Assembly (NCBI GenBank): GCA_017461665.1
Contig: JAFTXI010000004.1
Location: forward strand, 1 to 62,790
DNA: 62,790 nt
DNA from: Bacteroidales bacterium
GTDB lineage: Bacteria > Bacteroidota > Bacteroidia > Bacteroidales > F082
Direction: 5' to 3'
The position numbers and the translations under genes are program-made. Below, in pieces: positions 1-62,790 of the stretch. The notes below the pieces were generated by a model that did not search any database, was not told the DNA's origin, and saw only the letters and a program-made list of their open reading frames with translations. Each line of letters opens with the position of its first letter. The first letter of the stretch is position 1.

Positions 1-178
1 CGTAGTATTGAATCTGATAATCTGATAATCTGAGAGATTGAGAGATTGAGAAAGCGCGCAGAGTCGCAAAGCAACGCAGAGTCTTGACAGCTTATCTCTG
101 CGGTACTCTGCGACTTTGCGAGAGATACCGAGTCGCCACGTAGGGACGTATCGCATACGTCCTTATTACATATTATAT
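1..178. repeat. Repeat-rich intergenic stretch at left edge
   Basis: No gene is seen here. The first 50 bases are short near-tandem units of the form AATCTGATAATCTG and GAGAGATT. Positions 55-126 form a large imperfect inverted repeat with GCGCAGAGTCGCAAAGC on the left and GACTTTGCGAGAG on the right; a relative lies at 5769-5840. Positions 144-162 form a perfect palindrome (8-bp arms GGACGTAT and ATACGTCC, 3-base loop) that recurs at 15691-15709. All three elements are of types also found in other intergenic gaps of this window. Confidence 0.6.
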
Positions 179-205
179 GCGTGGACACATTCAATGGGTC
201 CACGC
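179..205. terminator. Perfect 8-bp inverted repeat after nifJ, possible terminator
   Basis: Arms GCGTGGAC (179-186) and GTCCACGC (198-205) surround an 11-base loop, about 30 bases beyond the nifJ stop. There is no clean T-run on the minus side, so termination is only a guess. Confidence 0.35.
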
Positions 206-234
206 ATGATTTCTCAGTTTCTGAGATTCCAATA

Positions 235-3792
<3,558 letters not shown>

Positions 3793-3858
3793 AATATTGT
3801 ATTTTTAGATGTAATTAGTAGAACAAGAGCCTACTATATATGGTTTCATTTAAAGGCG

Positions 3859-3893
3859 CAAATTTACTTTTTTTTTGCACACGATTTACAAAA
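3859..3893 (-). promoter_or_regulatory. Bacteroidetes-type promoter of nifJ
   Basis: Minus strand TAAATTTG (-7 box, 3859-3866) is preceded by TTTTG (3889-3893) 22 bases upstream, giving a leader of about 60 nt before the nifJ ATG. Confidence 0.5.
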
Positions 3894-3910
3894 TACGTAA
3901 AGATGTTACA

Positions 3911-3937
3911 AAAAAAAGCGGACGAATCCGCTTTTTA
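3911..3937 (-). terminator. Terminator of the Cys/His-rich lipoprotein gene
   Basis: Stem AGCGGA/TCCGCT with loop CGAA and A/T tails on both sides; on the minus strand it is followed by a run of eight T. It could act in both directions. Confidence 0.75.
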
Positions 3938-3973
3938 AAACCATCAATGATGGAAAATGTTTTATGAGCAAAA

Positions 3974-4282
3974 TCAATTTACATTCTTTGTTGTGCTTGC
4001 TTCATGTTGATGAGCGCAGTTTGCATGATCGTGACCACATTCAGCTTTCTTTGCTTCATGATTACAACCTTCATGATTGTGACCTTGACAAGCTCCAGAT
4101 TTCATTTCGCAGTTTGCATGATCGTGTTTACCATCGCAATTATGCTCGTGTTTGCCGTCGCATTTCTGTTCGCATTTTTGTTCTGCTTTGCCGTCACATT
4201 TTTGTGCACCTTTTTGATTGTTATTGCAGCAACTTGCTAATAATACTACTGCCAATCCTAATACTAAAAATAATTTTTTCAT
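3974..4282 (-). CDS. Cys/His-rich small lipoprotein, putative metal binder
   Basis: Product of 102 residues from the ATG at 4282; a TTG three codons upstream is in frame but less likely. Residues 1-17 are a signal peptide ending in the lipobox LASC, so C18 would be lipidated and the protein anchored to a membrane. The mature part has about 11 Cys and 11 His in 85 residues, arranged as degenerate repeats: KCDGK, CDGKHEHNC, CDGKHDHANC, CGHDHANC. Lys and Glu fill the rest; there are almost no hydrophobic residues, so it is probably disordered without metal. I recognise no named family. Binding of Zn, Cu, Ni or similar ions is inferred from composition alone. It has its own terminator and no metal transporter next to it. 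Confidence 0.8.
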   Translation of the reverse strand: MKKLFLVLGLAVVLLASCCNNNQKGAQKCDGKAEQKCEQKCDGKHEHNCDGKHDHANCEMKSGACQGHNHEGCNHEAKKAECGHDHANCAHQHEASTTKNVN

Positions 4283-4424
4283 TGTTTTCAAATTTTAAGT
4301 TAAGTTCGACAAAGATACAATATTATTTGTAAAAATCAAATATAATGTTTGTTAATTTTTTGTCTCCAAGTCTCCGAGTCACCAAGAAGTTACTAAGATT
4401 TTGAATTTTTGAATTTCTCGGTTT

Positions 4425-5693
4425 CTATTCCAAAACGATTTGATATGTGCTTCTGCTTCTTTGTTCGATGTATATTTTTTTATCTTTGACAAAGTCTTTT
4501 TCCAAACCTTCATGATAATGACGAATTGTGAAGAGTTGTAGTCCGTCGTTGTATTTAATTTTAAATGATTGAGAGAGAGTCTCAATGAGTTGAAGTTTTT
4601 TCTTTTCGTTTTCGTCGAAGCATATCGAGAGGACGAGAGCCGACACTTGCGTCATGTTGGCGTGGAGATTTAGTTCGTCCATGATGTTAAAGATAATAGC
4701 GCGGTTGTGTTCGTTCATGAAAGAAAAGTCGCGTGCTGTGATACTCATAAGAGTCTGTTTCTCTTTTACTATGAAAGATGGGACATACTCGATATAATCT
4801 TCAGTGTTGTCGATGATGGTAGGTTCTAAGGAAGTATCGACGAAAGATTTAACTTTAAGAGGGATGTTTTTGTTTTGCAGAGGTTTGAGTGTCTTAGGAT
4901 GAATTATCGACGCTCCGTAGAAAGCGAGTTCTATTGCTTCCAAATAGGATAGGTGTGATATTTTTTGTGTGTTGGGAAAACGTTTAGGGTCGGCGTTACG
5001 GACTCCATCGACGTCTTTCCATATCGTAACTTCCTGAGCATCCATGCAGTTGGCGAATATCGCTGCTGTGAAGTCGGAGCCTTCTCTTCCTAAGGTCGTT
5101 GTGGTTTTCGGAGAAATAGTTCCTGCGATGAAACCTTGTGTTATGTACATCGTGCCATCATGATTGTCGCTGAGTTTTTGTATCCTCAGTCGGCAGTCGT
5201 CCCAATTAGGATTGGCAGCGCGGAAGTTATGGTCGGTGATGATATATTCGCGAGCGTCTAAGAGTTCGTTCTTTATTCCACATTCATTGAGATATGTGGA
5301 GATCAGAGTCGTTGATAGAATCTCTCCGAAGCTGACGGTGTTGTCGTATTGATAGTCATAGTCGAAGCCTGTCTCTTGAAGGTTGAGATATAAATCTAAG
5401 AAGAGGTTTGTCATCACTTCAAAGATTGGGTGAGAGGTGTTGCCTTCAAAAAGGTCAATCATTATCTTTTCGTGATATTCTATTATCTCGCTGAGAGCGC
5501 TTATCTCGAGATGACCGTTGTTTTTGCGGAACTCGGCTAAGGCTTTTTCTATAGCATTTGTCGTCTTTCCCATGGCGGAGACGACGAGTATCAGTTCATC
5601 ACGATTTTCTTTTTCTATAATGCTTTTTAAGTTTCTCACGGCATCGGCGTCTTTCACCGAAGCACCACCGAATTTATATATTTTGCGAATCAT
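4425..5693 (-). CDS. lysC: Aspartate kinase (monofunctional)
   Basis: Phosphorylates L-aspartate, the first step to lysine, threonine, methionine and diaminopimelate. The 422-residue chain opens with the kinase motif YKFGGASVKDADAV (residues 6-19), has the TTTTLGREGSDFTA substrate/nucleotide segment near residues 196-210, and the KDVDGV segment near 227. The C-terminal ~120 residues correspond to the regulatory ACT region. No homoserine dehydrogenase is fused, unlike ThrA-type proteins. Which end product inhibits it cannot be read from the sequence. It stands alone on the minus strand between intergenic repeats. Confidence 0.92.
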   Translation of the reverse strand: MIRKIYKFGGASVKDADAVRNLKSIIEKENRDELILVVSAMGKTTNAIEKALAEFRKNNGHLEISALSEIIEYHEKIMIDLFEGNTSHPIFEVMTNLFLDLYLNLQETGFDYDYQYDNTVSFGEILSTTLISTYLNECGIKNELLDAREYIITDHNFRAANPNWDDCRLRIQKLSDNHDGTMYITQGFIAGTISPKTTTTLGREGSDFTAAIFANCMDAQEVTIWKDVDGVRNADPKRFPNTQKISHLSYLEAIELAFYGASIIHPKTLKPLQNKNIPLKVKSFVDTSLEPTIIDNTEDYIEYVPSFIVKEKQTLMSITARDFSFMNEHNRAIIFNIMDELNLHANMTQVSALVLSICFDENEKKKLQLIETLSQSFKIKYNDGLQLFTIRHYHEGLEKDFVKDKKIYIEQRSRSTYQIVLE

Positions 5694-5714
5694 AAAATTT
5701 CAAAATTTGTCATA

Positions 5715-5722
5715 CAAAAATA
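5715..5722 (-). promoter_or_regulatory. -7 promoter box of aspartate kinase gene
   Basis: Minus strand TATTTTTG, 21 bases before the ATG at 5693. No clear -33 TTTG at the expected distance. Confidence 0.4.
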
Positions 5723-5768
5723 AGAAAAATGATAAGCAAAAAATGTCTGATAGCAAAATTTTTATTTC

Positions 5769-5840
5769 GCGCAGAGCCGCAGAGCATCGCAGAGTTTTTT
5801 TAGTTAGTTTCTTTGCGATGCTTAGCGTCTTGGCGAGAGA
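5769..5840. repeat. Inverted repeat of the GCGCAGAG/CGAGAGA family
   Basis: Imperfect fold-back of about 72 bp: left arm GCGCAGAGCCGCAGAGCATC, right arm GATGCTTAGCGTCTTGGCGA. It resembles 55-126 in arm sequence and outer ends. It sits two bases from the glutamate decarboxylase stop codon. Confidence 0.65.
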
Positions 5841-5842
5841 TG

Positions 5843-7270
5843 TCAATTCTTCTTTCCTCCGTGGTTGAAGCTGTGTTTAGGATGGATGTTCCTATTGACT
5901 TCAACACGCGACTGTGTAGGATAGCTGAGTTTCTCTAAGTCGCTGACTGCCATCCTGATGTCGGTGAGAAGCATATCTGCCATGTCGCGGCTGAATCCTT
6001 GGCGACAAACTATTCTCATCACGACGCATTGTTCCAAGTCCTTCGGCATAGTGTAGGCTGGAACCATCCATCCGTTTTGCTGTAACTTATACTGCAAGTC
6101 GTATAATGTCCAGTTGGCTACTTTGTCGTACTTCGGATTCAACGACCAGATGAACAACGGGTTGACTACTTCATTGCTGTAATTCTTGAACTGTGGCATC
6201 TTGCCAATCTCTTCGTGAAGATATTTTGCAATTTCCATAGAGTTCTGTTGTATTGCCTTGTAGCCCTGGAATCCTAATCTGATGAACTGATAATATTGTC
6301 CGAGTATCTGTGCGGCAGGACGTGAGAAGTTGAGACCTACCTGTGTTATGTCAGCACCGAGATAGTTGACACTGAACGACATTTCTTCAGGAAGATATTT
6401 CTTGTCTTTCCAAATAACCCAGCCCAATCCAGGATATACGAGTCCGTATTTGTGTCCTGAAGTGCTTATCGACAAGACATTGTCCAAGCGGAAGTCCCAT
6501 CTGACGTGAGGCTTTAGGAATGGCAAGATGAAACCTCCTGATGCAGCATCGACGTGGATGCAGAGTTCGTTACCCGTTTTCTTGTTGAACTTCGTTACTT
6601 CCTTGTCTAATTCCTCGATGTCGTCGTTCATGCCGGTCCAGGTGCAGCCTGCGATAGGGACGATACATATTGTGTTCTCGTCGCACATCTCGATGGCTTT
6701 CTTAGGGTCGAGAGTTGGGTTGTCGATGCTGAGCGGAACCGTACGCATCTCGATCTGCCATAGCTGAGCAAACTTCTCCCATACTACCTGGAATCCTGTG
6801 GAGACCACGAAGTTAGGTTTGTCGTAAGGCTTGCCTTGTTGCATCCTTCTCTTACGCCAGCGCATCCATGCCGAGACGCCGCCGAGCATACAAGCCTCCG
6901 ATGAACCAATACCGACGGCTCCGGTCTTCCACCGATTCTGTTCGGGTGAGTTCCAGAGGTTAGCAATGATGTTAATACATTTCTGACCCATCAAGGCGAT
7001 ACGAGGATATTCGGTCTCGTCTATATAGTTGATACTGATGGCGTCGTTCATGAGCTTGGTGGCGTGGTCGTCCATGTAAGTCGTGACGAAAGTGGCGAGG
7101 TTGAGACGAGGTTGCGTCTGAGGGAAGGTTTCGTCTTTAACCATTTGGTAGGCTATTTCCGGGGTAGTAGGGCTATCCGGAATCTTATCGACGGGCGAAG
7201 GGTTAATCATGGCATCTGTTCCGAAGACGTCGCTTTTTGCATCTCCGTGTCTGAAATTGAAATCTTTCAT
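5843..7270 (-). CDS. gadB: Glutamate decarboxylase (PLP-dependent)
   Basis: Converts glutamate to GABA and CO2, consuming a proton. The 475-residue chain has the group II decarboxylase fold signatures: HVDAASGGF (239-247) and the PLP lysine in SISTSGHKYG (K274). The C-terminal HSFNHG segment (about 465-471) resembles the SFKH tail of E. coli GadB, whose His closes the active site at neutral pH, so pH-gated activity is plausible. No GadC-type glutamate/GABA antiporter is adjacent, so acid resistance or GABA production would need a transporter elsewhere. The gene is monocistronic. Confidence 0.93.
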   Translation of the reverse strand: MKDFNFRHGDAKSDVFGTDAMINPSPVDKIPDSPTTPEIAYQMVKDETFPQTQPRLNLATFVTTYMDDHATKLMNDAISINYIDETEYPRIALMGQKCINIIANLWNSPEQNRWKTGAVGIGSSEACMLGGVSAWMRWRKRRMQQGKPYDKPNFVVSTGFQVVWEKFAQLWQIEMRTVPLSIDNPTLDPKKAIEMCDENTICIVPIAGCTWTGMNDDIEELDKEVTKFNKKTGNELCIHVDAASGGFILPFLKPHVRWDFRLDNVLSISTSGHKYGLVYPGLGWVIWKDKKYLPEEMSFSVNYLGADITQVGLNFSRPAAQILGQYYQFIRLGFQGYKAIQQNSMEIAKYLHEEIGKMPQFKNYSNEVVNPLFIWSLNPKYDKVANWTLYDLQYKLQQNGWMVPAYTMPKDLEQCVVMRIVCRQGFSRDMADMLLTDIRMAVSDLEKLSYPTQSRVEVNRNIHPKHSFNHGGKKN

Positions 7271-7479
7271 AATGTTGTTTTTTTAATTTATAATGCCTAA
7301 GAAACATAATGAAAGAAATAAAGTTTGTTAAAAAGAGGTGAAGGATAACTACAAAAATCTTCATAACAATATTATGTTACAAATTCTTTTTTAAATCCCA
7401 AAATGTTGTGAATCGTGATTCTTATGCTCTGAAGTATTTTTGCAATCGAAAATGTATTAGCTATATGATAGAATCGTTT
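7271..7479. other. Divergent intergenic region gadB / xusA-like receptor
   Basis: AT-rich 209 bp holding the start-side signals of both divergent genes. One -7 box for the plus-strand gene is visible at 7435-7442; no clear box is seen for gadB, and no Fur-like palindrome was recognised by eye. Confidence 0.4.
7435..7442 (+). promoter_or_regulatory. -7 promoter box of the xusABC-like operon
   Basis: TATTTTTG, 37 bases before the ATG at 7480. It lies downstream of the in-frame start at 7408 and so argues for the later start. Confidence 0.4.
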
Positions 7480-9897
7480 ATGAGAAATAATAAAATAACA
7501 ACCTTAATAATTTCCATTCTTATTATGTCATTTTCCTCTTACGCTAATCCTACGGAAAATATGCCGGCAGAGAAAGTAGTTGTCAGTGGAAGAGTAATTG
7601 ATGAGGGAGGTGCTCCTGTCTCGTTCGCGACAATCTTTATAAAAGAATCTTCGCATGGAACAATGGCTGATGAGGATGGAAAATATTCTTTGAAGGTGAA
7701 TGTAGGAAGTCACGTCTTATGTGTCAGTATGCTTGGTTATGAAGATACTGAGAAAAATATTGTTGTAAAATCGGCTACTCCTTTGGTGGTCGATTTTGTT
7801 TTAAAAGAAAGTTCCATACAACTCGACCATGTTGTTGTTACGGCTTCGAGTGTTGAACGTGTTCGCAACTCGGCTTTCAATGCTGTGGCTGTCGACACTC
7901 GTGGCTTGCAGAACTCTTCCAAGAATATCAGCGACGCTCTCTCCAAGTCGTCTGGTTTGAAACTGCGCGAGTCGGGAGGCGTTGGCTCCGACCTTTCGGT
8001 TATGCTTGACGGATTCTCAGGAAAACACGTGAAGGTCTTCATCGATGGCGTGCCTCAAGAAGGCGTCGGCAGCTCGTTCTCTCTCAATAATATCCCCGTT
8101 GGATTCGCTGAACGTATAGAGGTCTATAGAGGCGTTGTTCCCGTCGGTTTCGGATCCGACGCCATAGGCGGAGTGATAAACATCGTTACCAATAAGAAAC
8201 GTCGTTCATGGTTCGCTGACGCTTCCTATTCGTATGGTTCTTTCAACACTCATCGCTCCACTATCAACGCGGGACAGTCGTTCGAGAATGGCTTGATGTG
8301 GGAGATAAACGCCTTCCAAAATTATTCCGATAATAATTATATGGTTGATGCTCCAGTTGAGAATTTCGAGACGGGACTTATCGACAAGACTAAGAAAGAA
8401 CACGTGGAACGTTTCAACGATACATATCATAACGAGGCTGTCATCGCAAAAATTGGTCTTGCAAATAAAAAATGGACCGATCGTCTCTTGTTCGGACTTA
8501 CTTATTCCCAAATGTATAAGGAGGTTCAAACCGGCGTGCGTCAGGAGATAGTCTATGGAGCGAAACATCGTCATGGCCATTCGTTCATGCCTTCTATGGA
8601 ATATGTTAAAAGAAACTTACTTCTCGTAGGTCTCGACCTTACACTCACGGCAAATTATAATAATAATGTTAACACAAATGTCGATACTTCCCAATACAAA
8701 TACAATTGGTTGGGAGAGACGCAGCGACTTAATTCGCCAGGGGAACAATCGTATCAATATTCTCAAGCTAACAATGACAATTGGAACACGACGGCAACAT
8801 TAAACTATCGCATAGGTCATGCTCATCGTTTCACACTGAATAACGTCTTCAATTCTTTCACGCGCTCCAACACCTCGCTCTTAGCTGTCGAAGAGCAGAC
8901 CGACCCCATAGCAAAGCAGACGCGTAAGAATATCACAGGATTCCAATATCGTTTCATGCCGACGCACGTTTGGAACGTCTCGGTATTTGCAAAATATTAC
9001 GATCTCTACGTCTCAGGACCTATCGCCGTCGATGAGAATGCAACTGACTTTGTGAGAACCACGCGTTCTGAAAACGCCTTCGGTTATGGAATAGCAGGAA
9101 CTTATTTTATCGTGCCGGAGTTACAAACGAAAATATCATACGAGAAGGCTTATCGTCTGCCTACTATCGAGGAGATGTTCGGTGATGAAGACTTGGAGAT
9201 GGGCGACATCGGGATACGTCCTGAGAATAGTCATAACTTCAATTTCAACCTGAGCTACAATTTCTTTCTTGATAAAAAAGAAAGACATAATATTTATTTG
9301 GAAGGTGGCTTGGTCTATCATGACACGCGAGACTACATTCAACGCAACATCGTTGACATCAGCGGAGGAAGATCGGCAGCGACTTATATCAATTATGGTA
9401 GAGTCAAGACGATAGGCGGAAATATGACGATGCGTTATTCTTTCTCGCGTTGGCTCTCTGTCGGCGGTAACGTCACTTATATGGACATTCGTGACAATAT
9501 GCCAATCGCCATTGGTACTGAATCGATGCCTAACTTAGGTTATAAAGACAGAATGCCTAACATTCCTTATTTCTTCACCGATGCCGATGTCACTTTTACA
9601 TGGACCGACTGCGGCAGAAAAGGCAACGATTTGTCGTTTATCTACGACAATTATTATATGCACAAATTCTATTATTACTCATCACGTATCGGAACTAATA
9701 AAGATGAATATATGGTACCTAATCAGTTCTCGCACAATGTCTCACTGAATTATTCTATAAGTAATGGAAGATATAATCTATCGGTGGAATGTCGTAACCT
9801 CACCGATGAAGACTTATACGATAATTTCAGTTTGCAGAAAGCTGGACGCGCCTTTTATGCGAAAATAAGAATAGCATTGGGAGGAGAGATTAATTAG
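7480..9897 (+). CDS. xusA: TonB-dependent outer-membrane receptor, XusA-like
   Basis: Product of 805 residues. The chosen ATG gives a normal signal peptide ([18 protein letters not shown], cleaved near residue 22); an in-frame start at 7408 would add 24 residues and precede the likely promoter. Then follow a carboxypeptidase-D-like beta domain ([20 protein letters not shown]), a plug ([32 protein letters not shown]) and a 22-strand-type barrel ending in F-Y-A-K-I-R-I. With the DUF4374 lipoprotein and PepSY protein downstream this is the gene order of the Bacteroides xenosiderophore system XusABC, so ferric siderophore import is the best guess. Family call is firm, substrate is inferred from context. 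The stop codon TAG overlaps an AATTAGGAAT repeat. Confidence 0.8.
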
Positions 9898-9912
9898 GAA
9901 TTGGGGATTGGG
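9896..9912 (+). repeat. AATTAGGAATTGGGGATTGG repeat unit at receptor stop codon
   Basis: One degenerate unit of the GAATTAGGAATGAG family found at 15110, 16858 and 18961. It begins inside the receptor stop codon. Confidence 0.5.
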
Positions 9913-9967
9913 AAGTTTTATATTGAATAATCATAATAAATACATAATAATTAAATACATAATAAAA

Positions 9968-11398
9968 ATGAAAAAAACTATCAAAATTCAAAAATTGAGC
10001 AAGCGTTTTTACGCTACAGTATTAATGGCTCTTGCCATGACAGTTTCATTCTCTTCATGTAAACCGGATCCAGATGATCCAACGCCACCATCGACAGGTG
10101 ATAAAAACGTTTATGTCATTGCTTCACAAGGTCAGTTTTCTAATACTACAACAAACGCTTTGTTGACAACATCTTCTTTAGACGAAGGCACCATCGGAAT
10201 GGAAAACGGCTTGGTTAACGACGGAGCTACACAATGGGTTTTCTACGGCGACAAATATCTTTATGGTTTGACTTACAATCAAGGTAATGCCGGTTTAACT
10301 CGTTCTTACATAATGGGTGACGACTATACTCTAAAAGCTCGTTCAGGAGAATATGCAGTACGTCGTTTCACCACTTACGGAATTTATGATGATTATGTGA
10401 TGACATTCTCGACAGGCGACGGTCCTGCTGAATGGGCTGACGAAAACGGTTATATTCCGCAGTCGTTCTTAGTTTCAAAATTGGATGTATATTCTGAGAC
10501 ATATACCACCAACAACACACTCGAACCTCATTATCTCTCAGAGAATTTCCTTGGCAATGGCGAGTATGTGACACTTGCCGGCATTCAAGAACGCGATGGA
10601 AAATTATTCTCTGCTGCCGTCCCAATGGGATTGAGCCAATACGGTGTCAAAGATGGCGACGGTCAATGGATTCTTCCTGGCAACGAAGACTTAGTGACAA
10701 CAGAGCCGGGTGGTTCGGGAAGCAGCTCATACGACGTTGATGAATTACAATGGACACAATATCCTAACGAGTGTTGGATTGCTATCTTTAACGATGAGAC
10801 TCTCTCTGAGAAAACTCTCATCAGTACCGATAAGATAAGTTATGCCTGTGGTCGTAGAAAATCGCAGTATTATCAGATGACTTGGGCTGTAGATAACGGC
10901 GATATCTATGTGTTCTCGCCTTCATACGCCAAGGCAATGAAAGACTCTCGTCAGCAAACGACACTTCCTGCTGGCGTCATGCGTATAAAAGATGGGACAC
11001 AATCGTTCGATGAAAGTTACTATGTTGATTTTGAAGCATTGTCAGGCGGTCTCTCATTCTTGAGAACATGGTACGTGGGTGACAACAAATTCTTGATGTT
11101 GATGTACGACAGACCAATAACACCTGCCAACGACATGGTCGCCAATGCTCTTGCAATATTCGATGTTGAAACAAGCACTCTCACCAATGTCACAGGACTT
11201 CCTTCAGCAGACGTCTTGTCAGGATTTGGCAACGCTCCATACGCTGAAGACGGAAAAGTATATATGGCTGTAACCACAACAAATTCTTATCCTGTGGTTT
11301 ATGTCATCGATTCTAACACAGGCGTCGCTGAAAAAGGCATCACTGTAGAAGCAACACAAATCAGTGGAGTAGGTCGTCTGTTACCATTAAATAAATAA
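9968..11398 (+). CDS. xusB: DUF4374 surface lipoprotein, XusB-like siderophore binder
   Basis: Product of 476 residues from the ATG at 9968, chosen because it gives a lipoprotein signal peptide with C31 after FSS (lipobox-like SFSSC). A Pro/Asp-rich linker ([10 protein letters not shown]) follows, typical of surface-exposed Bacteroidetes lipoproteins, then a beta-propeller-like DUF4374 domain ([30 protein letters not shown]). In Bacteroides thetaiotaomicron the DUF4374 protein XusB captures ferric enterobactin-type siderophores and hands them to XusA; that role is inferred here from family and position. It is 70 bases after the receptor gene and 2 bases before the PepSY gene, so clearly one operon. 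Confidence 0.82.
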
Positions 11399-11400
11399 CT

Positions 11401-12501
11401 ATGAGAAAGATATTTAAGGAGTTACATCTTTGGCTCTCGTTGCCGCTCGGTATCGTGATGGCAGTGACATGTTTCTCCGGTGCTATGCTTATCTTTGAAA
11501 AAGAGATAACAGAGTCAATACAAAAGGAATATTATTTCGTAGATAAGGTGTCGGACGATGCCTTATCTTTTTCCCAGATAATAGAGAAAGTACAGCCTAC
11601 TCTCGACAAAGGCGTTGAGATAACAGGTATCGTCGTCTCTAATGATCCTGAACGTTGTTATAAGTTGAATCTTTCTAAACCCAATCGTGCTGCTGTTTAT
11701 GTGGATCAGTATTCGGGTGAGTTGAAAGGTCAGCCTGAGCGTTTGGCATTTTTCAGGACTATGTTCCGACTGCATCGTTGGCTGATGGACTCGCGTCCTG
11801 CCGATGGCGGGATTTTTTGGGGAAAGATGATAGTCGGAGTAAGTACACTTTTGATGGTTATAGTTCTTATCACAGGCATAGTGATATGGATTCCTAAAAA
11901 CATCAAAGGATTGAAAAACAGACTGTCGATAAAAGTCGGTAATGGATGGCGTCGATTCTGGTACGACCTTCATGTGGCAGGTGGAATATACGCTGTCTTG
12001 CTGTTGCTCGCCATGGCGCTCACCGGATTGACATGGTCGTTCGAATGGTATCGCAACGGGTTTTATAAGGTGTTTGGCGTCGAGATGACGAAAAACAACG
12101 GCAATAATTCCAATAAACAGAAGACACAAGTCGAGGATGAGCAGAAAACTCCTTATCTTCATTGGGAAGAGGTATATAAGAAGTTGTCGATGGAGAATCC
12201 CGAGTCGAAACAGATTACGATTTCAAAGGGAAGTGCTACTGTCAGCGTTGACGCATTTGGCAACAAAAGAGCTTCCGACAAATATAAATTCGACAATGCG
12301 AGTGGAGAGATAATCTCGAAGGAATTATATAGCGATGCCGCCAAGTCGAGCAAGATAAGAGGTGTTATCTATTCTGTACATGTTGGAAATTGGGGAGGAA
12401 TGATAACGCGAGTCTTATGGTTCTTGGCTGCTATGATAGGAGCTGCTCTTCCTCTGACAGGATATTATCTTTTCTTCAAGAGGAAATTCGGAAAGAAATA
12501 A
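11401..12501 (+). CDS. xusC: PepSY-associated TM protein, XusC-like
   Basis: Inner-membrane protein of 366 residues. A first membrane helix (LWLSLPLGIVMAVTCFSGAM, about 10-30) is followed by a periplasmic PepSY domain, helices near 140-165 and 198-220, a second soluble PepSY region, and a final helix near 335-358. Conserved His residues at membrane edges (F-R-L-H-R-W, D-L-H-V-A-G) resemble those of PepSY_TM proteins thought to handle iron or reduce ferric siderophores. It ends the three-gene operon and is followed by a strong bidirectional terminator. Homologues are XusC and, more distantly, FegX/PiuB-type reductases. Confidence 0.83.
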   Translation: MRKIFKELHLWLSLPLGIVMAVTCFSGAMLIFEKEITESIQKEYYFVDKVSDDALSFSQIIEKVQPTLDKGVEITGIVVSNDPERCYKLNLSKPNRAAVYVDQYSGELKGQPERLAFFRTMFRLHRWLMDSRPADGGIFWGKMIVGVSTLLMVIVLITGIVIWIPKNIKGLKNRLSIKVGNGWRRFWYDLHVAGGIYAVLLLLAMALTGLTWSFEWYRNGFYKVFGVEMTKNNGNNSNKQKTQVEDEQKTPYLHWEEVYKKLSMENPESKQITISKGSATVSVDAFGNKRASDKYKFDNASGEIISKELYSDAAKSSKIRGVIYSVHVGNWGGMITRVLWFLAAMIGAALPLTGYYLFFKRKFGKK

Positions 12502-12525
12502 TATCGTATTGAAGATATAAAAACA

Positions 12526-12559
12526 AAAAACGGACGACTTAATTGTCATCCGTTTTTCT
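12526..12559. terminator. Bidirectional terminator between xusC-like gene and tRNA-fMet
   Basis: Arms AAAAACGGACGAC and GTCATCCGTTTTT around loop TTAATT. It has T-runs on both strands, serving the operon on plus and the tRNA on minus. Confidence 0.85.
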
Positions 12560-12563
12560 TTTG

Positions 12564-12637
<74 letters not shown>

Positions 12638-12685
12638 TCATGATTTCACAAAAGAACAAATTTTTTTTCGTTTTGTTTGCGAGTG

Positions 12686-12716
12686 CAAAGATATATTTTG
12701 TTTCTTTGCAAGTCAA
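12686..12716 (-). promoter_or_regulatory. Promoter of tRNA-fMet
   Basis: Minus strand TTG (12714-12716), 20-base spacer, TATCTTTG (12686-12693), about 49 bases before the tRNA. Confidence 0.55.
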
Positions 12717-12742
12717 GTATTTTTTAAAAAAAAATTTTCAAC

Positions 12743-13627
12743 ATGAGTCATAAAGCAGGTTATGTAAATATCATAGGAAAGCCAAATGTCGGAAAATCAA
12801 CGCTTATGAACGAATTTGTAGGCGAAAAAATTTCTATCGTAACATCGAAAGCACAGACCACAAGACACCGAATTTTGGGTATTGTGAACGGTGAAAACTT
12901 CCAAATTGTGTTCTCAGATACGCCTGGAATCATAAAAAATCCCGCTTACAAGATGCACGAAGTGATGAATCAGTTCGTCAACGTGGCTTTCATCGACGCC
13001 GATTTGATACTTTATGTCGTCGATATAACAGACAAGAAAATTGATGAAAAAACTATGGAGCGTCTTCAAAAAATTAACGACATCCCAATCTTCGTCCTCT
13101 TGAATAAAATCGATTTGTCGGATCAAGATGGCGTAGTGTCGGCAGTCAACTTCTGGCAGAACGCTCTCCCAACAGCGACGATATTCCCAATATCGGCACT
13201 TCATCACGCCAACATAAATCACATCTTCGACTGTATCTTGGAGAAACTTCCTGAATGTCCGCCTTATTTCCCTAAAGACGAACTCACCGACCGATCGATG
13301 CGTTTCTTCATCTCTGAAATTATTAGAGAGAAAATCTTACTTATCTACAAACAAGAGATTCCTTATTCGGTGGAAGTCGTCGTCGATGCTTACGAAGAAA
13401 GCGCTAAGATGATAAATATCAAAGCCACCATCTTCGCAGCCCGCGACTCTCAGAAAGCTATATTAATAGGTAAGGCTGGTTCCGCTATCAAAAAATTGGG
13501 AATCATGTCGAGAGGCGACATCGAAGAGTTTACCGGAAAGAAGATTTTCTTAGACCTCAATGTCAAAGTTAGTAAAGATTGGCGCGACAATGAAGCCGAG
13601 TTGAGGAATTTCAATTATGAAGCGTGA
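12743..13627 (+). CDS. era: GTPase Era
   Basis: Essential GTPase that binds the 3' end of 16S rRNA during 30S subunit maturation. The 294-residue product has the G1 loop GKPNVGKST (12-20), switch/G3 DTPG (59-62), G4 NKID (121-124), SAL-type G5 segment, and a C-terminal KH domain with IGKAGSAIKKLG (around 248-259). Length matches the family. Another ribosome-assembly GTPase, Der, follows 167 bases downstream in the same direction, with its own promoter box. Confidence 0.96.
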   Translation: MSHKAGYVNIIGKPNVGKSTLMNEFVGEKISIVTSKAQTTRHRILGIVNGENFQIVFSDTPGIIKNPAYKMHEVMNQFVNVAFIDADLILYVVDITDKKIDEKTMERLQKINDIPIFVLLNKIDLSDQDGVVSAVNFWQNALPTATIFPISALHHANINHIFDCILEKLPECPPYFPKDELTDRSMRFFISEIIREKILLIYKQEIPYSVEVVVDAYEESAKMINIKATIFAARDSQKAILIGKAGSAIKKLGIMSRGDIEEFTGKKIFLDLNVKVSKDWRDNEAELRNFNYEA

Positions 13628-13760
13628 TTTTTAAAGTTTATTGTTTATAGTTCATAGTAGTTTTAAAGTTCAAAGTTAAAATATTAAACTTAAAAACTAA
13701 CGACTTTTCAAATCTCTAACTGCTATTAACTATAGACTATAAACTTTTTAAACTATTTTT
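13628..13760. repeat. AT-rich imperfect inverted repeat between era and der
   Basis: Left part TTTATAGTTCATAGTAG and right part CTATTAACTATAGACTATAA are near-complementary, with AAAGTTCAAAGTTAAA-type units between. The whole stretch could fold back on itself. No gene is seen. Confidence 0.5.
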
Positions 13761-13762
13761 CG

Positions 13763-13770
13763 TATCTTTG
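13763..13770 (+). promoter_or_regulatory. -7 promoter box of der
   Basis: TATCTTTG, 24 bases before the der ATG, preceded by a T-rich tract at the -33 distance. Confidence 0.5.
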
Positions 13771-13794
13771 CAGAACACAGAAATTTGAATAGAA

Positions 13795-15102
13795 ATGAGT
13801 AATATTGTTGCAATAGTGGGAAGACCCAATGTGGGAAAATCGACGTTCTTTAATCGTTTAGTTCAGACTCGTCAGGCTATAGTGGAAGAGACAAGCGGCG
13901 TGACTCGCGACCGTCATTATGGACATAGCGACTGGAATGGAAAGTCGTTTACCGTCATTGATACCGGCGGTTATGTGGTAGGTTCTGACGATATTTTTGA
14001 AGAAGAGATTAGAAAACAAGTCGATCTCGCAATTGATGAAGCCGATGTCATTATCTTTGTCGTTGACGGAAAAGAAGGACTTCACGTGTTGGACGAGGAT
14101 GTCGCCCTGATACTTCGTCGCTCCAAGAAAAAAGTGCTGCTCGCCGTCAATAAGACCGACATCCCTAACAAAGAAAGCAACATAGCCGATTTTTATACCT
14201 TAGGTCTCGGCGACATCTTCGCTTTCTCGGCTATGACAGGAACAGGCACCGGCGAGCTCTTAGATGAGGTGGTCAAATATCTTCCTAATGACACAACAGA
14301 AGATTACGACGGTCTCCCTCGCTTCGCTCTCGTAGGACGTCCTAACGTTGGAAAGTCGTCGATGATAAACGCTTTCTTAGGTCATGAACGTCACATCGTC
14401 ACCGACATAGCAGGAACGACACGCGACAGCAACAACACGCGTTTCAATGCTTTCAATATGGACTTCGTACTCGTCGATACTGCAGGTCTCCGTAAGAAAA
14501 GCAAGGTCTCCGAAAACATAGAGTTCTATTCCGTCATGCGTTCAATACGTGCCATAGAAGAATGTGATGTGGCAGCTCTCATCATCGACGCTACTCAAGG
14601 CTTCGAGGCTCAGGATATGAATATCTTACGTCTCATTGAAAAAAATAAAAAAGGTCTCGTCCTCATCGTCAACAAGTGGGACTTGATAGACAAAGACTCT
14701 AACACCCACCTTCAGTTTGAGAAGATGATAAGAGAGAAGACAGCTCCTTTCACCGATTATCCAATCATCTTCACTTCGGCGATAAACCGTCAGAGGACCT
14801 TCCGCGTGTTAGAAGCCTTACATCAGGTCTATGAAAACAGAGAACGTCGCATCCCAGTACGCGAACTCAACGACACTATGTTGGAGATAATAGCAGCGCG
14901 CCCTCCACAAGTGGCGTCAAGAAACAGATACCTCAAGATAAAATATATCACACAGCTGAAGAGCCCAACACCACAGTTCATCTTCTTCTGTAACTTACCA
15001 AAAGACGTGAAAGAATCGTACTATCGTTTCTTGGAAAATCAGATACGTCAACATTGGAACTTCAACGGAGTGCCGATTCAGTTATTCTTCAGGGAAAAAT
15101 AA
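13795..15102 (+). CDS. der: GTPase Der (EngA)
   Basis: Double GTPase acting in 50S ribosomal subunit assembly. The 435-residue protein has two tandem G domains, each with a full set of motifs: GRPNVGKST (9-17), DTGG, NKTD in the first and GRPNVGKSS (near 180), DTAG, NKWD in the second. A C-terminal KH-like domain (PPQVASRNRYLKIKYITQ) follows. Length and motif set are those of normal Der. Confidence 0.96.
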   Translation: MSNIVAIVGRPNVGKSTFFNRLVQTRQAIVEETSGVTRDRHYGHSDWNGKSFTVIDTGGYVVGSDDIFEEEIRKQVDLAIDEADVIIFVVDGKEGLHVLDEDVALILRRSKKKVLLAVNKTDIPNKESNIADFYTLGLGDIFAFSAMTGTGTGELLDEVVKYLPNDTTEDYDGLPRFALVGRPNVGKSSMINAFLGHERHIVTDIAGTTRDSNNTRFNAFNMDFVLVDTAGLRKKSKVSENIEFYSVMRSIRAIEECDVAALIIDATQGFEAQDMNILRLIEKNKKGLVLIVNKWDLIDKDSNTHLQFEKMIREKTAPFTDYPIIFTSAINRQRTFRVLEALHQVYENRERRIPVRELNDTMLEIIAARPPQVASRNRYLKIKYITQLKSPTPQFIFFCNLPKDVKESYYRFLENQIRQHWNFNGVPIQLFFREK

Positions 15103-15109
15103 TACTAAT

Positions 15110-15190
15110 TAGGAGTTAGGAATGAGGAATTAGGAATGGGTGATGATTCTGAAATTTAATTCCTAATTCCTAATCCCAAATTCCTAATTG
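15110..15190. repeat. Inverted GAATTAGGAAT repeats between der and S4 gene
   Basis: Plus-oriented units (TTAGGAGTTAGGAATGAGG, then GAATTAGGAATGGG) face minus-oriented units (AATTCCTAATTCCTAATCCC) across a short spacer, so the region can form a long hairpin just ahead of the next gene's start. Confidence 0.65.
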
Positions 15191-15196
15191 ATAAAA

Positions 15197-15571
15197 ATGG
15201 AAGAATTAAGAATAGATAAATGGTTATGGTGTGCGCGTCTTTTCAAGACGCGCACTCTCGCTACCGACGCTTGTAAGGGCGGTAAGGTAAAAATCAACGA
15301 TGCTCCCGTAAAGCCATCTCGCGACGTGAAGATAGGAGAACAGATTCAGGTGCAACTCGGGCAGCTACATAAGGTAGTGGAAGTGAAGAGTGTCCCTAAG
15401 AGCCGCGTCTCTCCCAAACAAGTCGAAGAGGTTTATATCGACATGACACCAAAGGAAGAATACGAGAGAATAGAATTTATCCATGCCTACAAAGTAGAAT
15501 ATCGCGACCGAGGCTCCGGACGTCCAACGAAAAAAGAAAGACGCGAAATAGATAGACTTAAAGAATATTAG
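15197..15571 (+). CDS. S4-domain RNA-binding protein (HslR/Hsp15-like)
   Basis: Product of 124 residues from ATG 15197; a TTG three codons earlier is in frame but weaker. The S4 domain occupies the first half (RIDKWLWCARLFKTRTLA; KGGKVKINDAPVKPSRDVK). The C-terminal tail is basic (GSGRPTKKERREIDRLKE), as in Hsp15, which rescues stalled 50S subunits carrying nascent tRNA. The family is clear; the exact role here is inferred. Confidence 0.87.
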   Translation: MEELRIDKWLWCARLFKTRTLATDACKGGKVKINDAPVKPSRDVKIGEQIQVQLGQLHKVVEVKSVPKSRVSPKQVEEVYIDMTPKEEYERIEFIHAYKVEYRDRGSGRPTKKERREIDRLKEY

Positions 15572-15608
15572 AATCTGAGAATCTGAAAAACTTATAGACT
15601 TTAAAAGG

Positions 15609-15660
15609 GAGACGCTTCAATTACATCGTGTTTATTTTAAAGGTGTAATTGGAACGTCTC
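15609..15660 (+). repeat. Fold-back repeat R1, copy 1
   Basis: Ends GAGACG and CGTCTC; inner arms CAATTACA and GTGTAATTGG; centre with TGTTTATTTT. Nearly identical to copy 3 at 49701. It is flanked by ACTTATAGACTCATAGACTT-type heptamer repeats. It lies between the S4 gene and the sialidase. Confidence 0.85.
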
Positions 15661-15709
15661 TACTTATAGACTCATAGACTTATAGACTCTGGACGTATTC
15701 GATACGTCC
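15661..15709. repeat. TATAGACTCATAGACT units plus GGACGTAT palindrome
   Basis: Three ACTTATAG/ACTCATAG heptamer-like units, then a palindrome GGACGTAT-TCG-ATACGTCC (15691-15709) matching the one at 144-162. Confidence 0.65.
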
Positions 15710-15756
15710 CTACAAAAAAATCTGTTGTCTGTTGTCCGATGTCTGTTGACTTTTCT

Positions 15757-15764
15757 TATCTTTG
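15757..15764 (+). promoter_or_regulatory. -7 promoter box of the sialidase gene
   Basis: TATCTTTG ends 14 bases before the ATG at 15779, with TTG at 15732-15734 upstream. It lies inside the longer in-frame ORF, supporting the 15779 start. Confidence 0.5.
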
Positions 15765-15778
15765 TCAAAAAGATTATT

Positions 15779-16894
15779 ATGAAAAAGTTACTTCTCCCTT
15801 TATTGATATTGATAGCTTTCTTACCTTCATGCGAGAAGAAAGATTCTTTCGACGGATTCACTCGTACCGTCGTCTATCGTTCTGGCGATTATGGCTCAAA
15901 ATATTATAGAATACCGGCGATTATTACGGCTAAAGACGGTAGCCTTGTCATCTTTACCGATAAGAGAAAAGAGAACGAAACCGACCTTCCTGAAGACATC
16001 GACATTTTATGTAACTACAGCACCGACGGCGGCGTGACATGGAGCGAGCCTTACACTCTCGCGCAGGGCTTTGGTTATATGGAAGGATTCGGCGACTGCG
16101 CCGTGACATACACCAATCACGAGAAAGGTCTCATCGCAGTCTTCGTAGGCGGTCAAGGCTTGTGGCAATCGACGCCGACAAATCCAAATCGCACCTATAA
16201 ATCTGTTAGCTACGACAACGGTCGCACATGGAGCGAGCCTGAAGATATAACACATTTCATCTTCGGAAGCGAATGTGAAGACAGCATAAGAAGAAATTGG
16301 CGTGCCTCGTTCTGCGCCTCGGGCAACGGACTCCTCACAAGCAAAGGACGTATCATGTTCGTGGCTTGTATTCGTGAGACGCTCAATTATTCTTTAAATA
16401 ATTACGTGATATATTCCGACGACGATGGCGAGACTTGGAATGTCTCTGGTCGTGCTTCTGTCGGTGGCGACGAGGCTAAGGTGGTGGAACTCAATAATGG
16501 CGACATCTTGATGAGCATACGTACCACCGGAAAGAGATGGTATAACATCTCACATGACGGCGGCGTCACCTGGAACGAAACGACTTACGCCTGGGACGAC
16601 CTCGTAGGTCCAGCTTGTAACGGCGACTTGATACGATATGACGAAAACACTTTGTTACATAGTCTCCCAACAGGCAACTCACGCCGCGACGTGGCAATAT
16701 ATGTCTCCAAAGACGAAGGCAAGACTTGGAACGATGGAAAAATCATAGTACCTCGCTTCTCGGCATATTCTTCTATGTGCGTGCTGCCTGATAAGTCGAT
16801 TGGATTTTATGTGGAAGAAAGGGAAGTGGATACTACAAGTTACGAGATGGTTTTTTATAGAATTAGGAATGAGGAATTAGGAATGAGGAATTAG
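15779..16894 (+). CDS. Exo-alpha-sialidase lipoprotein (BNR/Asp-box)
   Basis: Likely releases terminal sialic acids from glycoconjugates outside the cell. The 371-residue product starts with a lipoprotein signal (LLPLLILIAFLPSC, lipid Cys about 18). The sialidase Arg-Ile-Pro motif is in YYRIPAI, followed by FTDKRKENETD. At least five Asp-boxes (S-x-D-x-G-x-T-W) recur: STDGGVTW, SYDNGRTW, SDDDGETW, SHDGGVTW, SKDEGKTW, giving the six-bladed propeller. The last eleven codons are read from a 14-bp tandem repeat that has replaced the native 3' end. No sialate catabolism genes are nearby, so it may serve scavenging or cross-feeding. Confidence 0.88.
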   Translation: MKKLLLPLLILIAFLPSCEKKDSFDGFTRTVVYRSGDYGSKYYRIPAIITAKDGSLVIFTDKRKENETDLPEDIDILCNYSTDGGVTWSEPYTLAQGFGYMEGFGDCAVTYTNHEKGLIAVFVGGQGLWQSTPTNPNRTYKSVSYDNGRTWSEPEDITHFIFGSECEDSIRRNWRASFCASGNGLLTSKGRIMFVACIRETLNYSLNNYVIYSDDDGETWNVSGRASVGGDEAKVVELNNGDILMSIRTTGKRWYNISHDGGVTWNETTYAWDDLVGPACNGDLIRYDENTLLHSLPTGNSRRDVAIYVSKDEGKTWNDGKIIVPRFSAYSSMCVLPDKSIGFYVEEREVDTTSYEMVFYRIRNEELGMRN

Positions 16895-16940
16895 GAATGA
16901 GGAATTAGGAATGAGGAATTAGGAATGAGGAATTAGGAAT
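16858..16940 (+). repeat. 14-bp tandem repeat, about six units
   Basis: Unit GAATTAGGAATGAG repeated head to tail. It begins inside the sialidase reading frame and supplies its final codons and TAG stop, then runs on into the spacer. Confidence 0.85.
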
Positions 16941-17027
16941 GAATGTGTCTAATAGGGACGCGTCTTTTGATGATAAATTCTCAATTAAAAATCCTTCGTT
17001 ATCTGCAATTTGTCATCAGTCTTTTTT

Positions 17028-17035
17028 TATCTTTG
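17028..17035 (+). promoter_or_regulatory. -7 promoter box of ftsB
   Basis: TATCTTTG, 15 bases before the ATG at 17051; it rules out in-frame starts further upstream. Confidence 0.5.
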
Positions 17036-17050
17036 CAAAAAATATTCGTT

Positions 17051-17350
17051 ATGCAGTTCAAGGAAATCTTAAGGAAATTCGGTAACAAGTATCTCATTGC
17101 AACTCTTATCTTTGCAGTGATAATTCTTTTCGTCGATCAATATAATATCTTCTTTCAGATAAAGAATTTCAAGAAACTTAACAAGGCTAAGGAACAGGTC
17201 GAATATTACGAAAAGGAAATCCAAAACCAAAAGGAAGTCTTAGAGAACCTTCACAAAGATACCCTTCTCATGGAACGTATCGCTCGCGAAAAATATATGA
17301 TGAAACGCGATAATGAAGTGATATACATTATTCAAAATGATGAAGAATGA
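17051..17350 (+). CDS. FtsB/DivIC-like septum formation initiator
   Basis: Small bitopic cell-division protein of 99 residues. A short cytoplasmic tail is followed by one membrane helix (YLIATLIFAVIILFVDQYN, about 16-35), then a coiled coil with Glu/Lys/Gln heptads (residues 40-75), and the C-terminal segment ARE-K-Y-MMKRDNEVIYII typical of this family. It would join FtsL and FtsQ at the septum. The start at 17051 fits a promoter box just upstream and the usual family length. Confidence 0.87.
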   Translation: MQFKEILRKFGNKYLIATLIFAVIILFVDQYNIFFQIKNFKKLNKAKEQVEYYEKEIQNQKEVLENLHKDTLLMERIAREKYMMKRDNEVIYIIQNDEE

Positions 17351-17394
17351 TTTTTTTAATTCATAATTCATAATTAGGGATGAATGTGTTAGTA

Positions 17395-17447
17395 GATACG
17401 TACCAATTACACCTACAAGAATAAACAATATGTAATTGATGCGTCTC
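17395..17447 (-). repeat. Fold-back repeat R1, copy 2
   Basis: Outer ends GATACG and CGTCTC (one substitution from GAGACG); inner arms CAATTACA and TGTAATTG; centre AATAAACAATA, i.e. inverted relative to copy 1. Confidence 0.8.
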
Positions 17448-17479
17448 ATCTTCGTGTCAACAGACAATAGATTATTTTG

Positions 17480-17592
17480 TAAATCTAAAAATCTGAAAAA
17501 TTGAAAACCTAAAAAAATCTCAGATTCTCAAGTTTTGAATTTCTGAGATTTTAAATTCTGAATTTCTTAGGTTTTGAAATTTTGAAATTTCT
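17480..17592. repeat. AT-rich imperfect hairpin upstream of efflux operon
   Basis: Two nested pairs of complementary blocks (ACCTAA/TTAGGT and TCTCAGA/TCTGAGA) with AAATTTTGAAATTT-type filler. Related AATCTGAGAATCTGAAAA units occur at 15571 and 49667. Confidence 0.55.
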
Positions 17593-17653
17593 TTTTAAAG
17601 TAGTTTTTTTCCCGTTTCGTGGTAAACAAATCTTTATTTTTTTGTTTTAACAT

Positions 17654-17661
17654 TATCTTTG
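17654..17661 (+). promoter_or_regulatory. -7 promoter box of the efflux operon
   Basis: TATCTTTG. The first in-frame ATG (17666) is only 4 bases further on, so the likely start is the third ATG at 17681. Confidence 0.5.
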
Positions 17662-17680
17662 TAACATGAAAATGATTGTT

Positions 17681-18973
17681 ATGAAAATAAAGTTATTGTT
17701 TATCTTTCTGATGTCGTCGTTCGTGATAAATGCGCAGGACGACAGCGTCCCGTTGAGATTTACTTTAGAAGAATGTCTGAAATATGCAAGTAGCAACAGT
17801 CACGATCGGCGTTCGATGGAGCTTGCCAACAAGTCGCAGCAGCTGTCGTATCAGCAGTCGAAGGAGCAGCGTCTTCCGTCGGTGAATGCTTCTATCAGCG
17901 AAGGTTTCTCGAACAACGCTGCAGGTTCGAACTTCTCCGGCAATATTGGCGTCAATGCAGGAATGCCGATTTATCAAGGAGGACAAATCAACGCTACTAT
18001 AAAACAGCAGCAGCTATCAACCGAGCAGTCGTCTCTCGAGATAGAGCGTTACGATGATGAGCTTTCAATACAAATACTTCAGTCTTTCCTCACGATACTC
18101 GGTAATGAGGAACTCCTTAATTATCAGGAATCTGTCTTGAACAGCAGTCGCGAGGCTATGAAACAAGGCAAACGAAAATACGAGTTAGGCTCAATAATAG
18201 AAAGCGACTATCTGCTCCTCGTTGCTCAATATGCCTCCGACACCAATAACATCGTCGATACTCAGATAGAGATTGACAACAACCTGATGAATCTTAAGGT
18301 TTTGCTCTCGATGGATCCTCTCGCTGAGTTGGAGATAATAAGTCCCGACACAGCGATAATGCAGGAACTCTCCGACTTTCCAACTCTCGACGAGTCGTTG
18401 GAGATGTCGCTTGCTTATTCACCAGACCTTAAGATAAGCAGCTACGACATCGACATCGCCAAGCAGTCGCTGCGAGTAGCAAAGTCGAATCTTTATCCAT
18501 CAGTGAATCTGAGTGCTGGAATAAACACAGGTCATCATAATTTCACCAATATGGGAAACCAGTTTTCGAACCAACTATCTGAACAGATAGGTCTGTCGGT
18601 GAGCATACCAATTTATAACAGAGGCTCTTCCAAACTGAGAGTCAAGCAGAGCGAGATATCCTTAGAACAGACGGAATTGTCGCACGAACAGAAGATTCTT
18701 TCTGTGAGACAGACGATAGTTCAAGAGTATAAGAATATGATTTCTACCTATAATAAATATAATGTCTCGAAGATGACCAAAGACGCATATCTTAAATCAT
18801 TCGAGTCGTATAACGTTCAATTTCAATATGGAACTATCACAGCAGTGGAACTTCTTCAGCAACAGAACAGCTATCTCAATGCATTGAATAATTTCATTCA
18901 AAATAAATATTCCTTCATCTTGCAAAGAAAAATATTAGATGTTTATATGGGAAAGGGGATAATTAGGAATTAG
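17681..18973 (+). CDS. TolC-family outer-membrane efflux protein
   Basis: Outer-membrane channel of a tripartite pump, 430 residues from ATG 17681 (in-frame ATGs at 17666 and 17672 sit almost on the promoter). The signal peptide is MKIKLLFIFLMSSFVINAQ. Two outer-membrane-efflux repeats follow, each with long helices rich in Gln/Ser/Leu (QQQLSTEQSSLEIERYDDEL; LSHEQKILSVRQTIVQEYKN) and the conserved YELGSI and YNVQFQYG-T-I-T turns. It heads the operon with MacA- and MacB-like genes. The last codons and stop (IRN-TAG) are read from an AATTAGGAAT repeat, so the native C-terminus may differ. Confidence 0.9.
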   Translation: MKIKLLFIFLMSSFVINAQDDSVPLRFTLEECLKYASSNSHDRRSMELANKSQQLSYQQSKEQRLPSVNASISEGFSNNAAGSNFSGNIGVNAGMPIYQGGQINATIKQQQLSTEQSSLEIERYDDELSIQILQSFLTILGNEELLNYQESVLNSSREAMKQGKRKYELGSIIESDYLLLVAQYASDTNNIVDTQIEIDNNLMNLKVLLSMDPLAELEIISPDTAIMQELSDFPTLDESLEMSLAYSPDLKISSYDIDIAKQSLRVAKSNLYPSVNLSAGINTGHHNFTNMGNQFSNQLSEQIGLSVSIPIYNRGSSKLRVKQSEISLEQTELSHEQKILSVRQTIVQEYKNMISTYNKYNVSKMTKDAYLKSFESYNVQFQYGTITAVELLQQQNSYLNALNNFIQNKYSFILQRKILDVYMGKGIIRN

Positions 18974-18977
18974 GAAT
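18961..18977 (+). repeat. AATTAGGAATTAGGAAT repeat at tolC stop codon
   Basis: Same family as 16858-16940; provides the last three sense codons and the TAG of the tolC-like gene. Confidence 0.65.
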
Positions 18978-19009
18978 GAGAGAAAAGAAATAATAAAAAT
19001 AAAAAAAAT

Positions 19010-20296
19010 ATGAAAAAACGTAGTTTAATAATTTTCTTGATTGTGTTTCTTGGAGTGGCAGCCTTCGTATTATATAAGGTGTTTTCCAAGTCGGAGAAGG
19101 AACTTGTGGTTCGTACTTATGTCGTTGACGAATATACTGTTGAGAACACTGTCACTGCCACGGGTACTATTCAACCTTTAGAGCAGGTCGAAGTGGGAAC
19201 GCAGGTGTCAGGTGAGATTGACAAAATTTTCGTCGATTATAATTCTGTCGTCAAGAAGGGACAGCTCTTGGCTGAGTTGGATAAATCTAATCTTTTGGAG
19301 AATCTTCGTCAGGCTGAGGCTTCGGTGAGAAGTGCCGAGAGTGAGTTGGAATATTCCAAGACGAGTTACGAGAGGACGAAACAACTTTATGAAGCAAACG
19401 CTGCAACACAGATAGCTTACGATGAGTCGCGTAACGCCTTGGTGAAGGCAGAGACTTCCTTACAGAACGCGCAGTCAAACTTAGACAAGGCAAAGGTAAA
19501 TCTTGGTTATGCCGAGATATATTCTCCTATTGATGGCGTTGTTCTTTCTCGTGAGGTGGAAGTGGGACAGACCGTAGCGGCTTCTTACAGCACGCCTACT
19601 TTGTTTACCATCGCCAACGACTTGACACAGATGAAGGTAGAAGCCGATGTCGATGAGGCTGATATAGGTCAGGTCGTGGAAGGACAGAAGGTTACGTTCT
19701 CTGTCGATGCTTATATCGACGATGTCTTTTATGGTGAGGTACAACAGATTAGGTTACAACCTACGACAACAAATAATGTCGTTACATATACTGTTATCAT
19801 CACGGCGCACAACCCTGACTTGAAGTTGCTTCCTGGTATGACGGCGAGTGTTACTATTATCACCGAGGAGGAGACGGGTCTTGCTGTCCCATCGGAGGCG
19901 TTGAGTTTTATGCCGTCGGAAGATGTGATGAAAGAGATGATGAAGAACCGTCCTGAGCGTCCAGAAGGCAATATGCCTCCGCGTCCACAGGGACGACCTT
20001 CGATGGAAGAGATGGGGGAAGGTCGTGCGCAGGCTCAGCCTCGTGAGATGGTTTGGGTTAAAGAAAACGGTACTATAAAACCGTGTCCTATCAAGACTGG
20101 CATGAGCGACGGCGTCTATCGCATAGTGGAACAAGGTCTTATGCAAGGCGACTCTGTGGTGTTGTCGGCTAATTATGTCGATAAGAATTTGGGACCACAG
20201 AAGATTGGAAACAATCCTTTCATGCCAGGACCTCCAGGTGGACCTCGTAACACGCAGAACACTAATAACAATGGAAGAACAACGCCTAAAAGATAA
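19010..20296 (+). CDS. macA: MacA-like periplasmic adaptor (HlyD/RND family)
   Basis: Membrane-fusion subunit of 428 residues linking the ABC permease to the TolC channel. One N-terminal helix (LIIFLIVFLGVAAFVLYKVF) anchors it. Lipoyl halves (ATGTIQPLEQVEVGTQVSGE; YAEIYSPIDGVVLSREVEVG) flank a coiled-coil hairpin of Ala/Gln/Ser repeats (about 100-165), followed by beta-barrel and membrane-proximal domains. Odd features are a Met/Pro/Arg-rich insert (about 308-340: RPERPEGNMPPRPQGRPSME) and a Gly/Pro/Asn-rich tail, both low complexity and probably disordered. The ATPase gene starts 5 bases after the stop. Confidence 0.9.
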   Translation: MKKRSLIIFLIVFLGVAAFVLYKVFSKSEKELVVRTYVVDEYTVENTVTATGTIQPLEQVEVGTQVSGEIDKIFVDYNSVVKKGQLLAELDKSNLLENLRQAEASVRSAESELEYSKTSYERTKQLYEANAATQIAYDESRNALVKAETSLQNAQSNLDKAKVNLGYAEIYSPIDGVVLSREVEVGQTVAASYSTPTLFTIANDLTQMKVEADVDEADIGQVVEGQKVTFSVDAYIDDVFYGEVQQIRLQPTTTNNVVTYTVIITAHNPDLKLLPGMTASVTIITEEETGLAVPSEALSFMPSEDVMKEMMKNRPERPEGNMPPRPQGRPSMEEMGEGRAQAQPREMVWVKENGTIKPCPIKTGMSDGVYRIVEQGLMQGDSVVLSANYVDKNLGPQKIGNNPFMPGPPGGPRNTQNTNNNGRTTPKR

Positions 20297-20301
20297 GAGT
20301 C

Positions 20302-21033
20302 ATGACTAAGGCAATATTGCAGATAGAAAATCTTACACGCGTCTTTCAGGTAGGCGCGGAGCAGGTTCATGCCTTGAAAGGTGTCACGTTCTCCATAGAG
20401 AAGGGTGAGTTCGTCAGCATCATGGGTTCGAGCGGAAGCGGTAAATCGACGCTGCTAAACATCATGGGCTGCTTAGATACACCTACCTCCGGCGAATATC
20501 TCATCGACGGCGTCTCGGTGAGAGAAAGAACTAAAAACGAACTTGCCGACATAAGAAACCGTAAAATAGGCTTTGTGTTTCAGTCGTATAACTTGTTGGC
20601 GCGTACCACGGCACTCGAGAACGTGGAGCTGCCTCTCATATATAATAATAAGGTGAGTTCGCGCGAGCGACGCGAGCGCGCACAATATGCTCTCGAAATG
20701 GTGGGACTCACCGACAGAATGTCGCATACCCCGAATCAACTGTCGGGTGGACAGCAACAACGCGTGGCAATAGCTCGCGCCATCGTCAACGACCCCGTCA
20801 TAATACTCGCTGATGAAGCGACGGGTAACTTGGATACTAAGACGTCATACGAGATAATGAGTCTGTTTCAAGAACTTAACGAAAAAGGAAAGACGATAGC
20901 TTTCGTGACACACGAGACAGACATCGCGACTTTCACCTCACGCGTGATAACACTGCGCGATGGTAACATAATCAGCGATAACATCAATGAAGCTAAATCC
21001 GCGATAATAGCTCTCGAAGAATTTTGTAAATAA
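20302..21033 (+). CDS. MacB-type ABC transporter ATP-binding protein
   Basis: Cytosolic ATPase of 243 residues in the LolD/MacB/FtsE class. Walker [10 protein letters not shown] (about 42-50), Q-loop ([11 protein letters not shown]), signature LSGGQQQR, Walker B IILADEAT and the H-loop (FVTHETD) are intact. In E. coli MacB the ATPase is fused to the permease; here they are separate genes 11 bases apart, as often in Bacteroidetes. It powers export of an unidentified substrate (macrolide, peptide or lipid). Confidence 0.93.
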
Positions 21034-21044
21034 TTAAACTTAAT

Positions 21045-22265
21045 ATGAATATTTTAAACTTAATAAAGATAGCTTATAAATCGCTGATGCGTAATAAGAT
21101 GAGAGCCTTCCTTACCATGCTCGGTATCGTGATAGGAATATCTTCTGTCATCACGATGGTTGGAGTGGGAGAGAGCTCGCAAGCGAGTATCAACAATCAG
21201 GTGTCGCAGATGGGAACAAATCTCATCATGGTTCATAGAGCGAGGATGCGCGAGAGAGGCGTCTCTACAGGTCGCGATAATGTGCAGTCGCTCAAGGTGA
21301 AAGATGTAGATCTCCTCGCAAAGAACGCCAAATATCTCTCGGCAGTGAGTCCTGTCTTTAACGCAAACGCACAGATTATCAATGGTAACTATAACTGGTC
21401 GGGAAGTATCATGGGAGGTAATACCGACTTGATGGAGATTCGTAAGTTCGAACTCGCTACGGGTTCCAACTTCACCGAAGAAGACATAAAAAAATATTCC
21501 AAGGTGGCGCTGATAGGACACACCATTGTTGAAGAACTCTTCGATGAGAACGTCGATCCGATAGGCAAGACGATACGCGTCGGCAATATGCCGGTGAAAG
21601 TCATAGGAACGCTTAAGCCAAAAGGCGAGAACCAGATGGGTGAAGACCAAGACGATATTTTGATAATGCCTTATACCACAGTGCAGAAACGTATACTCGG
21701 AATAGATTTCATTCACATGATAATGGGCTCGGCTGTCTCTGAAGAACTCGCCGACAAAGCCGTCGAAGAGATAGAGACGCTGCTCCGTGCCTCACATAAA
21801 ATCAAAGATGGAGCAGCCGACGACTTCGAGGTACGTACCCAAGCTGAGATGCTCGAGATGATGTCGTCGATAAGCGGAATGATGACAACGCTTCTGACAG
21901 CAATAGCTGCTATCTCGTTGATAGTAGGCGGTATAGGTATCATGAATATCATGTATGTCACCGTCACTGAACGTACAAAGGAGATTGGACTACGAATGTC
22001 GATAGGCGCACATAACAGCAGCATATTGCTACAATTTCTCTGTGAGAGCGTGATATTAAGCCTCATCGGCGGACTCATCGGAATAATACTCGGACTGCTT
22101 CTCTCATACGTAATATCAATCGTTCAAGGAATGCCTTTTATCGTAAGTACTTCTGCTGTAGTACTTTCATTTGTAGTATGTGCAGCGACGGGAATATTCT
22201 TTGGTTGGTATCCAGCTAAAAAAGCAGCTTCTTTAGATCCTATTAACGCATTAAGATACGAATGA
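21045..22265 (+). CDS. MacB-like ABC transporter permease (FtsX family)
   Basis: Permease of 406 residues with the MacB layout: helix 1 at about 18-40 (MRAFLTMLGIVIGISSVITM), a large periplasmic MacB_PCD domain, then three helices near 282, 328 and 370 with the FtsX signature (GGIGIMNIMYVTVTERTKEIGLRMSIGA). Mechanotransmission rather than through-membrane transport is expected for this fold. Its stop overlaps the start of the histidine kinase gene (ATGA), coupling the pump to its probable regulator. Confidence 0.93.
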   Translation: MNILNLIKIAYKSLMRNKMRAFLTMLGIVIGISSVITMVGVGESSQASINNQVSQMGTNLIMVHRARMRERGVSTGRDNVQSLKVKDVDLLAKNAKYLSAVSPVFNANAQIINGNYNWSGSIMGGNTDLMEIRKFELATGSNFTEEDIKKYSKVALIGHTIVEELFDENVDPIGKTIRVGNMPVKVIGTLKPKGENQMGEDQDDILIMPYTTVQKRILGIDFIHMIMGSAVSEELADKAVEEIETLLRASHKIKDGAADDFEVRTQAEMLEMMSSISGMMTTLLTAIAAISLIVGGIGIMNIMYVTVTERTKEIGLRMSIGAHNSSILLQFLCESVILSLIGGLIGIILGLLLSYVISIVQGMPFIVSTSAVVLSFVVCAATGIFFGWYPAKKAASLDPINALRYE

Positions 22266-23353
22266 TGAAAAATAAAGTTATTAAAGAATATCCAGATGTA
22301 AAACTTATTGTATATCTGTCGCTTGCGATAAGCGTGCTGATGCATCTTGCCGTGTTCCTCTCCTTTAGGTTCGGCGATGGAATCATTTATCAACAAATTG
22401 GCGAACATAAGAAAGCGCCTTTCCATTTCGACGGCTTCCTGCTGAACGTCGTCTCCACTTTCATCCTCGCCTTCGTCCTATATATATATAATATGTATAT
22501 CCAGAAAAATACGAAGATGAACAAAAATACTCAATTATTTATAATGATACTCGGTTCTGTAATTATCACAATAATAATAAGTTTCATCTTTACGACGCTT
22601 CATCCTTATATCTTAGGTCATGATGCTCAACAACTTAATATTGGAAAAAAAGTGAGAATATACAGAAATGCTTTGATGAGCGATTTCTTTGTTACTATGG
22701 TAGTGATTTTGTCGTGGCAACTTCTCGTGTCTAACTATAGAAGTCGTAAAATTGCTGTTGAGAATGAAAGTCTTATAGCAGAAAATCTCATGACTCGCTA
22801 TCATAATCTTAAGAATCAGATGAATCCTCATTTTTTGTTTAATTCTCTTAATACGCTTCAGTCTTTGATTGAGATAGATAAGGACAAGGCAAAAGATTAT
22901 GTTCAGGAGCTGTCGAAGGTTTTGCGATATTCGCTGCAAAATCAAGAAGTTGTGACATTGGAAGAAGAGATTCGTCTCGCCAATTCTTTTTGTAAGTTGA
23001 TGGAGATACGTTATGGCGAAAATCTTAAAATTAATTTTGATATAGATGAACGTCTGATGAATGATGAAGTGATTCCGCTCAGTCTGCAAGTGCTTATAGA
23101 AAACGCGATAAAACATAATGTCATAAGCGACAAACTACCTCTCGTGATAAATATCACTTCCGATTTTACGAATCATTCTGTGATGGTTGTCAATAAGATA
23201 CAACCAAAGATAGATAAGAGCGCAGGTAATGGAATAGGTCTCGCTAACCTTTCGGAACGCTACAGATTAAAATGGAATACAGATATTGAAATTCTCAATA
23301 ATAATGTCGAATTTTGCGTTGTCATAAAGTTAAATAATATTAGCACAAATTAA
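22262..23353 (+). CDS. LytS-type sensor histidine kinase
   Basis: Membrane kinase of 363 residues. Four helices (about 13-33, 60-80, 93-112, 140-157) precede a His_kinase domain with phospho-acceptor H190 in NPHFLFNSLNTL and a HATPase segment with VLIENAIKHN (N-box) and GNGIGLANLSERY (G-box). No separate sensor domain is seen, so the ligand may be sensed in the membrane. The 4-base overlap with the permease gene and 9-base gap to the LytTR regulator place it in the efflux operon, suggesting control of the pump in response to membrane or drug stress; this is inference. Confidence 0.9.
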   Translation: MMKNKVIKEYPDVKLIVYLSLAISVLMHLAVFLSFRFGDGIIYQQIGEHKKAPFHFDGFLLNVVSTFILAFVLYIYNMYIQKNTKMNKNTQLFIMILGSVIITIIISFIFTTLHPYILGHDAQQLNIGKKVRIYRNALMSDFFVTMVVILSWQLLVSNYRSRKIAVENESLIAENLMTRYHNLKNQMNPHFLFNSLNTLQSLIEIDKDKAKDYVQELSKVLRYSLQNQEVVTLEEEIRLANSFCKLMEIRYGENLKINFDIDERLMNDEVIPLSLQVLIENAIKHNVISDKLPLVINITSDFTNHSVMVVNKIQPKIDKSAGNGIGLANLSERYRLKWNTDIEILNNNVEFCVVIKLNNISTN

Positions 23354-23362
23354 TTTTAAGAA

Positions 23363-24127
23363 ATGAAAGCCGTTATAATTGAAGATGAAAAAATTGCAGC
23401 CGATTTACTGAAGTCTCTTATAAATCAGTTAGATGATAGTGTTGAGATTGTCGCAGTTCTTCAGACTGTTGAAGATAGCGTAGAATGGATTAACGACAAT
23501 CCACAACCTGATTTGATGTTCGTCGATATTCATCTTGCCGACGGTTCGTCTTTCTCAATCTTTGATAAGGTGGAAGTTAAATGCCCGATAATCTTTACGA
23601 CAGCATACGATGAATATGCTCTTAAAGCATTTGAAGTCAATAGTATAGATTATTTGTTAAAACCTATTAACAAAGACGATTTGAGCAGAGCTTTGAATAA
23701 ATACAGAAATCTTAAAGGCGATTCTAACAGTTTAGATTATATGAAACTTGTCGGTAAGTTTATGGAGGAAGCCGAGAAGATGCACCATTATAAGGAATAT
23801 TTTTTAGTTCCGGAGCGTGATAAACTTATTCCTCTTCCGACGAAGGAGATTGCTTATATCTATATCGATTTAAAGATTATCAAAGCTGTAACATATTCAG
23901 GCAAAGTCTATTACATGAGTCATAATCTTGATGAGATGATGAAACAGCTTAACCCTAAGAAGTTCTTCCGTGCTAATCGTCAATTTATCATTGCGCACGA
24001 TGCTGTCAAAGATGTGTCGATTTGGTTTGGAAACAAGATTTCCATCAACCTCTGTGTTGAGACGGAAGAGAAGATTATCGTAAGTAAAGCTCGTGTCACG
24101 GAGTTTAAGAATTGGTATTCATTCTGA
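23363..24127 (+). CDS. LytTR-family response regulator
   Basis: Partner of the kinase just upstream, 254 residues. Receiver domain with acidic pair E7/D8, phospho-acceptor D55 (LMFVDIHLADG) and conserved Lys in YLLKPI. The C-terminal LytTR DNA-binding domain (about 145-250) contains FRANRQFIIAHDAVKDVSIW. Likely regulates the tolC-macAB operon it belongs to, but direct-repeat LytTR sites were not identified by eye. Confidence 0.92.
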   Translation: MKAVIIEDEKIAADLLKSLINQLDDSVEIVAVLQTVEDSVEWINDNPQPDLMFVDIHLADGSSFSIFDKVEVKCPIIFTTAYDEYALKAFEVNSIDYLLKPINKDDLSRALNKYRNLKGDSNSLDYMKLVGKFMEEAEKMHHYKEYFLVPERDKLIPLPTKEIAYIYIDLKIIKAVTYSGKVYYMSHNLDEMMKQLNPKKFFRANRQFIIAHDAVKDVSIWFGNKISINLCVETEEKIIVSKARVTEFKNWYSF

Positions 24128-24209
24128 TAGAAAAATGTTTTTTTATTCATAAATTTTCATTTTCTAAGACATTACTTTTTATAATTGATTATTTTTGCAA
24201 AAAAAAGAT

Positions 24210-24362
24210 ATGTCGTTATTAAGAGTAATTTTATCAATCATTTTTCCACCATTGGCGGTTATCGATCGTGGTTGTGGTTCTGTTTTAATTGTCTTCCTAT
24301 TAACATTATGTGGTTGGATACCAGGCGTTATCGGAGCTTTGGTTATCTTAAACAAGAATTGA
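24210..24362 (+). CDS. YqaE/Pmp3-family small membrane protein
   Basis: Product of 50 residues. Two membrane helices (LLRVILSIIFPPLAVIDRG and SVLIVFLLTLCGWIPGVIGA) with the family features PPLAV after the first helix and the CGWIPG-x-I-GA motif in the second. Pmp3/YqaE proteins are stress-linked proteolipids of unclear mechanism, tied to membrane potential in yeast. The start ATG is preceded by an A-rich tract. It lies between the LytTR regulator and queA (10 bases upstream of queA), so it may be cotranscribed with queA. A longer overlapping open frame has no family features and was rejected. Confidence 0.82.
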   Translation: MSLLRVILSIIFPPLAVIDRGCGSVLIVFLLTLCGWIPGVIGALVILNKN

Positions 24363-24372
24363 TTTTTGCAAA

Positions 24373-25599
24373 ATGATTGACGAAGTTAGAAATATTTCCA
24401 TCGAGGATTACAACTATCCTCTTCCTGATGAGCGTATCGCTAAATATCCTCTTCCCGAACGCGACGCCTCTAAGTTATTGGTTTTGAATCATGGTGAGAT
24501 CCAATCTTCTCATTTTAAAAATATCTGCGACTTCCTTCCCAAGGATTCGTTGTTGGTTTTCAACGAGACTAAAGTCGTCAGGGCACGACTTCAGTTTGTC
24601 AAAGACAGCGGTGCTGCGATAGAGATTTTTTGTTTAGAACCAATAAGTTACAATGGAGATTATCAGCTTGCTTTTGGAAGCACGACTTCTTCAACGTGGC
24701 GTTGTTTGGTAGGAAATTCGCGACGTTGGAAGAGTGGCGTCTTATCTCTCAATATAAAGACAAAAGATTATGACTTTGTTCTTTATGCCGAACGCGAGGA
24801 TAAAAACGACAGCTACTCTGTGATAAAGTTTTCGTGGGAGCCATCTTATCTCAGTTTTGCGGAAGTGCTTGAGGCTGCGGGAGAGATACCCTTACCTCCG
24901 TATTTGCATCGCGAGGCTGAGTTGTCTGACAGAGAGCGTTATCAGACTGTCTTTGCCAAATATGAAGGCTCGGTTGCCGCTCCAACAGCAGGGCTGCATT
25001 TTACTAAAGAACTGATAAACAAACTGAGAAATAACGATATAGCTTTTGAAGAAGTGACGCTTCATGTGGGAGCTGGAACATTCCGTCCAGTATCGTCGGA
25101 AACAATAGGCGAACATGAAATGCACTCCGAGACTATCGTAGTGAAAAAATCTTGTGTCGAAAACCTTATCAATAATTGTAGCAAGACTATCATTCCTGTC
25201 GGCACTACGAGCATGAGGACTATAGAGTCGCTGTATTGGCTTGGACTTATGCTTATGGAAGGAGGTGATGAGAAAAGACAACTTCATCTCGATCAGTGGT
25301 TTCCATATAAAGAAAGAGACATCTTGCCATCGGCTGAAGAGTCTCTGTCGTCAATATTGAGATATTTGGAGAAATATGATATGCGTGAATTTCAAGCAAG
25401 TACCGCCTTGATGATAGCGCCTTCGTATAAGATAAAAATCGCTAAAGCCTTGATAACTAACTTCCATCAGCCTAAGAGCACTCTGCTGTTGTTGGTGTCG
25501 GCTTTGATAGGAAACAGATGGAAAGAAGCCTATCAATATGCCTTAGACAACGACTTCAGGTTTTTAAGTTACGGCGACAGTTGTCTCTTTATTCCGTAG
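24373..25599 (+). CDS. queA: tRNA preQ1(34) S-adenosylmethionine ribosyltransferase-isomerase
   Basis: Transfers and rearranges the ribose of SAM onto preQ1 in tRNA anticodons to give epoxyqueuosine. At 408 residues it is longer than E. coli QueA (about 356). Family segments are present: YPLPDERIAKYPLPERDASKL at the N-terminus (21 residues, read as consecutive motifs), ESLLVFNETKV-like DSLLVFNETKVVRARL, AAPTAGLHFT, LHVGAGTFRPV and a C-terminal NFHQPKSTLLLLVSA. Its TAG is immediately followed, with no spacer, by the stop of the convergent response-regulator gene. Confidence 0.92.
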   Translation: MIDEVRNISIEDYNYPLPDERIAKYPLPERDASKLLVLNHGEIQSSHFKNICDFLPKDSLLVFNETKVVRARLQFVKDSGAAIEIFCLEPISYNGDYQLAFGSTTSSTWRCLVGNSRRWKSGVLSLNIKTKDYDFVLYAEREDKNDSYSVIKFSWEPSYLSFAEVLEAAGEIPLPPYLHREAELSDRERYQTVFAKYEGSVAAPTAGLHFTKELINKLRNNDIAFEEVTLHVGAGTFRPVSSETIGEHEMHSETIVVKKSCVENLINNCSKTIIPVGTTSMRTIESLYWLGLMLMEGGDEKRQLHLDQWFPYKERDILPSAEESLSSILRYLEKYDMREFQASTALMIAPSYKIKIAKALITNFHQPKSTLLLLVSALIGNRWKEAYQYALDNDFRFLSYGDSCLFIP

Positions 25600-26331
25600 T
25601 TATTCGTCGAGGACGCTGACAGGTTCTGTTATCACCAACCTAAACCCGACGCCGTGTACTGTGAGAATCTTGACGTTAGGGTCGGCTTTGAGATATTTTC
25701 GCAGACGTGCGATGAAGACATCCATGGAACGACCGATGAAATAATCGCTGTTGCCCCAAATCATTTTCAAGACTTTCTTACGAGTGACGAGGTCGTTCTT
25801 GTTGTCGTACAATACTTTAAGTAAAGCAGCTTCTTTCCTTGTGAGCGGTTGTTCTTTCCCATCTAAGACGAGAAGCATATTTTTCGCATCGAAAATAAAA
25901 CGACCTATGTTTATCTTTTCATTACCTAAAGTATATGAGAAAGGGTCGTTTTTCTCCACTCTGTGCATCACAGCCTTGATACGCAGCAGCAATTCCTCGT
26001 TGCTGAAAGGCTTGGTGAGATAGTCGTCGACGCCATAGTCGAAATCCTTTAAGAGGTTAAGGAACAAACCTTTAGAAACCAAGAATATTATTGGCATATC
26101 AGGATTTAGAATGCGTATCTGTGCAGCTAAGGCAAAACCGTCCATTCCAGTTATCTCAACGTCAAGAACACAGACATCGATGTCGAATTTCTTGAATAGG
26201 TCGATACCTTCGATACTTTTCTTTGCAGCATATACCTTATAACCAACAGATCTTAAGTTCTCACCGATACTATTACGCAAGTCTAAGTTATCTTCGACAA
26301 GTAATACAGATGTTTTGTTAAGAGTTTTCAT
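25600..26331 (-). CDS. OmpR-family response regulator, orphan
   Basis: Transcription regulator of 243 residues. The receiver domain has acidic E13/D14, phospho-acceptor D57 (VCVLDVEITGMDG) and K in YLTKPF; the C-terminal winged helix (about 135-235) ends with KILTVHGVGFRLV. No histidine kinase is adjacent, so its partner is elsewhere. It resembles Bacteroides RprY in layout, but that identity is not certain. Convergent with queA with zero bases between stop codons, so the two transcripts must run into each other. Confidence 0.9.
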   Translation of the reverse strand: MKTLNKTSVLLVEDNLDLRNSIGENLRSVGYKVYAAKKSIEGIDLFKKFDIDVCVLDVEITGMDGFALAAQIRILNPDMPIIFLVSKGLFLNLLKDFDYGVDDYLTKPFSNEELLLRIKAVMHRVEKNDPFSYTLGNEKINIGRFIFDAKNMLLVLDGKEQPLTRKEAALLKVLYDNKNDLVTRKKVLKMIWGNSDYFIGRSMDVFIARLRKYLKADPNVKILTVHGVGFRLVITEPVSVLDE

Positions 26332-26401
26332 AATTTGTTGTTTTATAATGTATAAACTAACAAAAGATAAAAATGTTTAATGCTGATAAAATTTTTTAAA
26401 A

Positions 26402-27376
26402 TTATTTGTTTCTTATATATAAATATTCTGCATATTCTCTCAGTATCTGTTTTCTTTCTTCTTCAATATCAATGCTGTTGAGGTTTTGTAAAGAATTTTC
26501 ATAATATTCGGTCATGAGTTTTGTAACAATATTTTTAACATTATATTTGTCGTAGATGTTCAATATTGTCTCGATTTTTTTCTCGTCGCGACCTTTGGGC
26601 ATCCTGAATAAGTCGAGCAATATTTTCTTGTCGTCGTCGTTGGCGAGTTCAAGAGCCTTGAGATACAAATAGGTTTTTTTGTTGTCGGAGATGTCACCTC
26701 CGGTCATTTTTCCAAAGATCTTAACGTCACCATAGCAATCGAAGATGTCGTCTTGAAGTTGGAACGTCATTCCCAAATTGATACCGAAATCGTAGATAGC
26801 CTTCTGATTTTCTTGCGATGCGCCTGCTACTATAGCGCCTATTTTTAATACTGAACCGAGAAGCACAGCAGTCTTGAGACGAATCATCTCTAAATATTCT
26901 TCCAAAGTAACATTGTCGAGAGTTTCAAAGTTAAGGTCGAACTGTTGTCCTTCGCATACTTCTAAAGCAACCTTGCATAACTCAGCAAATACTTCGTATG
27001 AATAATCTTTTTTTGTATTGAGAACATATTGGAAAGCCTTGATTAACATGGTGTCGCCGGAAAGAAGAGCGATGTCGGAACTCCATTTGTGATATACGGT
27101 TTCCATACCTCTACGCAGCGGAGCCTGATCCATGATGTCGTCGTGAACCAAAGTGAAGTTATGGAAAATCTCAGTAGCGACAGCCGGAACCATGCAGTCG
27201 TCGATATTGCCATTAAATAAATCGCAGGCGAGGAGACATAAAGTAGGACGCATCCTCTTGCCACCTTGACGAAGTATATATTCTATAGGAGCGTATAACT
27301 CGGCAGGTTTTCCCTCGAAACTCTGATTGTCAATATAATCGTTGATTGATTTCTGTACTTGTTCAACTTCTATCAT
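26402..27376 (-). CDS. Polyprenyl (isoprenyl diphosphate) synthase
   Basis: Condenses isopentenyl diphosphate with allylic diphosphates. The 324-residue product has the first Asp-rich motif DDIMDQAPLRRG (D about 98), the second LQDDIFDCYGD, and the GGKRMRPTL segment near residue 35. F lies five residues before the first DD; in several synthases an aromatic residue there limits the product to C15-C20, so a short-chain FPP/GGPP-type product is plausible but unproven. A -7 box lies at 27427-27434. Confidence 0.9.
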   Translation of the reverse strand: MIEVEQVQKSINDYIDNQSFEGKPAELYAPIEYILRQGGKRMRPTLCLLACDLFNGNIDDCMVPAVATEIFHNFTLVHDDIMDQAPLRRGMETVYHKWSSDIALLSGDTMLIKAFQYVLNTKKDYSYEVFAELCKVALEVCEGQQFDLNFETLDNVTLEEYLEMIRLKTAVLLGSVLKIGAIVAGASQENQKAIYDFGINLGMTFQLQDDIFDCYGDVKIFGKMTGGDISDNKKTYLYLKALELANDDDKKILLDLFRMPKGRDEKKIETILNIYDKYNVKNIVTKLMTEYYENSLQNLNSIDIEEERKQILREYAEYLYIRNK

Positions 27377-27426
27377 TGTTAATATTTTTTTTAAATCTTC
27401 TAATTTTAACTATAATTTACATGCCT

Positions 27427-27434
27427 CAAAAATA
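27427..27434 (-). promoter_or_regulatory. -7 promoter box of prenyl synthase gene
   Basis: Minus strand TATTTTTG about 50 bases before the ATG. Confidence 0.4.
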
Positions 27435-27503
27435 CAATTTTTAACTTAATTACTGATAAAAAATGGTGCGAAATTTGTAACATTTCTGTAAAAAATGCTA
27501 ACG

Positions 27504-28553
27504 ATGAAAACACTGAAATTATTTATTCTCTGCCTGACGTTCTGTCTAACTACTAACATATTTGCTCAGAAAGAGACAACAGTTGAATACGATAAAACCA
27601 TTGATAAATTAATTCCAAAAGCCAAGAAGAATAAGCTAAACGAGAAGAAGTTGGATCAACTTACGATTGCCTATCATCAAGCTAATGAGATAGATCACAA
27701 GAAGATAATGGGACTTAAATCGTCGGGACAGCCTGATATTTGGATCGAGATTTTTTATAGGATTAATAATATCAATAATAGGCAGAATAAGATAAAGGTC
27801 CTTCCTGATAATGTTAAGAAGGTTATGAATTTTAAGATGCTGAATCTTGAGAATGAGATTGATAATTCAAGAGAGAAAGCGGAACTTTATCTTTGTGCCA
27901 AGATAAATCTCTTGTTAAAGAATCCTACCGAGACGAGTCTCGCAGAATCTAAGACGCTTGTCAATCATCTTGTTAACATAAACCCGCAAAATAATAATAT
28001 CGACGATTTCAGATTGAAACTCGTGATTTTGCCATCGAAGCAGATACTATTTAGAATTGCAACTCCAACAGAACTATATCTTCCTGAGGATTTTGCTCAA
28101 CTCGCCCTCGATTTTAAAGATGAGTCAATCTACGGAATTCCTTTTGACATCGTTCCAATAGAAAACACCGATTACGACTTGATGATTCGTGTTATGATTG
28201 AAGAAAAAATAATCTCACCAGAGCGTATTGACGCTGTCACTTTTGAAGAAAAGAAAGGAGCACTTGTTGCGAAAGTCACGGATAAAAGTATGACAAAGTC
28301 GGCGACAATTAAAGGACAAATTGAGATTATAGACGTAAAAAAAGAGAATGTTTTAATTGCTACACCTTTCAATATTGCCTCAACTTTTGTATATAACTAT
28401 GCAGAAGTCAGTGGCGACAAGGCTGCATGTTCTGAACATACTTTGGCATTATTAGATAAGCAAGTCGTTGATTTTCCATCTGATGAAACATTGTTAAAAG
28501 ACGTTGCGAGAAAGTTAAATACGATAATAAAAACTCATTATCAAAAAAAATAA
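27504..28553 (+). CDS. Exported protein of unknown function
   Basis: Product of 349 residues; ATG 27504 is preferred over 27495 because it gives a clean signal peptide (MKTLKLFILCLTFCLTTNIFAQ). The mature protein is Lys/Asn/Ile-rich, with a helical N-terminal half and a beta-looking C-terminal half. No Cys lipobox, membrane helix or T9SS tail is seen. I do not recognise the family. It ends shortly before tRNA-Thr and is probably periplasmic. Its low-GC Lys-rich composition differs little from its neighbours. Confidence 0.75.
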   Translation: MKTLKLFILCLTFCLTTNIFAQKETTVEYDKTIDKLIPKAKKNKLNEKKLDQLTIAYHQANEIDHKKIMGLKSSGQPDIWIEIFYRINNINNRQNKIKVLPDNVKKVMNFKMLNLENEIDNSREKAELYLCAKINLLLKNPTETSLAESKTLVNHLVNINPQNNNIDDFRLKLVILPSKQILFRIATPTELYLPEDFAQLALDFKDESIYGIPFDIVPIENTDYDLMIRVMIEEKIISPERIDAVTFEEKKGALVAKVTDKSMTKSATIKGQIEIIDVKKENVLIATPFNIASTFVYNYAEVSGDKAACSEHTLALLDKQVVDFPSDETLLKDVARKLNTIIKTHYQKK

Positions 28554-28572
28554 AAAAAGTTTAAAAAGCTGT

Positions 28573-28602
28573 TGGAGTTTTGAAAAATTATTGTATCTTT
28601 GC
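28573..28602 (+). promoter_or_regulatory. Promoter of tRNA-Thr
   Basis: TTG (28573-28575), 19-base spacer, TATCTTTG (28595-28602), 22 bases before the tRNA. Confidence 0.6.
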
Positions 28603-28624
28603 ACTTGCAAATGAGCAATAACAA

Positions 28625-28696
28625 GCCGGCGTAGCTCAGCGGTAGAGCACGTGATTTGTAATCTCGGGGTCGGGGGTCCAAATCCCTCCGCCGGCT
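28625..28696 (+). tRNA. tRNA-Thr (TGT)
   Basis: 72-nt cloverleaf with 7-bp acceptor stem GCCGGCG/CGCCGGC, D-arm GCTC/GAGC and anticodon TGT in loop TTTGTAA. Two irregularities: the middle pair of the anticodon stem (CGTGA/TCTCG) is a T-T mismatch, and the T-loop reads TCCAAAT with C where T55 is usual. CCA is not encoded. Confidence 0.9.
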
Positions 28697-28697
28697 C

Positions 28698-28737
28698 AAA
28701 AAAAAAGGAACGAATTTCTTCGTTCCTTTTTTTGTTT
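28698..28737. terminator. Bidirectional terminator after tRNA-Thr
   Basis: Stem AAAGGAACGAA / TTCGTTCCTTT with loop TTTC and A/T runs outside. It serves tRNA-Thr on plus and the GxxExxY gene on minus. Confidence 0.88.
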
Positions 28738-28749
28738 TTACGGAGCAAA

Positions 28750-29127
28750 TCATAAATTGATATATCTGCTCCATTCTAATTTTCTTTTGTTTCCGAAGTT
28801 TACTAAGACACCTAATGGAGATTTTGTGATATGCAGATAATTCAATATCTGAGCTATATGATCGTTTGTAATCTCCTCTGCAGCTTTTAGTTCGATTATT
28901 ATGTCTTCATAACACACAAAATCAGCCACATATCTTTTACGTAGCTTCTCACCTTTATAGTAAACTTCTAATGGGACTTCTCTCAAATAAGGAATGCCTC
29001 TGAGTTTAAATTCTAATTCAAGAGCTTCTTGGTAAATTGGTTCTGCTAAACCGCAATGTAATTCATTATAGACCTCATAACAAGCTCCAATAATGTCATA
29101 AACTTCTTGTTCGTAAATAAGTTTCAT
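28750..29127 (-). CDS. GxxExxY family protein
   Basis: Product of 125 residues from ATG 29127; codons further upstream are unlikely because the A-rich start context is at 29127. The naming motif is G-L-A-E-P-I-Y (residues about 27-33), followed by YLREVPLEVYYKG and the nuclease-like triad in VADFVCYEDIIIELKA (D, then E-x-K), as in the PD-(D/E)xK fold. Function is unknown: the family is common in Bacteroidetes and is suspected to bind or cut nucleic acid. It is a single gene between tRNA-Thr and PFK, a usual place for accessory cargo. Confidence 0.88.
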   Translation of the reverse strand: MKLIYEQEVYDIIGACYEVYNELHCGLAEPIYQEALELEFKLRGIPYLREVPLEVYYKGEKLRKRYVADFVCYEDIIIELKAAEEITNDHIAQILNYLHITKSPLGVLVNFGNKRKLEWSRYINL

Positions 29128-29160
29128 TTTTTTGTGTTTTAAGTTCGTGGTTTTGTTTTT

Positions 29161-29228
29161 CAGTCCACGAATTGTCACTAATTGAACACTAATGGTTTTT
29201 GTGTCGATTGGTGTTGGTTCGTGGACTG
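29161..29228. repeat. CAGTCCACGAA inverted repeat
   Basis: Perfect 11-bp outer arms CAGTCCACGAA (29161-29171) and TTCGTGGACTG (29218-29228), with partly complementary inner sequence (CACTAATTG / CGATTGGTG). It sits just after the PFK stop and may act as its 3' hairpin. Related GTGGACT or CCACGAATTAACAC pieces occur at 49620 and 62588. Confidence 0.65.
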
Positions 29229-29237
29229 AATAAGATA

Positions 29238-30458
29238 TTACCAGTTAAGGATTTTCTTGAAGTCGTATTCTTCAGGATTATCAACGAATTGTTTTGCTGC
29301 TTCGTAGTCTTCTGGTGTCACGTATTGCAAACAGTGGTTGAAAACGAGTTTTGCCTTGTCGCCATTCATGTTAACGAGGCGAGGTCTTACCTTACCTTTT
29401 TCGTCTTCAACGTCTTTTAGATATAAAGGTTTAACGATACCGTTGTTGTCGGAAGTCACCATTGCACCTGACACGCCTTCGTCGAATAATTTCTTCACGC
29501 CGTAGCCCAAGATACTGCAATAGAACAAGTCGAAAGCACCCGGATCGACGCAGCGTACTTCATAACCGATTTCAACAGGGCGACTCTTGATAGGAAGTCT
29601 TGTAGCGTTGCTGATATGTTTTTGCAACAATGTGTTAAATATATGAGCTTTACTTACGTTACCGAGTTCAGGGTGACCGTGTTCGTCGTATGAGAATTGA
29701 ACGCCGGAGTTGTTTATTTCTTCATCTGTCATGAAGTGGAACACGCCTTCGCTGATGATAGCGACACCGTAGTTAATTCCCAATATTCTACGTTTTATCA
29801 TAGCACTTGCGACGAGTTTTACGATTTTGTCGAAAGTTATTGTTGTGTTGTAGAACATTTCAGGGATGATAATCATAGGGTAGTGGCAAGCAGCGCCCAT
29901 TCCGAATGCGAGGTGACCTGCTTCGCGACCCATTGCAGAGACGAGGAACCAGTTGCCGCTTGTACGAGCGTCTTCATAAACTGTCTGAGATATTCTCACG
30001 CCAGCTTCTTTGGCGGAATAATAACCGAATGTTGGAGTTCCTTCTGGAAGAGGAAGGTCGTTGTCGATGGTCTTTGGAACGTGTATGTTTTGAATTTTCA
30101 CATTGTTGGCTGCCAAGAACTTAGAGATGCGATTTGCTGTCGAAGCAGTGTCGTCGCCACCAATTGTAACGAGAAGTTTTACGTTGTTGTTAATAAAAAA
30201 GTCTGTGTTGAACTCTTCATCTTTTGGTTTGTAGCGACTCATTTGCAATGCGGAACCGCCCATTCTTTGAATCAAATCGGCATATCTGAAATCCATTTCA
30301 ATACATTTTGGATTAGGTTTGAAGAGATTCTTGTAGCCTTCGTGAAGACCGATAACGCGATAGTTGTCTTTGAGGAAAGTTTTAGCTATAGTGCTGATTA
30401 CAGTGTTGATACCAGGTGCAGGACCTCCTCCTGCGAGGATAACTATTGAAGGATTCAT
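29238..30458 (-). CDS. Pyrophosphate-dependent 6-phosphofructokinase
   Basis: Phosphorylates fructose 6-phosphate in glycolysis. The phosphoryl donor can be read from the sequence: GGDD at 100-103 (ATP enzymes have GGDG) and PKTIDND at 128-134 (ATP enzymes have PGTIDND), the pair that marks PPi enzymes, whose reaction is reversible. The 406-residue length fits. N-terminal GGGPAPGIN forms the phosphate loop. It is monocistronic with a TATCTTTG box upstream and an inverted repeat at its end. Confidence 0.92.
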   Translation of the reverse strand: MNPSIVILAGGGPAPGINTVISTIAKTFLKDNYRVIGLHEGYKNLFKPNPKCIEMDFRYADLIQRMGGSALQMSRYKPKDEEFNTDFFINNNVKLLVTIGGDDTASTANRISKFLAANNVKIQNIHVPKTIDNDLPLPEGTPTFGYYSAKEAGVRISQTVYEDARTSGNWFLVSAMGREAGHLAFGMGAACHYPMIIIPEMFYNTTITFDKIVKLVASAMIKRRILGINYGVAIISEGVFHFMTDEEINNSGVQFSYDEHGHPELGNVSKAHIFNTLLQKHISNATRLPIKSRPVEIGYEVRCVDPGAFDLFYCSILGYGVKKLFDEGVSGAMVTSDNNGIVKPLYLKDVEDEKGKVRPRLVNMNGDKAKLVFNHCLQYVTPEDYEAAKQFVDNPEEYDFKKILNW

Positions 30459-30500
30459 AGCAAATATTATATCTTAAATAAGTTTTGAAAAATAATTTTG

Positions 30501-30508
30501 CAAAGATA
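30501..30508 (-). promoter_or_regulatory. -7 promoter box of PFK gene
   Basis: Minus strand TATCTTTG, 42 bases before the ATG. Confidence 0.5.
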
Positions 30509-30550
30509 AAACTAATCTCAAAACGAAACGAAAAAACATAAAAAAATATA

Positions 30551-30579
30551 TTGAAATTCGCATAAAAATTGTAACTTTG
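30551..30579 (+). promoter_or_regulatory. Promoter of ruvA (and possibly sprA)
   Basis: TTG (30551-30553), 18-base spacer, TAACTTTG (30572-30579). The leader would be about 45 nt. Confidence 0.5.
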
Positions 30580-30630
30580 TCGGTCATTATCGCATATTGT
30601 TTTTATCAGATAGTTTGATGTTGGATTGAT

Positions 30631-31215
30631 ATGTATAGTTTTATTTCAGGGAAGATAGCGGAAAAAAATCCTGCGTATGTTGTTATTGACAATCATGGCG
30701 TTGGATACTTGATAAATATAACTTTAAATACTTTTGCGTCTATAGGCGAGCAATTGGAGGCCAAGCTTTATGTACACCTTGCGGTTCGTGAAGACGCACA
30801 TGTCTTGTACGGATTTTACACCGAGGAAGAACGCTCTTTGTTTCTTCAACTCATAACAGTTTCGGGGGTGGGCTGTAACACTGCACGTCTGATACTTTCT
30901 TCGTTGAGCGTGAAAGAAACGGTAGATGCTATTGCGTCGAACAATATCAAGGCTATACAAAGTGTTAAAGGTATTGGCGCAAAGACCGCGCAAAGAATCA
31001 TTGTCGATCTTCACGACAAGGTTTCAAAACTTAACATTTCCGAAGGCGAAAAATTACCTTTGGGATACAATACATTGAAAGAAGAGGCGTTATCTGCTTT
31101 GATGGTCTTAGGCTTCAACAGAACAAGCATTGAGAAAACATTGGATAAACTCCTGTCGCAGATGGAAAATCCTAATGTCGAACAACTGATAAAAGAAGCA
31201 CTTAGATTGTTATAA
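30631..31215 (+). CDS. ruvA: Holliday junction branch migration protein RuvA
   Basis: DNA-binding subunit of the RuvAB motor that moves Holliday junctions. The 194-residue product has the N-terminal OB fold (MYSFISGKIAEKNPAYVVID), tandem helix-hairpin-helix motifs (VSGVGCNTARLIL and VKGIGAKTAQRII) and the C-terminal domain III (KEEALSALMVLGFNR) that contacts RuvB. ruvB is not in the window. sprA begins 16 bases after its stop, the ruvA-sprA order common in Bacteroidetes. Confidence 0.95.
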   Translation: MYSFISGKIAEKNPAYVVIDNHGVGYLINITLNTFASIGEQLEAKLYVHLAVREDAHVLYGFYTEEERSLFLQLITVSGVGCNTARLILSSLSVKETVDAIASNNIKAIQSVKGIGAKTAQRIIVDLHDKVSKLNISEGEKLPLGYNTLKEEALSALMVLGFNRTSIEKTLDKLLSQMENPNVEQLIKEALRLL

Positions 31216-31231
31216 GTTATTGTTATTCATT

Positions 31232-34200
31232 ATGAGAAAATTATCTTTGAGAAAGAATATTAAACATTTGTTCGCGCTGATTATATGTTTCGGCGTCATT
31301 TTATCGTCAATAAATTTAAGTGCTCAAACCAATGATACTCTGCAACTGAGATATCCGATACCTCAAGACGACGGTAATCCTTTCAACCAAGCTAATATCC
31401 AGTCAGGTTTGTATTTCAAGGACCCGGACAATATTACACGAGAAGTCGTTTATGATCCTATCACTGGACAATATACGTTCTATAGCAAGATCGGGGATTT
31501 CATGTACCGTGAACCACAAAGTATGAATCGCGACCTTTACATGGATTATCAGAATAAAAAATCCATCAATGAGTATTGGAAGGAACGCCGCGAGAGTGTG
31601 AGTGCCGGCGGCGCAGATAAAGGCAACCAACTTATCCCAACGATCTACGTAGGAGGAAAAGTGTTCGATAAAATCTTCGGAAGCAATACAATAGACATTA
31701 AACTTCAAGGTTCTGCAGACGTGACTTTCGGTATAAAAGGACAACGCCGTCAAGATCCAACAAAACCAATATCTCAACAAAGAAACGTCAACTTCGACTT
31801 TGAGGAAAGCATACAGTTGAGCGCAGCCGCTAAGATAGGCGAGAAGATAGAATTTAAACTCAACTATAACACAGAATCGCAATTTACTTTCGATAAAAAA
31901 TTTACCCTGAAATATGAGGGCGATGAAGATGATATTATCCAACTTATTGAGGCTGGTAACGTTAGCATGCCATTACGCAGTTCTCTTATCACAGGAACAC
32001 AGTCGCTCTTCGGTATCAAAACGCAACTGCAATTCGGAAAGACAACGGTGACATCCGTGATTTCTTACCAAGAAAGTGAGACACAAAATATCACTGTCAG
32101 CGGAGGCGCGTTGACAAACGAATATGAAATAGAATGTCTAAACTATGAAGAAAACAGACACTTCTTCTTAAGTCAATATTTTAGAGATAACTACGAAAGA
32201 GCTTTAGAAAATCTTCCTCTCGTTACTTCAGACATCAACATCAATAAAATCGAAGTCTGGGTTACAAACACAACTTCAAATTACGAAAACTGCCGTAACA
32301 TCGTTGCTTTTACCGACTTGGGAGAAGGTAAGGAAGAATGGATTTATAACGACAGTAAAGTATATCCGGCTGGCATTATGGGAGCACAATATCCTGACGA
32401 TACCGTCAACTCATTGCTTTACAACATGGATTACAATTCGTTAAGGTCGTTGAATTCTGTAACCTCATACTTGACATCTCAAGGTTATACATCAGGAAAA
32501 GACTTCGAGAAACTTCAGAAAGCAAGAAAACTTAGTCCTTCAGAATATGTGCTTAACAGTAAGTTGGGTTTCATTACCTTGAATATTAACTTAAATGCAA
32601 ATCAGACACTTGCTGTCGCTTATCAATATACTGTCATCGGACAAGACAAGGTCTATCAGGTTGGTGAGTTCTCGGATCAAAGCATATCGGATCCTAATCT
32701 GTTGGTCACTAAATTGTTGAAGAGTACAACGGTTAACACTAAGATGCCTATGTGGGATCTTATGATGAAAAACGTTTATAACATCAGGGCATATCAGATT
32801 AGTCCGAATGATTTCGTGATGAACATCTTATATTTAGGAAATGACAATGGCGTTGCAACAGGATATTTTGCAGATGCTGAAGGAGAACTTAAAGGACAGT
32901 CGTTGATTCACTTGATGAATGTCGATAACCTGAACTCGCAGCAGAATCCTGTTGAAGGAGGCGACGGTCTCTTCGACTTTATCAACGGAGCTACTACGAG
33001 CGGAGGTACCATCAACTCTGCAACAGGACGTATCTACTTCCCTGTGCTCGAGCCCTTTGGTAGTCATATCCGAAAGATATTTGCCGATAATCCTGTTCTC
33101 GCCGACAAATATGCCTTCGACTCATTATACACACTCACCAAGACTTCGGCGGAACAATTTACCGAAAAGAATAAGTTCCGTTTGGAAGGACATTACACAT
33201 CTTCGTCGGGAAGCGAGATTAACTTGAACGCACTCAATGTTTCGCCAGGTTCCGTTACGGTCACGGCAGGTGGCGCGCCTCTTACCGAAAACGTCGATTA
33301 TACTGTCGATTACACTTTGGGTCGCGTGACAATCTTAAACGAGGCATTGCTCAACTCAGGCGCCAATATCAATATCTCTTTGGAAAACAATACAGCCATG
33401 TCAACCATGAAGAAGTCGTTCATGGGAGCGAGAGTCGAACATGAGATAAATCCCGACTTCTTGATAGGCGGAACTATCTTACATCTCACCGAAAGAGCAT
33501 ATACCACAAAAGTTAACTATAACGATGAACCTTTGTCGAACACCATATACGGATTCGACTTCAACTATCAGACCGAGTCTCAACTGTTGACCGACCTCAT
33601 CGATAAGTTGCCTTTAATTGAGACAAAACAAAAGTCGAGAATCTCTGTCTATGGAGAGTTTGCTCAATTCATACAAGGTATCAACAAAGAAAATGGACAG
33701 ACAGGAACATCGTACATAGACGACTTCGAAGGAGCCAAATCGACAATAGACCTTCGTCAATATTCTCAATGGTATCTCGCAAGTACACCTCAATATCAGC
33801 ATAATCTTTTCCCAGAGGCTTATTCAACGATAGGCTTAGACTATGGAAAGAATCGTTCCAAACTTGCGTGGTACACTATCGACCATTCTGTGTTTTACGA
33901 CCGCAGTTCTAATATTTTGCCGTCGAATGTTACTAATGACGAGTTGTCAGATCACAGAGTAAGACAAGTTCTAGAAACGGAGATATTTCCTAATAAGGAC
34001 ATACAAGCAGGTGTTTCAACAAACGTCTCTGTTTTGAACCTTGCATATTATCCAACTTTGAGAGGACCATATAACTACGATACAGAGAATCTTAATTCTG
34101 ATGGAACCTTTTCCAACCCGGAAGATAGATGGGGTGGTATCATGAGAGCGATAGAGTCGTCTGACTTTAATGCTACCAACGTCGAGTATATAGAGTTCTG

Positions 34201-37200
34201 GATGATGGACCCATTCTTTGAAGGACAAGATCAAACCAATGTTGGTAAGTTGTATTTCAACTTGGGTGACGTGTCGGAAGATATTTTGCGTGATGGAAGA
34301 AAATCGTATGAGAACGGATTGCCTACTACTGCGGAAGTCGCATACGTCGATACAACTGCTTGGGGACGAATTCCTTCGTTACAGGCTTTGGTTGATGCCT
34401 TCGATTCAAATCCAGAGTCAAGAAAGTATCAGGATATAGGTTACGATGGATTGTCGGACGAAGATGAGCGCTCATTCTTTGAGAATTATTTGAATATCTT
34501 GCAGTCAAAATTATCAGCAGAAGCTTTCGCACAAGTTTATGATGACCCTTCATCTGATGACTATCACCACTTCAGAGGCTCGGATTACGACAGCGACGAT
34601 AAATACCGTAGCATCTTGGAACGTTATAAGAAATATAACGGCAACGAAGGTAACTCACCTTCCGAGTCGGATCAGCCTGAAAGTTATAGTACCAACTATA
34701 CTAAACGTCCCGATGTGGAAGATATCAATGGCGACAATACTCTCAGTGAATCGGAGAACTATTATCAATACGAGATCGATCTTGACCCGAATAAGATGAT
34801 GGTGGCAGGTCAAAACAGAATTTCCGATATTCGTACCTCTATGGTTACGACAATAAACGGTGAAAACAAGGAAGTCAGATGGTATCAATTTAGAATTCCT
34901 ATCAGAGAGCCTGATAAGGTCGTGGGTAGCATTGAAGGATTCTCTTCAATTCGTTTCATGAGAATCTTTATGAAGGGCTTCAAGAGTGACATCGTTCTTC
35001 GTTTTGCAACTTTAGATCTTGTAAGAGGTGAGTGGCGTACCTATACCAACGCAATTCAAGCTCCTGGTGAATATATGCCTGGTGATCAGACAAACCATAC
35101 TCTCTTCGAACAATCGGCTGTCAATATAGAAGAAAACAGCAGCCGTCAGCCGGTGCCATACGTTTTGCCTCCAGGAATATATCAGGAGGTCTATAGGGGA
35201 ACAATGTCAACAGTTCGTCAAAATGAACAGTCATTACAACTCTCGGTGGAGAACCTCGTCGATGGTGATGCGAGAGGCGTTTATAAATCAACGAGTTTCG
35301 ACTTTAGATACTATAAGAATTTGGAAATGTATGTACATGCTGAGAAGATGAACGAATATGACGATATGGAAGATGGTGACCTTACCTTGTTCCTGCGTTT
35401 CGGTTCTGACTTGACAGATAACTACTACGAATATGAAGTGCCGTTGAAGTTTACTGAATGGTACACATCATCTACACGCGATACTGAAATCTGGCCTGAA
35501 GACAATAATATCAAGATTGACTTTGAAAAACTTGTAGAAGTAAAGAATAACCGTAACAAATCTCTGGGAACCAATAATGTTCAATCGAATAGAGTCTATT
35601 CGGAATATGATTCAGATGGTAGGAAAAAGATAAAGGTCTTGGGTAATCCAACAATCAGTGAGGTGAGAAGTATGATGATAGGTGTGAGAAATCCTAAGAG
35701 AGATGGAGAAGTTGGTGTTGACAAGAGCGCTATTGTCTGGATTAACGAGTTACGTCTTACAGATTTGAAGAACAAAGGAGGCTGGGCTGCTACAGGACGC
35801 GTCGAAGCAACATTGGCTGACTTAGGTCGTGTTACTGCTGCAGGTTCATATAACTCTGCAGGTTTTGGCGCTTTGGAAACAAAAGCCACCGAATCAACTA
35901 TGGAATCGAATAGTTTCTATAGCATCTCAACCGACATCGACCTCGGTAAGTTTATGCTTCCAGAAAAAACAGGTATCACAGTGCCTATCCATTACGACCA
36001 TAACCAAACAACGGTGACACCGGAATATAATCCTTTCGATCCTGATGTCAAGTTTAAGAATGCCTTAGACATCATTGAAGACCAAGCCGCCAAAGATTCG
36101 CTTAACGATGCGGCAAGAGGTGTCGTTAAACAGACAAACTTCAATGTCACCAACTTGAGAAAGAACCGCGTCGGAAGCAAGAAACCTCATTTCTGGGATA
36201 TAGAAAACTTCAATGCATCATACGCATATACCATGCAGGAACAGAAGAACAGCGATATAGAATACTCTATCGACAAGACTTACAGAGGCGGACTCGGCTA
36301 TACCTATTCTACCAATGCAAAGCCGGTTCAACCGTTTGCGAATGCAAAATGGGCATCACCGAAATATATGCAGATAATCAAGGATATCAATTTCTATTAT
36401 ATGCCTAAGAGCTTCTCCTTCTCGACAGAAATGTTCCGCCAATATCAAGAGCAGAAGTTGAGAAACAAGAGCACAGGCGATATTATCATCAGACCTACAT
36501 TCGCTAAGAATTGGGATTGGAACCGTACCTACGACTTCCGTTACGACATTACCAAAGGATTGAACTTCACTTATAATGCAAGTGCCAATGCTTACATCTA
36601 TGAGCCTGCTGGTAATCCTGAGAGAGAGACTGCGGAATGGAATCAGAACAGAGATACCATCAAAGATGAGATTTTTGGTTTAGGCTCAATGTCGCGTTTC
36701 AATCAGACTTCAAAACTTAATTATACTATACCTATTAACAAATTACCTCTCTTGGACTGGGTCACTTCGAGTGCAAGTTATACAGGAACGTATCGTTGGA
36801 CGGCTTCATCGCGTTCAACACAAGCCATCATGGGTAATGTGAATGAAAACGAATCGACTTTACAATTGAATGCTAATGCCGATCTGACCAAGCTATATAA
36901 TAAGGTACCTTATTTTAAAGAGATAACAACACCAAAGCGTGCCAATAGAAACAGCAGCAGACAAGCTAATAGAGAAGAAGATAAAACTGTTGCCGATACC
37001 ACAGGCAAGGCTCCTAAAAAGAACTATGCGAAACTTGTTGGCGACAACGCCCTTAGAGTTTTGCTGAGCGTAAAGAAAGTCTCGTTCTCGTTCTCGCAGT
37101 CGAGTGGAGTGTCGCTTCCTGGATATATGTATGAACCTGATTATTTAGGTATCAATGCCATGACGGGCGCACCAGGATTTGGCTTCATCTTCGGTAGAAA

Positions 37201-38407
37201 TGACGACGTTTTGAATAACGCCATAAATGGAAACTGGTTGACGACAGATACCACTTTCAACCAGGCTTATTCTGAGAGATTTAACGAGAACTATAATTAC
37301 AAGGTTGTTCTTGAGCCGTTCCATGATTTAAAGATTGACATTAGTGGTACGAGAACATATGTCGAGAATTTCTCGGAGTATTTTAGAGCCGACGCAAACG
37401 GCGTCTTTAACTTCTACACACCTACGAACGGAGGTAACTTCAGTATCTCTCATCTCATGACAGCTACCTCATTCAAAAACGGCGATGACTTGTTCGAGAA
37501 TATGTTGAGTTACAGACAAGATGTGGCTATGCGTCTCGCAGCAGAAAATCAGACATGGTTGGATATGGAATCGCCAATGGTTTACGACTCCATCGGTAAC
37601 GGCATGTTCCCTTACGGATATGGTGCAAGTTCTCAAGAAGTGCTCCTTTATTCCTTTATGGCTGCATATTCAGGACAAGACGCAAGTAATGTAGAGCTCA
37701 ACTTGTTCAGAAAGATAGCTCTTCCTAACTGGTCGGTTAACTTCACCGGATTGACAAAGATTGCGGCTTTGAAGAAAATCTTCAAGACAATCAATATCAC
37801 ACATTCATACAGATCAACATATTCAATCTCGTCATGGGCAACAAATCTCAACTACAACGAGAGCAACACTATGTTGATGTATGAAGGAACTAATCTGAGA
37901 GTGCCGGAGTTTGATATGGCCCAAATCGTCTTGTCAGAACAATATGCTCCTTTGATTGGTCTTAAACTGACTTTTAATAATAATTTGTCGCCTTCATTGG
38001 ATTTCAAGAAGAGCAGAACAGTCACGATAAGTTTTATCAACAATCAACTCACGGAGACAGAAGGACAGGAGATTGTTATCGGTTGTGGTTATACCTTTAA
38101 AGATTTAGGATTGGTATTCTCGTCGGGAGGTGGTTCTTCAAAAAAATCTAACGACCTCACAATGAAATTGGACTTGGGATTCAGAAGAGACAAGACAATC
38201 TTGAGAAGTATAGATGAAAATTATAGCCAGATCTCATCGGGACAAAATAAGGTCAATATTTATCTTACAGCTGATTATGATTTCAGCAATAGACTCGGTA
38301 TGCAGGCGTTTTTCCGTCACGATATGACTGACCCGTTTGTCGCCAACTCTTTCAAGACCACCAATACTTTCGCAGGTGTTACCTTGAGATTTACATTGAC
38401 GCAATAA
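31232..38407 (+). CDS. sprA: T9SS outer-membrane translocon protein SprA
   Basis: Very large outer-membrane protein of 2391 residues (Sov in Porphyromonas) that forms the 36-strand translocation channel of the type IX secretion system, also needed for gliding in motile relatives. ATG 31232 is used rather than a TTG four codons earlier; it gives a signal peptide (KHLFALIICFGVILSSINLSAQ). Typical segments seen are DFDYE/FDFEESIQLSAAAKIGEKI near residue 190, the GTSYIDDFEGAKSTIDLR segment near 830, WINELRLTDLKNKGGWAATG near 1510 and the C-terminal barrel strand ending GVTLRFTLTQ. It is intact with no internal stop. A probable substrate with a T9SS tail is encoded at 47712. Confidence 0.97.
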   Translation: MRKLSLRKNIKHLFALIICFGVILSSINLSAQTNDTLQLRYPIPQDDGNPFNQANIQSGLYFKDPDNITREVVYDPITGQYTFYSKIGDFMYREPQSMNRDLYMDYQNKKSINEYWKERRESVSAGGADKGNQLIPTIYVGGKVFDKIFGSNTIDIKLQGSADVTFGIKGQRRQDPTKPISQQRNVNFDFEESIQLSAAAKIGEKIEFKLNYNTESQFTFDKKFTLKYEGDEDDIIQLIEAGNVSMPLRSSLITGTQSLFGIKTQLQFGKTTVTSVISYQESETQNITVSGGALTNEYEIECLNYEENRHFFLSQYFRDNYERALENLPLVTSDININKIEVWVTNTTSNYENCRNIVAFTDLGEGKEEWIYNDSKVYPAGIMGAQYPDDTVNSLLYNMDYNSLRSLNSVTSYLTSQGYTSGKDFEKLQKARKLSPSEYVLNSKLGFITLNINLNANQTLAVAYQYTVIGQDKVYQVGEFSDQSISDPNLLVTKLLKSTTVNTKMPMWDLMMKNVYNIRAYQISPNDFVMNILYLGNDNGVATGYFADAEGELKGQSLIHLMNVDNLNSQQNPVEGGDGLFDFINGATTSGGTINSATGRIYFPVLEPFGSHIRKIFADNPVLADKYAFDSLYTLTKTSAEQFTEKNKFRLEGHYTSSSGSEINLNALNVSPGSVTVTAGGAPLTENVDYTVDYTLGRVTILNEALLNSGANINISLENNTAMSTMKKSFMGARVEHEINPDFLIGGTILHLTERAYTTKVNYNDEPLSNTIYGFDFNYQTESQLLTDLIDKLPLIETKQKSRISVYGEFAQFIQGINKENGQTGTSYIDDFEGAKSTIDLRQYSQWYLASTPQYQHNLFPEAYSTIGLDYGKNRSKLAWYTIDHSVFYDRSSNILPSNVTNDELSDHRVRQVLETEIFPNKDIQAGVSTNVSVLNLAYYPTLRGPYNYDTENLNSDGTFSNPEDRWGGIMRAIESSDFNATNVEYIEFWMMDPFFEGQDQTNVGKLYFNLGDVSEDILRDGRKSYENGLPTTAEVAYVDTTAWGRIPSLQALVDAFDSNPESRKYQDIGYDGLSDEDERSFFENYLNILQSKLSAEAFAQVYDDPSSDDYHHFRGSDYDSDDKYRSILERYKKYNGNEGNSPSESDQPESYSTNYTKRPDVEDINGDNTLSESENYYQYEIDLDPNKMMVAGQNRISDIRTSMVTTINGENKEVRWYQFRIPIREPDKVVGSIEGFSSIRFMRIFMKGFKSDIVLRFATLDLVRGEWRTYTNAIQAPGEYMPGDQTNHTLFEQSAVNIEENSSRQPVPYVLPPGIYQEVYRGTMSTVRQNEQSLQLSVENLVDGDARGVYKSTSFDFRYYKNLEMYVHAEKMNEYDDMEDGDLTLFLRFGSDLTDNYYEYEVPLKFTEWYTSSTRDTEIWPEDNNIKIDFEKLVEVKNNRNKSLGTNNVQSNRVYSEYDSDGRKKIKVLGNPTISEVRSMMIGVRNPKRDGEVGVDKSAIVWINELRLTDLKNKGGWAATGRVEATLADLGRVTAAGSYNSAGFGALETKATESTMESNSFYSISTDIDLGKFMLPEKTGITVPIHYDHNQTTVTPEYNPFDPDVKFKNALDIIEDQAAKDSLNDAARGVVKQTNFNVTNLRKNRVGSKKPHFWDIENFNASYAYTMQEQKNSDIEYSIDKTYRGGLGYTYSTNAKPVQPFANAKWASPKYMQIIKDINFYYMPKSFSFSTEMFRQYQEQKLRNKSTGDIIIRPTFAKNWDWNRTYDFRYDITKGLNFTYNASANAYIYEPAGNPERETAEWNQNRDTIKDEIFGLGSMSRFNQTSKLNYTIPINKLPLLDWVTSSASYTGTYRWTASSRSTQAIMGNVNENESTLQLNANADLTKLYNKVPYFKEITTPKRANRNSSRQANREEDKTVADTTGKAPKKNYAKLVGDNALRVLLSVKKVSFSFSQSSGVSLPGYMYEPDYLGINAMTGAPGFGFIFGRNDDVLNNAINGNWLTTDTTFNQAYSERFNENYNYKVVLEPFHDLKIDISGTRTYVENFSEYFRADANGVFNFYTPTNGGNFSISHLMTATSFKNGDDLFENMLSYRQDVAMRLAAENQTWLDMESPMVYDSIGNGMFPYGYGASSQEVLLYSFMAAYSGQDASNVELNLFRKIALPNWSVNFTGLTKIAALKKIFKTINITHSYRSTYSISSWATNLNYNESNTMLMYEGTNLRVPEFDMAQIVLSEQYAPLIGLKLTFNNNLSPSLDFKKSRTVTISFINNQLTETEGQEIVIGCGYTFKDLGLVFSSGGGSSKKSNDLTMKLDLGFRRDKTILRSIDENYSQISSGQNKVNIYLTADYDFSNRLGMQAFFRHDMTDPFVANSFKTTNTFAGVTLRFTLTQ

Positions 38408-38446
38408 AAATTTTCATAGAAATAATAATCATAACAATAAAAATTG

Positions 38447-38454
38447 TAATTTTG
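38447..38454 (+). promoter_or_regulatory. -7 promoter box of gcvH
   Basis: TAATTTTG, 42 bases before the gcvH ATG. Confidence 0.4.
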
Positions 38455-38496
38455 GCAAGTTAAAAAAGTAATTATTAAATTTAAAAATAAAACAAG

Positions 38497-38874
38497 ATGA
38501 ACATCCCAGCAGAATTAAAGTATTCAAAGGATCACGAATGGATCCGCTTAGAAGGTGAAACAGCTTACGTAGGTATCACAGACTTCGCACAACATGAATT
38601 AGGCGACATCGTTTTCGTTGACATCGACACAGTTGATGAAACACTCGAAGCAGACGAAACATTCGGAACAATCGAAGCAGTTAAAACTTCTTCAGATTTG
38701 TTAATGCCTGTAGCAGGTGAAGTTGTAGAGTTTAACGAAGCTCTTGCCGACGCTCCTGAAACAGTAAACAACGACCCATACGGTGAAGGTTGGATTATCA
38801 AAGTTAAAGTTGCTAACGCAGCTGACTTAGATAACTTGTTATCAGCAGAAGCATACAAAGAATTAATCGGCTAA
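38497..38874 (+). CDS. gcvH: Glycine cleavage system H protein
   Basis: Lipoyl carrier of 125 residues that shuttles the aminomethyl group among the P, T and L proteins. The lipoylated lysine is K63 in [10 protein letters not shown]; flanking family segments are [12 protein letters not shown] and [13 protein letters not shown]. No other gcv gene is adjacent; H protein alone may also serve in lipoate relay. A VanZ-like reading frame begins 18 bases after its stop. Confidence 0.95.
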
Positions 38875-38892
38875 TATTTGTTTAAATAAATT

Positions 38893-39316
38893 GTGAGACG
38901 ACTGTCGGAAAAGTTTTACCCGGGACTCATTAGTGCAGCGTTTATAATGCTCCTTATGGGACTGCCAGGAAGATGTTTTCCGACAGTTGTTAATTTCTGG
39001 GAATGGATAGGTCCCGATAAAATTGTACATCTGCTCCTATTTGGATTATTTTCCTACCTTACATTATGGGGCTACAGAAAACAACTGCTATCCGTCAATG
39101 GTTCTTCGCAAATCAAAGCATTATTGTTCACTTTGTTCCTCACAATATTACGGAGCCTTAACTGAACTGATGCAAAAATATGTTTTTGTTAATAGATATG
39201 GAAGCTATTTCGACTTTCTCGCCAACTCAATCGGTTGTGTCTTAGGAGTTATCGTTTTCTATTTATATCTCAAAAAAAAAATAAAAAAAATAGAAAAAAG
39301 CGAGAACAATATCTAA
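38893..39316 (+). pseudogene. VanZ-like membrane protein, frameshifted
   Basis: Two overlapping frames together make one VanZ-like protein. The first, from GTG 38893, gives helices ending LFTLFLTI and then runs into a stop near 39165. The second, one base ahead, continues with YGALTELMQKYVFVNRYG, the conserved VanZ segment, a last helix (DFLANSIGCVLGVIVFYLYL) and a Lys-rich tail. Dropping one T around 39146-39150 (within ACAATATTACGG) would join them into about 140 residues, a normal length. The cause may be a real mutation, a sequencing error or programmed slippage; no obvious slippery heptamer is present. Confidence 0.75.
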
Positions 39317-39326
39317 GGAAATTTAT

Positions 39327-39334
39327 TACCTTTG
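39327..39334 (+). promoter_or_regulatory. -7 promoter box of tonB
   Basis: TACCTTTG, 45 bases before the tonB ATG; it overlaps the end of the VanZ-like frame's spacer. Confidence 0.45.
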
Positions 39335-39379
39335 TGGCGAAATATAATTCTTGAGTTTAACTACAAAAAGAAATAAAAA

Positions 39380-40066
39380 ATGGAAATTAAAAAATCACCA
39401 AAGGCAAACCTTGAAGACAAGAAATTGACTTTTACGCTTGTTGGTTTAGTCATAACTCTTTTAATCGTTTGGCGCGTGTTCGAATATAAACGCTACGATT
39501 ACAAAGACGTTAGTACCTTTCAAACAACTGTCGAGGTTATAGAAGAAGAAATGGTTGAAATTACTAAACAAGAACAACCCAAAGTACAACCTCCACAACC
39601 AAAACCACAAGTCACTCAAATCGAAGTCGTCGACAACGAAGAAGAAATCGAAGACGAAATCGAAATCGACGCTGAAGTCTCACAAGACGAAGTAATCGAA
39701 GAGTACGACTACCAACCACCAGAGATCGAAGAAGAAGAAATCGTTGAAGCTGAAATCTTCAAAGTAGTAGAAGAAATGCCAGAATTCCCAGGCGGTTCAG
39801 CTAAGATGATGGAATATATCCAAAAAAATATGAAATACCCAATGATGGCCCGTGAATCAGATATCCAAGGTAGAGTGTTCGTTAACTTCGTCGTCGAACC
39901 AGACGGCTCAATCTCTAACGTAGCTGTCCTCCGTGGTATCGGTGGCGGTTGCGACGAAGAAGCTGTCAGAGTTGTTACCAGCATGCCTAAATGGAAACCA
40001 GGTAAACAACGTGGTAGCGCAGTACGTTGCTCCTTCACAGTGCCTATCATCTTTAAACTCCAGTAA
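39380..40066 (+). CDS. tonB: Energy transducer TonB
   Basis: Links the proton motive force (ExbB-ExbD, not in window) to outer-membrane receptors such as those at 7480 and 45216. The 228-residue product has one N-terminal helix (LTFTLVGLVITLLIVWRVF, about 16-34), a short Pro/Gln stretch (QEQPKVQPPQPKPQ), then a strongly acidic linker of Glu/Asp/Ile (about 80-130), and a TonB C-terminal domain (YPMMARESDIQGRVFVNFVV; DEEAVRVVTSMPKWKPGKQ). The acidic linker in place of long Pro/Lys repeats is common in Bacteroidetes TonB. A terminator follows. Confidence 0.92.
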   Translation: MEIKKSPKANLEDKKLTFTLVGLVITLLIVWRVFEYKRYDYKDVSTFQTTVEVIEEEMVEITKQEQPKVQPPQPKPQVTQIEVVDNEEEIEDEIEIDAEVSQDEVIEEYDYQPPEIEEEEIVEAEIFKVVEEMPEFPGGSAKMMEYIQKNMKYPMMARESDIQGRVFVNFVVEPDGSISNVAVLRGIGGGCDEEAVRVVTSMPKWKPGKQRGSAVRCSFTVPIIFKLQ

Positions 40067-40089
40067 AAACATAACATTCTACATAGTGT

Positions 40090-40117
40090 GAGTCACCTGC
40101 GGGTGGCTCTTTTTTTG
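40090..40117 (+). terminator. Terminator of tonB
   Basis: GAGTCACC-TGCG-GGTGGCTC stem-loop (one G-T pair) followed by eight T. Confidence 0.88.
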
Positions 40118-40163
40118 TGAATTAATTTATCAACCTTACTTATTTCATTTGCAAAAAATATCG

Positions 40164-40171
40164 TAAATTTG
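40164..40171 (+). promoter_or_regulatory. -7 promoter box before LytTR/TPR operon
   Basis: TAAATTTG ending 5 bases before the ATG at 40177; if used, the transcript would be leaderless or nearly so. Confidence 0.4.
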
Positions 40172-40176
40172 CAAAC

Positions 40177-41124
40177 ATGAGTGATATTACTGAAAAGAAA
40201 AAATATGCCCTTCGCTTCGGCAATAAAGAACTGCCGAATTTTTTAGTTACTAAAGAGAATATCAGAAAACTGATATTCTTTACAACTATATATTCTTTAG
40301 TATTTATTAATATCTTTAGACCGTTTAACTCCGACTCTTGGATACCCGGAATAAATACTCTTAACTACTTCCTCTATTCCTCCCTCATGGTACTCATAGG
40401 CTTGGCTCTTATCTCAGTAAGTCGCGTAATCATGTATTTCTTCGTGAAAAAAATCTCAATAGGATATTGGGAATACCTCATCTGGATACTATGCGAAATA
40501 ACAATACTCGCAGGCTTCTACGTCTTCATCGCGTACAAAGTCGGGTTCATAGATAACTATATAGAAGAAAATCAGGTGGAGATTTATGCAGTCGCCGTGT
40601 TCGATATATATAGAAAAGCAGTCGCTAATACAACTTGGATGCTGCTGATTCCTTATATAATTTCATACCTATATCTATATAACGAACATCTCGTACGTAA
40701 CGTGATTACAAAGCTAAACGAAAATGCTAATAATGAACACGTACAACCAGAACGTAAAGAGAATAGTCTTATTCATTTTAAAGACGATAGAAACGAGGTC
40801 CGCTTCAGCATAACGACAGATAAGATAGCTTATATTGAATCGTCGGATAATTATTGTAAGATAAAATATATCAATAATGATAAACTCCAGGATTTTATCA
40901 TAAGAACGTCGCTGAAAAAACTTCAAGAGGAATTGAAAGATACTTCTATTCAACGCTGCCAGCGCTCATATATGGTTAACTTTGAACATGTGGTCTCATT
41001 AAGAAGAGACAATAATGACATAAGTCTTGAGTTCGATGTGAAAGAAATAGGAGATATCCCTGTCTCAAAATCTTATAACGACAAAGTGGTGGAAGCCTTT
41101 GTTACTTACTCTAAACAAGGTTAA
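40177..41124 (+). CDS. Membrane-anchored LytTR DNA-binding regulator
   Basis: One-component regulator of 315 residues: four membrane helices (about 30-48, 62-85, 100-122, 147-167), a short linker, then a C-terminal LytTR domain (about 205-310; IAYIESSDNYCKIKYIN, IQRCQRSYMVNFEHVV). There is no receiver or kinase domain, so the membrane part would sense the signal directly. It is three bases before the TPR gene and shares its operon. The acidic or hydrophobic ligand is unknown. Confidence 0.88.
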   Translation: MSDITEKKKYALRFGNKELPNFLVTKENIRKLIFFTTIYSLVFINIFRPFNSDSWIPGINTLNYFLYSSLMVLIGLALISVSRVIMYFFVKKISIGYWEYLIWILCEITILAGFYVFIAYKVGFIDNYIEENQVEIYAVAVFDIYRKAVANTTWMLLIPYIISYLYLYNEHLVRNVITKLNENANNEHVQPERKENSLIHFKDDRNEVRFSITTDKIAYIESSDNYCKIKYINNDKLQDFIIRTSLKKLQEELKDTSIQRCQRSYMVNFEHVVSLRRDNNDISLEFDVKEIGDIPVSKSYNDKVVEAFVTYSKQG

Positions 41125-41127
41125 TTT

Positions 41128-43116
41128 ATGAAATCGCTGCGATACATAATCATATTTCTTTTTCTCCTCTTAGGATATGATTCGTATTCTCAACTCAATC
41201 ATAGACATTACATCTTGATGGGTCGCATCGATCTGTCGGAAGAAGATTACTCTAAGGCAATACAGAATTTTAATATGGCTATCATAGCCAAGCCAAACGA
41301 CTTCGAAGGATATTTCCTCAGAGGTATCGCGAAATACAGTCTCAACGACTTCACCGGCGCCGTCAACGATTTTACTAAAACTCTTGAGATACATCCTCTC
41401 TATGTGAGAGCCTATCATTACAGAGGCATCTCCAACGACCGACTCGGTAATTACGCCGACGCGAAAAAAGACTACAACCAAGCCATTAAACTCGACCCAT
41501 ACGACCCGGAACTGCATATAGCTCTCGGCTCTACAAAACTACATCTGAACGAATATCAAGACGCTGTGGCAAGCTTCGATACGGCTCTTATCATAAGCCC
41601 TAACAATGCTAACGCCTATATCAACAGAGGCGTGGCAAAACGTTATATGAATCAGTTGGACGAGGCTATAGAAGATCTTAACAAAGCAGTCTATTACGAT
41701 TTCTTTAATATCGAAGCTATTGTCAGACGCGGTATGATACAGATGGAACGCGAGAAATACAAAGAGGCTCTTGCCGATTTCAACAACGCTCTGAAAATGG
41801 ACGGCGATAACCCCATAATATATTTCAATAGGGGAACGGTGCATCTTAACATAGGTGATACATTGTTAGCTTTAAAAGATTATGAGAGAGTTAATAACTT
41901 GGACGAACGAAATGCTCTGACATATTTTAACAGAGCCATAATTTACAGCTTGCTGAAAGAAGATGACATTGCTCTCGCACTTTTTAACAAAGTCATCGAG
42001 ATAAACCCAGATAACATTTATGGATATTTTAACAGAGGAATATTGCATTATAAGATGAATGAACTGGATTTCGCTGAAGATGACTTTACAAAAGTTATAG
42101 AACTCTTCCCCGATTATATCGATGCATGGGTGAATCGTTCGGTGGTACGCTACGACAAAGGCGATATGAATGGCGCAGAAGCCGACAGATATAAGTCGAT
42201 GGAGATTATGAATCTTATAAGCGAAAACGAGAAAAATGTCGATTCGCTATACAAAGTCTATTCTTCTTTCATAGACCATGATAAGATTATCGCTTTCGAA
42301 TCGGATTTCTCTAATGGCGACAAAGGTGGAAAACTCGCGCAATATTCTTCTATCGACATCAAGCCTTTCGCTAATTTCATCGTCGCTGTGATTTCTTTCG
42401 ATGCTAAGGATGAGGAAAATAAAGACAAACGTTATTACTTAGACGCTACTTTAAGTCATATCAACGAAAACAAAAAACTCGGCGGCTTGAGTCTCGTTTA
42501 TAAAAAAGTCGATTTCTTCGATGATGACTACCAATCGCTGCTCAACGATTCCATCATCGAATCTGTAGGTGATAAGAAACTCGTTGCTTTTTTGAACGGT
42601 GTCTTGAATTACGAAATACATAATTATCAACATTCGGAAAACAACTTCCGTTCTTTGATTGACGATGATACTGTTGATATTTATTCGGCAATAAATATCG
42701 CGTCGTTGCAAAAAGAGAAAGCAGAGTTGTTCGTTTATAATCAGGATTATAACGATCCTATTATGATTAACTACAAGAAGAATCCAGATAAGAATACTGT
42801 AAAGAAACAAGAAAAACCCGATTATGGACAGGCGTTGGAGACTCTAACTTCTGTCTTGGAAAAAAATAAAAGTAATCCATTTATCTGGTATAATCTCGGA
42901 AATCTTCATTTGCAGATGCAGGAGTTTCAAAAAGCCGTCGATGATTATACCGAGGCTATTAAGTATGAAAAGAACTTAGCTGAGGCGTATTACAATAGAG
43001 GATTGACCTTGTTATATTTGGGAGAGAAAGAATTAGCCAACAGCGATTTGAGTAAGGCCGGCGAACTCGGTATCAAGGAAGCATATGCTGTGATGAAAAG
43101 ATTCTATAACAATTAA
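41128..43116 (+). CDS. TPR-repeat protein, exported
   Basis: Protein of 662 residues with a signal peptide (LRYIIIFLFLLLGYDSYSQ) and at least nine tetratricopeptide repeats in the N-terminal ~350 residues (for example AIQNFNMAIIAKPNDFEGYF, and A-V-N-D-F-T-K-T-L-E-I-H-P), a less regular middle region (about 370-560), and two further repeats at the C-terminus (NPFIWYNLGNLHLQMQEFQK). Such proteins are scaffolds in the periplasm of Bacteroidetes. Partners are unknown; the operon with a membrane LytTR regulator suggests a signalling or envelope-homeostasis role, which is inference. Confidence 0.87.
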   Translation: MKSLRYIIIFLFLLLGYDSYSQLNHRHYILMGRIDLSEEDYSKAIQNFNMAIIAKPNDFEGYFLRGIAKYSLNDFTGAVNDFTKTLEIHPLYVRAYHYRGISNDRLGNYADAKKDYNQAIKLDPYDPELHIALGSTKLHLNEYQDAVASFDTALIISPNNANAYINRGVAKRYMNQLDEAIEDLNKAVYYDFFNIEAIVRRGMIQMEREKYKEALADFNNALKMDGDNPIIYFNRGTVHLNIGDTLLALKDYERVNNLDERNALTYFNRAIIYSLLKEDDIALALFNKVIEINPDNIYGYFNRGILHYKMNELDFAEDDFTKVIELFPDYIDAWVNRSVVRYDKGDMNGAEADRYKSMEIMNLISENEKNVDSLYKVYSSFIDHDKIIAFESDFSNGDKGGKLAQYSSIDIKPFANFIVAVISFDAKDEENKDKRYYLDATLSHINENKKLGGLSLVYKKVDFFDDDYQSLLNDSIIESVGDKKLVAFLNGVLNYEIHNYQHSENNFRSLIDDDTVDIYSAINIASLQKEKAELFVYNQDYNDPIMINYKKNPDKNTVKKQEKPDYGQALETLTSVLEKNKSNPFIWYNLGNLHLQMQEFQKAVDDYTEAIKYEKNLAEAYYNRGLTLLYLGEKELANSDLSKAGELGIKEAYAVMKRFYNN

Positions 43117-43127
43117 TATATAGAATT

Positions 43128-43547
43128 ATGAAAAAGAAAATTTTAGTCGCAATCTTGATTGTTATTACTGTTTTAGCAATTATTTTTGTTATATGGAAAT
43201 TGTCACAGCCTAAGGAGTATGAGCCTGAGGTTATTTATCCCGAGGTCTTTGAGGCCGAGACGTACGATACAGACTTGATGATTGGACTCTGGCAGGCAGG
43301 CACTGTTTATTACAGATACAACGAAGATGGTACTGGAACCACATGGGACACAGCCGACGATGTGATGGAGTCGGAAGCAAGTAAGTTTACTTGGGAGGTT
43401 AAGAAGAACAGACTGACACACTATCATAAGATGGAGGTCAGCAGCGCTATAATCCCAAAGGTATATACTGTTAAGAAGTTAGACCTTGCCAACTTGGAAT
43501 ATCAAGACGACTTTAAGGTGAAGAGTGTGTTCGTTAAGGTAGAATAA
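43128..43547 (+). CDS. Small anchored protein of unknown function (lipocalin-like strand pattern)
   Basis: Product of 139 residues: an N-terminal helix (ILVAILIVITVLAIIFVIW, about 4-22), a short Glu/Pro linker, then a beta-rich domain with GLWQAGTVYYRYNEDGTGTTW and FTWEVKKNRLTHYH, a pattern like small lipocalin-type repeats. I do not recognise a named family. Last gene of the LytTR-TPR operon, 11 bases after the TPR gene. It meets the convergent transglutaminase-like gene with one base between stop codons. Confidence 0.75.
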   Translation: MKKKILVAILIVITVLAIIFVIWKLSQPKEYEPEVIYPEVFEAETYDTDLMIGLWQAGTVYYRYNEDGTGTTWDTADDVMESEASKFTWEVKKNRLTHYHKMEVSSAIIPKVYTVKKLDLANLEYQDDFKVKSVFVKVE

Positions 43548-43548
43548 G

Positions 43549-45183
43549 TTACTTGTTTATTTTAATAATCTTAGGCATCTTGTCTTTAAACTGAGGCATC
43601 GTCATGCCTATGGAAGCATTGATATAAGTCGGGTCGCAGACGTAATATCTTTTGCCTGCGTAAGAGAACATGTCGCCTTCGATATTAACGTTTTCTCCGA
43701 AGCAAACTGCCGTGGCAAGATGACCCTCGTATTGCAATCCAACGACTTTTGCGTCGGTGTAATTTGATACTAACCAGGCGAACAATGCCGAACGATCTTC
43801 GCAGTCGCTGTATGGATAGGCGATGACTTCTTCAGGATAGAAATATTTTTCGTAACCGAATTGCTGTTCGTCTGTCTTGTAATCGAAAGCTGTTTGTACG
43901 AAGTTCAGGATGATATCGATAAATTGAACAGGGGTGTATTGGCTTTTAAGTTCGTTGAGTTTATCGTTAAAGACTTGCTGAGCCTCGATGGAAATTGGTG
44001 ATACGAAGTAAATAGGGAAGATTGTCATCGGGACGTCGTTGAGATAAGCTACCTGCGAGCTGTTGAAAGGGAGTTCTATCTTTGAATCAATCTTGTTGAA
44101 CGACAATTCTCTTTTAAAATCACAGATTCCCATGTTTAATGTATTGTGAAAATCTAATCCGATCTGGTTCAGAACCTTGTCTTGTTCGTTATAGTCGTAT
44201 GTAAAAATACTCTCATTTGAATTGCCACCGCCGTAGATGGAATAATATTTCAGGTTCTCATCGCCCTCGTTGAACCGGAAGAAAGTATATGAATAAACCT
44301 CTTTGTTGTTGTCTAATGCAGCCAAGAGTGTCAATTTGTTTGAGTCTCTTCCTCTTGCTGTCTTAACTTTAAACCCACCTTCGTTGCGGAGCATATAGAA
44401 ATTAAACAAGACGCGGTTGTCTATGTCGGAGATAATGTTTTCCGACAGAGAGCGAAGTATGCAGAAATAACCCCATTCGTTGAGTCCCATTCCTTTGACG
44501 TATGTGTCGATTTGTTTCCATAAGTCGGAAGTAGCATCAGTGATTTTAGCCATTTCAATAAAATACTCGGCGACATCTTTTTCTTTTATGCCTTTGTTTT
44601 TTACGCGCAGCCTTTCATCGATAGTGAAATGCAATTCTTTTCCATAGAAATTCACATTGACATCTGAGTTGTTTGTGATATTGTTTTTTACGAAGGAAGA
44701 GAAATCGGATGTGAGTGTTATGTCTTTTACTCCTGAATCTGTCACTGCTTTTCTCACGACGTAGTTGTCTTCTCTTGGAGTGTAGTAGATACCGTCGCTG
44801 CTTTCAACGGTTCTTATATCGGATACTTGAGGCAGCATGTCAGTCTCTTTGTAAGTTATTTCATTAGAACTGATATTAGTGAGACCTGTTTTTTGGGTAA
44901 TAGGAGCCTCTTTGATTTTTGGCAGCGACATAGAGAGTTCCTGAGTTTTAAATTCCTCAAATAATGCCCATTCCTTACTCACGAAATCTGCGAACTCTGC
45001 GTTTGCCTTTGAGATGAAGTTGGAATATTCCTGTTCTAATTCAGATACAGCCTGCTGACCCTGCTGATTGAAATTAGATTGTTCTTCTTGTAGAGATTTA
45101 AGATACTTCTGATATTCGTCATCTTGAGAGTGAAGAGAGATTACAAAGAAAACGAAAAGCGACAATAATAAATATTTTTTCAT
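43549..45183 (-). CDS. Transglutaminase-like exported protein
   Basis: Protein of 544 residues with signal peptide (YLLLSLFVFFVISLHSQ), a Glu/Gln-rich coiled-coil stretch (25-75), a long middle region and a C-terminal papain-like core. The triad can be placed: C461 in SDCEDRSALF, H488 in YEGHLATAV, D517 in YYVCDPTY. This is the transglutaminase/protease-like family; whether it cross-links, cleaves or modifies peptides is open. It lies 32 bases downstream of a TonB receptor on the same strand, so the two are probably cotranscribed. Confidence 0.85.
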   Translation of the reverse strand: MKKYLLLSLFVFFVISLHSQDDEYQKYLKSLQEEQSNFNQQGQQAVSELEQEYSNFISKANAEFADFVSKEWALFEEFKTQELSMSLPKIKEAPITQKTGLTNISSNEITYKETDMLPQVSDIRTVESSDGIYYTPREDNYVVRKAVTDSGVKDITLTSDFSSFVKNNITNNSDVNVNFYGKELHFTIDERLRVKNKGIKEKDVAEYFIEMAKITDATSDLWKQIDTYVKGMGLNEWGYFCILRSLSENIISDIDNRVLFNFYMLRNEGGFKVKTARGRDSNKLTLLAALDNNKEVYSYTFFRFNEGDENLKYYSIYGGGNSNESIFTYDYNEQDKVLNQIGLDFHNTLNMGICDFKRELSFNKIDSKIELPFNSSQVAYLNDVPMTIFPIYFVSPISIEAQQVFNDKLNELKSQYTPVQFIDIILNFVQTAFDYKTDEQQFGYEKYFYPEEVIAYPYSDCEDRSALFAWLVSNYTDAKVVGLQYEGHLATAVCFGENVNIEGDMFSYAGKRYYVCDPTYINASIGMTMPQFKDKMPKIIKINK

Positions 45184-45215
45184 GATGATTTATTTAGTCG
45201 CAAATATAATGAATT

Positions 45216-47522
45216 TTATATTCCGAGTTTCAACCCAAGGAAGAATGTTCTTGGTAATCCTGGACCGTAGATATAACCTGCGTCACGGTCAGCGCCTTGG
45301 TCGAAGTCGTCTTGGTAAGAATTGAAGATATTTTTAACGCCAGCATTGAATTGTAAAGTGCTGTTGTTCGATACTTTAATATCGTAAGCAATTTTAATTC
45401 CCATGTCGAAGAAGTTCGGAGTTATCACCTCCTCATCTTCAGCAACATAGCCTGCGAAGTGTTGAACCAACATGCTTCCTGTGTAAGTTCCTGACAAGGC
45501 GATGTTTAAAGCGTCGAACATGGTGTAGTCCATGGTGAGGAATCCGTAGTGGTCAGGTGTTCTGAACATGCGAGTCTGAGGTCTGATGTTAGGATTCTCC
45601 GACCATGTCTCAGGTTCTTTGTAACGGCTTTGTTGGAATGTATATCCCAATTGCATGTTGAAGTCGCGGATTGGAGTATATGTAGCTTCCAAGTTAACAC
45701 CAGCGACGTAAGCGCCTGAGCCATTGGTGCGTTCCATCAAGAGGTTGCCTTGAGCATCTGTGCCGTTTTCTTTTAAGATGAAGACATCGTTCAATGTGGT
45801 GTAGAAACCTTCAGCCAAGATGTTTATTTCTCCGCCTTTTATGTTAGACGACCAGTTTATGGAGCCGCTGAAACTATTTGAATATTCTGGTTTTAAATCG
45901 GGGCTGAGAGAGATGATTGCTACTTCGCCACCAACTGCCATGATGTGTAAGTCTTCGTCGAAGGCTTGAGGAGCGCGATAACCTGATGAGTAGCTGAGAC
46001 GTCCGGTTAATGTCTCGGTGAAGACGTAACGGAAGTTGGCTCTCGGACTGATGACGACATTGTCGATGAGATTGTGTTTGTCAACCCTTGCGCCAATCAA
46101 CAGACCTATTCTTGAGTTCTTCCATTCATTCTGAGCAAAGACGCTGGCAATGTATATATCTTGAATTAAAGTTCTGTTATATGCCAATTGGATATCTTCC
46201 AACTTATTCACTGAATATTCCACTCCTGCTACAAATTCTGAAGGCATGAATATAAGCTTGTCGAAAGTCTGGTTATATTGACCACCTGTCACCCAACTGA
46301 AGTCGTTGGAAGTTCCGTATGCATTGATGTCGTATTGTGTTCCGTAATAAGTGTTGCGATCGACTTTCTGTAATGATGTGAAGAGGGAGAAACGTGTCTT
46401 GAGGTTTTTCGACATGAAGTCGTAGGTGAGACCACCGCCATGGATATAATGTTCGGCTTGTTCAGCCACCGTAACCTGATGAGGCATTTTTTGAATGCTG
46501 TCACCGCCTCTACGGAACTCGTGCATGATGTGATATTCTGCAGTAAGTTTTGCTTGGTTGGAGAAACGGTAGTAGGCGCGAAGTCCCAACGACGTTCCTT
46601 TAAGCATTCCGAGTTCGGTGTAGCCATCGCCATCGTGATCGTAGCCTTGTCTGTTTCGACTCATGCCGAAGATGTTGGCGCCGACTTTACGATTTGAAGA
46701 GACGAGTGCAGCGTTCATAGAGGTGACGTTGTCCCACGACTTACCGCCTATGAGTTGAGTGGTGTTGCTGATGTCTAAGGAGTTGCGTATTGGCTCGCGT
46801 GTTATGATGTTGACGACGCCGCCGATAGCGCTCGATCCGAAGATTGCCGAGCCGCCGCCTCTGATGATTTCAACGCGGTCAATCATGGAGACAGGAATCT
46901 GTTCTAATCCGTAAACGCCAGCTAACGAACTGAAGATAGGGCGACTGTCGATGAGAATCTGTGAATATTTTCCTTCCAAACCATTGATACGTACAGCATT
47001 GACACCGCAGTTCTGACAAGTGTTCTCTACACGAAGTCCAGGTTGGTAGTTGAGACCTTCGGCGAGGTTCACGGAGTTAGTGTTGGTGAAAATCTTAGGT
47101 GTCAAGACGTTGACGATGGTGGCAGCTTCCTTGCGATCTACTTCGTAACGATTTGCTGAGACAACGACGTCTTTCATTAAGACGGAGTTTTCTTCTAAGA
47201 TGAAATTTAATTCTAAGGAATTATTGGCTTTAAGAGTCACTTCCTGTTCGATGGTTTTATAACCCATGAAAGAAACTACTATGGTATGAGTTCCTACGGG
47301 AAGATGCTCGAGGAGGTAGTGTCCTGTTTCGTTGGTGGCGGTTCCGAGTGTAGTACCTTTTATATATACATTTACAAATGGCAGATGCTCGTGGTTGGAA
47401 GCGTCTAAAACGTGACCGTAAATATTGGCATCGGTTCTCTTCTGCGCCTGTGATGAGAGATTATTGATTATTAATAATGCACTTAAAATAAGTAAAAATT
47501 TGATGTTGAAAATTCTTGTCAT
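45216..47522 (-). CDS. TonB-dependent outer-membrane receptor
   Basis: Receptor of 768 residues: signal peptide (FLLILSALLIINNLSSQAQ), carboxypeptidase-D-like domain (GHVLDASNHEHLPFVNVYIK), plug with a Cys pair in ENTCQNCGVNAVRINGLEG (about 160-178), and the plug end FGSSAIGGVVNIITREP, then a barrel ending LPRTFFLGLKLGI. The CQNCG pair inside the plug marks a Bacteroidetes receptor subgroup; its ligand is not evident. No SusD partner is present, so polysaccharide uptake is unlikely; metal, cofactor or peptide import are options. A possible -7 box lies at 47553-47560. Confidence 0.9.
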   Translation of the reverse strand: MTRIFNIKFLLILSALLIINNLSSQAQKRTDANIYGHVLDASNHEHLPFVNVYIKGTTLGTATNETGHYLLEHLPVGTHTIVVSFMGYKTIEQEVTLKANNSLELNFILEENSVLMKDVVVSANRYEVDRKEAATIVNVLTPKIFTNTNSVNLAEGLNYQPGLRVENTCQNCGVNAVRINGLEGKYSQILIDSRPIFSSLAGVYGLEQIPVSMIDRVEIIRGGGSAIFGSSAIGGVVNIITREPIRNSLDISNTTQLIGGKSWDNVTSMNAALVSSNRKVGANIFGMSRNRQGYDHDGDGYTELGMLKGTSLGLRAYYRFSNQAKLTAEYHIMHEFRRGGDSIQKMPHQVTVAEQAEHYIHGGGLTYDFMSKNLKTRFSLFTSLQKVDRNTYYGTQYDINAYGTSNDFSWVTGGQYNQTFDKLIFMPSEFVAGVEYSVNKLEDIQLAYNRTLIQDIYIASVFAQNEWKNSRIGLLIGARVDKHNLIDNVVISPRANFRYVFTETLTGRLSYSSGYRAPQAFDEDLHIMAVGGEVAIISLSPDLKPEYSNSFSGSINWSSNIKGGEINILAEGFYTTLNDVFILKENGTDAQGNLLMERTNGSGAYVAGVNLEATYTPIRDFNMQLGYTFQQSRYKEPETWSENPNIRPQTRMFRTPDHYGFLTMDYTMFDALNIALSGTYTGSMLVQHFAGYVAEDEEVITPNFFDMGIKIAYDIKVSNNSTLQFNAGVKNIFNSYQDDFDQGADRDAGYIYGPGLPRTFFLGLKLGI

Positions 47523-47552
47523 TATGTTATGATTTTAGTTATTTTTTCTAGG

Positions 47553-47560
47553 CAAAATTA
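47553..47560 (-). promoter_or_regulatory. -7 promoter box of TonB receptor operon
   Basis: Minus strand TAATTTTG, 30 bases before the ATG at 47522. Confidence 0.4.
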
Positions 47561-47631
47561 GTATTTTTTTTGTGGTAAAAAAACTGACAATTTGTTGGTA
47601 TTAATTTTTTTAAAATAATGCTAAAATCTGC

Positions 47632-47662
47632 TTTGACTTATGCTTGTTTTTTGTTAACTTTG
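47632..47662 (+). promoter_or_regulatory. Promoter of T9SS cargo gene
   Basis: TTTG (47632-47635), exactly 19-base spacer, TAACTTTG (47655-47662): the best consensus match on this strand of the window. Confidence 0.65.
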
Positions 47663-47711
47663 TGCCGTAAAATTAATGAAAATAATGTTTAATCAATTTA
47701 TTAAAAAAAGT

Positions 47712-49592
47712 ATGAAAAAATTATTCACTTTACTACTTATGTGTGCTATGATGTTCTCAGGATTTGCTCAAGATCCAGGAACATTAGATCCTACTTTCGG
47801 TGATGGCGGCGTAGCTCGTATGCAAGCCTCAACTTCATTTGATATGCCTTTCGCAATTTTAACTCAAGAAGATGGAAAAATCCTTACTGTAGGAAAGAGC
47901 CGTACAGATGGTATGAACTACTCTGTTTATATCTCACGTCAAAATGCTGATGGTAGCATGGACGCTACTTTCGGTACCAATGGTTTTAATTTTTATCAAG
48001 CTGACCCTCTTATTTATTTAAATGAAGGTAGAGATGCTGTTTTAGGAAATGACGGACTTCTCTTCGTTGCTGGACATACATACGACTACGCAGATAGCGA
48101 AGGCTTTGTGTTGTGTGTTGATGAAAACGGATACCCTTATCCTTACTTTGGTGATGAAGGTTATGCTATCAGTGAGAGCGGTTTCGGAATCGTTTATGAA
48201 GGTATCACTATTGACTCTCATGGAAGACCTATCGTTTGTGGTTACAAGAGCGATACTCTGATGGTTAGACGTTACAATGCTGTTGGTTTGCCAGACCCTT
48301 CTTTCGGTGATGCAGGAACGGTGATGATTCCTTTTGAATCAGACATCTATTCCTTCGGCTTCACTATCGAGGCTTTACCAGATGACAAGATATTGGTTGG
48401 CGGTTCAAAAATGAATTCGGCAACTCCGGTTCACCATCCATTCCTTATGAGATTGAAACCAAATGGCGCTTTAGACAATACTTTCGCCGATAATGGCGTG
48501 CTCGCTTTCTCTAACACAGAAGGCGGTGAGTTTGTTCTCGATATTGCTTTGGCACCTGATGGAAACTATATCATAGCAGGTCATAGCGAAATAGTCTCTG
48601 AATCAAATCTTCCACAAAGTAGAGCTTACGTTTCTCGCGTATTGACAGACGGAACCATTGACGAGTCTTTCGGCGACAACGGTTTTACATTCTTCGAATC
48701 ATTCTCCGGCGAAGGCTGCGTGAATAGTCAATACGGCATTACAGTCGCTGACGACGGACAAATCTTCGGTACATATTATGCTTATAACCACGTCACTTAC
48801 GCAAGCCGTGCTTACGTTTATAACGTCGATGCAAATGGACAGCTTAAAGAAGACTTCGCTGGAACAGGTATCATGCCTTTCAACTTCTCAGACCCTGAAG
48901 TACAAACATCAGAGATTTTGTTACAAAAGGATGGTTCTCTCTTAGTCTCAGGTTATCTCTTCGACGGTGACTGGTCAACAGATGTATTCGTCGCTAAAAT
49001 CAATACTGACATCATCCCTGAAGATCCAGATGAACCAGCAGCAGCGATAGAACTTACAGTTGAAGTGATGGATGCTTATAATGTTAAAGCAACTGCGACT
49101 CCAAATGAATACACAGTAGAATATCACGTAGGTATAGCTTCAAAAGCTATGTATGACCAAACAGGTGAAAATGCTTTGGTAGAAGCTATCCAAGCTGACA
49201 ACCGTCCATTTACAGACGCAGAGGAAATTGTTTTCGACGGACTTACTCCAGAAACAGAATATGTTGTTATCGCTACAGGTAAGAATGCCGACGATGTATG
49301 GTGCGTGACAACAACAACAGTGACAACACCAGAAGACATTGGTTATGCAGAATTTGAAGAAGGTAAATTTAATGTATATCCAAATCCTGCTACTTCAGTG
49401 GTTTATGTAGAATCCTCAAATAGCAATAATGCTCAAGTTAGTATCATCGACTTGACAGGTCGCTGCGTTAAACAAATCGAAACAAACGATAATATCACTG
49501 CAATAAGCACAGACGATATTAATGAAGGTGTTTACTTCATCATGATTCAACAAGACAATAATAAAGTTGTTGAAAAATTAATCGTGAAATAA
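47712..49592 (+). CDS. Secreted delta-60-repeat protein with T9SS sorting domain
   Basis: Product of 626 residues from ATG 47712, which gives the signal peptide MKKLFTLLLMCAMMFSGFAQ; ATGs at 47676 and 47685 are in frame. The body has about seven delta-60-type repeats whose cores read LDPTFGDGGV, DATFGTNGF, DPSFGDAGTV, DNTFADNGVL, DESFGDNGFT, suggesting a beta-propeller. A Pro/Glu linker and an Fn3-like domain (LTPETEYVVIATGKN) follow, then a type A T9SS C-terminal domain (FNVYPNPATS, GVYFIMI, KLIVK). It should cross the outer membrane through SprA and be released or attached to the surface. Binding target unknown. Confidence 0.9.
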   Translation: MKKLFTLLLMCAMMFSGFAQDPGTLDPTFGDGGVARMQASTSFDMPFAILTQEDGKILTVGKSRTDGMNYSVYISRQNADGSMDATFGTNGFNFYQADPLIYLNEGRDAVLGNDGLLFVAGHTYDYADSEGFVLCVDENGYPYPYFGDEGYAISESGFGIVYEGITIDSHGRPIVCGYKSDTLMVRRYNAVGLPDPSFGDAGTVMIPFESDIYSFGFTIEALPDDKILVGGSKMNSATPVHHPFLMRLKPNGALDNTFADNGVLAFSNTEGGEFVLDIALAPDGNYIIAGHSEIVSESNLPQSRAYVSRVLTDGTIDESFGDNGFTFFESFSGEGCVNSQYGITVADDGQIFGTYYAYNHVTYASRAYVYNVDANGQLKEDFAGTGIMPFNFSDPEVQTSEILLQKDGSLLVSGYLFDGDWSTDVFVAKINTDIIPEDPDEPAAAIELTVEVMDAYNVKATATPNEYTVEYHVGIASKAMYDQTGENALVEAIQADNRPFTDAEEIVFDGLTPETEYVVIATGKNADDVWCVTTTTVTTPEDIGYAEFEEGKFNVYPNPATSVVYVESSNSNNAQVSIIDLTGRCVKQIETNDNITAISTDDINEGVYFIMIQQDNNKVVEKLIVK

Positions 49593-49624
49593 ATTTTCAA
49601 TGATAATAGTTTTGTTAGTTCGTG

Positions 49625-49658
49625 GACTCCCGATTTAATTATTGGGAGTCTTTTTTTT
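49625..49658 (+). terminator. Terminator of T9SS cargo gene
   Basis: GACTCCC / GGGAGTC stem with a 12-base AT loop and eight T. Confidence 0.85.
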
Positions 49659-49700
49659 CTGAACTTAAAAATTTGAGAATCTGAAAAAAATGGTGACTCA

Positions 49701-49753
49701 GAGACGCTTCAATTACATCGTGTTTATTTTTAAAGGTGTAATTAGAACGTCTC
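49701..49753 (+). repeat. Fold-back repeat R1, copy 3
   Basis: GAGACG...CGTCTC ends; differs from copy 1 by one extra T in the centre and one substitution (GTGTAATTAG). Confidence 0.85.
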
Positions 49754-49867
49754 TACTCATAGACTTATAGACTCGGTGACTCGGTTCCCTCAAAAACTCC
49801 TTGAATTTTTCTTAAAACATTTTCCATTTTCCCTTGTTTCATATCCACAAAATAAAATATAAAGGTT

Positions 49868-50944
49868 ATGAAAAAATTATTCATTATCGCATGCTTGTTT
49901 TTTGCATGGCAGTTTAAGGCGGAGGCTTGCACGGGTATCTCTATGTTTGCCGCCGATGGCTCGTATTTTCAAGCGAGAACGATAGAGTGGGGAGGTACCA
50001 ACCTCAACAGCGTTTATGTCGTTGTGCCTCGTAACTTCAACCAAGTTTCTTTCACTCCGAAGGGAAAGAACGGTATGTCATTCAATTCTAAGTACGGATA
50101 TGTAGGTCTAGCTGTCGAAGAGAAAGAATTTATCGCCGAAGGTGTCAACGAGGCAGGCTTGTCAGCAGGTCTGTTCTATTACCCTAATTATGGAAGTTAT
50201 CAGCTGTACGACGAGAAATATAACTCCATAACGGTGGCAGACCTACAGTTAGTCTCATATCTCTTGTCGCAGTTTGCTACTGTCGATGAGGTTAAAGCTG
50301 GAATGGAAAAGATACGTGTAGTTTCTTTGATGGGTGGCGATGGCGCAGCAGAGGCAATCCATTGGAGAGTGGGCGACAGCAGCGGAAAACAAATCGTTAT
50401 CGAGATTGAACAAGGTGTGGTTCATATCTATGATAATCACATCGGAGTGTTGACCAACGCTCCTGGATTTAACTGGCACGTCACTAATTTGAACAATTAT
50501 GTGAACCTTACTCCTGTCAACTCGCAAGCTCATAACATGGGCGACGTGAAAGTGTTTCCTTTCAGCTTCGGTTCTGGATTCCTCGGTCTCCCTGGCGACT
50601 TTACCCCTCCTTCACGTTTCGTGCGTGCCGCTTTCTTCAAGACGACAGCTCCTATGATGAAAGACGCGAGAAGCACCATGTTGCAGTGTTTTACTATCTT
50701 AAACAACTTCGACATCCCAATCGGAATGGAATATCCTAAAGGTGAAATCCCTGACTTACCAAGCGCAACGCAATGGACTGCCGTCACCGACCTCACCCAT
50801 AAGGTTATCTATTACAAGACTTTCTATAACAACACTATCAGAAAGATTGACCTCGGCAGCATCGACTTTACTAAGGTGAAATATCAATATCATCCTTTAG
50901 ACACTCCCGACTCACAACCTGTTGAGACGATTAAGATTAGTTAA
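49868..50944 (+). CDS. Choloylglycine hydrolase-family (bile salt hydrolase/penicillin acylase-like) enzyme
   Basis: Linear amide C-N hydrolase of the Ntn fold, 358 residues. Signal peptide residues 1-20 end directly before C21, which becomes the N-terminal nucleophile after cleavage. Other expected residues are R37, N94 (EGVNEAG), N197 (VLTNAPGFNWHVTNLNNY) and R250 (SRFVRAAF). The usual Asp three residues after the first Arg is a Glu here (E40, RTIEWG). Substrates could be conjugated bile salts, penicillin V or acyl-homoserine lactones; the sequence does not decide. It is exported, probably periplasmic, and monocistronic with a strong terminator. Confidence 0.88.
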   Translation: MKKLFIIACLFFAWQFKAEACTGISMFAADGSYFQARTIEWGGTNLNSVYVVVPRNFNQVSFTPKGKNGMSFNSKYGYVGLAVEEKEFIAEGVNEAGLSAGLFYYPNYGSYQLYDEKYNSITVADLQLVSYLLSQFATVDEVKAGMEKIRVVSLMGGDGAAEAIHWRVGDSSGKQIVIEIEQGVVHIYDNHIGVLTNAPGFNWHVTNLNNYVNLTPVNSQAHNMGDVKVFPFSFGSGFLGLPGDFTPPSRFVRAAFFKTTAPMMKDARSTMLQCFTILNNFDIPIGMEYPKGEIPDLPSATQWTAVTDLTHKVIYYKTFYNNTIRKIDLGSIDFTKVKYQYHPLDTPDSQPVETIKIS

Positions 50945-50995
50945 TCTTTGGATTTATGGAACTCTGAAATTCTGAGGAATTGGTCGATAACAAAC

Positions 50996-51031
50996 AAAAG
51001 ACGCTGCTTAAAGAAATAAGCAGCGTCTTTT
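50996..51031 (+). terminator. Terminator after choloylglycine hydrolase-family gene
   Basis: Long perfect stem AAAAGACGCTGCTTA / TAAGCAGCGTCTTTT around a short A-rich loop. It can also terminate ackA transcripts arriving on minus. Confidence 0.88.
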
Positions 51032-51070
51032 AAAATTATTGACTCATTGTTTCATAGACTTTCGTTATGT

Positions 51071-51123
51071 GAGACGTATCAATTACATATTGTTTATTGT
51101 CAATAGTGTAATTGGTGCGTCTC
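51071..51123 (+). repeat. Fold-back repeat R1, copy 4 (at ackA stop)
   Basis: GAGACG...CGTCTC; arms CAATTACA and GTGTAATTGG; centre TATTGTTTATTG. The repeat edge overlaps the last base of the ackA stop codon; on the minus strand the TAG is part of the conserved flank TAGAGACG. Confidence 0.85.
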
Positions 51124-52322
51124 TACTTCACAAGGTCGTATGTGTCTTTTGCTATCATATATTCTTCGTCGGTAGGGAACACTATGACGGTGACTTTGGA
51201 GTCGGGTGCTGAGATGACTTTAGTCTCGCCCATCAAGCCTTTGTTGAGTTCCATATCGACTTTCACTCCGAGATATTCCATGTCTTGTAAGATAGGACCT
51301 CTCATGAACCAAGCGTTTTCGCCAATGCCGCCTGTCATAACGATGATGTCAACGCCATTCATCACAGCAGCGTAAGCTCCGATATATTTCTTTACGCGAT
51401 GTTTGAACATATTGAAAGCGTAGGTGCTGCGTTTGTCGCCTGCTTCACGACCAGCGTTAACGTCGCGCATATCTTGTTTGTCGCCAGTGATACCGATAAG
51501 TCCCGATTTCTTGTTGACGAGAGTGTTCATCTGTTTGAGGTCGTAGCCTTCTTTTTCAGCTATATACATAAACACGCCGAGGTCTAAGTCGCCGGTACGA
51601 CTGCCCATCATAAGACCTTCAACAGGAGTGAATCCCATGGAAGTATCGACTGATTTTCCGTTTTGTACAGCTGCTATAGAGGCGCCGCTGCCTAAGTGAC
51701 AGGTGATGATTTTCTGGTCTTTCCAGTCTTTACCTAAATACTCGGCTGCTCTTTCAGCTACATATTTATGACTTGTTCCGTGGAATCCATAACGACGCAC
51801 GCGGTATTTCTCATAATATTCGTAAGGAATAGGATAGAGGTAAGCCTCAGGTTTCATTGTGGAATGGAAGGCAGTGTCGAAGCAGCCACCTTGTTTTACG
51901 TTAGGAAGCAATTCTGTCACAGCCTTCACGCCTGCTATGCAAGCCGGGTTGTGAAGAGGAGCGAGGTCGATGAGTTCTTCCATCAATTCCATCACGCTGT
52001 CGTCGATGAGCACGCTTTTGGTGAACTTCTCTCCGCCATGAACCAAACGATGTCCGATAGCTCCAATCTCATCTAACGACTTGATGACGCCATGTTTCTC
52101 ATCAATCAAAGCGTTAAGAACTATACTGATACCAGCAGTGTGATTTGGAATAGGAAGTTGTTCGTAATGTTTCTCGCCATTCCATTTGTGAGTAAATTCT
52201 CCCATCTCGAGGCCTATACGTTCAAGAATACCTTTCGCCATTACGTTGTGACTTTCATCGTTAATATCAAGAAGCTGATATTTTATTGAAGAACTGCCAC
52301 AGTTTAAAACTAAAATTTTCAT
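51123..52322 (-). CDS. ackA: Acetate kinase
   Basis: Interconverts acetyl phosphate plus ADP with acetate plus ATP, giving the ATP of acetate fermentation. The 399-residue product has the family N-terminus MKILVLNCGSSSIKYQL, the FGFHGTSH-like YGFHGTSHKYV, CHLGSGASI and TGGIGENAW segments. It follows pta after 24 bases on the same strand (spacer of three TGTTAAT units), the standard operon order. Its stop codon belongs to repeat R1 copy 4. Confidence 0.97.
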   Translation of the reverse strand: MKILVLNCGSSSIKYQLLDINDESHNVMAKGILERIGLEMGEFTHKWNGEKHYEQLPIPNHTAGISIVLNALIDEKHGVIKSLDEIGAIGHRLVHGGEKFTKSVLIDDSVMELMEELIDLAPLHNPACIAGVKAVTELLPNVKQGGCFDTAFHSTMKPEAYLYPIPYEYYEKYRVRRYGFHGTSHKYVAERAAEYLGKDWKDQKIITCHLGSGASIAAVQNGKSVDTSMGFTPVEGLMMGSRTGDLDLGVFMYIAEKEGYDLKQMNTLVNKKSGLIGITGDKQDMRDVNAGREAGDKRSTYAFNMFKHRVKKYIGAYAAVMNGVDIIVMTGGIGENAWFMRGPILQDMEYLGVKVDMELNKGLMGETKVISAPDSKVTVIVFPTDEEYMIAKDTYDLVK

Positions 52323-52346
52323 TCTATAAATGTTAATTGTTAATTG

Positions 52347-53354
52347 TTAATTCTTCTGTGCAATTGCCTGATTACATGTTATCGCTACTAATTTATAGAT
52401 GTCGTCGATAGAACAACCGCGGCTTAAGTCGTTGCAAGGTTTAGCAAATCCTTGGAGAATAGGACCTACGGCCTCTGCGCCGGCGAGACGCTGCACGAGT
52501 TTATATGCGATATTACCTACTTCCAATCTTGGGAATACCAGTGTGTTGGCTTTTCCTGCCACCTCGCTGCCCGGAGCTTTGCTTGCGCCTACTGAAGGTA
52601 CGATGGCAGCGTCGGCTTGCAACTCACCGTCGATGCAGATGTCAGGACGCATTTGTTTTGCCAACTCAGTAGCTCTGACGACCTTATCGACGTCTTCATG
52701 TTTTGCAGAGCCTTTTGTTGAGAAGCTCAACATAGCGACTTTAGGATCTATCTTGGCGATATTTTTTGCGGTGTCGGCGGTGCATACTGCAATCTCAGCG
52801 AGTTGTTCTGCTGTAGGAACCGGTGTCACGGCGCAGTCGGCACAAACGATTTTGCCGTCAGTACCGTAATTGTCGTTAGGAAGGAACATGATGAAAGCTC
52901 CTGATACGCATGAGACTCCTGGAGCAGTCTTAATGATTTGCAATGCAGGACGGAGCATGTCGCCTGTAGTGCTGCGAGCGCCACTAACCAAACCGTCAGC
53001 ATCACCAGCTTTAAGCATGAGAACGCCAAGATACATAAAATTCTCTGCAAGTTCTTGAGCCTGCTCGATGGTCATGCCTTTGCCTTTACGAATCTCGAAA
53101 AGCAGATTGGCATATTTGTCTCTGTCGGGATTGTTCTTAGGATCGACGATACGAGCCTTGTCGATGTTATGCAACTCAAACTCGGCAGCCATGTCTTTGA
53201 TGGTCCGTGCCGGTCCAATGAGAATGACATCAGCAATGCCATCGGCTATAATTTGGTCGGCTGCTTTTAATGTTCTTGCTTCGTCGCCTTCAGGAAGCAC
53301 AATACGTTGCTTGTTTTCACGAGCATTCTGTTTTATTTGTTCTATGAGATCCAT
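52347..53354 (-). CDS. pta: Phosphate acetyltransferase
   Basis: Makes acetyl phosphate from acetyl-CoA and phosphate. The 335-residue short form comprises only the catalytic PTA_PTB domain, without the long regulatory N-terminus of E. coli Pta. Family segments include RIVLPEGDEARTLKAADQI, GLVSGARSTTGDMLRPALQI and a C-terminal PCNDLSRGCSIDDI. First gene of the pta-ackA operon, with one of the best promoter matches of the window upstream. Acetyl-CoA supplied by NifJ would enter here. Confidence 0.96.
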   Translation of the reverse strand: MDLIEQIKQNARENKQRIVLPEGDEARTLKAADQIIADGIADVILIGPARTIKDMAAEFELHNIDKARIVDPKNNPDRDKYANLLFEIRKGKGMTIEQAQELAENFMYLGVLMLKAGDADGLVSGARSTTGDMLRPALQIIKTAPGVSCVSGAFIMFLPNDNYGTDGKIVCADCAVTPVPTAEQLAEIAVCTADTAKNIAKIDPKVAMLSFSTKGSAKHEDVDKVVRATELAKQMRPDICIDGELQADAAIVPSVGASKAPGSEVAGKANTLVFPRLEVGNIAYKLVQRLAGAEAVGPILQGFAKPCNDLSRGCSIDDIYKLVAITCNQAIAQKN

Positions 53355-53392
53355 ATTGTTACAATTATTACGTTTACTGAAATTAAGAATTA

Positions 53393-53423
53393 CAAAGGTA
53401 AAATCTATTTCTGAAATTTCAAA
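53393..53423 (-). promoter_or_regulatory. Promoter of pta-ackA
   Basis: Minus strand TTTG (53420-53423), 19-base spacer, TACCTTTG (53393-53400), 38 bases before the pta ATG. Confidence 0.65.
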
Positions 53424-53436
53424 AAAAATCTAAATA

Positions 53437-53469
53437 TTTGTTAAGAAAAAAAACAAAGATGTAAATTTG
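53437..53469 (+). promoter_or_regulatory. Promoter of DUF4271 gene
   Basis: TTTG (53437-53440), 21-base spacer, TAAATTTG (53462-53469), 18 bases before the ATG. Divergent from and only 13 bases away from the pta promoter. Confidence 0.55.
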
Positions 53470-53487
53470 CAAACCGAATAAATAAAA

Positions 53488-54279
53488 ATGAACGACACTA
53501 TCAATTACATAACAGCGGACACTGTAGGAATGATGACTTCCGATACTCTTGTCAAGACTTATAACCAATATAAGGACTTTAAGTTCATCACGGAAAGCAA
53601 GGGCGAGTTCGACGGTCCGAAAGAGAGAGAGGTGTCGTTCGTGAGTGCGGGCTGGAATTTCACAGTTCTTTTTGTCATGATGATACTCATAGTGCTAAAT
53701 AAATTCTTTGCCCCTCAACGTTTTGCTTCGATAATCACGCTGCCATTCCAAAGTGGCGGCGGCGACAAAATGATACGCGAAAATCATTCGTTCATAAATG
53801 TTATCTCCCTCTCAATAATAGTCTCCTTCATACTCATGATTTCTTTATTGGTACAGAAGTTCTTTTCTATATATGGGGGAAACAATATCTTACACGATAA
53901 TCTTAGTTTTTTCTTCGATATAAGTCTCGCTGTGACCTTAGTGGTGATTCTCAATTATCTCATGATGTCGTTTTTTGGCTGGCTCTTCAAAACGAGCGAG
54001 ATACAGCTTTTGTACGTCAGTCTCTGCGTCTCAACGATGGCAACGGCAACCATACTCCTCGTTCCAATCATGATGTTTATCCTTTTTTATCCATATAAAT
54101 TCCTGCTAATTATAACAATAGTACTTTTGTTAATATTTATGACAATTAGAAATGTTAAATTATTAATTGAAACCCGAATGTTGACAAAATTAAATTTTTT
54201 AAATATTTTTTTGTATCTTTGCACAATCGAAATTTTACCGCTTTTGGTAATGTTTAAGATGGTTCTTAGTGTATTGTAA
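53488..54279 (+). CDS. DUF4271 integral membrane protein
   Basis: Product of 263 residues with about six membrane helices (first near 55-72; last cluster NFLNIFLYLCTIEILPLLVM near 238-257). DUF4271 proteins are confined to Bacteroidetes and regularly precede hemD, as here; their role is unknown. The C-terminal coding part contains a TATCTTTG box that probably drives hemD. Confidence 0.82.
   Translation: MNDTINYITADTVGMMTSDTLVKTYNQYKDFKFITESKGEFDGPKEREVSFVSAGWNFTVLFVMMILIVLNKFFAPQRFASIITLPFQSGGGDKMIRENHSFINVISLSIIVSFILMISLLVQKFFSIYGGNNILHDNLSFFFDISLAVTLVVILNYLMMSFFGWLFKTSEIQLLYVSLCVSTMATATILLVPIMMFILFYPYKFLLIITIVLLLIFMTIRNVKLLIETRMLTKLNFLNIFLYLCTIEILPLLVMFKMVLSVL
54214..54221 (+). promoter_or_regulatory. 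-7 promoter box of hemD inside DUF4271 gene
   Basis: TATCTTTG within the last 70 bases of the upstream coding sequence; predicted leader about 125 nt. Confidence 0.45.
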
Positions 54280-54354
54280 AATACTGAAAATCATTTTTAT
54301 TTCATAGGAGGAAGTGGAATTTTTAGAATAGGAAAAAGATAAAAAAGATAGTAG

Positions 54355-55119
54355 ATGAAGATAAAATCGATCCTTTTGTCGCAGCCAAAGCCTGTTGACG
54401 TAGCCAAAACACCATACGAAACTATAATCAAGAAGTACAATGTTAACATCGAATTTGAGAAATTCATCAAATTGGAAGATGTCTCAGCAAGCGAATTAAG
54501 ACAAGAGAAAGTTAAACTCACCGATTTCACTGCAATAATTCTCACAAGTCGTAACACAATCGACCATTTCTTCCGCATCGCAAAAGAGATGCGCTATGCA
54601 ATTCCTGAAGATTTGAAATATTTCTGTGTGTCGGAATCGACAGCTCTTTACCTTCAACGTTATATCCAATACAGAAAAAGAAAGATTTTCTACGGAAAAC
54701 AAACTTTCGCTGACCTGGTCGAGGTGATGAAAAAACACAAAGAAGAGAAGTTCTTCTTGCCAAGCTCCAACTTAATTACTGAAGATCACGATGGTATGTT
54801 GACGGCAGCGAAATTGGATTATACCAAAACTGTTATCTTCCGCACAGTGTCAGCCGACTTGTCACATATCGACATCAGCAAATATGATATGTTGGTGTTC
54901 TTCAGCCCAGCAGGTATCGACTCACTTAAATCGAACTTCCCTGATTTCGTTCAAACAGAAAACGTCGCCATCGGTGGTTTCGGTCAATCGACATGTAAAG
55001 CTATCACCGACGCCGGTTTCACCTTGAACTTCAGCGCACCAACACCTTCTTGTCCGTCAATGAATATGGCGATAGAAGAGTTTATCAGCAACGAGATTAA
55101 AAAAGCCAAGAAAAAATAA
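54355..55119 (+). CDS. hemD: Uroporphyrinogen-III synthase family protein
   Basis: Closes and flips hydroxymethylbilane to uroporphyrinogen III, the branch point to heme, siroheme and cobalamin. The 254-residue product has the bilobed HemD layout with FTAIILTSRNTIDHFF near 60-75, YFCVSESTALYL, and the C-terminal MLVFFSPAGIDSLKSNFP / VAIGGFGQSTCKAITDAG. No other tetrapyrrole gene is in the window, so the pathway's completeness is open. rnpA starts 5 bases after its stop. Confidence 0.87.
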   Translation: MKIKSILLSQPKPVDVAKTPYETIIKKYNVNIEFEKFIKLEDVSASELRQEKVKLTDFTAIILTSRNTIDHFFRIAKEMRYAIPEDLKYFCVSESTALYLQRYIQYRKRKIFYGKQTFADLVEVMKKHKEEKFFLPSSNLITEDHDGMLTAAKLDYTKTVIFRTVSADLSHIDISKYDMLVFFSPAGIDSLKSNFPDFVQTENVAIGGFGQSTCKAITDAGFTLNFSAPTPSCPSMNMAIEEFISNEIKKAKKK

Positions 55120-55124
55120 TTTCA

Positions 55125-55541
55125 ATGAACGAACGACTTCCGAAAGAGCAGCGTTTATATAAGAAAAAAGCTATCGAACAACTATTCGGAAAGGGTAAAG
55201 GATTCAACCTCTATCCTTTCCGAGTTGTCGTTTATAAACATGCCTCGGAAGAAAACGAACCTTCAATACCGCGATTCCTCGTCTCGGTCTCAAAAAAAAG
55301 ATTCCATCACGCCTTCAAACGCAACAGAGTCAAACGACTTGTAAGAGAGTCATGGAGAAGAAACAAATCTGATATAGTTGTTAAATGCGAACAACATAAA
55401 ATCACTTTCGATTTCGCACTTGTTTATACTGCAACAACAATTTTATCATACGAAGAGATAGAAAAGAAAATAAAACAATTATCTTTGCGTTTGAAAAATG
55501 ATTATTTCAATGATGAAGATACTCGCACAACTGCCGGCTAA
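55125..55541 (+). CDS. rnpA: Ribonuclease P protein component
   Basis: Basic protein subunit that helps the RNase P RNA cut pre-tRNA 5' leaders. The 138-residue product has the RNR-type motif [20 protein letters not shown] (central, about 65-85). Here it sits after hemD rather than beside rpmH/dnaA, the arrangement usual in Bacteroidales. Its 3' end overlaps yidD by up to 44 bases. Confidence 0.93.
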
Positions 55542-55743
55542 ATTAATGATACTGCTTATACGCATCTATCAACTCACATTGTCGCCTTTCATTGGCAGAA
55601 ACTGCAGATACACACCAACTTGCTCCAATTATGGAATTGAAGCAATAAGGAAATATGGCGCCATCAAAGGTGGATGGCTGACAATAAAACGAATATTATC
55701 GTGTAACCCTTGGGGCGGTAGCGGTTACGATCCCGTCCCGTAG
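55498..55743 (+). CDS. yidD: Membrane protein insertion efficiency factor YidD
   Basis: Product of 81 residues, possibly 76-77 if translation begins at the ATGs at 55510 or 55513. The family core is clear: [40 protein letters not shown] and [14 protein letters not shown], including the three conserved Cys. It aids YidC/Sec insertion at the inner membrane. It overlaps rnpA in another frame, the classic rnpA-yidD coupling. Its TAG stop abuts repeat R1 copy 5. Confidence 0.93.
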
Positions 55744-55745
55744 TA

Positions 55746-55797
55746 GAGACGCGTCAATTACACCAATAAAAATAAATAATCTGTAATTGACACGTCT
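55746..55797 (-). repeat. Fold-back repeat R1, copy 5
   Basis: Starts GAGACG three bases after the yidD stop (TAG-TAG-AGACG); arms CAATTACA and TGTAATTG; right end CGTCTG with one mismatch. Centre AAATAAATAAT in the inverted orientation. Confidence 0.8.
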
Positions 55798-55823
55798 GAT
55801 TAATATGGATTAAAATTTTTGTT

Positions 55824-57482
55824 ATGAATAAATTAAGGATCTTATTATTTGTATTGTTGTTTTTCCCTGTCGTGACTTTTGCCCAAGAAAAACAAAACAA
55901 TTTCGAAATCTCCAAGAGTTTGGACATTTATAATAATGTGTTAAGATATCTCAACATGAATTATGTTGATGAGATAAATCCGGCGGAACTTAACGAGACT
56001 GCTATTCACGCGATGCTCAAGGAGTTGGATCCTTATACGGTTTTTATCCCAGAGTCTGAGATTGAAGATGTAAGACTTCTTACCATGGGAGAATACGGCG
56101 GAATAGGTTCGATTATTCAATATTATGACAATAATGTTCACATCTCAGAACCTTACGAGAACTTCCCAGCTCACAAAGCCGGCCTGATTCCTGGCGATGC
56201 AATCATCGAGGTTAATGGTGTCAACACAGAGAAGAAGACCGTGAGTGAAGTGAGCGAACTCCTTAAAGGTCAGCCTGGTTCAGATATTACTTTGAAAATT
56301 AGACGCGAAGGTGAAAAAAACATCCTTACCAAAAACCTCGTACGCGAGAAAATAAAAATCGATAATATTCCTTATTACACTGTTCTCGAAGGCAGCGTGG
56401 CTTATATCATTCTGAACCAATTCACTAAAGACGCTGCTAAAGAACTGAAGGAGGCCTTCTTAGAGATGAAATCGCAAAACGAACTCAAAGGTCTCATCAT
56501 CGACCTTAGAGGCAACGGTGGCGGTCTGCTCAACGAAGCCGTCGATATCGTAAATCTCTTCGTCCCGAAAAATAAACTCGTCGTCTATACAAAAGGAAAG
56601 ACAGCCGAACAAAACAGGAACTATTATACCAAACACGAAGCCGAAGATATGCAGATTCCTCTCGCAATTCTTGTTAACGAGACAAGTGCTTCGGCAAGCG
56701 AAATAGTGTCAGGCGCAATACAAGATTTCGACAGAGGTGTTATCGTTGGCCAAAGAACTTTCGGTAAAGGATTGGTACAGAACATACTTCCAATGACTTA
56801 TAACACTCAGATGAAAGTGACAGTGTCTAAATATTATATCCCAAGCAAACGTTGTATCCAAGAGATTGACTATTCAAAAAAAGCTAAGAACGACACTCTT
56901 GCAAAGAACGATACTCTCGGTCCTGAGTTTAAAACTGCCAACGGAAGAATCGTTTATGAAGGTCATGGCATTCAACCAGATGTGAAGATAGAACCTGAGA
57001 TGCTTTCTACAATCACAGCTCATCTTTACGCACAAAACATGATTTTTAAATATGCCAATAAATTCTATAGAGAACATAAATCTATAGCTTCTCCAGAAGC
57101 GTTCGAGATAACAGATGAGATTTACAATGACTTCGTTAAGTTTGTGGAAGACAGTAAGTTTGAATATACTTCTGAAAGTGAAAAAGATTTTGCAGAATTG
57201 GTGAAGACAGCTAAAACAGAAGGTTATTACGATAATATCAAATCTCAATTGGATGTTCTCGAAAATGAACTTAAGAGTCATAAAGACAACGACTTGATAA
57301 ATAACAGAGAAGAGATTTCAGAGATCCTTAAGATAGAAATAGTCGGTCGTTATTATTTCCAAAAAGGAAAGATAACATCAACCTTGAAAGATGATGTTGA
57401 GTTGAATCGTGCTGTTGAAATTCTTCTAAATACAAATGGTCAGAACGAATACGAAACATTGCTTAAAGGAATTAATAATTGA
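55824..57482 (+). CDS. S41-family C-terminal processing protease
   Basis: Exported serine protease of 552 residues that trims C-termini of envelope proteins. Signal peptide 1-20 (LLFVLLFFPVVTFAQ). A short N-terminal domain precedes a PDZ domain (about 90-165; AHKAGLIPGDAIIEVNG) and the S41 core with the Ser in TSASASEIVSGA (288-299) and Lys in RTFGKG (K315), the Ser-Lys dyad. A C-terminal extension of about 170 residues, Lys/Glu-rich, is typical of Bacteroidetes CtpA-like proteins. Confidence 0.92.
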   Translation: MNKLRILLFVLLFFPVVTFAQEKQNNFEISKSLDIYNNVLRYLNMNYVDEINPAELNETAIHAMLKELDPYTVFIPESEIEDVRLLTMGEYGGIGSIIQYYDNNVHISEPYENFPAHKAGLIPGDAIIEVNGVNTEKKTVSEVSELLKGQPGSDITLKIRREGEKNILTKNLVREKIKIDNIPYYTVLEGSVAYIILNQFTKDAAKELKEAFLEMKSQNELKGLIIDLRGNGGGLLNEAVDIVNLFVPKNKLVVYTKGKTAEQNRNYYTKHEAEDMQIPLAILVNETSASASEIVSGAIQDFDRGVIVGQRTFGKGLVQNILPMTYNTQMKVTVSKYYIPSKRCIQEIDYSKKAKNDTLAKNDTLGPEFKTANGRIVYEGHGIQPDVKIEPEMLSTITAHLYAQNMIFKYANKFYREHKSIASPEAFEITDEIYNDFVKFVEDSKFEYTSESEKDFAELVKTAKTEGYYDNIKSQLDVLENELKSHKDNDLINNREEISEILKIEIVGRYYFQKGKITSTLKDDVELNRAVEILLNTNGQNEYETLLKGINN

Positions 57483-57523
57483 CAATTAGCAGTTGACAAG
57501 CTGTTTATGCTTATATCTTGATT

Positions 57524-59188
57524 ATGAAAGTCGAATATGGTAAAACTGGAACTTATTTCTATCTTGTAGGATTGATATTGATAGCTATTTTTCTGCCTAC
57601 ATCTAAATTCGGCTTGAGTGTGTCGCAGTTTTATCTGTTGGCATTGTGGTTTTTGCTCGGTCTTGATATGCGAGCCATTAACAAGATGTTTCCGGAGAAA
57701 TCGTTTGTAAGTAGAATATTTTCACGTATCGTAGTCTCTTTCAAAGGAATATGGAATAACATAAAAACAAGATTCAACGATTTTATCCATAATAAGATAG
57801 CTGTTGTTATTGTCTTGATGTATCTGATACATTTTGTCGGCTTGATTTATACTTCAGATTTTCAATACGCTTTTAAAGATCTTAGAATTAAATTGCCATT
57901 ATTGGTGTTTCCTTTGATAATGTCGTCGATGAAACCTTTGAACACCAAACAGTTTGATACTGTATTATGGTTTTTTATCAGTTCAGTTTTATTCGTTACG
58001 ATACTTGGAGCTATAAAATATTTCCGTCGCGACTTTGTTGATGTGAGAGAATTGTCGGTTTTCGTCAGTCATATTCGCGTTTCTCTTTGTATGGTTTTTT
58101 CAATATTTATATTGGTCTATTATTTCTTCAAGCGAAATTATAAACCAATAGTTAAAACAATAATACTTTTCTTGATAATATGGTTCTTATGGATGATAGT
58201 AATTTTGGAATCTTTCATCGGAGTCTTGATTATTGTTTTCTTAGCGTTGACCTTGATTTTATATCGTGTCTTTCAAAGTGAGAGATTATATGTTAAAATT
58301 TTTGCGGTAGTAGCCGTTGTCGTAGCACTTTCATATATTATCTATGCTCCATATAAGATTATACACGACTATAGGAATCCTGATAAAGTTATTGTCGAAC
58401 AATTAGATACGCATACAAAACTTGGAAATCCATACGTCTTCGATACTATCCATTATAGAATTGAAGATGGGCGTTATGTAGGGTTATATCTTTCAAAAAA
58501 AGAAATGCTTGACGCTTGGAATAAGAGAAGTAATAAAAAATTAACAAAAGAATCCGATAAAGGTTATCATAGTTTAGTGCGTTATCTTACATCTAAAGAT
58601 TTAAGAAAAGATGCTGAAGGTGTTTCAATGCTCACCGACGATGATATAAGAAATATTGAAAATGGAATAGCAAACTATAATTATATAGAAAATCCTGGCT
58701 TTAAGACACGTATCATGAAGATAATGGTGGCTTACGATAATTATGCTTGTAGTGGTGATGCTAATGGAAGTTCTGTGTTTCAGAGAATTGAGTTTATAAA
58801 GGCTTCTTTCGGAATAATAAAGGATAATCCAATTATTGGCGTAGGAACAGGTGATATTGCTGATGCTTTCGCAGAATATTACGAAAGAACAGATTCAAAA
58901 TTAAAACCTGAAAATAGATTCCGCAGTCATAATCAATATCTTGCTATTACAGTGGCTTTTGGTGTTGTTGGATTGTTATGTTTCTTGTTCTCAATGTTTT
59001 ATCCATTCTTCTCTGATAAGAAATATCGTAACTATTTCTATTTTATCTTCTTGTTTATAATTGCGCTTTCAATGTTTACAGAAGACACTCTTGAGACCCA
59101 GATAGGAGTGACATTGTTTGCATTCTTCAACTCGCTGTTGATTTTTGTAATGCCATTGGAAGAGAATGAATCAGGCGAATGTAAATAA
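57524..59188 (+). CDS. O-antigen ligase-like / Wzy_C polytopic membrane protein
   Basis: Product of 554 residues from ATG 57524 (a TTG two codons earlier is in frame). About eleven membrane helices flank one large periplasmic loop (about 285-425), and the loop-end motif RFRSHNQYLAITVAFGVVG matches the conserved His region of Wzy_C proteins. These join or polymerise surface glycans. No glycosyltransferase cluster is adjacent, so a general ligase attaching O-glycan or A-LPS-type sugars is an attractive inference, notable beside a T9SS whose cargo can be linked to A-LPS. Convergent with GtrA, overlapping it by 18 bases. Confidence 0.85.
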   Translation: MKVEYGKTGTYFYLVGLILIAIFLPTSKFGLSVSQFYLLALWFLLGLDMRAINKMFPEKSFVSRIFSRIVVSFKGIWNNIKTRFNDFIHNKIAVVIVLMYLIHFVGLIYTSDFQYAFKDLRIKLPLLVFPLIMSSMKPLNTKQFDTVLWFFISSVLFVTILGAIKYFRRDFVDVRELSVFVSHIRVSLCMVFSIFILVYYFFKRNYKPIVKTIILFLIIWFLWMIVILESFIGVLIIVFLALTLILYRVFQSERLYVKIFAVVAVVVALSYIIYAPYKIIHDYRNPDKVIVEQLDTHTKLGNPYVFDTIHYRIEDGRYVGLYLSKKEMLDAWNKRSNKKLTKESDKGYHSLVRYLTSKDLRKDAEGVSMLTDDDIRNIENGIANYNYIENPGFKTRIMKIMVAYDNYACSGDANGSSVFQRIEFIKASFGIIKDNPIIGVGTGDIADAFAEYYERTDSKLKPENRFRSHNQYLAITVAFGVVGLLCFLFSMFYPFFSDKKYRNYFYFIFLFIIALSMFTEDTLETQIGVTLFAFFNSLLIFVMPLEENESGECK

Positions 59189-59572
59189 CAGATTAGCGAA
59201 AAAATTCCATATTGTGGTAATTCCAATAGCAAAGAGTTTACTCAGATAGAAATTCCATTTTAGTCTGTCGTTAAGGATATAAAGTACTAACGAATTGATT
59301 ACTAATCCAATTGTTGACACAATCATAAATTGGAAATATTGAGTTCCAATGTTCTCGTCATTACTTTCAAAAGTCCATAAGCGATTCAAGAAATAGTTTG
59401 ACGTGGCTGCTATAATGAAACCTAATCCATTACTTAAATACTTATTAATTTTTAAGAATTCTTTGCATAGATAAGTAGTGCCGAAATCTATTATCATTCC
59501 GGAACAACCAACGACTCCAAATTTTAAAAACTTGAGGAATAGGAACTTATCTAAAGCAAGCAAGCATTTCAT
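59171..59572 (-). CDS. GtrA-family membrane protein
   Basis: Small protein of 133 residues with four helices (about 13-33, 42-60, 78-100, 108-130) and the GCSGMIIDFGTTYL and NYFLNRLWTF segments of the family. GtrA-like proteins are thought to flip or move lipid-linked sugars for surface glycan modification, fitting the convergent ligase-like neighbour. Its last 18 bases overlap that gene. Confidence 0.88.
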   Translation of the reverse strand: MKCLLALDKFLFLKFLKFGVVGCSGMIIDFGTTYLCKEFLKINKYLSNGLGFIIAATSNYFLNRLWTFESNDENIGTQYFQFMIVSTIGLVINSLVLYILNDRLKWNFYLSKLFAIGITTIWNFFANLLFTFA

Positions 59573-59584
59573 CTGCTAAATCTA

Positions 59585-60463
59585 TTATTGATTCTCTTTA
59601 TTTTGTTTTGAACTGATACGTATTGTAATCCAGAACAAGGCAACCATCACTACTATGCTTAACAATGTGTAGAAGATATTTGTTTCGCCAAAGTTTTCTA
59701 CATCGATATTGGTGATACCTTTGTTGTTAAAATAATAAACTACTACAGCTGTTGCGTTGTTGGTGAAGTGCATAAGCATTGGGACCCAGATACTTTTGGA
59801 ATAGTAGAACATATAACCAAGAAGTAATCCCAAGACTAAGCGAGGTAAGAAACCGTAAAATTCAAAGTGGATGAATGAGAATATTGCTGAGGCGAGGAAA
59901 ATACCAATATGAACATTTTTGCAAATTTTTATTAAGAAAGGTTGTAATAATGAGCGAAAGAGCAATTCTTCACCGAAAGCGGCGAGTCCGGCAATCATGA
60001 TTAAGTTTATGATTAAACCACTGATATTGCTGACATTAAGCATCTTTTCTGTTATTTGTGTCGCCGATTCCTGCATGTCTTTCATCATCTTTTCTAAATG
60101 AGCCATGGATTCGGGAAGTCTTAACTCGGTATTCCATTCGGTAAAGATTGCATTAAGAGGATTGATGGCATACATCATGACAAATCCGATTATGAAAAAC
60201 AAAATGGGAGCTTTTCTAAAACTAAGCGAAAGCATAGGTTTTTCTTTGACCAAGCATGCGTATAACAAAGGTGGAAGGACGAATGTTAATATTTGTGAAC
60301 AAATCTGAGAGATGCGTAATATTCCAAGTTCACTTACGCTATCTTTTAAAAAAACGATAGCAACACTTATGATGAGAGATATAATGAGTCCAACGATTAA
60401 TAACGCAGCGAGAAGAAATATTCTTTCTATCGTACCGACCTTTTTGAAAAGAGGGAATGTCAT
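59585..60463 (-). CDS. CPBP-family intramembrane metalloprotease
   Basis: Membrane protein of 292 residues and about eight helices. The three family motifs are present: GEELLFR (E165, E166, R170), FSFIHFEFYGF (H199) and the third MLMHFTNNA (H232, N236), forming the glutamate/histidine metal site of CAAX-type proteases. Substrates are unknown; relatives act in peptide maturation or self-immunity. It is 12 bases upstream of gtrA on the same strand, so likely cotranscribed. Confidence 0.9.
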   Translation of the reverse strand: MTFPLFKKVGTIERIFLLAALLIVGLIISLIISVAIVFLKDSVSELGILRISQICSQILTFVLPPLLYACLVKEKPMLSLSFRKAPILFFIIGFVMMYAINPLNAIFTEWNTELRLPESMAHLEKMMKDMQESATQITEKMLNVSNISGLIINLIMIAGLAAFGEELLFRSLLQPFLIKICKNVHIGIFLASAIFSFIHFEFYGFLPRLVLGLLLGYMFYYSKSIWVPMLMHFTNNATAVVVYYFNNKGITNIDVENFGETNIFYTLLSIVVMVALFWITIRISSKQNKENQ

Positions 60464-60484
60464 AAATGTAAAGTTTTATTTTTG

Positions 60485-60492
60485 CAAATTTA
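60485..60492 (-). promoter_or_regulatory. -7 promoter box of CPBP/GtrA genes
   Basis: Minus strand TAAATTTG, 21 bases before the CPBP ATG. Confidence 0.45.
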
Positions 60493-60519
60493 ACACTTTT
60501 TTTGATAAGTTGAATTTAG

Positions 60520-60527
60520 TAACTTTG
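60520..60527 (+). promoter_or_regulatory. -7 promoter box of dus gene
   Basis: TAACTTTG, 52 bases before ATG 60580; divergent from the box at 60485. Confidence 0.5.
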
Positions 60528-60579
60528 CAAAATTCTTGGTGCGACGAATTTGTTGCATTGCTATATTAAATTGATATTG

Positions 60580-61560
60580 ATGATTAAGATTGCGAACATA
60601 GAATTTGAAGATATTCCTTTGTTGTTGGCGCCGATGGAAGGCGTTACCGATCCGCCTTTTCGCCGTATGTGTAAGGAGCAAGGTGCCGATGTCGTTTATT
60701 CGGAGTTTATCTCTTCTGACGGTCTCATCCGTGATGCCGTGAAGAGTGTGAGGAAGTTAGGTTTTGACGAGAAGGAGCGACCTTTTGGGGTGCAGATTTT
60801 TGGTAACAGCGTAGATCCTATGGTGGAAGCTGCGCGTTATGCTGAACGCTACGATCCTGATATTATTGACATTAACTTCGGATGTCCGGTTAAGAAAGTA
60901 GCTTCTAAGGGAGCAGGTTCGGGCATTCTCAACGATATTCCTAAGATGGTCGCGATTACGGAAGCCGTAGTGAAGGCTGTTAAGAAACCCGTCACGGTAA
61001 AGACGCGTCTTGGTTATGACAGCGAACATAAGGAGATAGTCGATATAGCTGAGCGTCTGCAAGACGTCGGAATACAAGCTCTTACGATTCATGGGAGGTT
61101 GAGAACGACGAAATGGGGCGAGCCAGCAGACTGGACACTGATAGGGGAGGTGAAGAACAACCCACGCATGACAATTCCTATCATAGGAAATGGCGACGTC
61201 GTTGACGGACCTTCCGCAAAATATTTCTTAGATAATTATGGTGTCGATGGCTTGATGATAGGACGCGCCACCTATGGAAACCCGTGGATTTTCAGAGAAG
61301 TGAAACATTATCTTAAGACGGGAGAAGTACTTCCGCCACCCGATGTCAAGGAGAGAGTGAGAGTTGCGAAAGCGCATCTTGCTGATTCTTTGGAGTATAA
61401 GAAAGACGAGTTTTATGCCGTCATGGAAATGCGCAAACACTGGGGACTTTATTTCAAAGGATTTATAAATTTCAAGCAGTTTAAAATGAGACTTATGGAA
61501 GTGAAGACCATTGAAGAAGTCTTTGCGATTTTAGACGAAGTAGCGGTGTATTATTGTTGA
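60580..61560 (+). CDS. dusB: tRNA-dihydrouridine synthase (DusB-like)
   Basis: FMN enzyme of 326 residues from ATG 60580 that reduces uridines in tRNA D-loops. The FMN/TIM-barrel motifs are LLLAPMEGVTDPPFRRMC, the catalytic Cys in DINFGCPVKKVASKGAGSG, VKTRLGYD, LTIHGRLRTTKW and GNGDVVDG with GRATYGNPWIF. An in-frame TTG start at 60550 would add ten residues without family support. The DusB class is typical of Bacteroidetes, but the exact uridine modified is not deducible. Confidence 0.94.
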   Translation: MIKIANIEFEDIPLLLAPMEGVTDPPFRRMCKEQGADVVYSEFISSDGLIRDAVKSVRKLGFDEKERPFGVQIFGNSVDPMVEAARYAERYDPDIIDINFGCPVKKVASKGAGSGILNDIPKMVAITEAVVKAVKKPVTVKTRLGYDSEHKEIVDIAERLQDVGIQALTIHGRLRTTKWGEPADWTLIGEVKNNPRMTIPIIGNGDVVDGPSAKYFLDNYGVDGLMIGRATYGNPWIFREVKHYLKTGEVLPPPDVKERVRVAKAHLADSLEYKKDEFYAVMEMRKHWGLYFKGFINFKQFKMRLMEVKTIEEVFAILDEVAVYYC

Positions 61561-61620
61561 AAATAGAAATCTTAAAATTGAAGGTTGCCTTCGACAGGTT
61601 CAGATTAGAGACAAAAGGTA

Positions 61621-61673
61621 GAGACGCACCAATTACACCATTGATAATAAACAATATGTAATTGATACGTCTC
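61621..61673 (-). repeat. Fold-back repeat R1, copy 6
   Basis: GAGACG...CGTCTC; arms CAATTACA and TGTAATTG; centre ATAATAAACAATA. Between the convergent dus and HAD genes, flank GTAGAGACG as in the other copies. Confidence 0.85.
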
Positions 61674-61691
61674 TCGATTTTAGTTTTTCAT

Positions 61692-62360
61692 CTATTTATG
61701 AATAACATCAAATTCCAAATCTTCTTTTAAGAGTCCGTTTTCGAATAAATCGACGACGCGTGCGCCTGTTAGGCTGTGATATGTCACGATACCTAATTTC
61801 TGTGCAGCGATGATATTTTCAGGAGTGTCGTCGATGAAGAGAGTCTCTTCAGGTTTCATATTATAGCGGTCGAGGACGTAGATGAAGAAATCCGGGTCGG
61901 GTTTGCTGAGGTGTAAGTCGAATGAGAAGAACGATTTGTCGAAGAGACTGTCGAATTCTTTGTAGCCGAAGCGCAGTTGTAGGTCGCGGATAAAGAGATC
62001 GTAATGAATCTCGTTGCTGTTGCTCATGAGGAAGACGTGGTAGTTACCTCTGAGTTTCTTCACCAAATCGATGCGTCGTTGCGGGATGTCGAGTATCATA
62101 GAGTTCCAAATATCGTCGAATTCTTCAGCAGTAACATCGAGATTTAGCTGAGAACAGAGTCGTTTTCTGAATGATTCAGCCGATAATATGCCGCGTTCAA
62201 ACTGGCTCAAGGTGCGTTTTACTTCATCTGAATTAAGTAGTTTAATATTATTAAAACCATTGTCTTTCAAATGATTTACGATCTGGTTTTGGTCGATGTC
62301 GATAATAACTCCTCCGAGGTCGAAGATGATATTTTTGATGTTAGGAAAATTTTTTTTCAT
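61692..62360 (-). CDS. HAD-superfamily hydrolase (subfamily IA)
   Basis: Phosphatase-like protein of 222 residues from ATG 62360, placed because the motif I (IIFDLGGVIIDID) normally lies within 20 residues of the start. Motif I has FDLGGV with Asp nucleophile, motif II FLMSNSNE, motif III HLSKPDP and motif IV TLFIDDTPENI. The family includes sugar-phosphate and nucleotide phosphatases of the YihX/YfnB type; the substrate is not known. Single gene. Confidence 0.9.
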   Translation of the reverse strand: MKKNFPNIKNIIFDLGGVIIDIDQNQIVNHLKDNGFNNIKLLNSDEVKRTLSQFERGILSAESFRKRLCSQLNLDVTAEEFDDIWNSMILDIPQRRIDLVKKLRGNYHVFLMSNSNEIHYDLFIRDLQLRFGYKEFDSLFDKSFFSFDLHLSKPDPDFFIYVLDRYNMKPEETLFIDDTPENIIAAQKLGIVTYHSLTGARVVDLFENGLLKEDLEFDVIHK

Positions 62361-62375
62361 TTTTTTAATTTTTTG

Positions 62376-62406
62376 TTTTGTAATTCGCTGCAAATTTGTA
62401 AATTTG
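62376..62406 (+). promoter_or_regulatory. Promoter of tRNA(CAT)
   Basis: TTTTG (62376-62380), 18-base spacer, TAAATTTG (62399-62406), 60 bases before the tRNA. Confidence 0.5.
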
Positions 62407-62466
62407 CACTCGAAAAAACAAGGGAAAGAACAAAAAGTTATTAACAAAATTATAACAAGTTCTTCG

Positions 62467-62540
62467 GCTCCTATAGCTCAGTCGGTTAGAGTAGCTGACT
62501 CATAATCAGTTGGTCCCTGGTTCAAGTCCAGGTGGGAGCA
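62467..62540 (+). tRNA. tRNA with CAT anticodon (elongator Met or Ile2)
   Basis: 74-nt cloverleaf: acceptor GCTCCTA/TGGGAGC (one T-G pair), anticodon loop CTCATAA, T-arm CCTGG/CCAGG. The acceptor starts with a normal G-C pair and lacks the GGG/CCC anticodon stem, so it is not the initiator. The segment TTGGTCCCTGGTTCAAGTCC resembles Ile2 tRNA, whose C34 is turned into lysidine, but elongator Met cannot be excluded. Confidence 0.9.
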
Positions 62541-62545
62541 CAAAA

Positions 62546-62579
62546 AACCTCGGAAGTCGATGATTTTCGAGGTTTTTTT
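62546..62579 (+). terminator. Terminator after tRNA(CAT)
   Basis: AACCTCG / CGAGGTT stem with a 15-base loop and a T-run. Confidence 0.8.
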
Positions 62580-62604
62580 GTTTTTATCCACGAATTAACA
62601 CGAA

Positions 62605-62790
62605 AGTAGTGGCTCAGTCCGTAAAGTAGTGGAGTTGTAAAAAAAGTTAAGCAAATAAAGTAGTCAATCTGATAAAGAAAGGGATGTCGCAGATGCCACG
62701 GAACTGGCTTCTGAAAGCCTTAACTTTGGCGTTGAAACTTTCGGCGGAGGCGTTAGTCGATCTGTTTTCAAAATAGTTTGCGATTGTAGC
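62605..62790 (-). mobile_element. 3' end of an ISL3-type insertion sequence
   Basis: Contains the transposase end below plus a short tail in which AAGTAGTGG occurs twice (62604-62612, 62624-62632). The outer end is placed only roughly. The element continues beyond the window. It inserted directly behind the tRNA(CAT) terminator. Confidence 0.7.
62647..62790 (-). CDS. ISL3-family transposase, C-terminal fragment (edge)
   Basis: The last 47 codons, in frame to the window edge, read ANYFENRSTNASAESFNAK, then VKAFRSQFRGICDIPFF and a final TTLFA stop. ASAESFNAK carries the third acidic residue of the DDE catalytic triad in ISL3 (IS204/IS1001/IS1096/IS1165) transposases. The rest lies outside the window, so intactness cannot be judged. 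Confidence 0.87.
   Translation of the reverse strand, partial: ATIANYFENRSTNASAESFNAKVKAFRSQFRGICDIPFFIRLTTLFA

Follow-up and report, generated by a model that had tools for sequence, protein, structure and literature searches.

A probable GTAG-tagged REP family with an imperfect hairpin, and its likely RAYT partner, in gut Bacteroidales

Six R1 repeats in the window

The window, i.e. the whole analysed stretch of 62,790 nucleotides of contig JAFTXI010000004.1 (assembly GCA_017461665.1), carries six copies of a fold-back repeat termed R1, three on each strand and all located between genes. Copies were oriented by their conserved 5' GTAG tag. An earlier note based on the sequence had located all six correctly but had missed the GTAG end, and each copy is three bases longer than it had proposed. 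The bit scores given below refer to a covariance model built from these same copies, whose 75-86 bits are therefore high by construction.

15609-15663, minus strand: R1 copy (probable REP); GTAG tag at the 15663 end; conserved mismatch T.G; 79.9 bits
17392-17447, plus strand: R1 copy (probable REP); GTAG tag at 17392; mismatch T.G; 79.6 bits
49701-49756, minus strand: R1 copy (probable REP) in the g47676-cbah gap; mismatch T.G; 82.2 bits
51071-51126, minus strand: R1 copy (probable REP); its tag contains the TAG stop of ackA; mismatch C.A; 83.5 bits
55743-55797, plus strand: R1 copy (probable REP); its first base completes the TAG stop of yidD; mismatch C.A; 75.3 bits
61618-61673, plus strand: R1 copy (probable REP) at the dus junction; mismatch C.A; 85.5 bits

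Two of the intergenic copies overlap the stop codons of ackA and yidD. When the window was searched with an inner-arm pattern (up to three mismatches), six matches were obtained, compared with 0.64 expected from 100 shuffles (largest value 3). Five of them were R1 copies and one (55605) was not; the pattern misses the copy at 15609. For three of the copies, both strands were folded as DNA, and z values ranged from -4.3 to -8.5. Rfam at gathering score yielded three tRNAs only and no match to R1 in the window.

Hairpin anatomy and position relative to genes

On one side the R1 unit carries GTAG. Next to it stands an AGACG...CGTCT hairpin whose second arm comprises 8 pairs and whose A-rich loop, 18-19 nt in length, contains AATAAA; the outer terminal inverted repeats of R1 read GAGACG/CGTCTC. 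From the base inwards, AGACG/CGTCT is followed by a mismatch that is fixed, a pair that covaries, another that is loose, and about eight further pairs before the loop. Among 134 distinct copies, 121 start with GTAG, and in 94 the G of the tag is able to pair with the last base. Conservation of the flanks ends at the tag on one side and at CGTCT on the other; no conserved CTAC was present in the right flank. Pairing across the family, together with the folding of three copies, identifies R1 as an imperfect palindrome able to fold, and the compensating arm changes described in the earlier note are seen in this pairing.

The stem position next to AGACG was occupied by T.G in 75, C.A in 50 and a Watson-Crick pair in only three of 129 distinct copies (61.5 Watson-Crick pairs expected if both sides varied independently). 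T.G and C.A are isosteric wobble pairs. As the R1 model was built from the six window copies, paired variants could be under-detected. In ten other genomes, copies were collected with a pattern that leaves this position free (17 of 106 dropped because of weak arm pairing), and the same preference was found (T.G 53, C.A 31, paired 5; n = 89). Two short REPs scored as C.A overlie T.G hairpins of the other strand, i.e. they are double-foot elements read from both strands, and hence no covariation was drawn from short REPs.

With respect to genes, co-directional R1 copies lie at a median distance of 37.5 nt from the upstream stop versus 87 nt from the next start, and 66 copies are in sense and 24 in antisense orientation (59 versus 20 after thinning of clusters). 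In addition, departures of the G.T type exceed those of the A.C type on the GTAG strand (26 to 7 with pairs 1, 7, 9 and 17 omitted; 26 to 12, p 0.03, if the innermost pair, 17, is included). These biases would be expected if R1 were mainly a stabiliser- or terminator-like RNA element of gene 3' ends, kept by selection and only incidentally mobile. Yet antisense copies make up 20 of 79 after thinning, and between convergent genes the preference relative to the nearer gene falls to 20 sense versus 13 antisense copies, with eight of each at more than 100 nt from the stop. The choice between T.G and C.A is independent of orientation to the gene (Fisher p 0.31), RNA folding was better on the opposite strand in the three copies tested, and no strong T-run follows the hairpin. 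Moreover, R1 sites turn over among related species, and the strand bias is also compatible with a preference at insertion or with selection for the single strand that bears GTAG. A preference for 3' ends and the sense strand is usual for REPs. That R1 is mainly an RNA element is unlikely, albeit the best of the alternatives, but R1 may still have a role at RNA 3' ends.

Genomic distribution, related junctions and a transposase

The expectation of the earlier note that many copies exist in the genome was borne out. About 150 were found, with at least 156 distinct R1 places in the stretches fetched (145 of 156 being 48-60 nt long) and at least 149 matches at E<=1 when 150 of 1907 candidates were scored; a few of the latter are opposite-strand readings or fragments. 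The family occurs in 11 of 99 genomes of the genus, each with at least 40 scored copies, while no copy was detected at E<=1e-5 in the other 88. Many copies, including the six in the window, stand as single hairpins; others form tandem arrays with a period of 75-90 nt or inverted pairs, for example next to a broken transposase gene (see below). Four copies fall within ORFs (300 nt or longer) predicted with a simple ORF caller, one of which is a recognised gene. A lone match among viral_contigs (L257), in which the key stem position is paired as A.T, was taken as chance.

Inspection of orthologous junctions in relatives revealed three states: R1 absent, R1 present, or a different REP in its place. 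The DUF819 linker occurs with and without a copy. In the g47676-cbah gap, a regular expression detected no R1 in five relatives in which these genes are less than 250 nt apart, although orthology of g47676 is unsure at only 42-52% identity. The copies at the ackA end and at the dus junction (51071-51126 and 61618-61673) are common to genome G053; the former was not found at that junction in eight other carrier genomes compared, and the latter not in G044, G062, G064 and G009. At the yidD end, corresponding to 55743-55797, G053 has another GTAG hairpin, G049 a short REP, G059 an R1 variant and G064 a diverged R1-like unit, and no hairpin was seen in G044 and G062. Hence, copy-free sites exist in relatives, the absence of which the earlier note had named as evidence against a mobile repeat.

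It is very improbable that the copies are ancestral and owe their number to vertical descent, slippage and gene conversion only. Tandem arrays and the two sites shared with G053 fit such a history; R1-free sites in relatives and the 88 genomes without copies at the above threshold speak against it, as do eight sets of identical copies whose flanks over 100 nt are dissimilar in most cases.

No Y1 transposase was found with PF01797 at E<=0.001 in the window's genome, and none beside R1 elsewhere. The notion of R1 as an orphan was dropped when a lax search uncovered weak matches in ORFs beside R1 that belong to a divergent REP-associated tyrosine transposase (RAYT; HUH type, Y1). In line with the proposal of the earlier note to look for such an enzyme, it adjoins R1-type copies in six relatives (G043:C14, G045:C46, G049:C84, G064:C85, G059:C103 and G059:C22, and G062:C65 with copies on one side). 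Four aligned members matched NCBIfam REP_Tyr_transpos with E values of 1e-10 to 8e-14 at 41-52 bits, short of the 80 set as curated cut-off; scores with Pfam were under 23. All eight rows of the alignment contain NHxH (as NHVH or NHIH), WQ and YIxxN, seven contain YIxNN, and none the final P of YIxNNP.

Every one of the 30 RAYT loci listed had hairpins of the GTAGAGACG type nearby; in a control with loci of Pfam-found Y1 genes, GTAGAGACG was present in three of 30 and a hairpin in two. RAYT relatives across the genus adjoin other GTAGAGACG hairpins, and clusters in the RAYT tree follow hairpin type. This RAYT is likely the partner of R1. The strong Pfam Y1 genes of G009 and G053 were rejected as candidates, with no match to the RAYT alignment at E<=1; that of G009 adjoins repeats unrelated to R1.

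In the window's genome (G000), the only RAYT relatives found were a broken gene situated among R1 copies (G000:C23:85065-85612) and a short fragment. Four of the 11 carriers (G053, G009, G042 and G044) yielded no RAYT of the R1-flanked family at E<=1e-6. Carriage of R1 is therefore not equivalent to carriage of an intact RAYT.

A DDE-type MITE, moved in cut-and-paste fashion by a transposase whose terminal repeats match, is highly improbable despite the GAGACG/CGTCTC repeats and high copy number, given that target duplications of 2-9 nt, for which the earlier note had proposed comparing loci, stayed within the range of 200 shuffles (123 copies), that ORFs of at least 90 aa between neighbouring copies looked by eye like ordinary genes with no transposase among them, and that the two ends differ, only one bearing GTAG, while the transposase beside copies is of the Y1/HUH type.

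Interpretation and comparison with known systems

R1 is very probably a non-autonomous GTAG-tagged REP family, composed of GTAG plus an imperfect hairpin and served by a RAYT partner in relatives. It adds a family to a kind of element that is already known, the GTAG REP with a putative subclass 2.4-like RAYT. Where the earlier note had considered a "REP/MITE-type element" without a known name, tag, imperfect hairpin, copy number, copy-free sites and adjoining Y1/HUH gene support the REP part, the lack of target duplications disfavours the MITE part, and elements of this type are already named.

That R1 is mobilised in trans is deduced from its anatomy. By analogy with E. coli, the RAYT would recognise the GTAG strand of R1 as a folded single strand, reading tag and mismatch, would cut beside the hairpin and might then move or copy the unit to new sites. 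With only a broken RAYT and a fragment found, R1 in the window's genome is probably not moving at present, unless the assembly, which is 94% complete, lacks a stretch with an intact RAYT. More tentatively, the position after AGACG may represent a shape code in which T.G and C.A interchange and true pairs are avoided, with RAYT lineages split between wobble and fully paired hairpins. R1 could accordingly have arisen in one clade by enlargement of a short wobble REP that is genus-wide, its RAYT evolving with it, and genomes that have lost the RAYT might keep copies as 3'-end elements; this broader scheme is possible, not probable.

A gut Bacteroidales clade, known here from MAGs, thereby gains a countable mobile repeat family with a likely transposase from a RAYT group hidden by the Pfam cut-off. 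The natural series of RAYT/hairpin pairs, wobble versus fully paired, makes sequence versus stem-shape recognition of REPs testable, and genomes with many copies in which no intact RAYT was found offer a test of the survival of REP populations beyond enzyme loss.

With the GTAG-tagged REPs described by Di Nocera et al. 2013 (PMC3733652), R1 shares (i) the unpaired GTAG end, hairpin and high copy number; (ii) the location between unidirectional or convergent genes near 3' ends, with the tag providing TAG stops; and (iii) some copies in genes and a RAYT flanked by REPs. The latter arrangement, termed REPtron, was present in G043, G045, G049, G064 and G059, and on one side in G062. At about 55 nt with a loop of 18-19 nt, R1 exceeds the 20-40 bp of that account, in which loops measure 2-3 bp in many families and more in some; the comparison with its 24 families is one of described features. 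Longer than most described REPs, it is within the 21-65 nt given for REPs in PMC6006769 (48-60 nt). Like REPINs (PMC3116915, PMC8049555, as outlined there), R1 forms within-genome repeat populations with some inverted pairs, but many R1 copies are single hairpins.

The RAYT shares NH[IFV]H, WQ and, in seven of eight rows, YIxNN with TnpAREP subclass 2.4 (RAYT group 4; long or double-foot REPs) as characterised in PMC6006769, where the subclass is reported in Bacteroidetes. The HUH-to-Y spacing is 83-85 residues in the first RAYT row versus a median of 88 in the subclass, and double-foot hairpins like those of subclass 2.4 adjoin RAYT relatives across the genus. It differs in the missing final P and in that R1 is single-footed with a large loop.

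Finally, both the GTAG tag and the conservation of a mismatch in mid-stem are shared with the E. coli REP/TnpAREP system as presented in PMC8266576, which is strand-specific and in which pair-restoring changes severely affect or abolish TnpAREP activity. The E. coli mismatch comprises two bases (AA-GC), whereas R1 has a single covarying T.G/C.A and a looser position two pairs inward. By analogy, the conserved mismatch of R1 resembles the one which E. coli TnpAREP needs.

The R1 unit and its conserved mismatch

The six fold-back copies reported from the window in the earlier note are present and were correctly located, except that the coordinates had left out the tag's first three bases. On the GTAG strand their order is GTAG-AGACG-three bases-CAATTACA-C-loop-TGTAATTG-three bases-CGTCT, followed by one loose base; two of the six copies differ from this scheme at one point each. 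A covariance model built from them was used to search the own genome (2.49 Mb, 60 contigs, 94% complete). The expectation of many genomic copies was borne out by at least 149 matches at E≤1 (150 of 1907 candidates scored), which include a few fragments and opposite-strand readings. The stretches around these matches hold 156 distinct R1 places, of which 145 are 48-60 nt long, four are longer and seven shorter, with at least two of the latter being the short REP, a smaller GTAG hairpin. Conservation ends at the tag on one side and at CGTCT on the other, the flanking columns being nearly without information. Part of the copies are arranged in arrays with a period of 75-90 nt, and copies occur within about 300 nt of several contig ends. 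Eight sets of identical copies were found; their flanks are dissimilar in most cases, and simple repeats are common to some. No target duplication was detected at the 123 copies examined.

For stem counts, the 156 places were reduced to 145 full-length rows, 134 distinct copies and 129 copies starting with GTAG, GTAA, GCAG or TTAG. At each of pairs 2-6, 8 and 10-16, at least 124 of the 134 distinct copies are Watson-Crick paired, and the compensating arm changes proposed earlier represent real covariation in this set: pair 8 is A-T (81), G-C (38) or T-A (13), and pair 14 occurs as four pair types. Pair 9 is loose (C.A 64, T-A 34, T.C 32). Pair 7, which directly follows AGACG, behaves in the opposite way to the paired positions, with T.G in 75, C.A in 50, A.G in one and a Watson-Crick pair in only three of the 129 copies, compared to 61.5 paired copies expected under independence (Fisher p 6e-32 for the T/C by G/A table, a descriptive value, related copies not being independent). 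As wobble pairs, T.G and C.A are isosteric. In ten other genomes, a pattern that left pair 7 free found 106 copies, 17 of which were dropped for weak arm pairing; the 89 counted comprise 53 T.G, 31 C.A and five paired, and both mismatch forms are present in all ten genomes. Departures at pairs 2-6, 8 and 10-16, read on the GTAG strand, are more often G.T (26) than A.C (7; p 0.0013), and another 24 are of neither kind; inclusion of pair 17 gives 26 versus 12 (p 0.03). Given this excess of G.T, folding appears to be maintained on the GTAG strand rather than on its complement.

Other repeats were observed around R1. A second short hairpin repeat, GTAGGGACACATTGAATGTGTCC, occurs with variants in the own genome (G000; analysed stretches L087, L091, L108, L136 and L153) and abuts the R1 tag in three of five cases in the window and L081-L160. 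Larger related units (81-85 nt, arms ATATGG/CCATAT) lie beside R1 copies (G000:C23:85628-85708 and 85825-85905, in L108) and are also found in L028 and L107. The 14-mer GAATTAGGAATGAG is tandemly repeated at 16860-16956 and 15099-15153 of the window, and the simple repeats gagtctatgagtcaataag and aagacaac are found near R1 copies and, in other species, within the DUF819 linker.

A candidate partner transposase

At the usual threshold PF01797 had no match in the own genome and matched in 70 of the 99 genus genomes. A lax search of the 11 genomes carrying R1 (carriers) returned weak matches, located in ORFs some 170-270 residues long. Six of the ORFs adjoin R1 on one side or on both (G043:C14, G045:C46, G049:C84, G064:C85, G059:C103 and G059:C22); the earlier note had suggested looking for a transposase of this kind. 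Two further putative REP-associated tyrosine transposases (RAYTs; G059:C42, G049:C34) adjoin the short REP GTAGAGACGTCAC..GTGGCGTCT, and at G062:C65 an R1-type hairpin stands on one side of the gene at a distance of about 95 nt. The closest gene pairs share an R1 subtype, TGACACATTACACC in G043 and G045 and TATCAATTACACC...GCTGCGTCT in G049 and G064; units similar to the ATATGG/CCATAT relatives were also seen flanking RAYTs of the latter two genomes. NHxH, WQ and YIxxN are common to the eight aligned proteins. NCBIfam REP_Tyr_transpos matched four proteins, all three that were tested from beside R1 and one from beside the short REP, with E values of 1e-10 to 8e-14, at scores (41-52 bits) below the cut-off of 80.

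A search of the genus with the RAYT alignment gave matches in 68 of 99 genomes. Scores of at least 280 bits were confined to carriers (G043, G045, G049, G059, G064), the next best being a non-carrier with 243.5. The own-genome relative (C23:85065-85612) is split over two frames with three TAA and is surrounded by R1 copies at 84927, 85753 and 85950; a second piece is a fragment on C22 with two TGA. Among the other carriers, the best E value in G053 was 0.06, and G009, G042 and G044 gave nothing at E≤1. Two other loci were noted: a more distant RAYT on G062:C28 (L360) flanked on both sides by GTAGAGACGTACGGACGTACGTCT hairpins, and a Y1 transposase of another group (L065:1866-2210, G009:C52) next to AGTCCGAAGGACTGCAAC-containing repeats that may belong to a separate system.

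GTAGAGACG hairpins lie near all 30 RAYT loci inspected (one per genome for 30 of the 68 matching genomes); at 30 control loci with Pfam-positive Y1 genes, GTAGAGACG was found at three and a hairpin at two. Hairpins of non-carrier RAYTs are short and of two kinds, one with T.G at the position equivalent to pair 7 and one paired throughout. Hairpin types, labelled by hand, were mapped onto a tree of 30 RAYTs (from 35 selected loci, G062:C65 not among them, five of which were dropped for lack of a full ORF), the backbone of which is weakly supported and prompted a program warning of long branches. Wobble versus paired requires two changes (joint label, without shuffle). Single labels require five for paired, three for short wobble and two for long R1 (shuffled means 10.0, 7.1 and 5.5), and none of 500 shuffles reached as few for any label. 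The eight carrier RAYTs beside R1 or the short REP form one group (support 98/99), which is joined by the RAYTs of short wobble REPs (93/93). R1 therefore looks like an enlarged descendant of a short wobble REP that occurs in other members of the genus.

Distribution, gain and loss, and position relative to genes

Carriers number 11 of the 99 genus genomes, own included, with at least 40 scored copies each (up to 57 per genome scored). The other 88 had no match at E≤1e-5; at E≤1e-4, G006 gave one, overlapping a short double-foot hairpin. Searches of 16 genomes belonging to different families within the order gave no match. Compared with the window, AckA is 85-94% identical in each of the ten further carriers, whereas eight of nine non-carriers searched showed 72-74% (nothing was returned for the ninth, G006), and by this measure carriers look like one clade. 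A scan of named genomes (80 of 96 stretches listed) found the R1 pattern in at least ten MAGs named Bacteroidales or Lentimicrobiaceae, six of these ten having ruminant-gut isolate names among the matches listed.

Comparison of loci with and without the element, as proposed earlier, revealed R1-free states in relatives.

Sites compared among relatives (DUF819 linker: 12 of 13 genomes compared)
DUF819 linker, R1-type sequence: G000, G053, G044, G042
DUF819 linker, short GTAG hairpin: G049
DUF819 linker, simple repeats: G009, G064, G062, G059
DUF819 linker, no R1, short hairpin or simple repeats: G103, G014, G006
ackA end (window 51071-51126, minus strand): R1 common to G000 and G053; no copy seen in the remaining nine carriers
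yidD end (window 55743-55797, plus strand): R1 in G000; another kind of GTAG hairpin at this position in G053
yidD end: R1 variant in G059; diverged R1-like unit in G064; short REP in G049
yidD end, no R1 or other REP seen: G044, G062

The G045 DUF819 protein row has an R1-like look. A regular-expression search of window junctions across relatives agrees with the ackA and yidD comparisons; it missed the G053 ackA copy and the G064 unit, and other degraded copies would escape it too. In the own genome one R1 copy lies in frame inside the DUF819 membrane protein gene; in this linker (L148:405-1643 and orthologues) R1, short REPs or simple repeats occur in frame, varying by species.

By arrangement of the neighbouring genes, 94 copies have co-directional, 32 convergent and eight divergent neighbours with a simple ORF caller (90, 33 and six with a stricter one). 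Gaps of at least 60 nt with R1 are co-directional in 62, convergent in 19 and divergent in four cases, versus 34, six and 14 for those without R1 in the same own-genome stretches. Co-directional copies lie a median of 37.5 nt from the upstream stop versus 87 nt from the next start, and are more often sense (66) than antisense (24; 59 versus 20 with one per cluster); in convergent gaps, 20 are sense and 13 antisense to the nearer gene. A TAG formed with the tag closes an open frame 300 nt or more in length in five of 135 testable copies (yidD is shorter and thus outside this test).

Comparison with known REP systems

R1 shows all GTAG REP features tested except the size of 20-40 bp, and falls within the 21-65 nt given for REPs in PMC6006769. 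Its placement is like the habits of GTAG REPs described by Di Nocera et al. (PMC3733652), among them the provision of TAG stops and the presence of intragenic copies. The carrier RAYTs resemble TnpAREP subclass 2.4, reported in Bacteroidetes in PMC6006769, with the subclass motif incomplete. According to PMC8266576, TnpAREP of E. coli requires both the GTAG motif and a mismatch in the middle of the stem, and pair-restoring changes severely affected or eliminated activity. As both elements are conserved in R1 too, it most likely works in the same way: the GTAG strand would fold, the RAYT would read tag and mismatch, a cut would be made beside the hairpin, and R1 would be inserted at a new place without duplication. 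An earlier description of the family was not found in the literature searched; the covarying mismatch that tracks the transposase tree is the part that a specialist may not have met.
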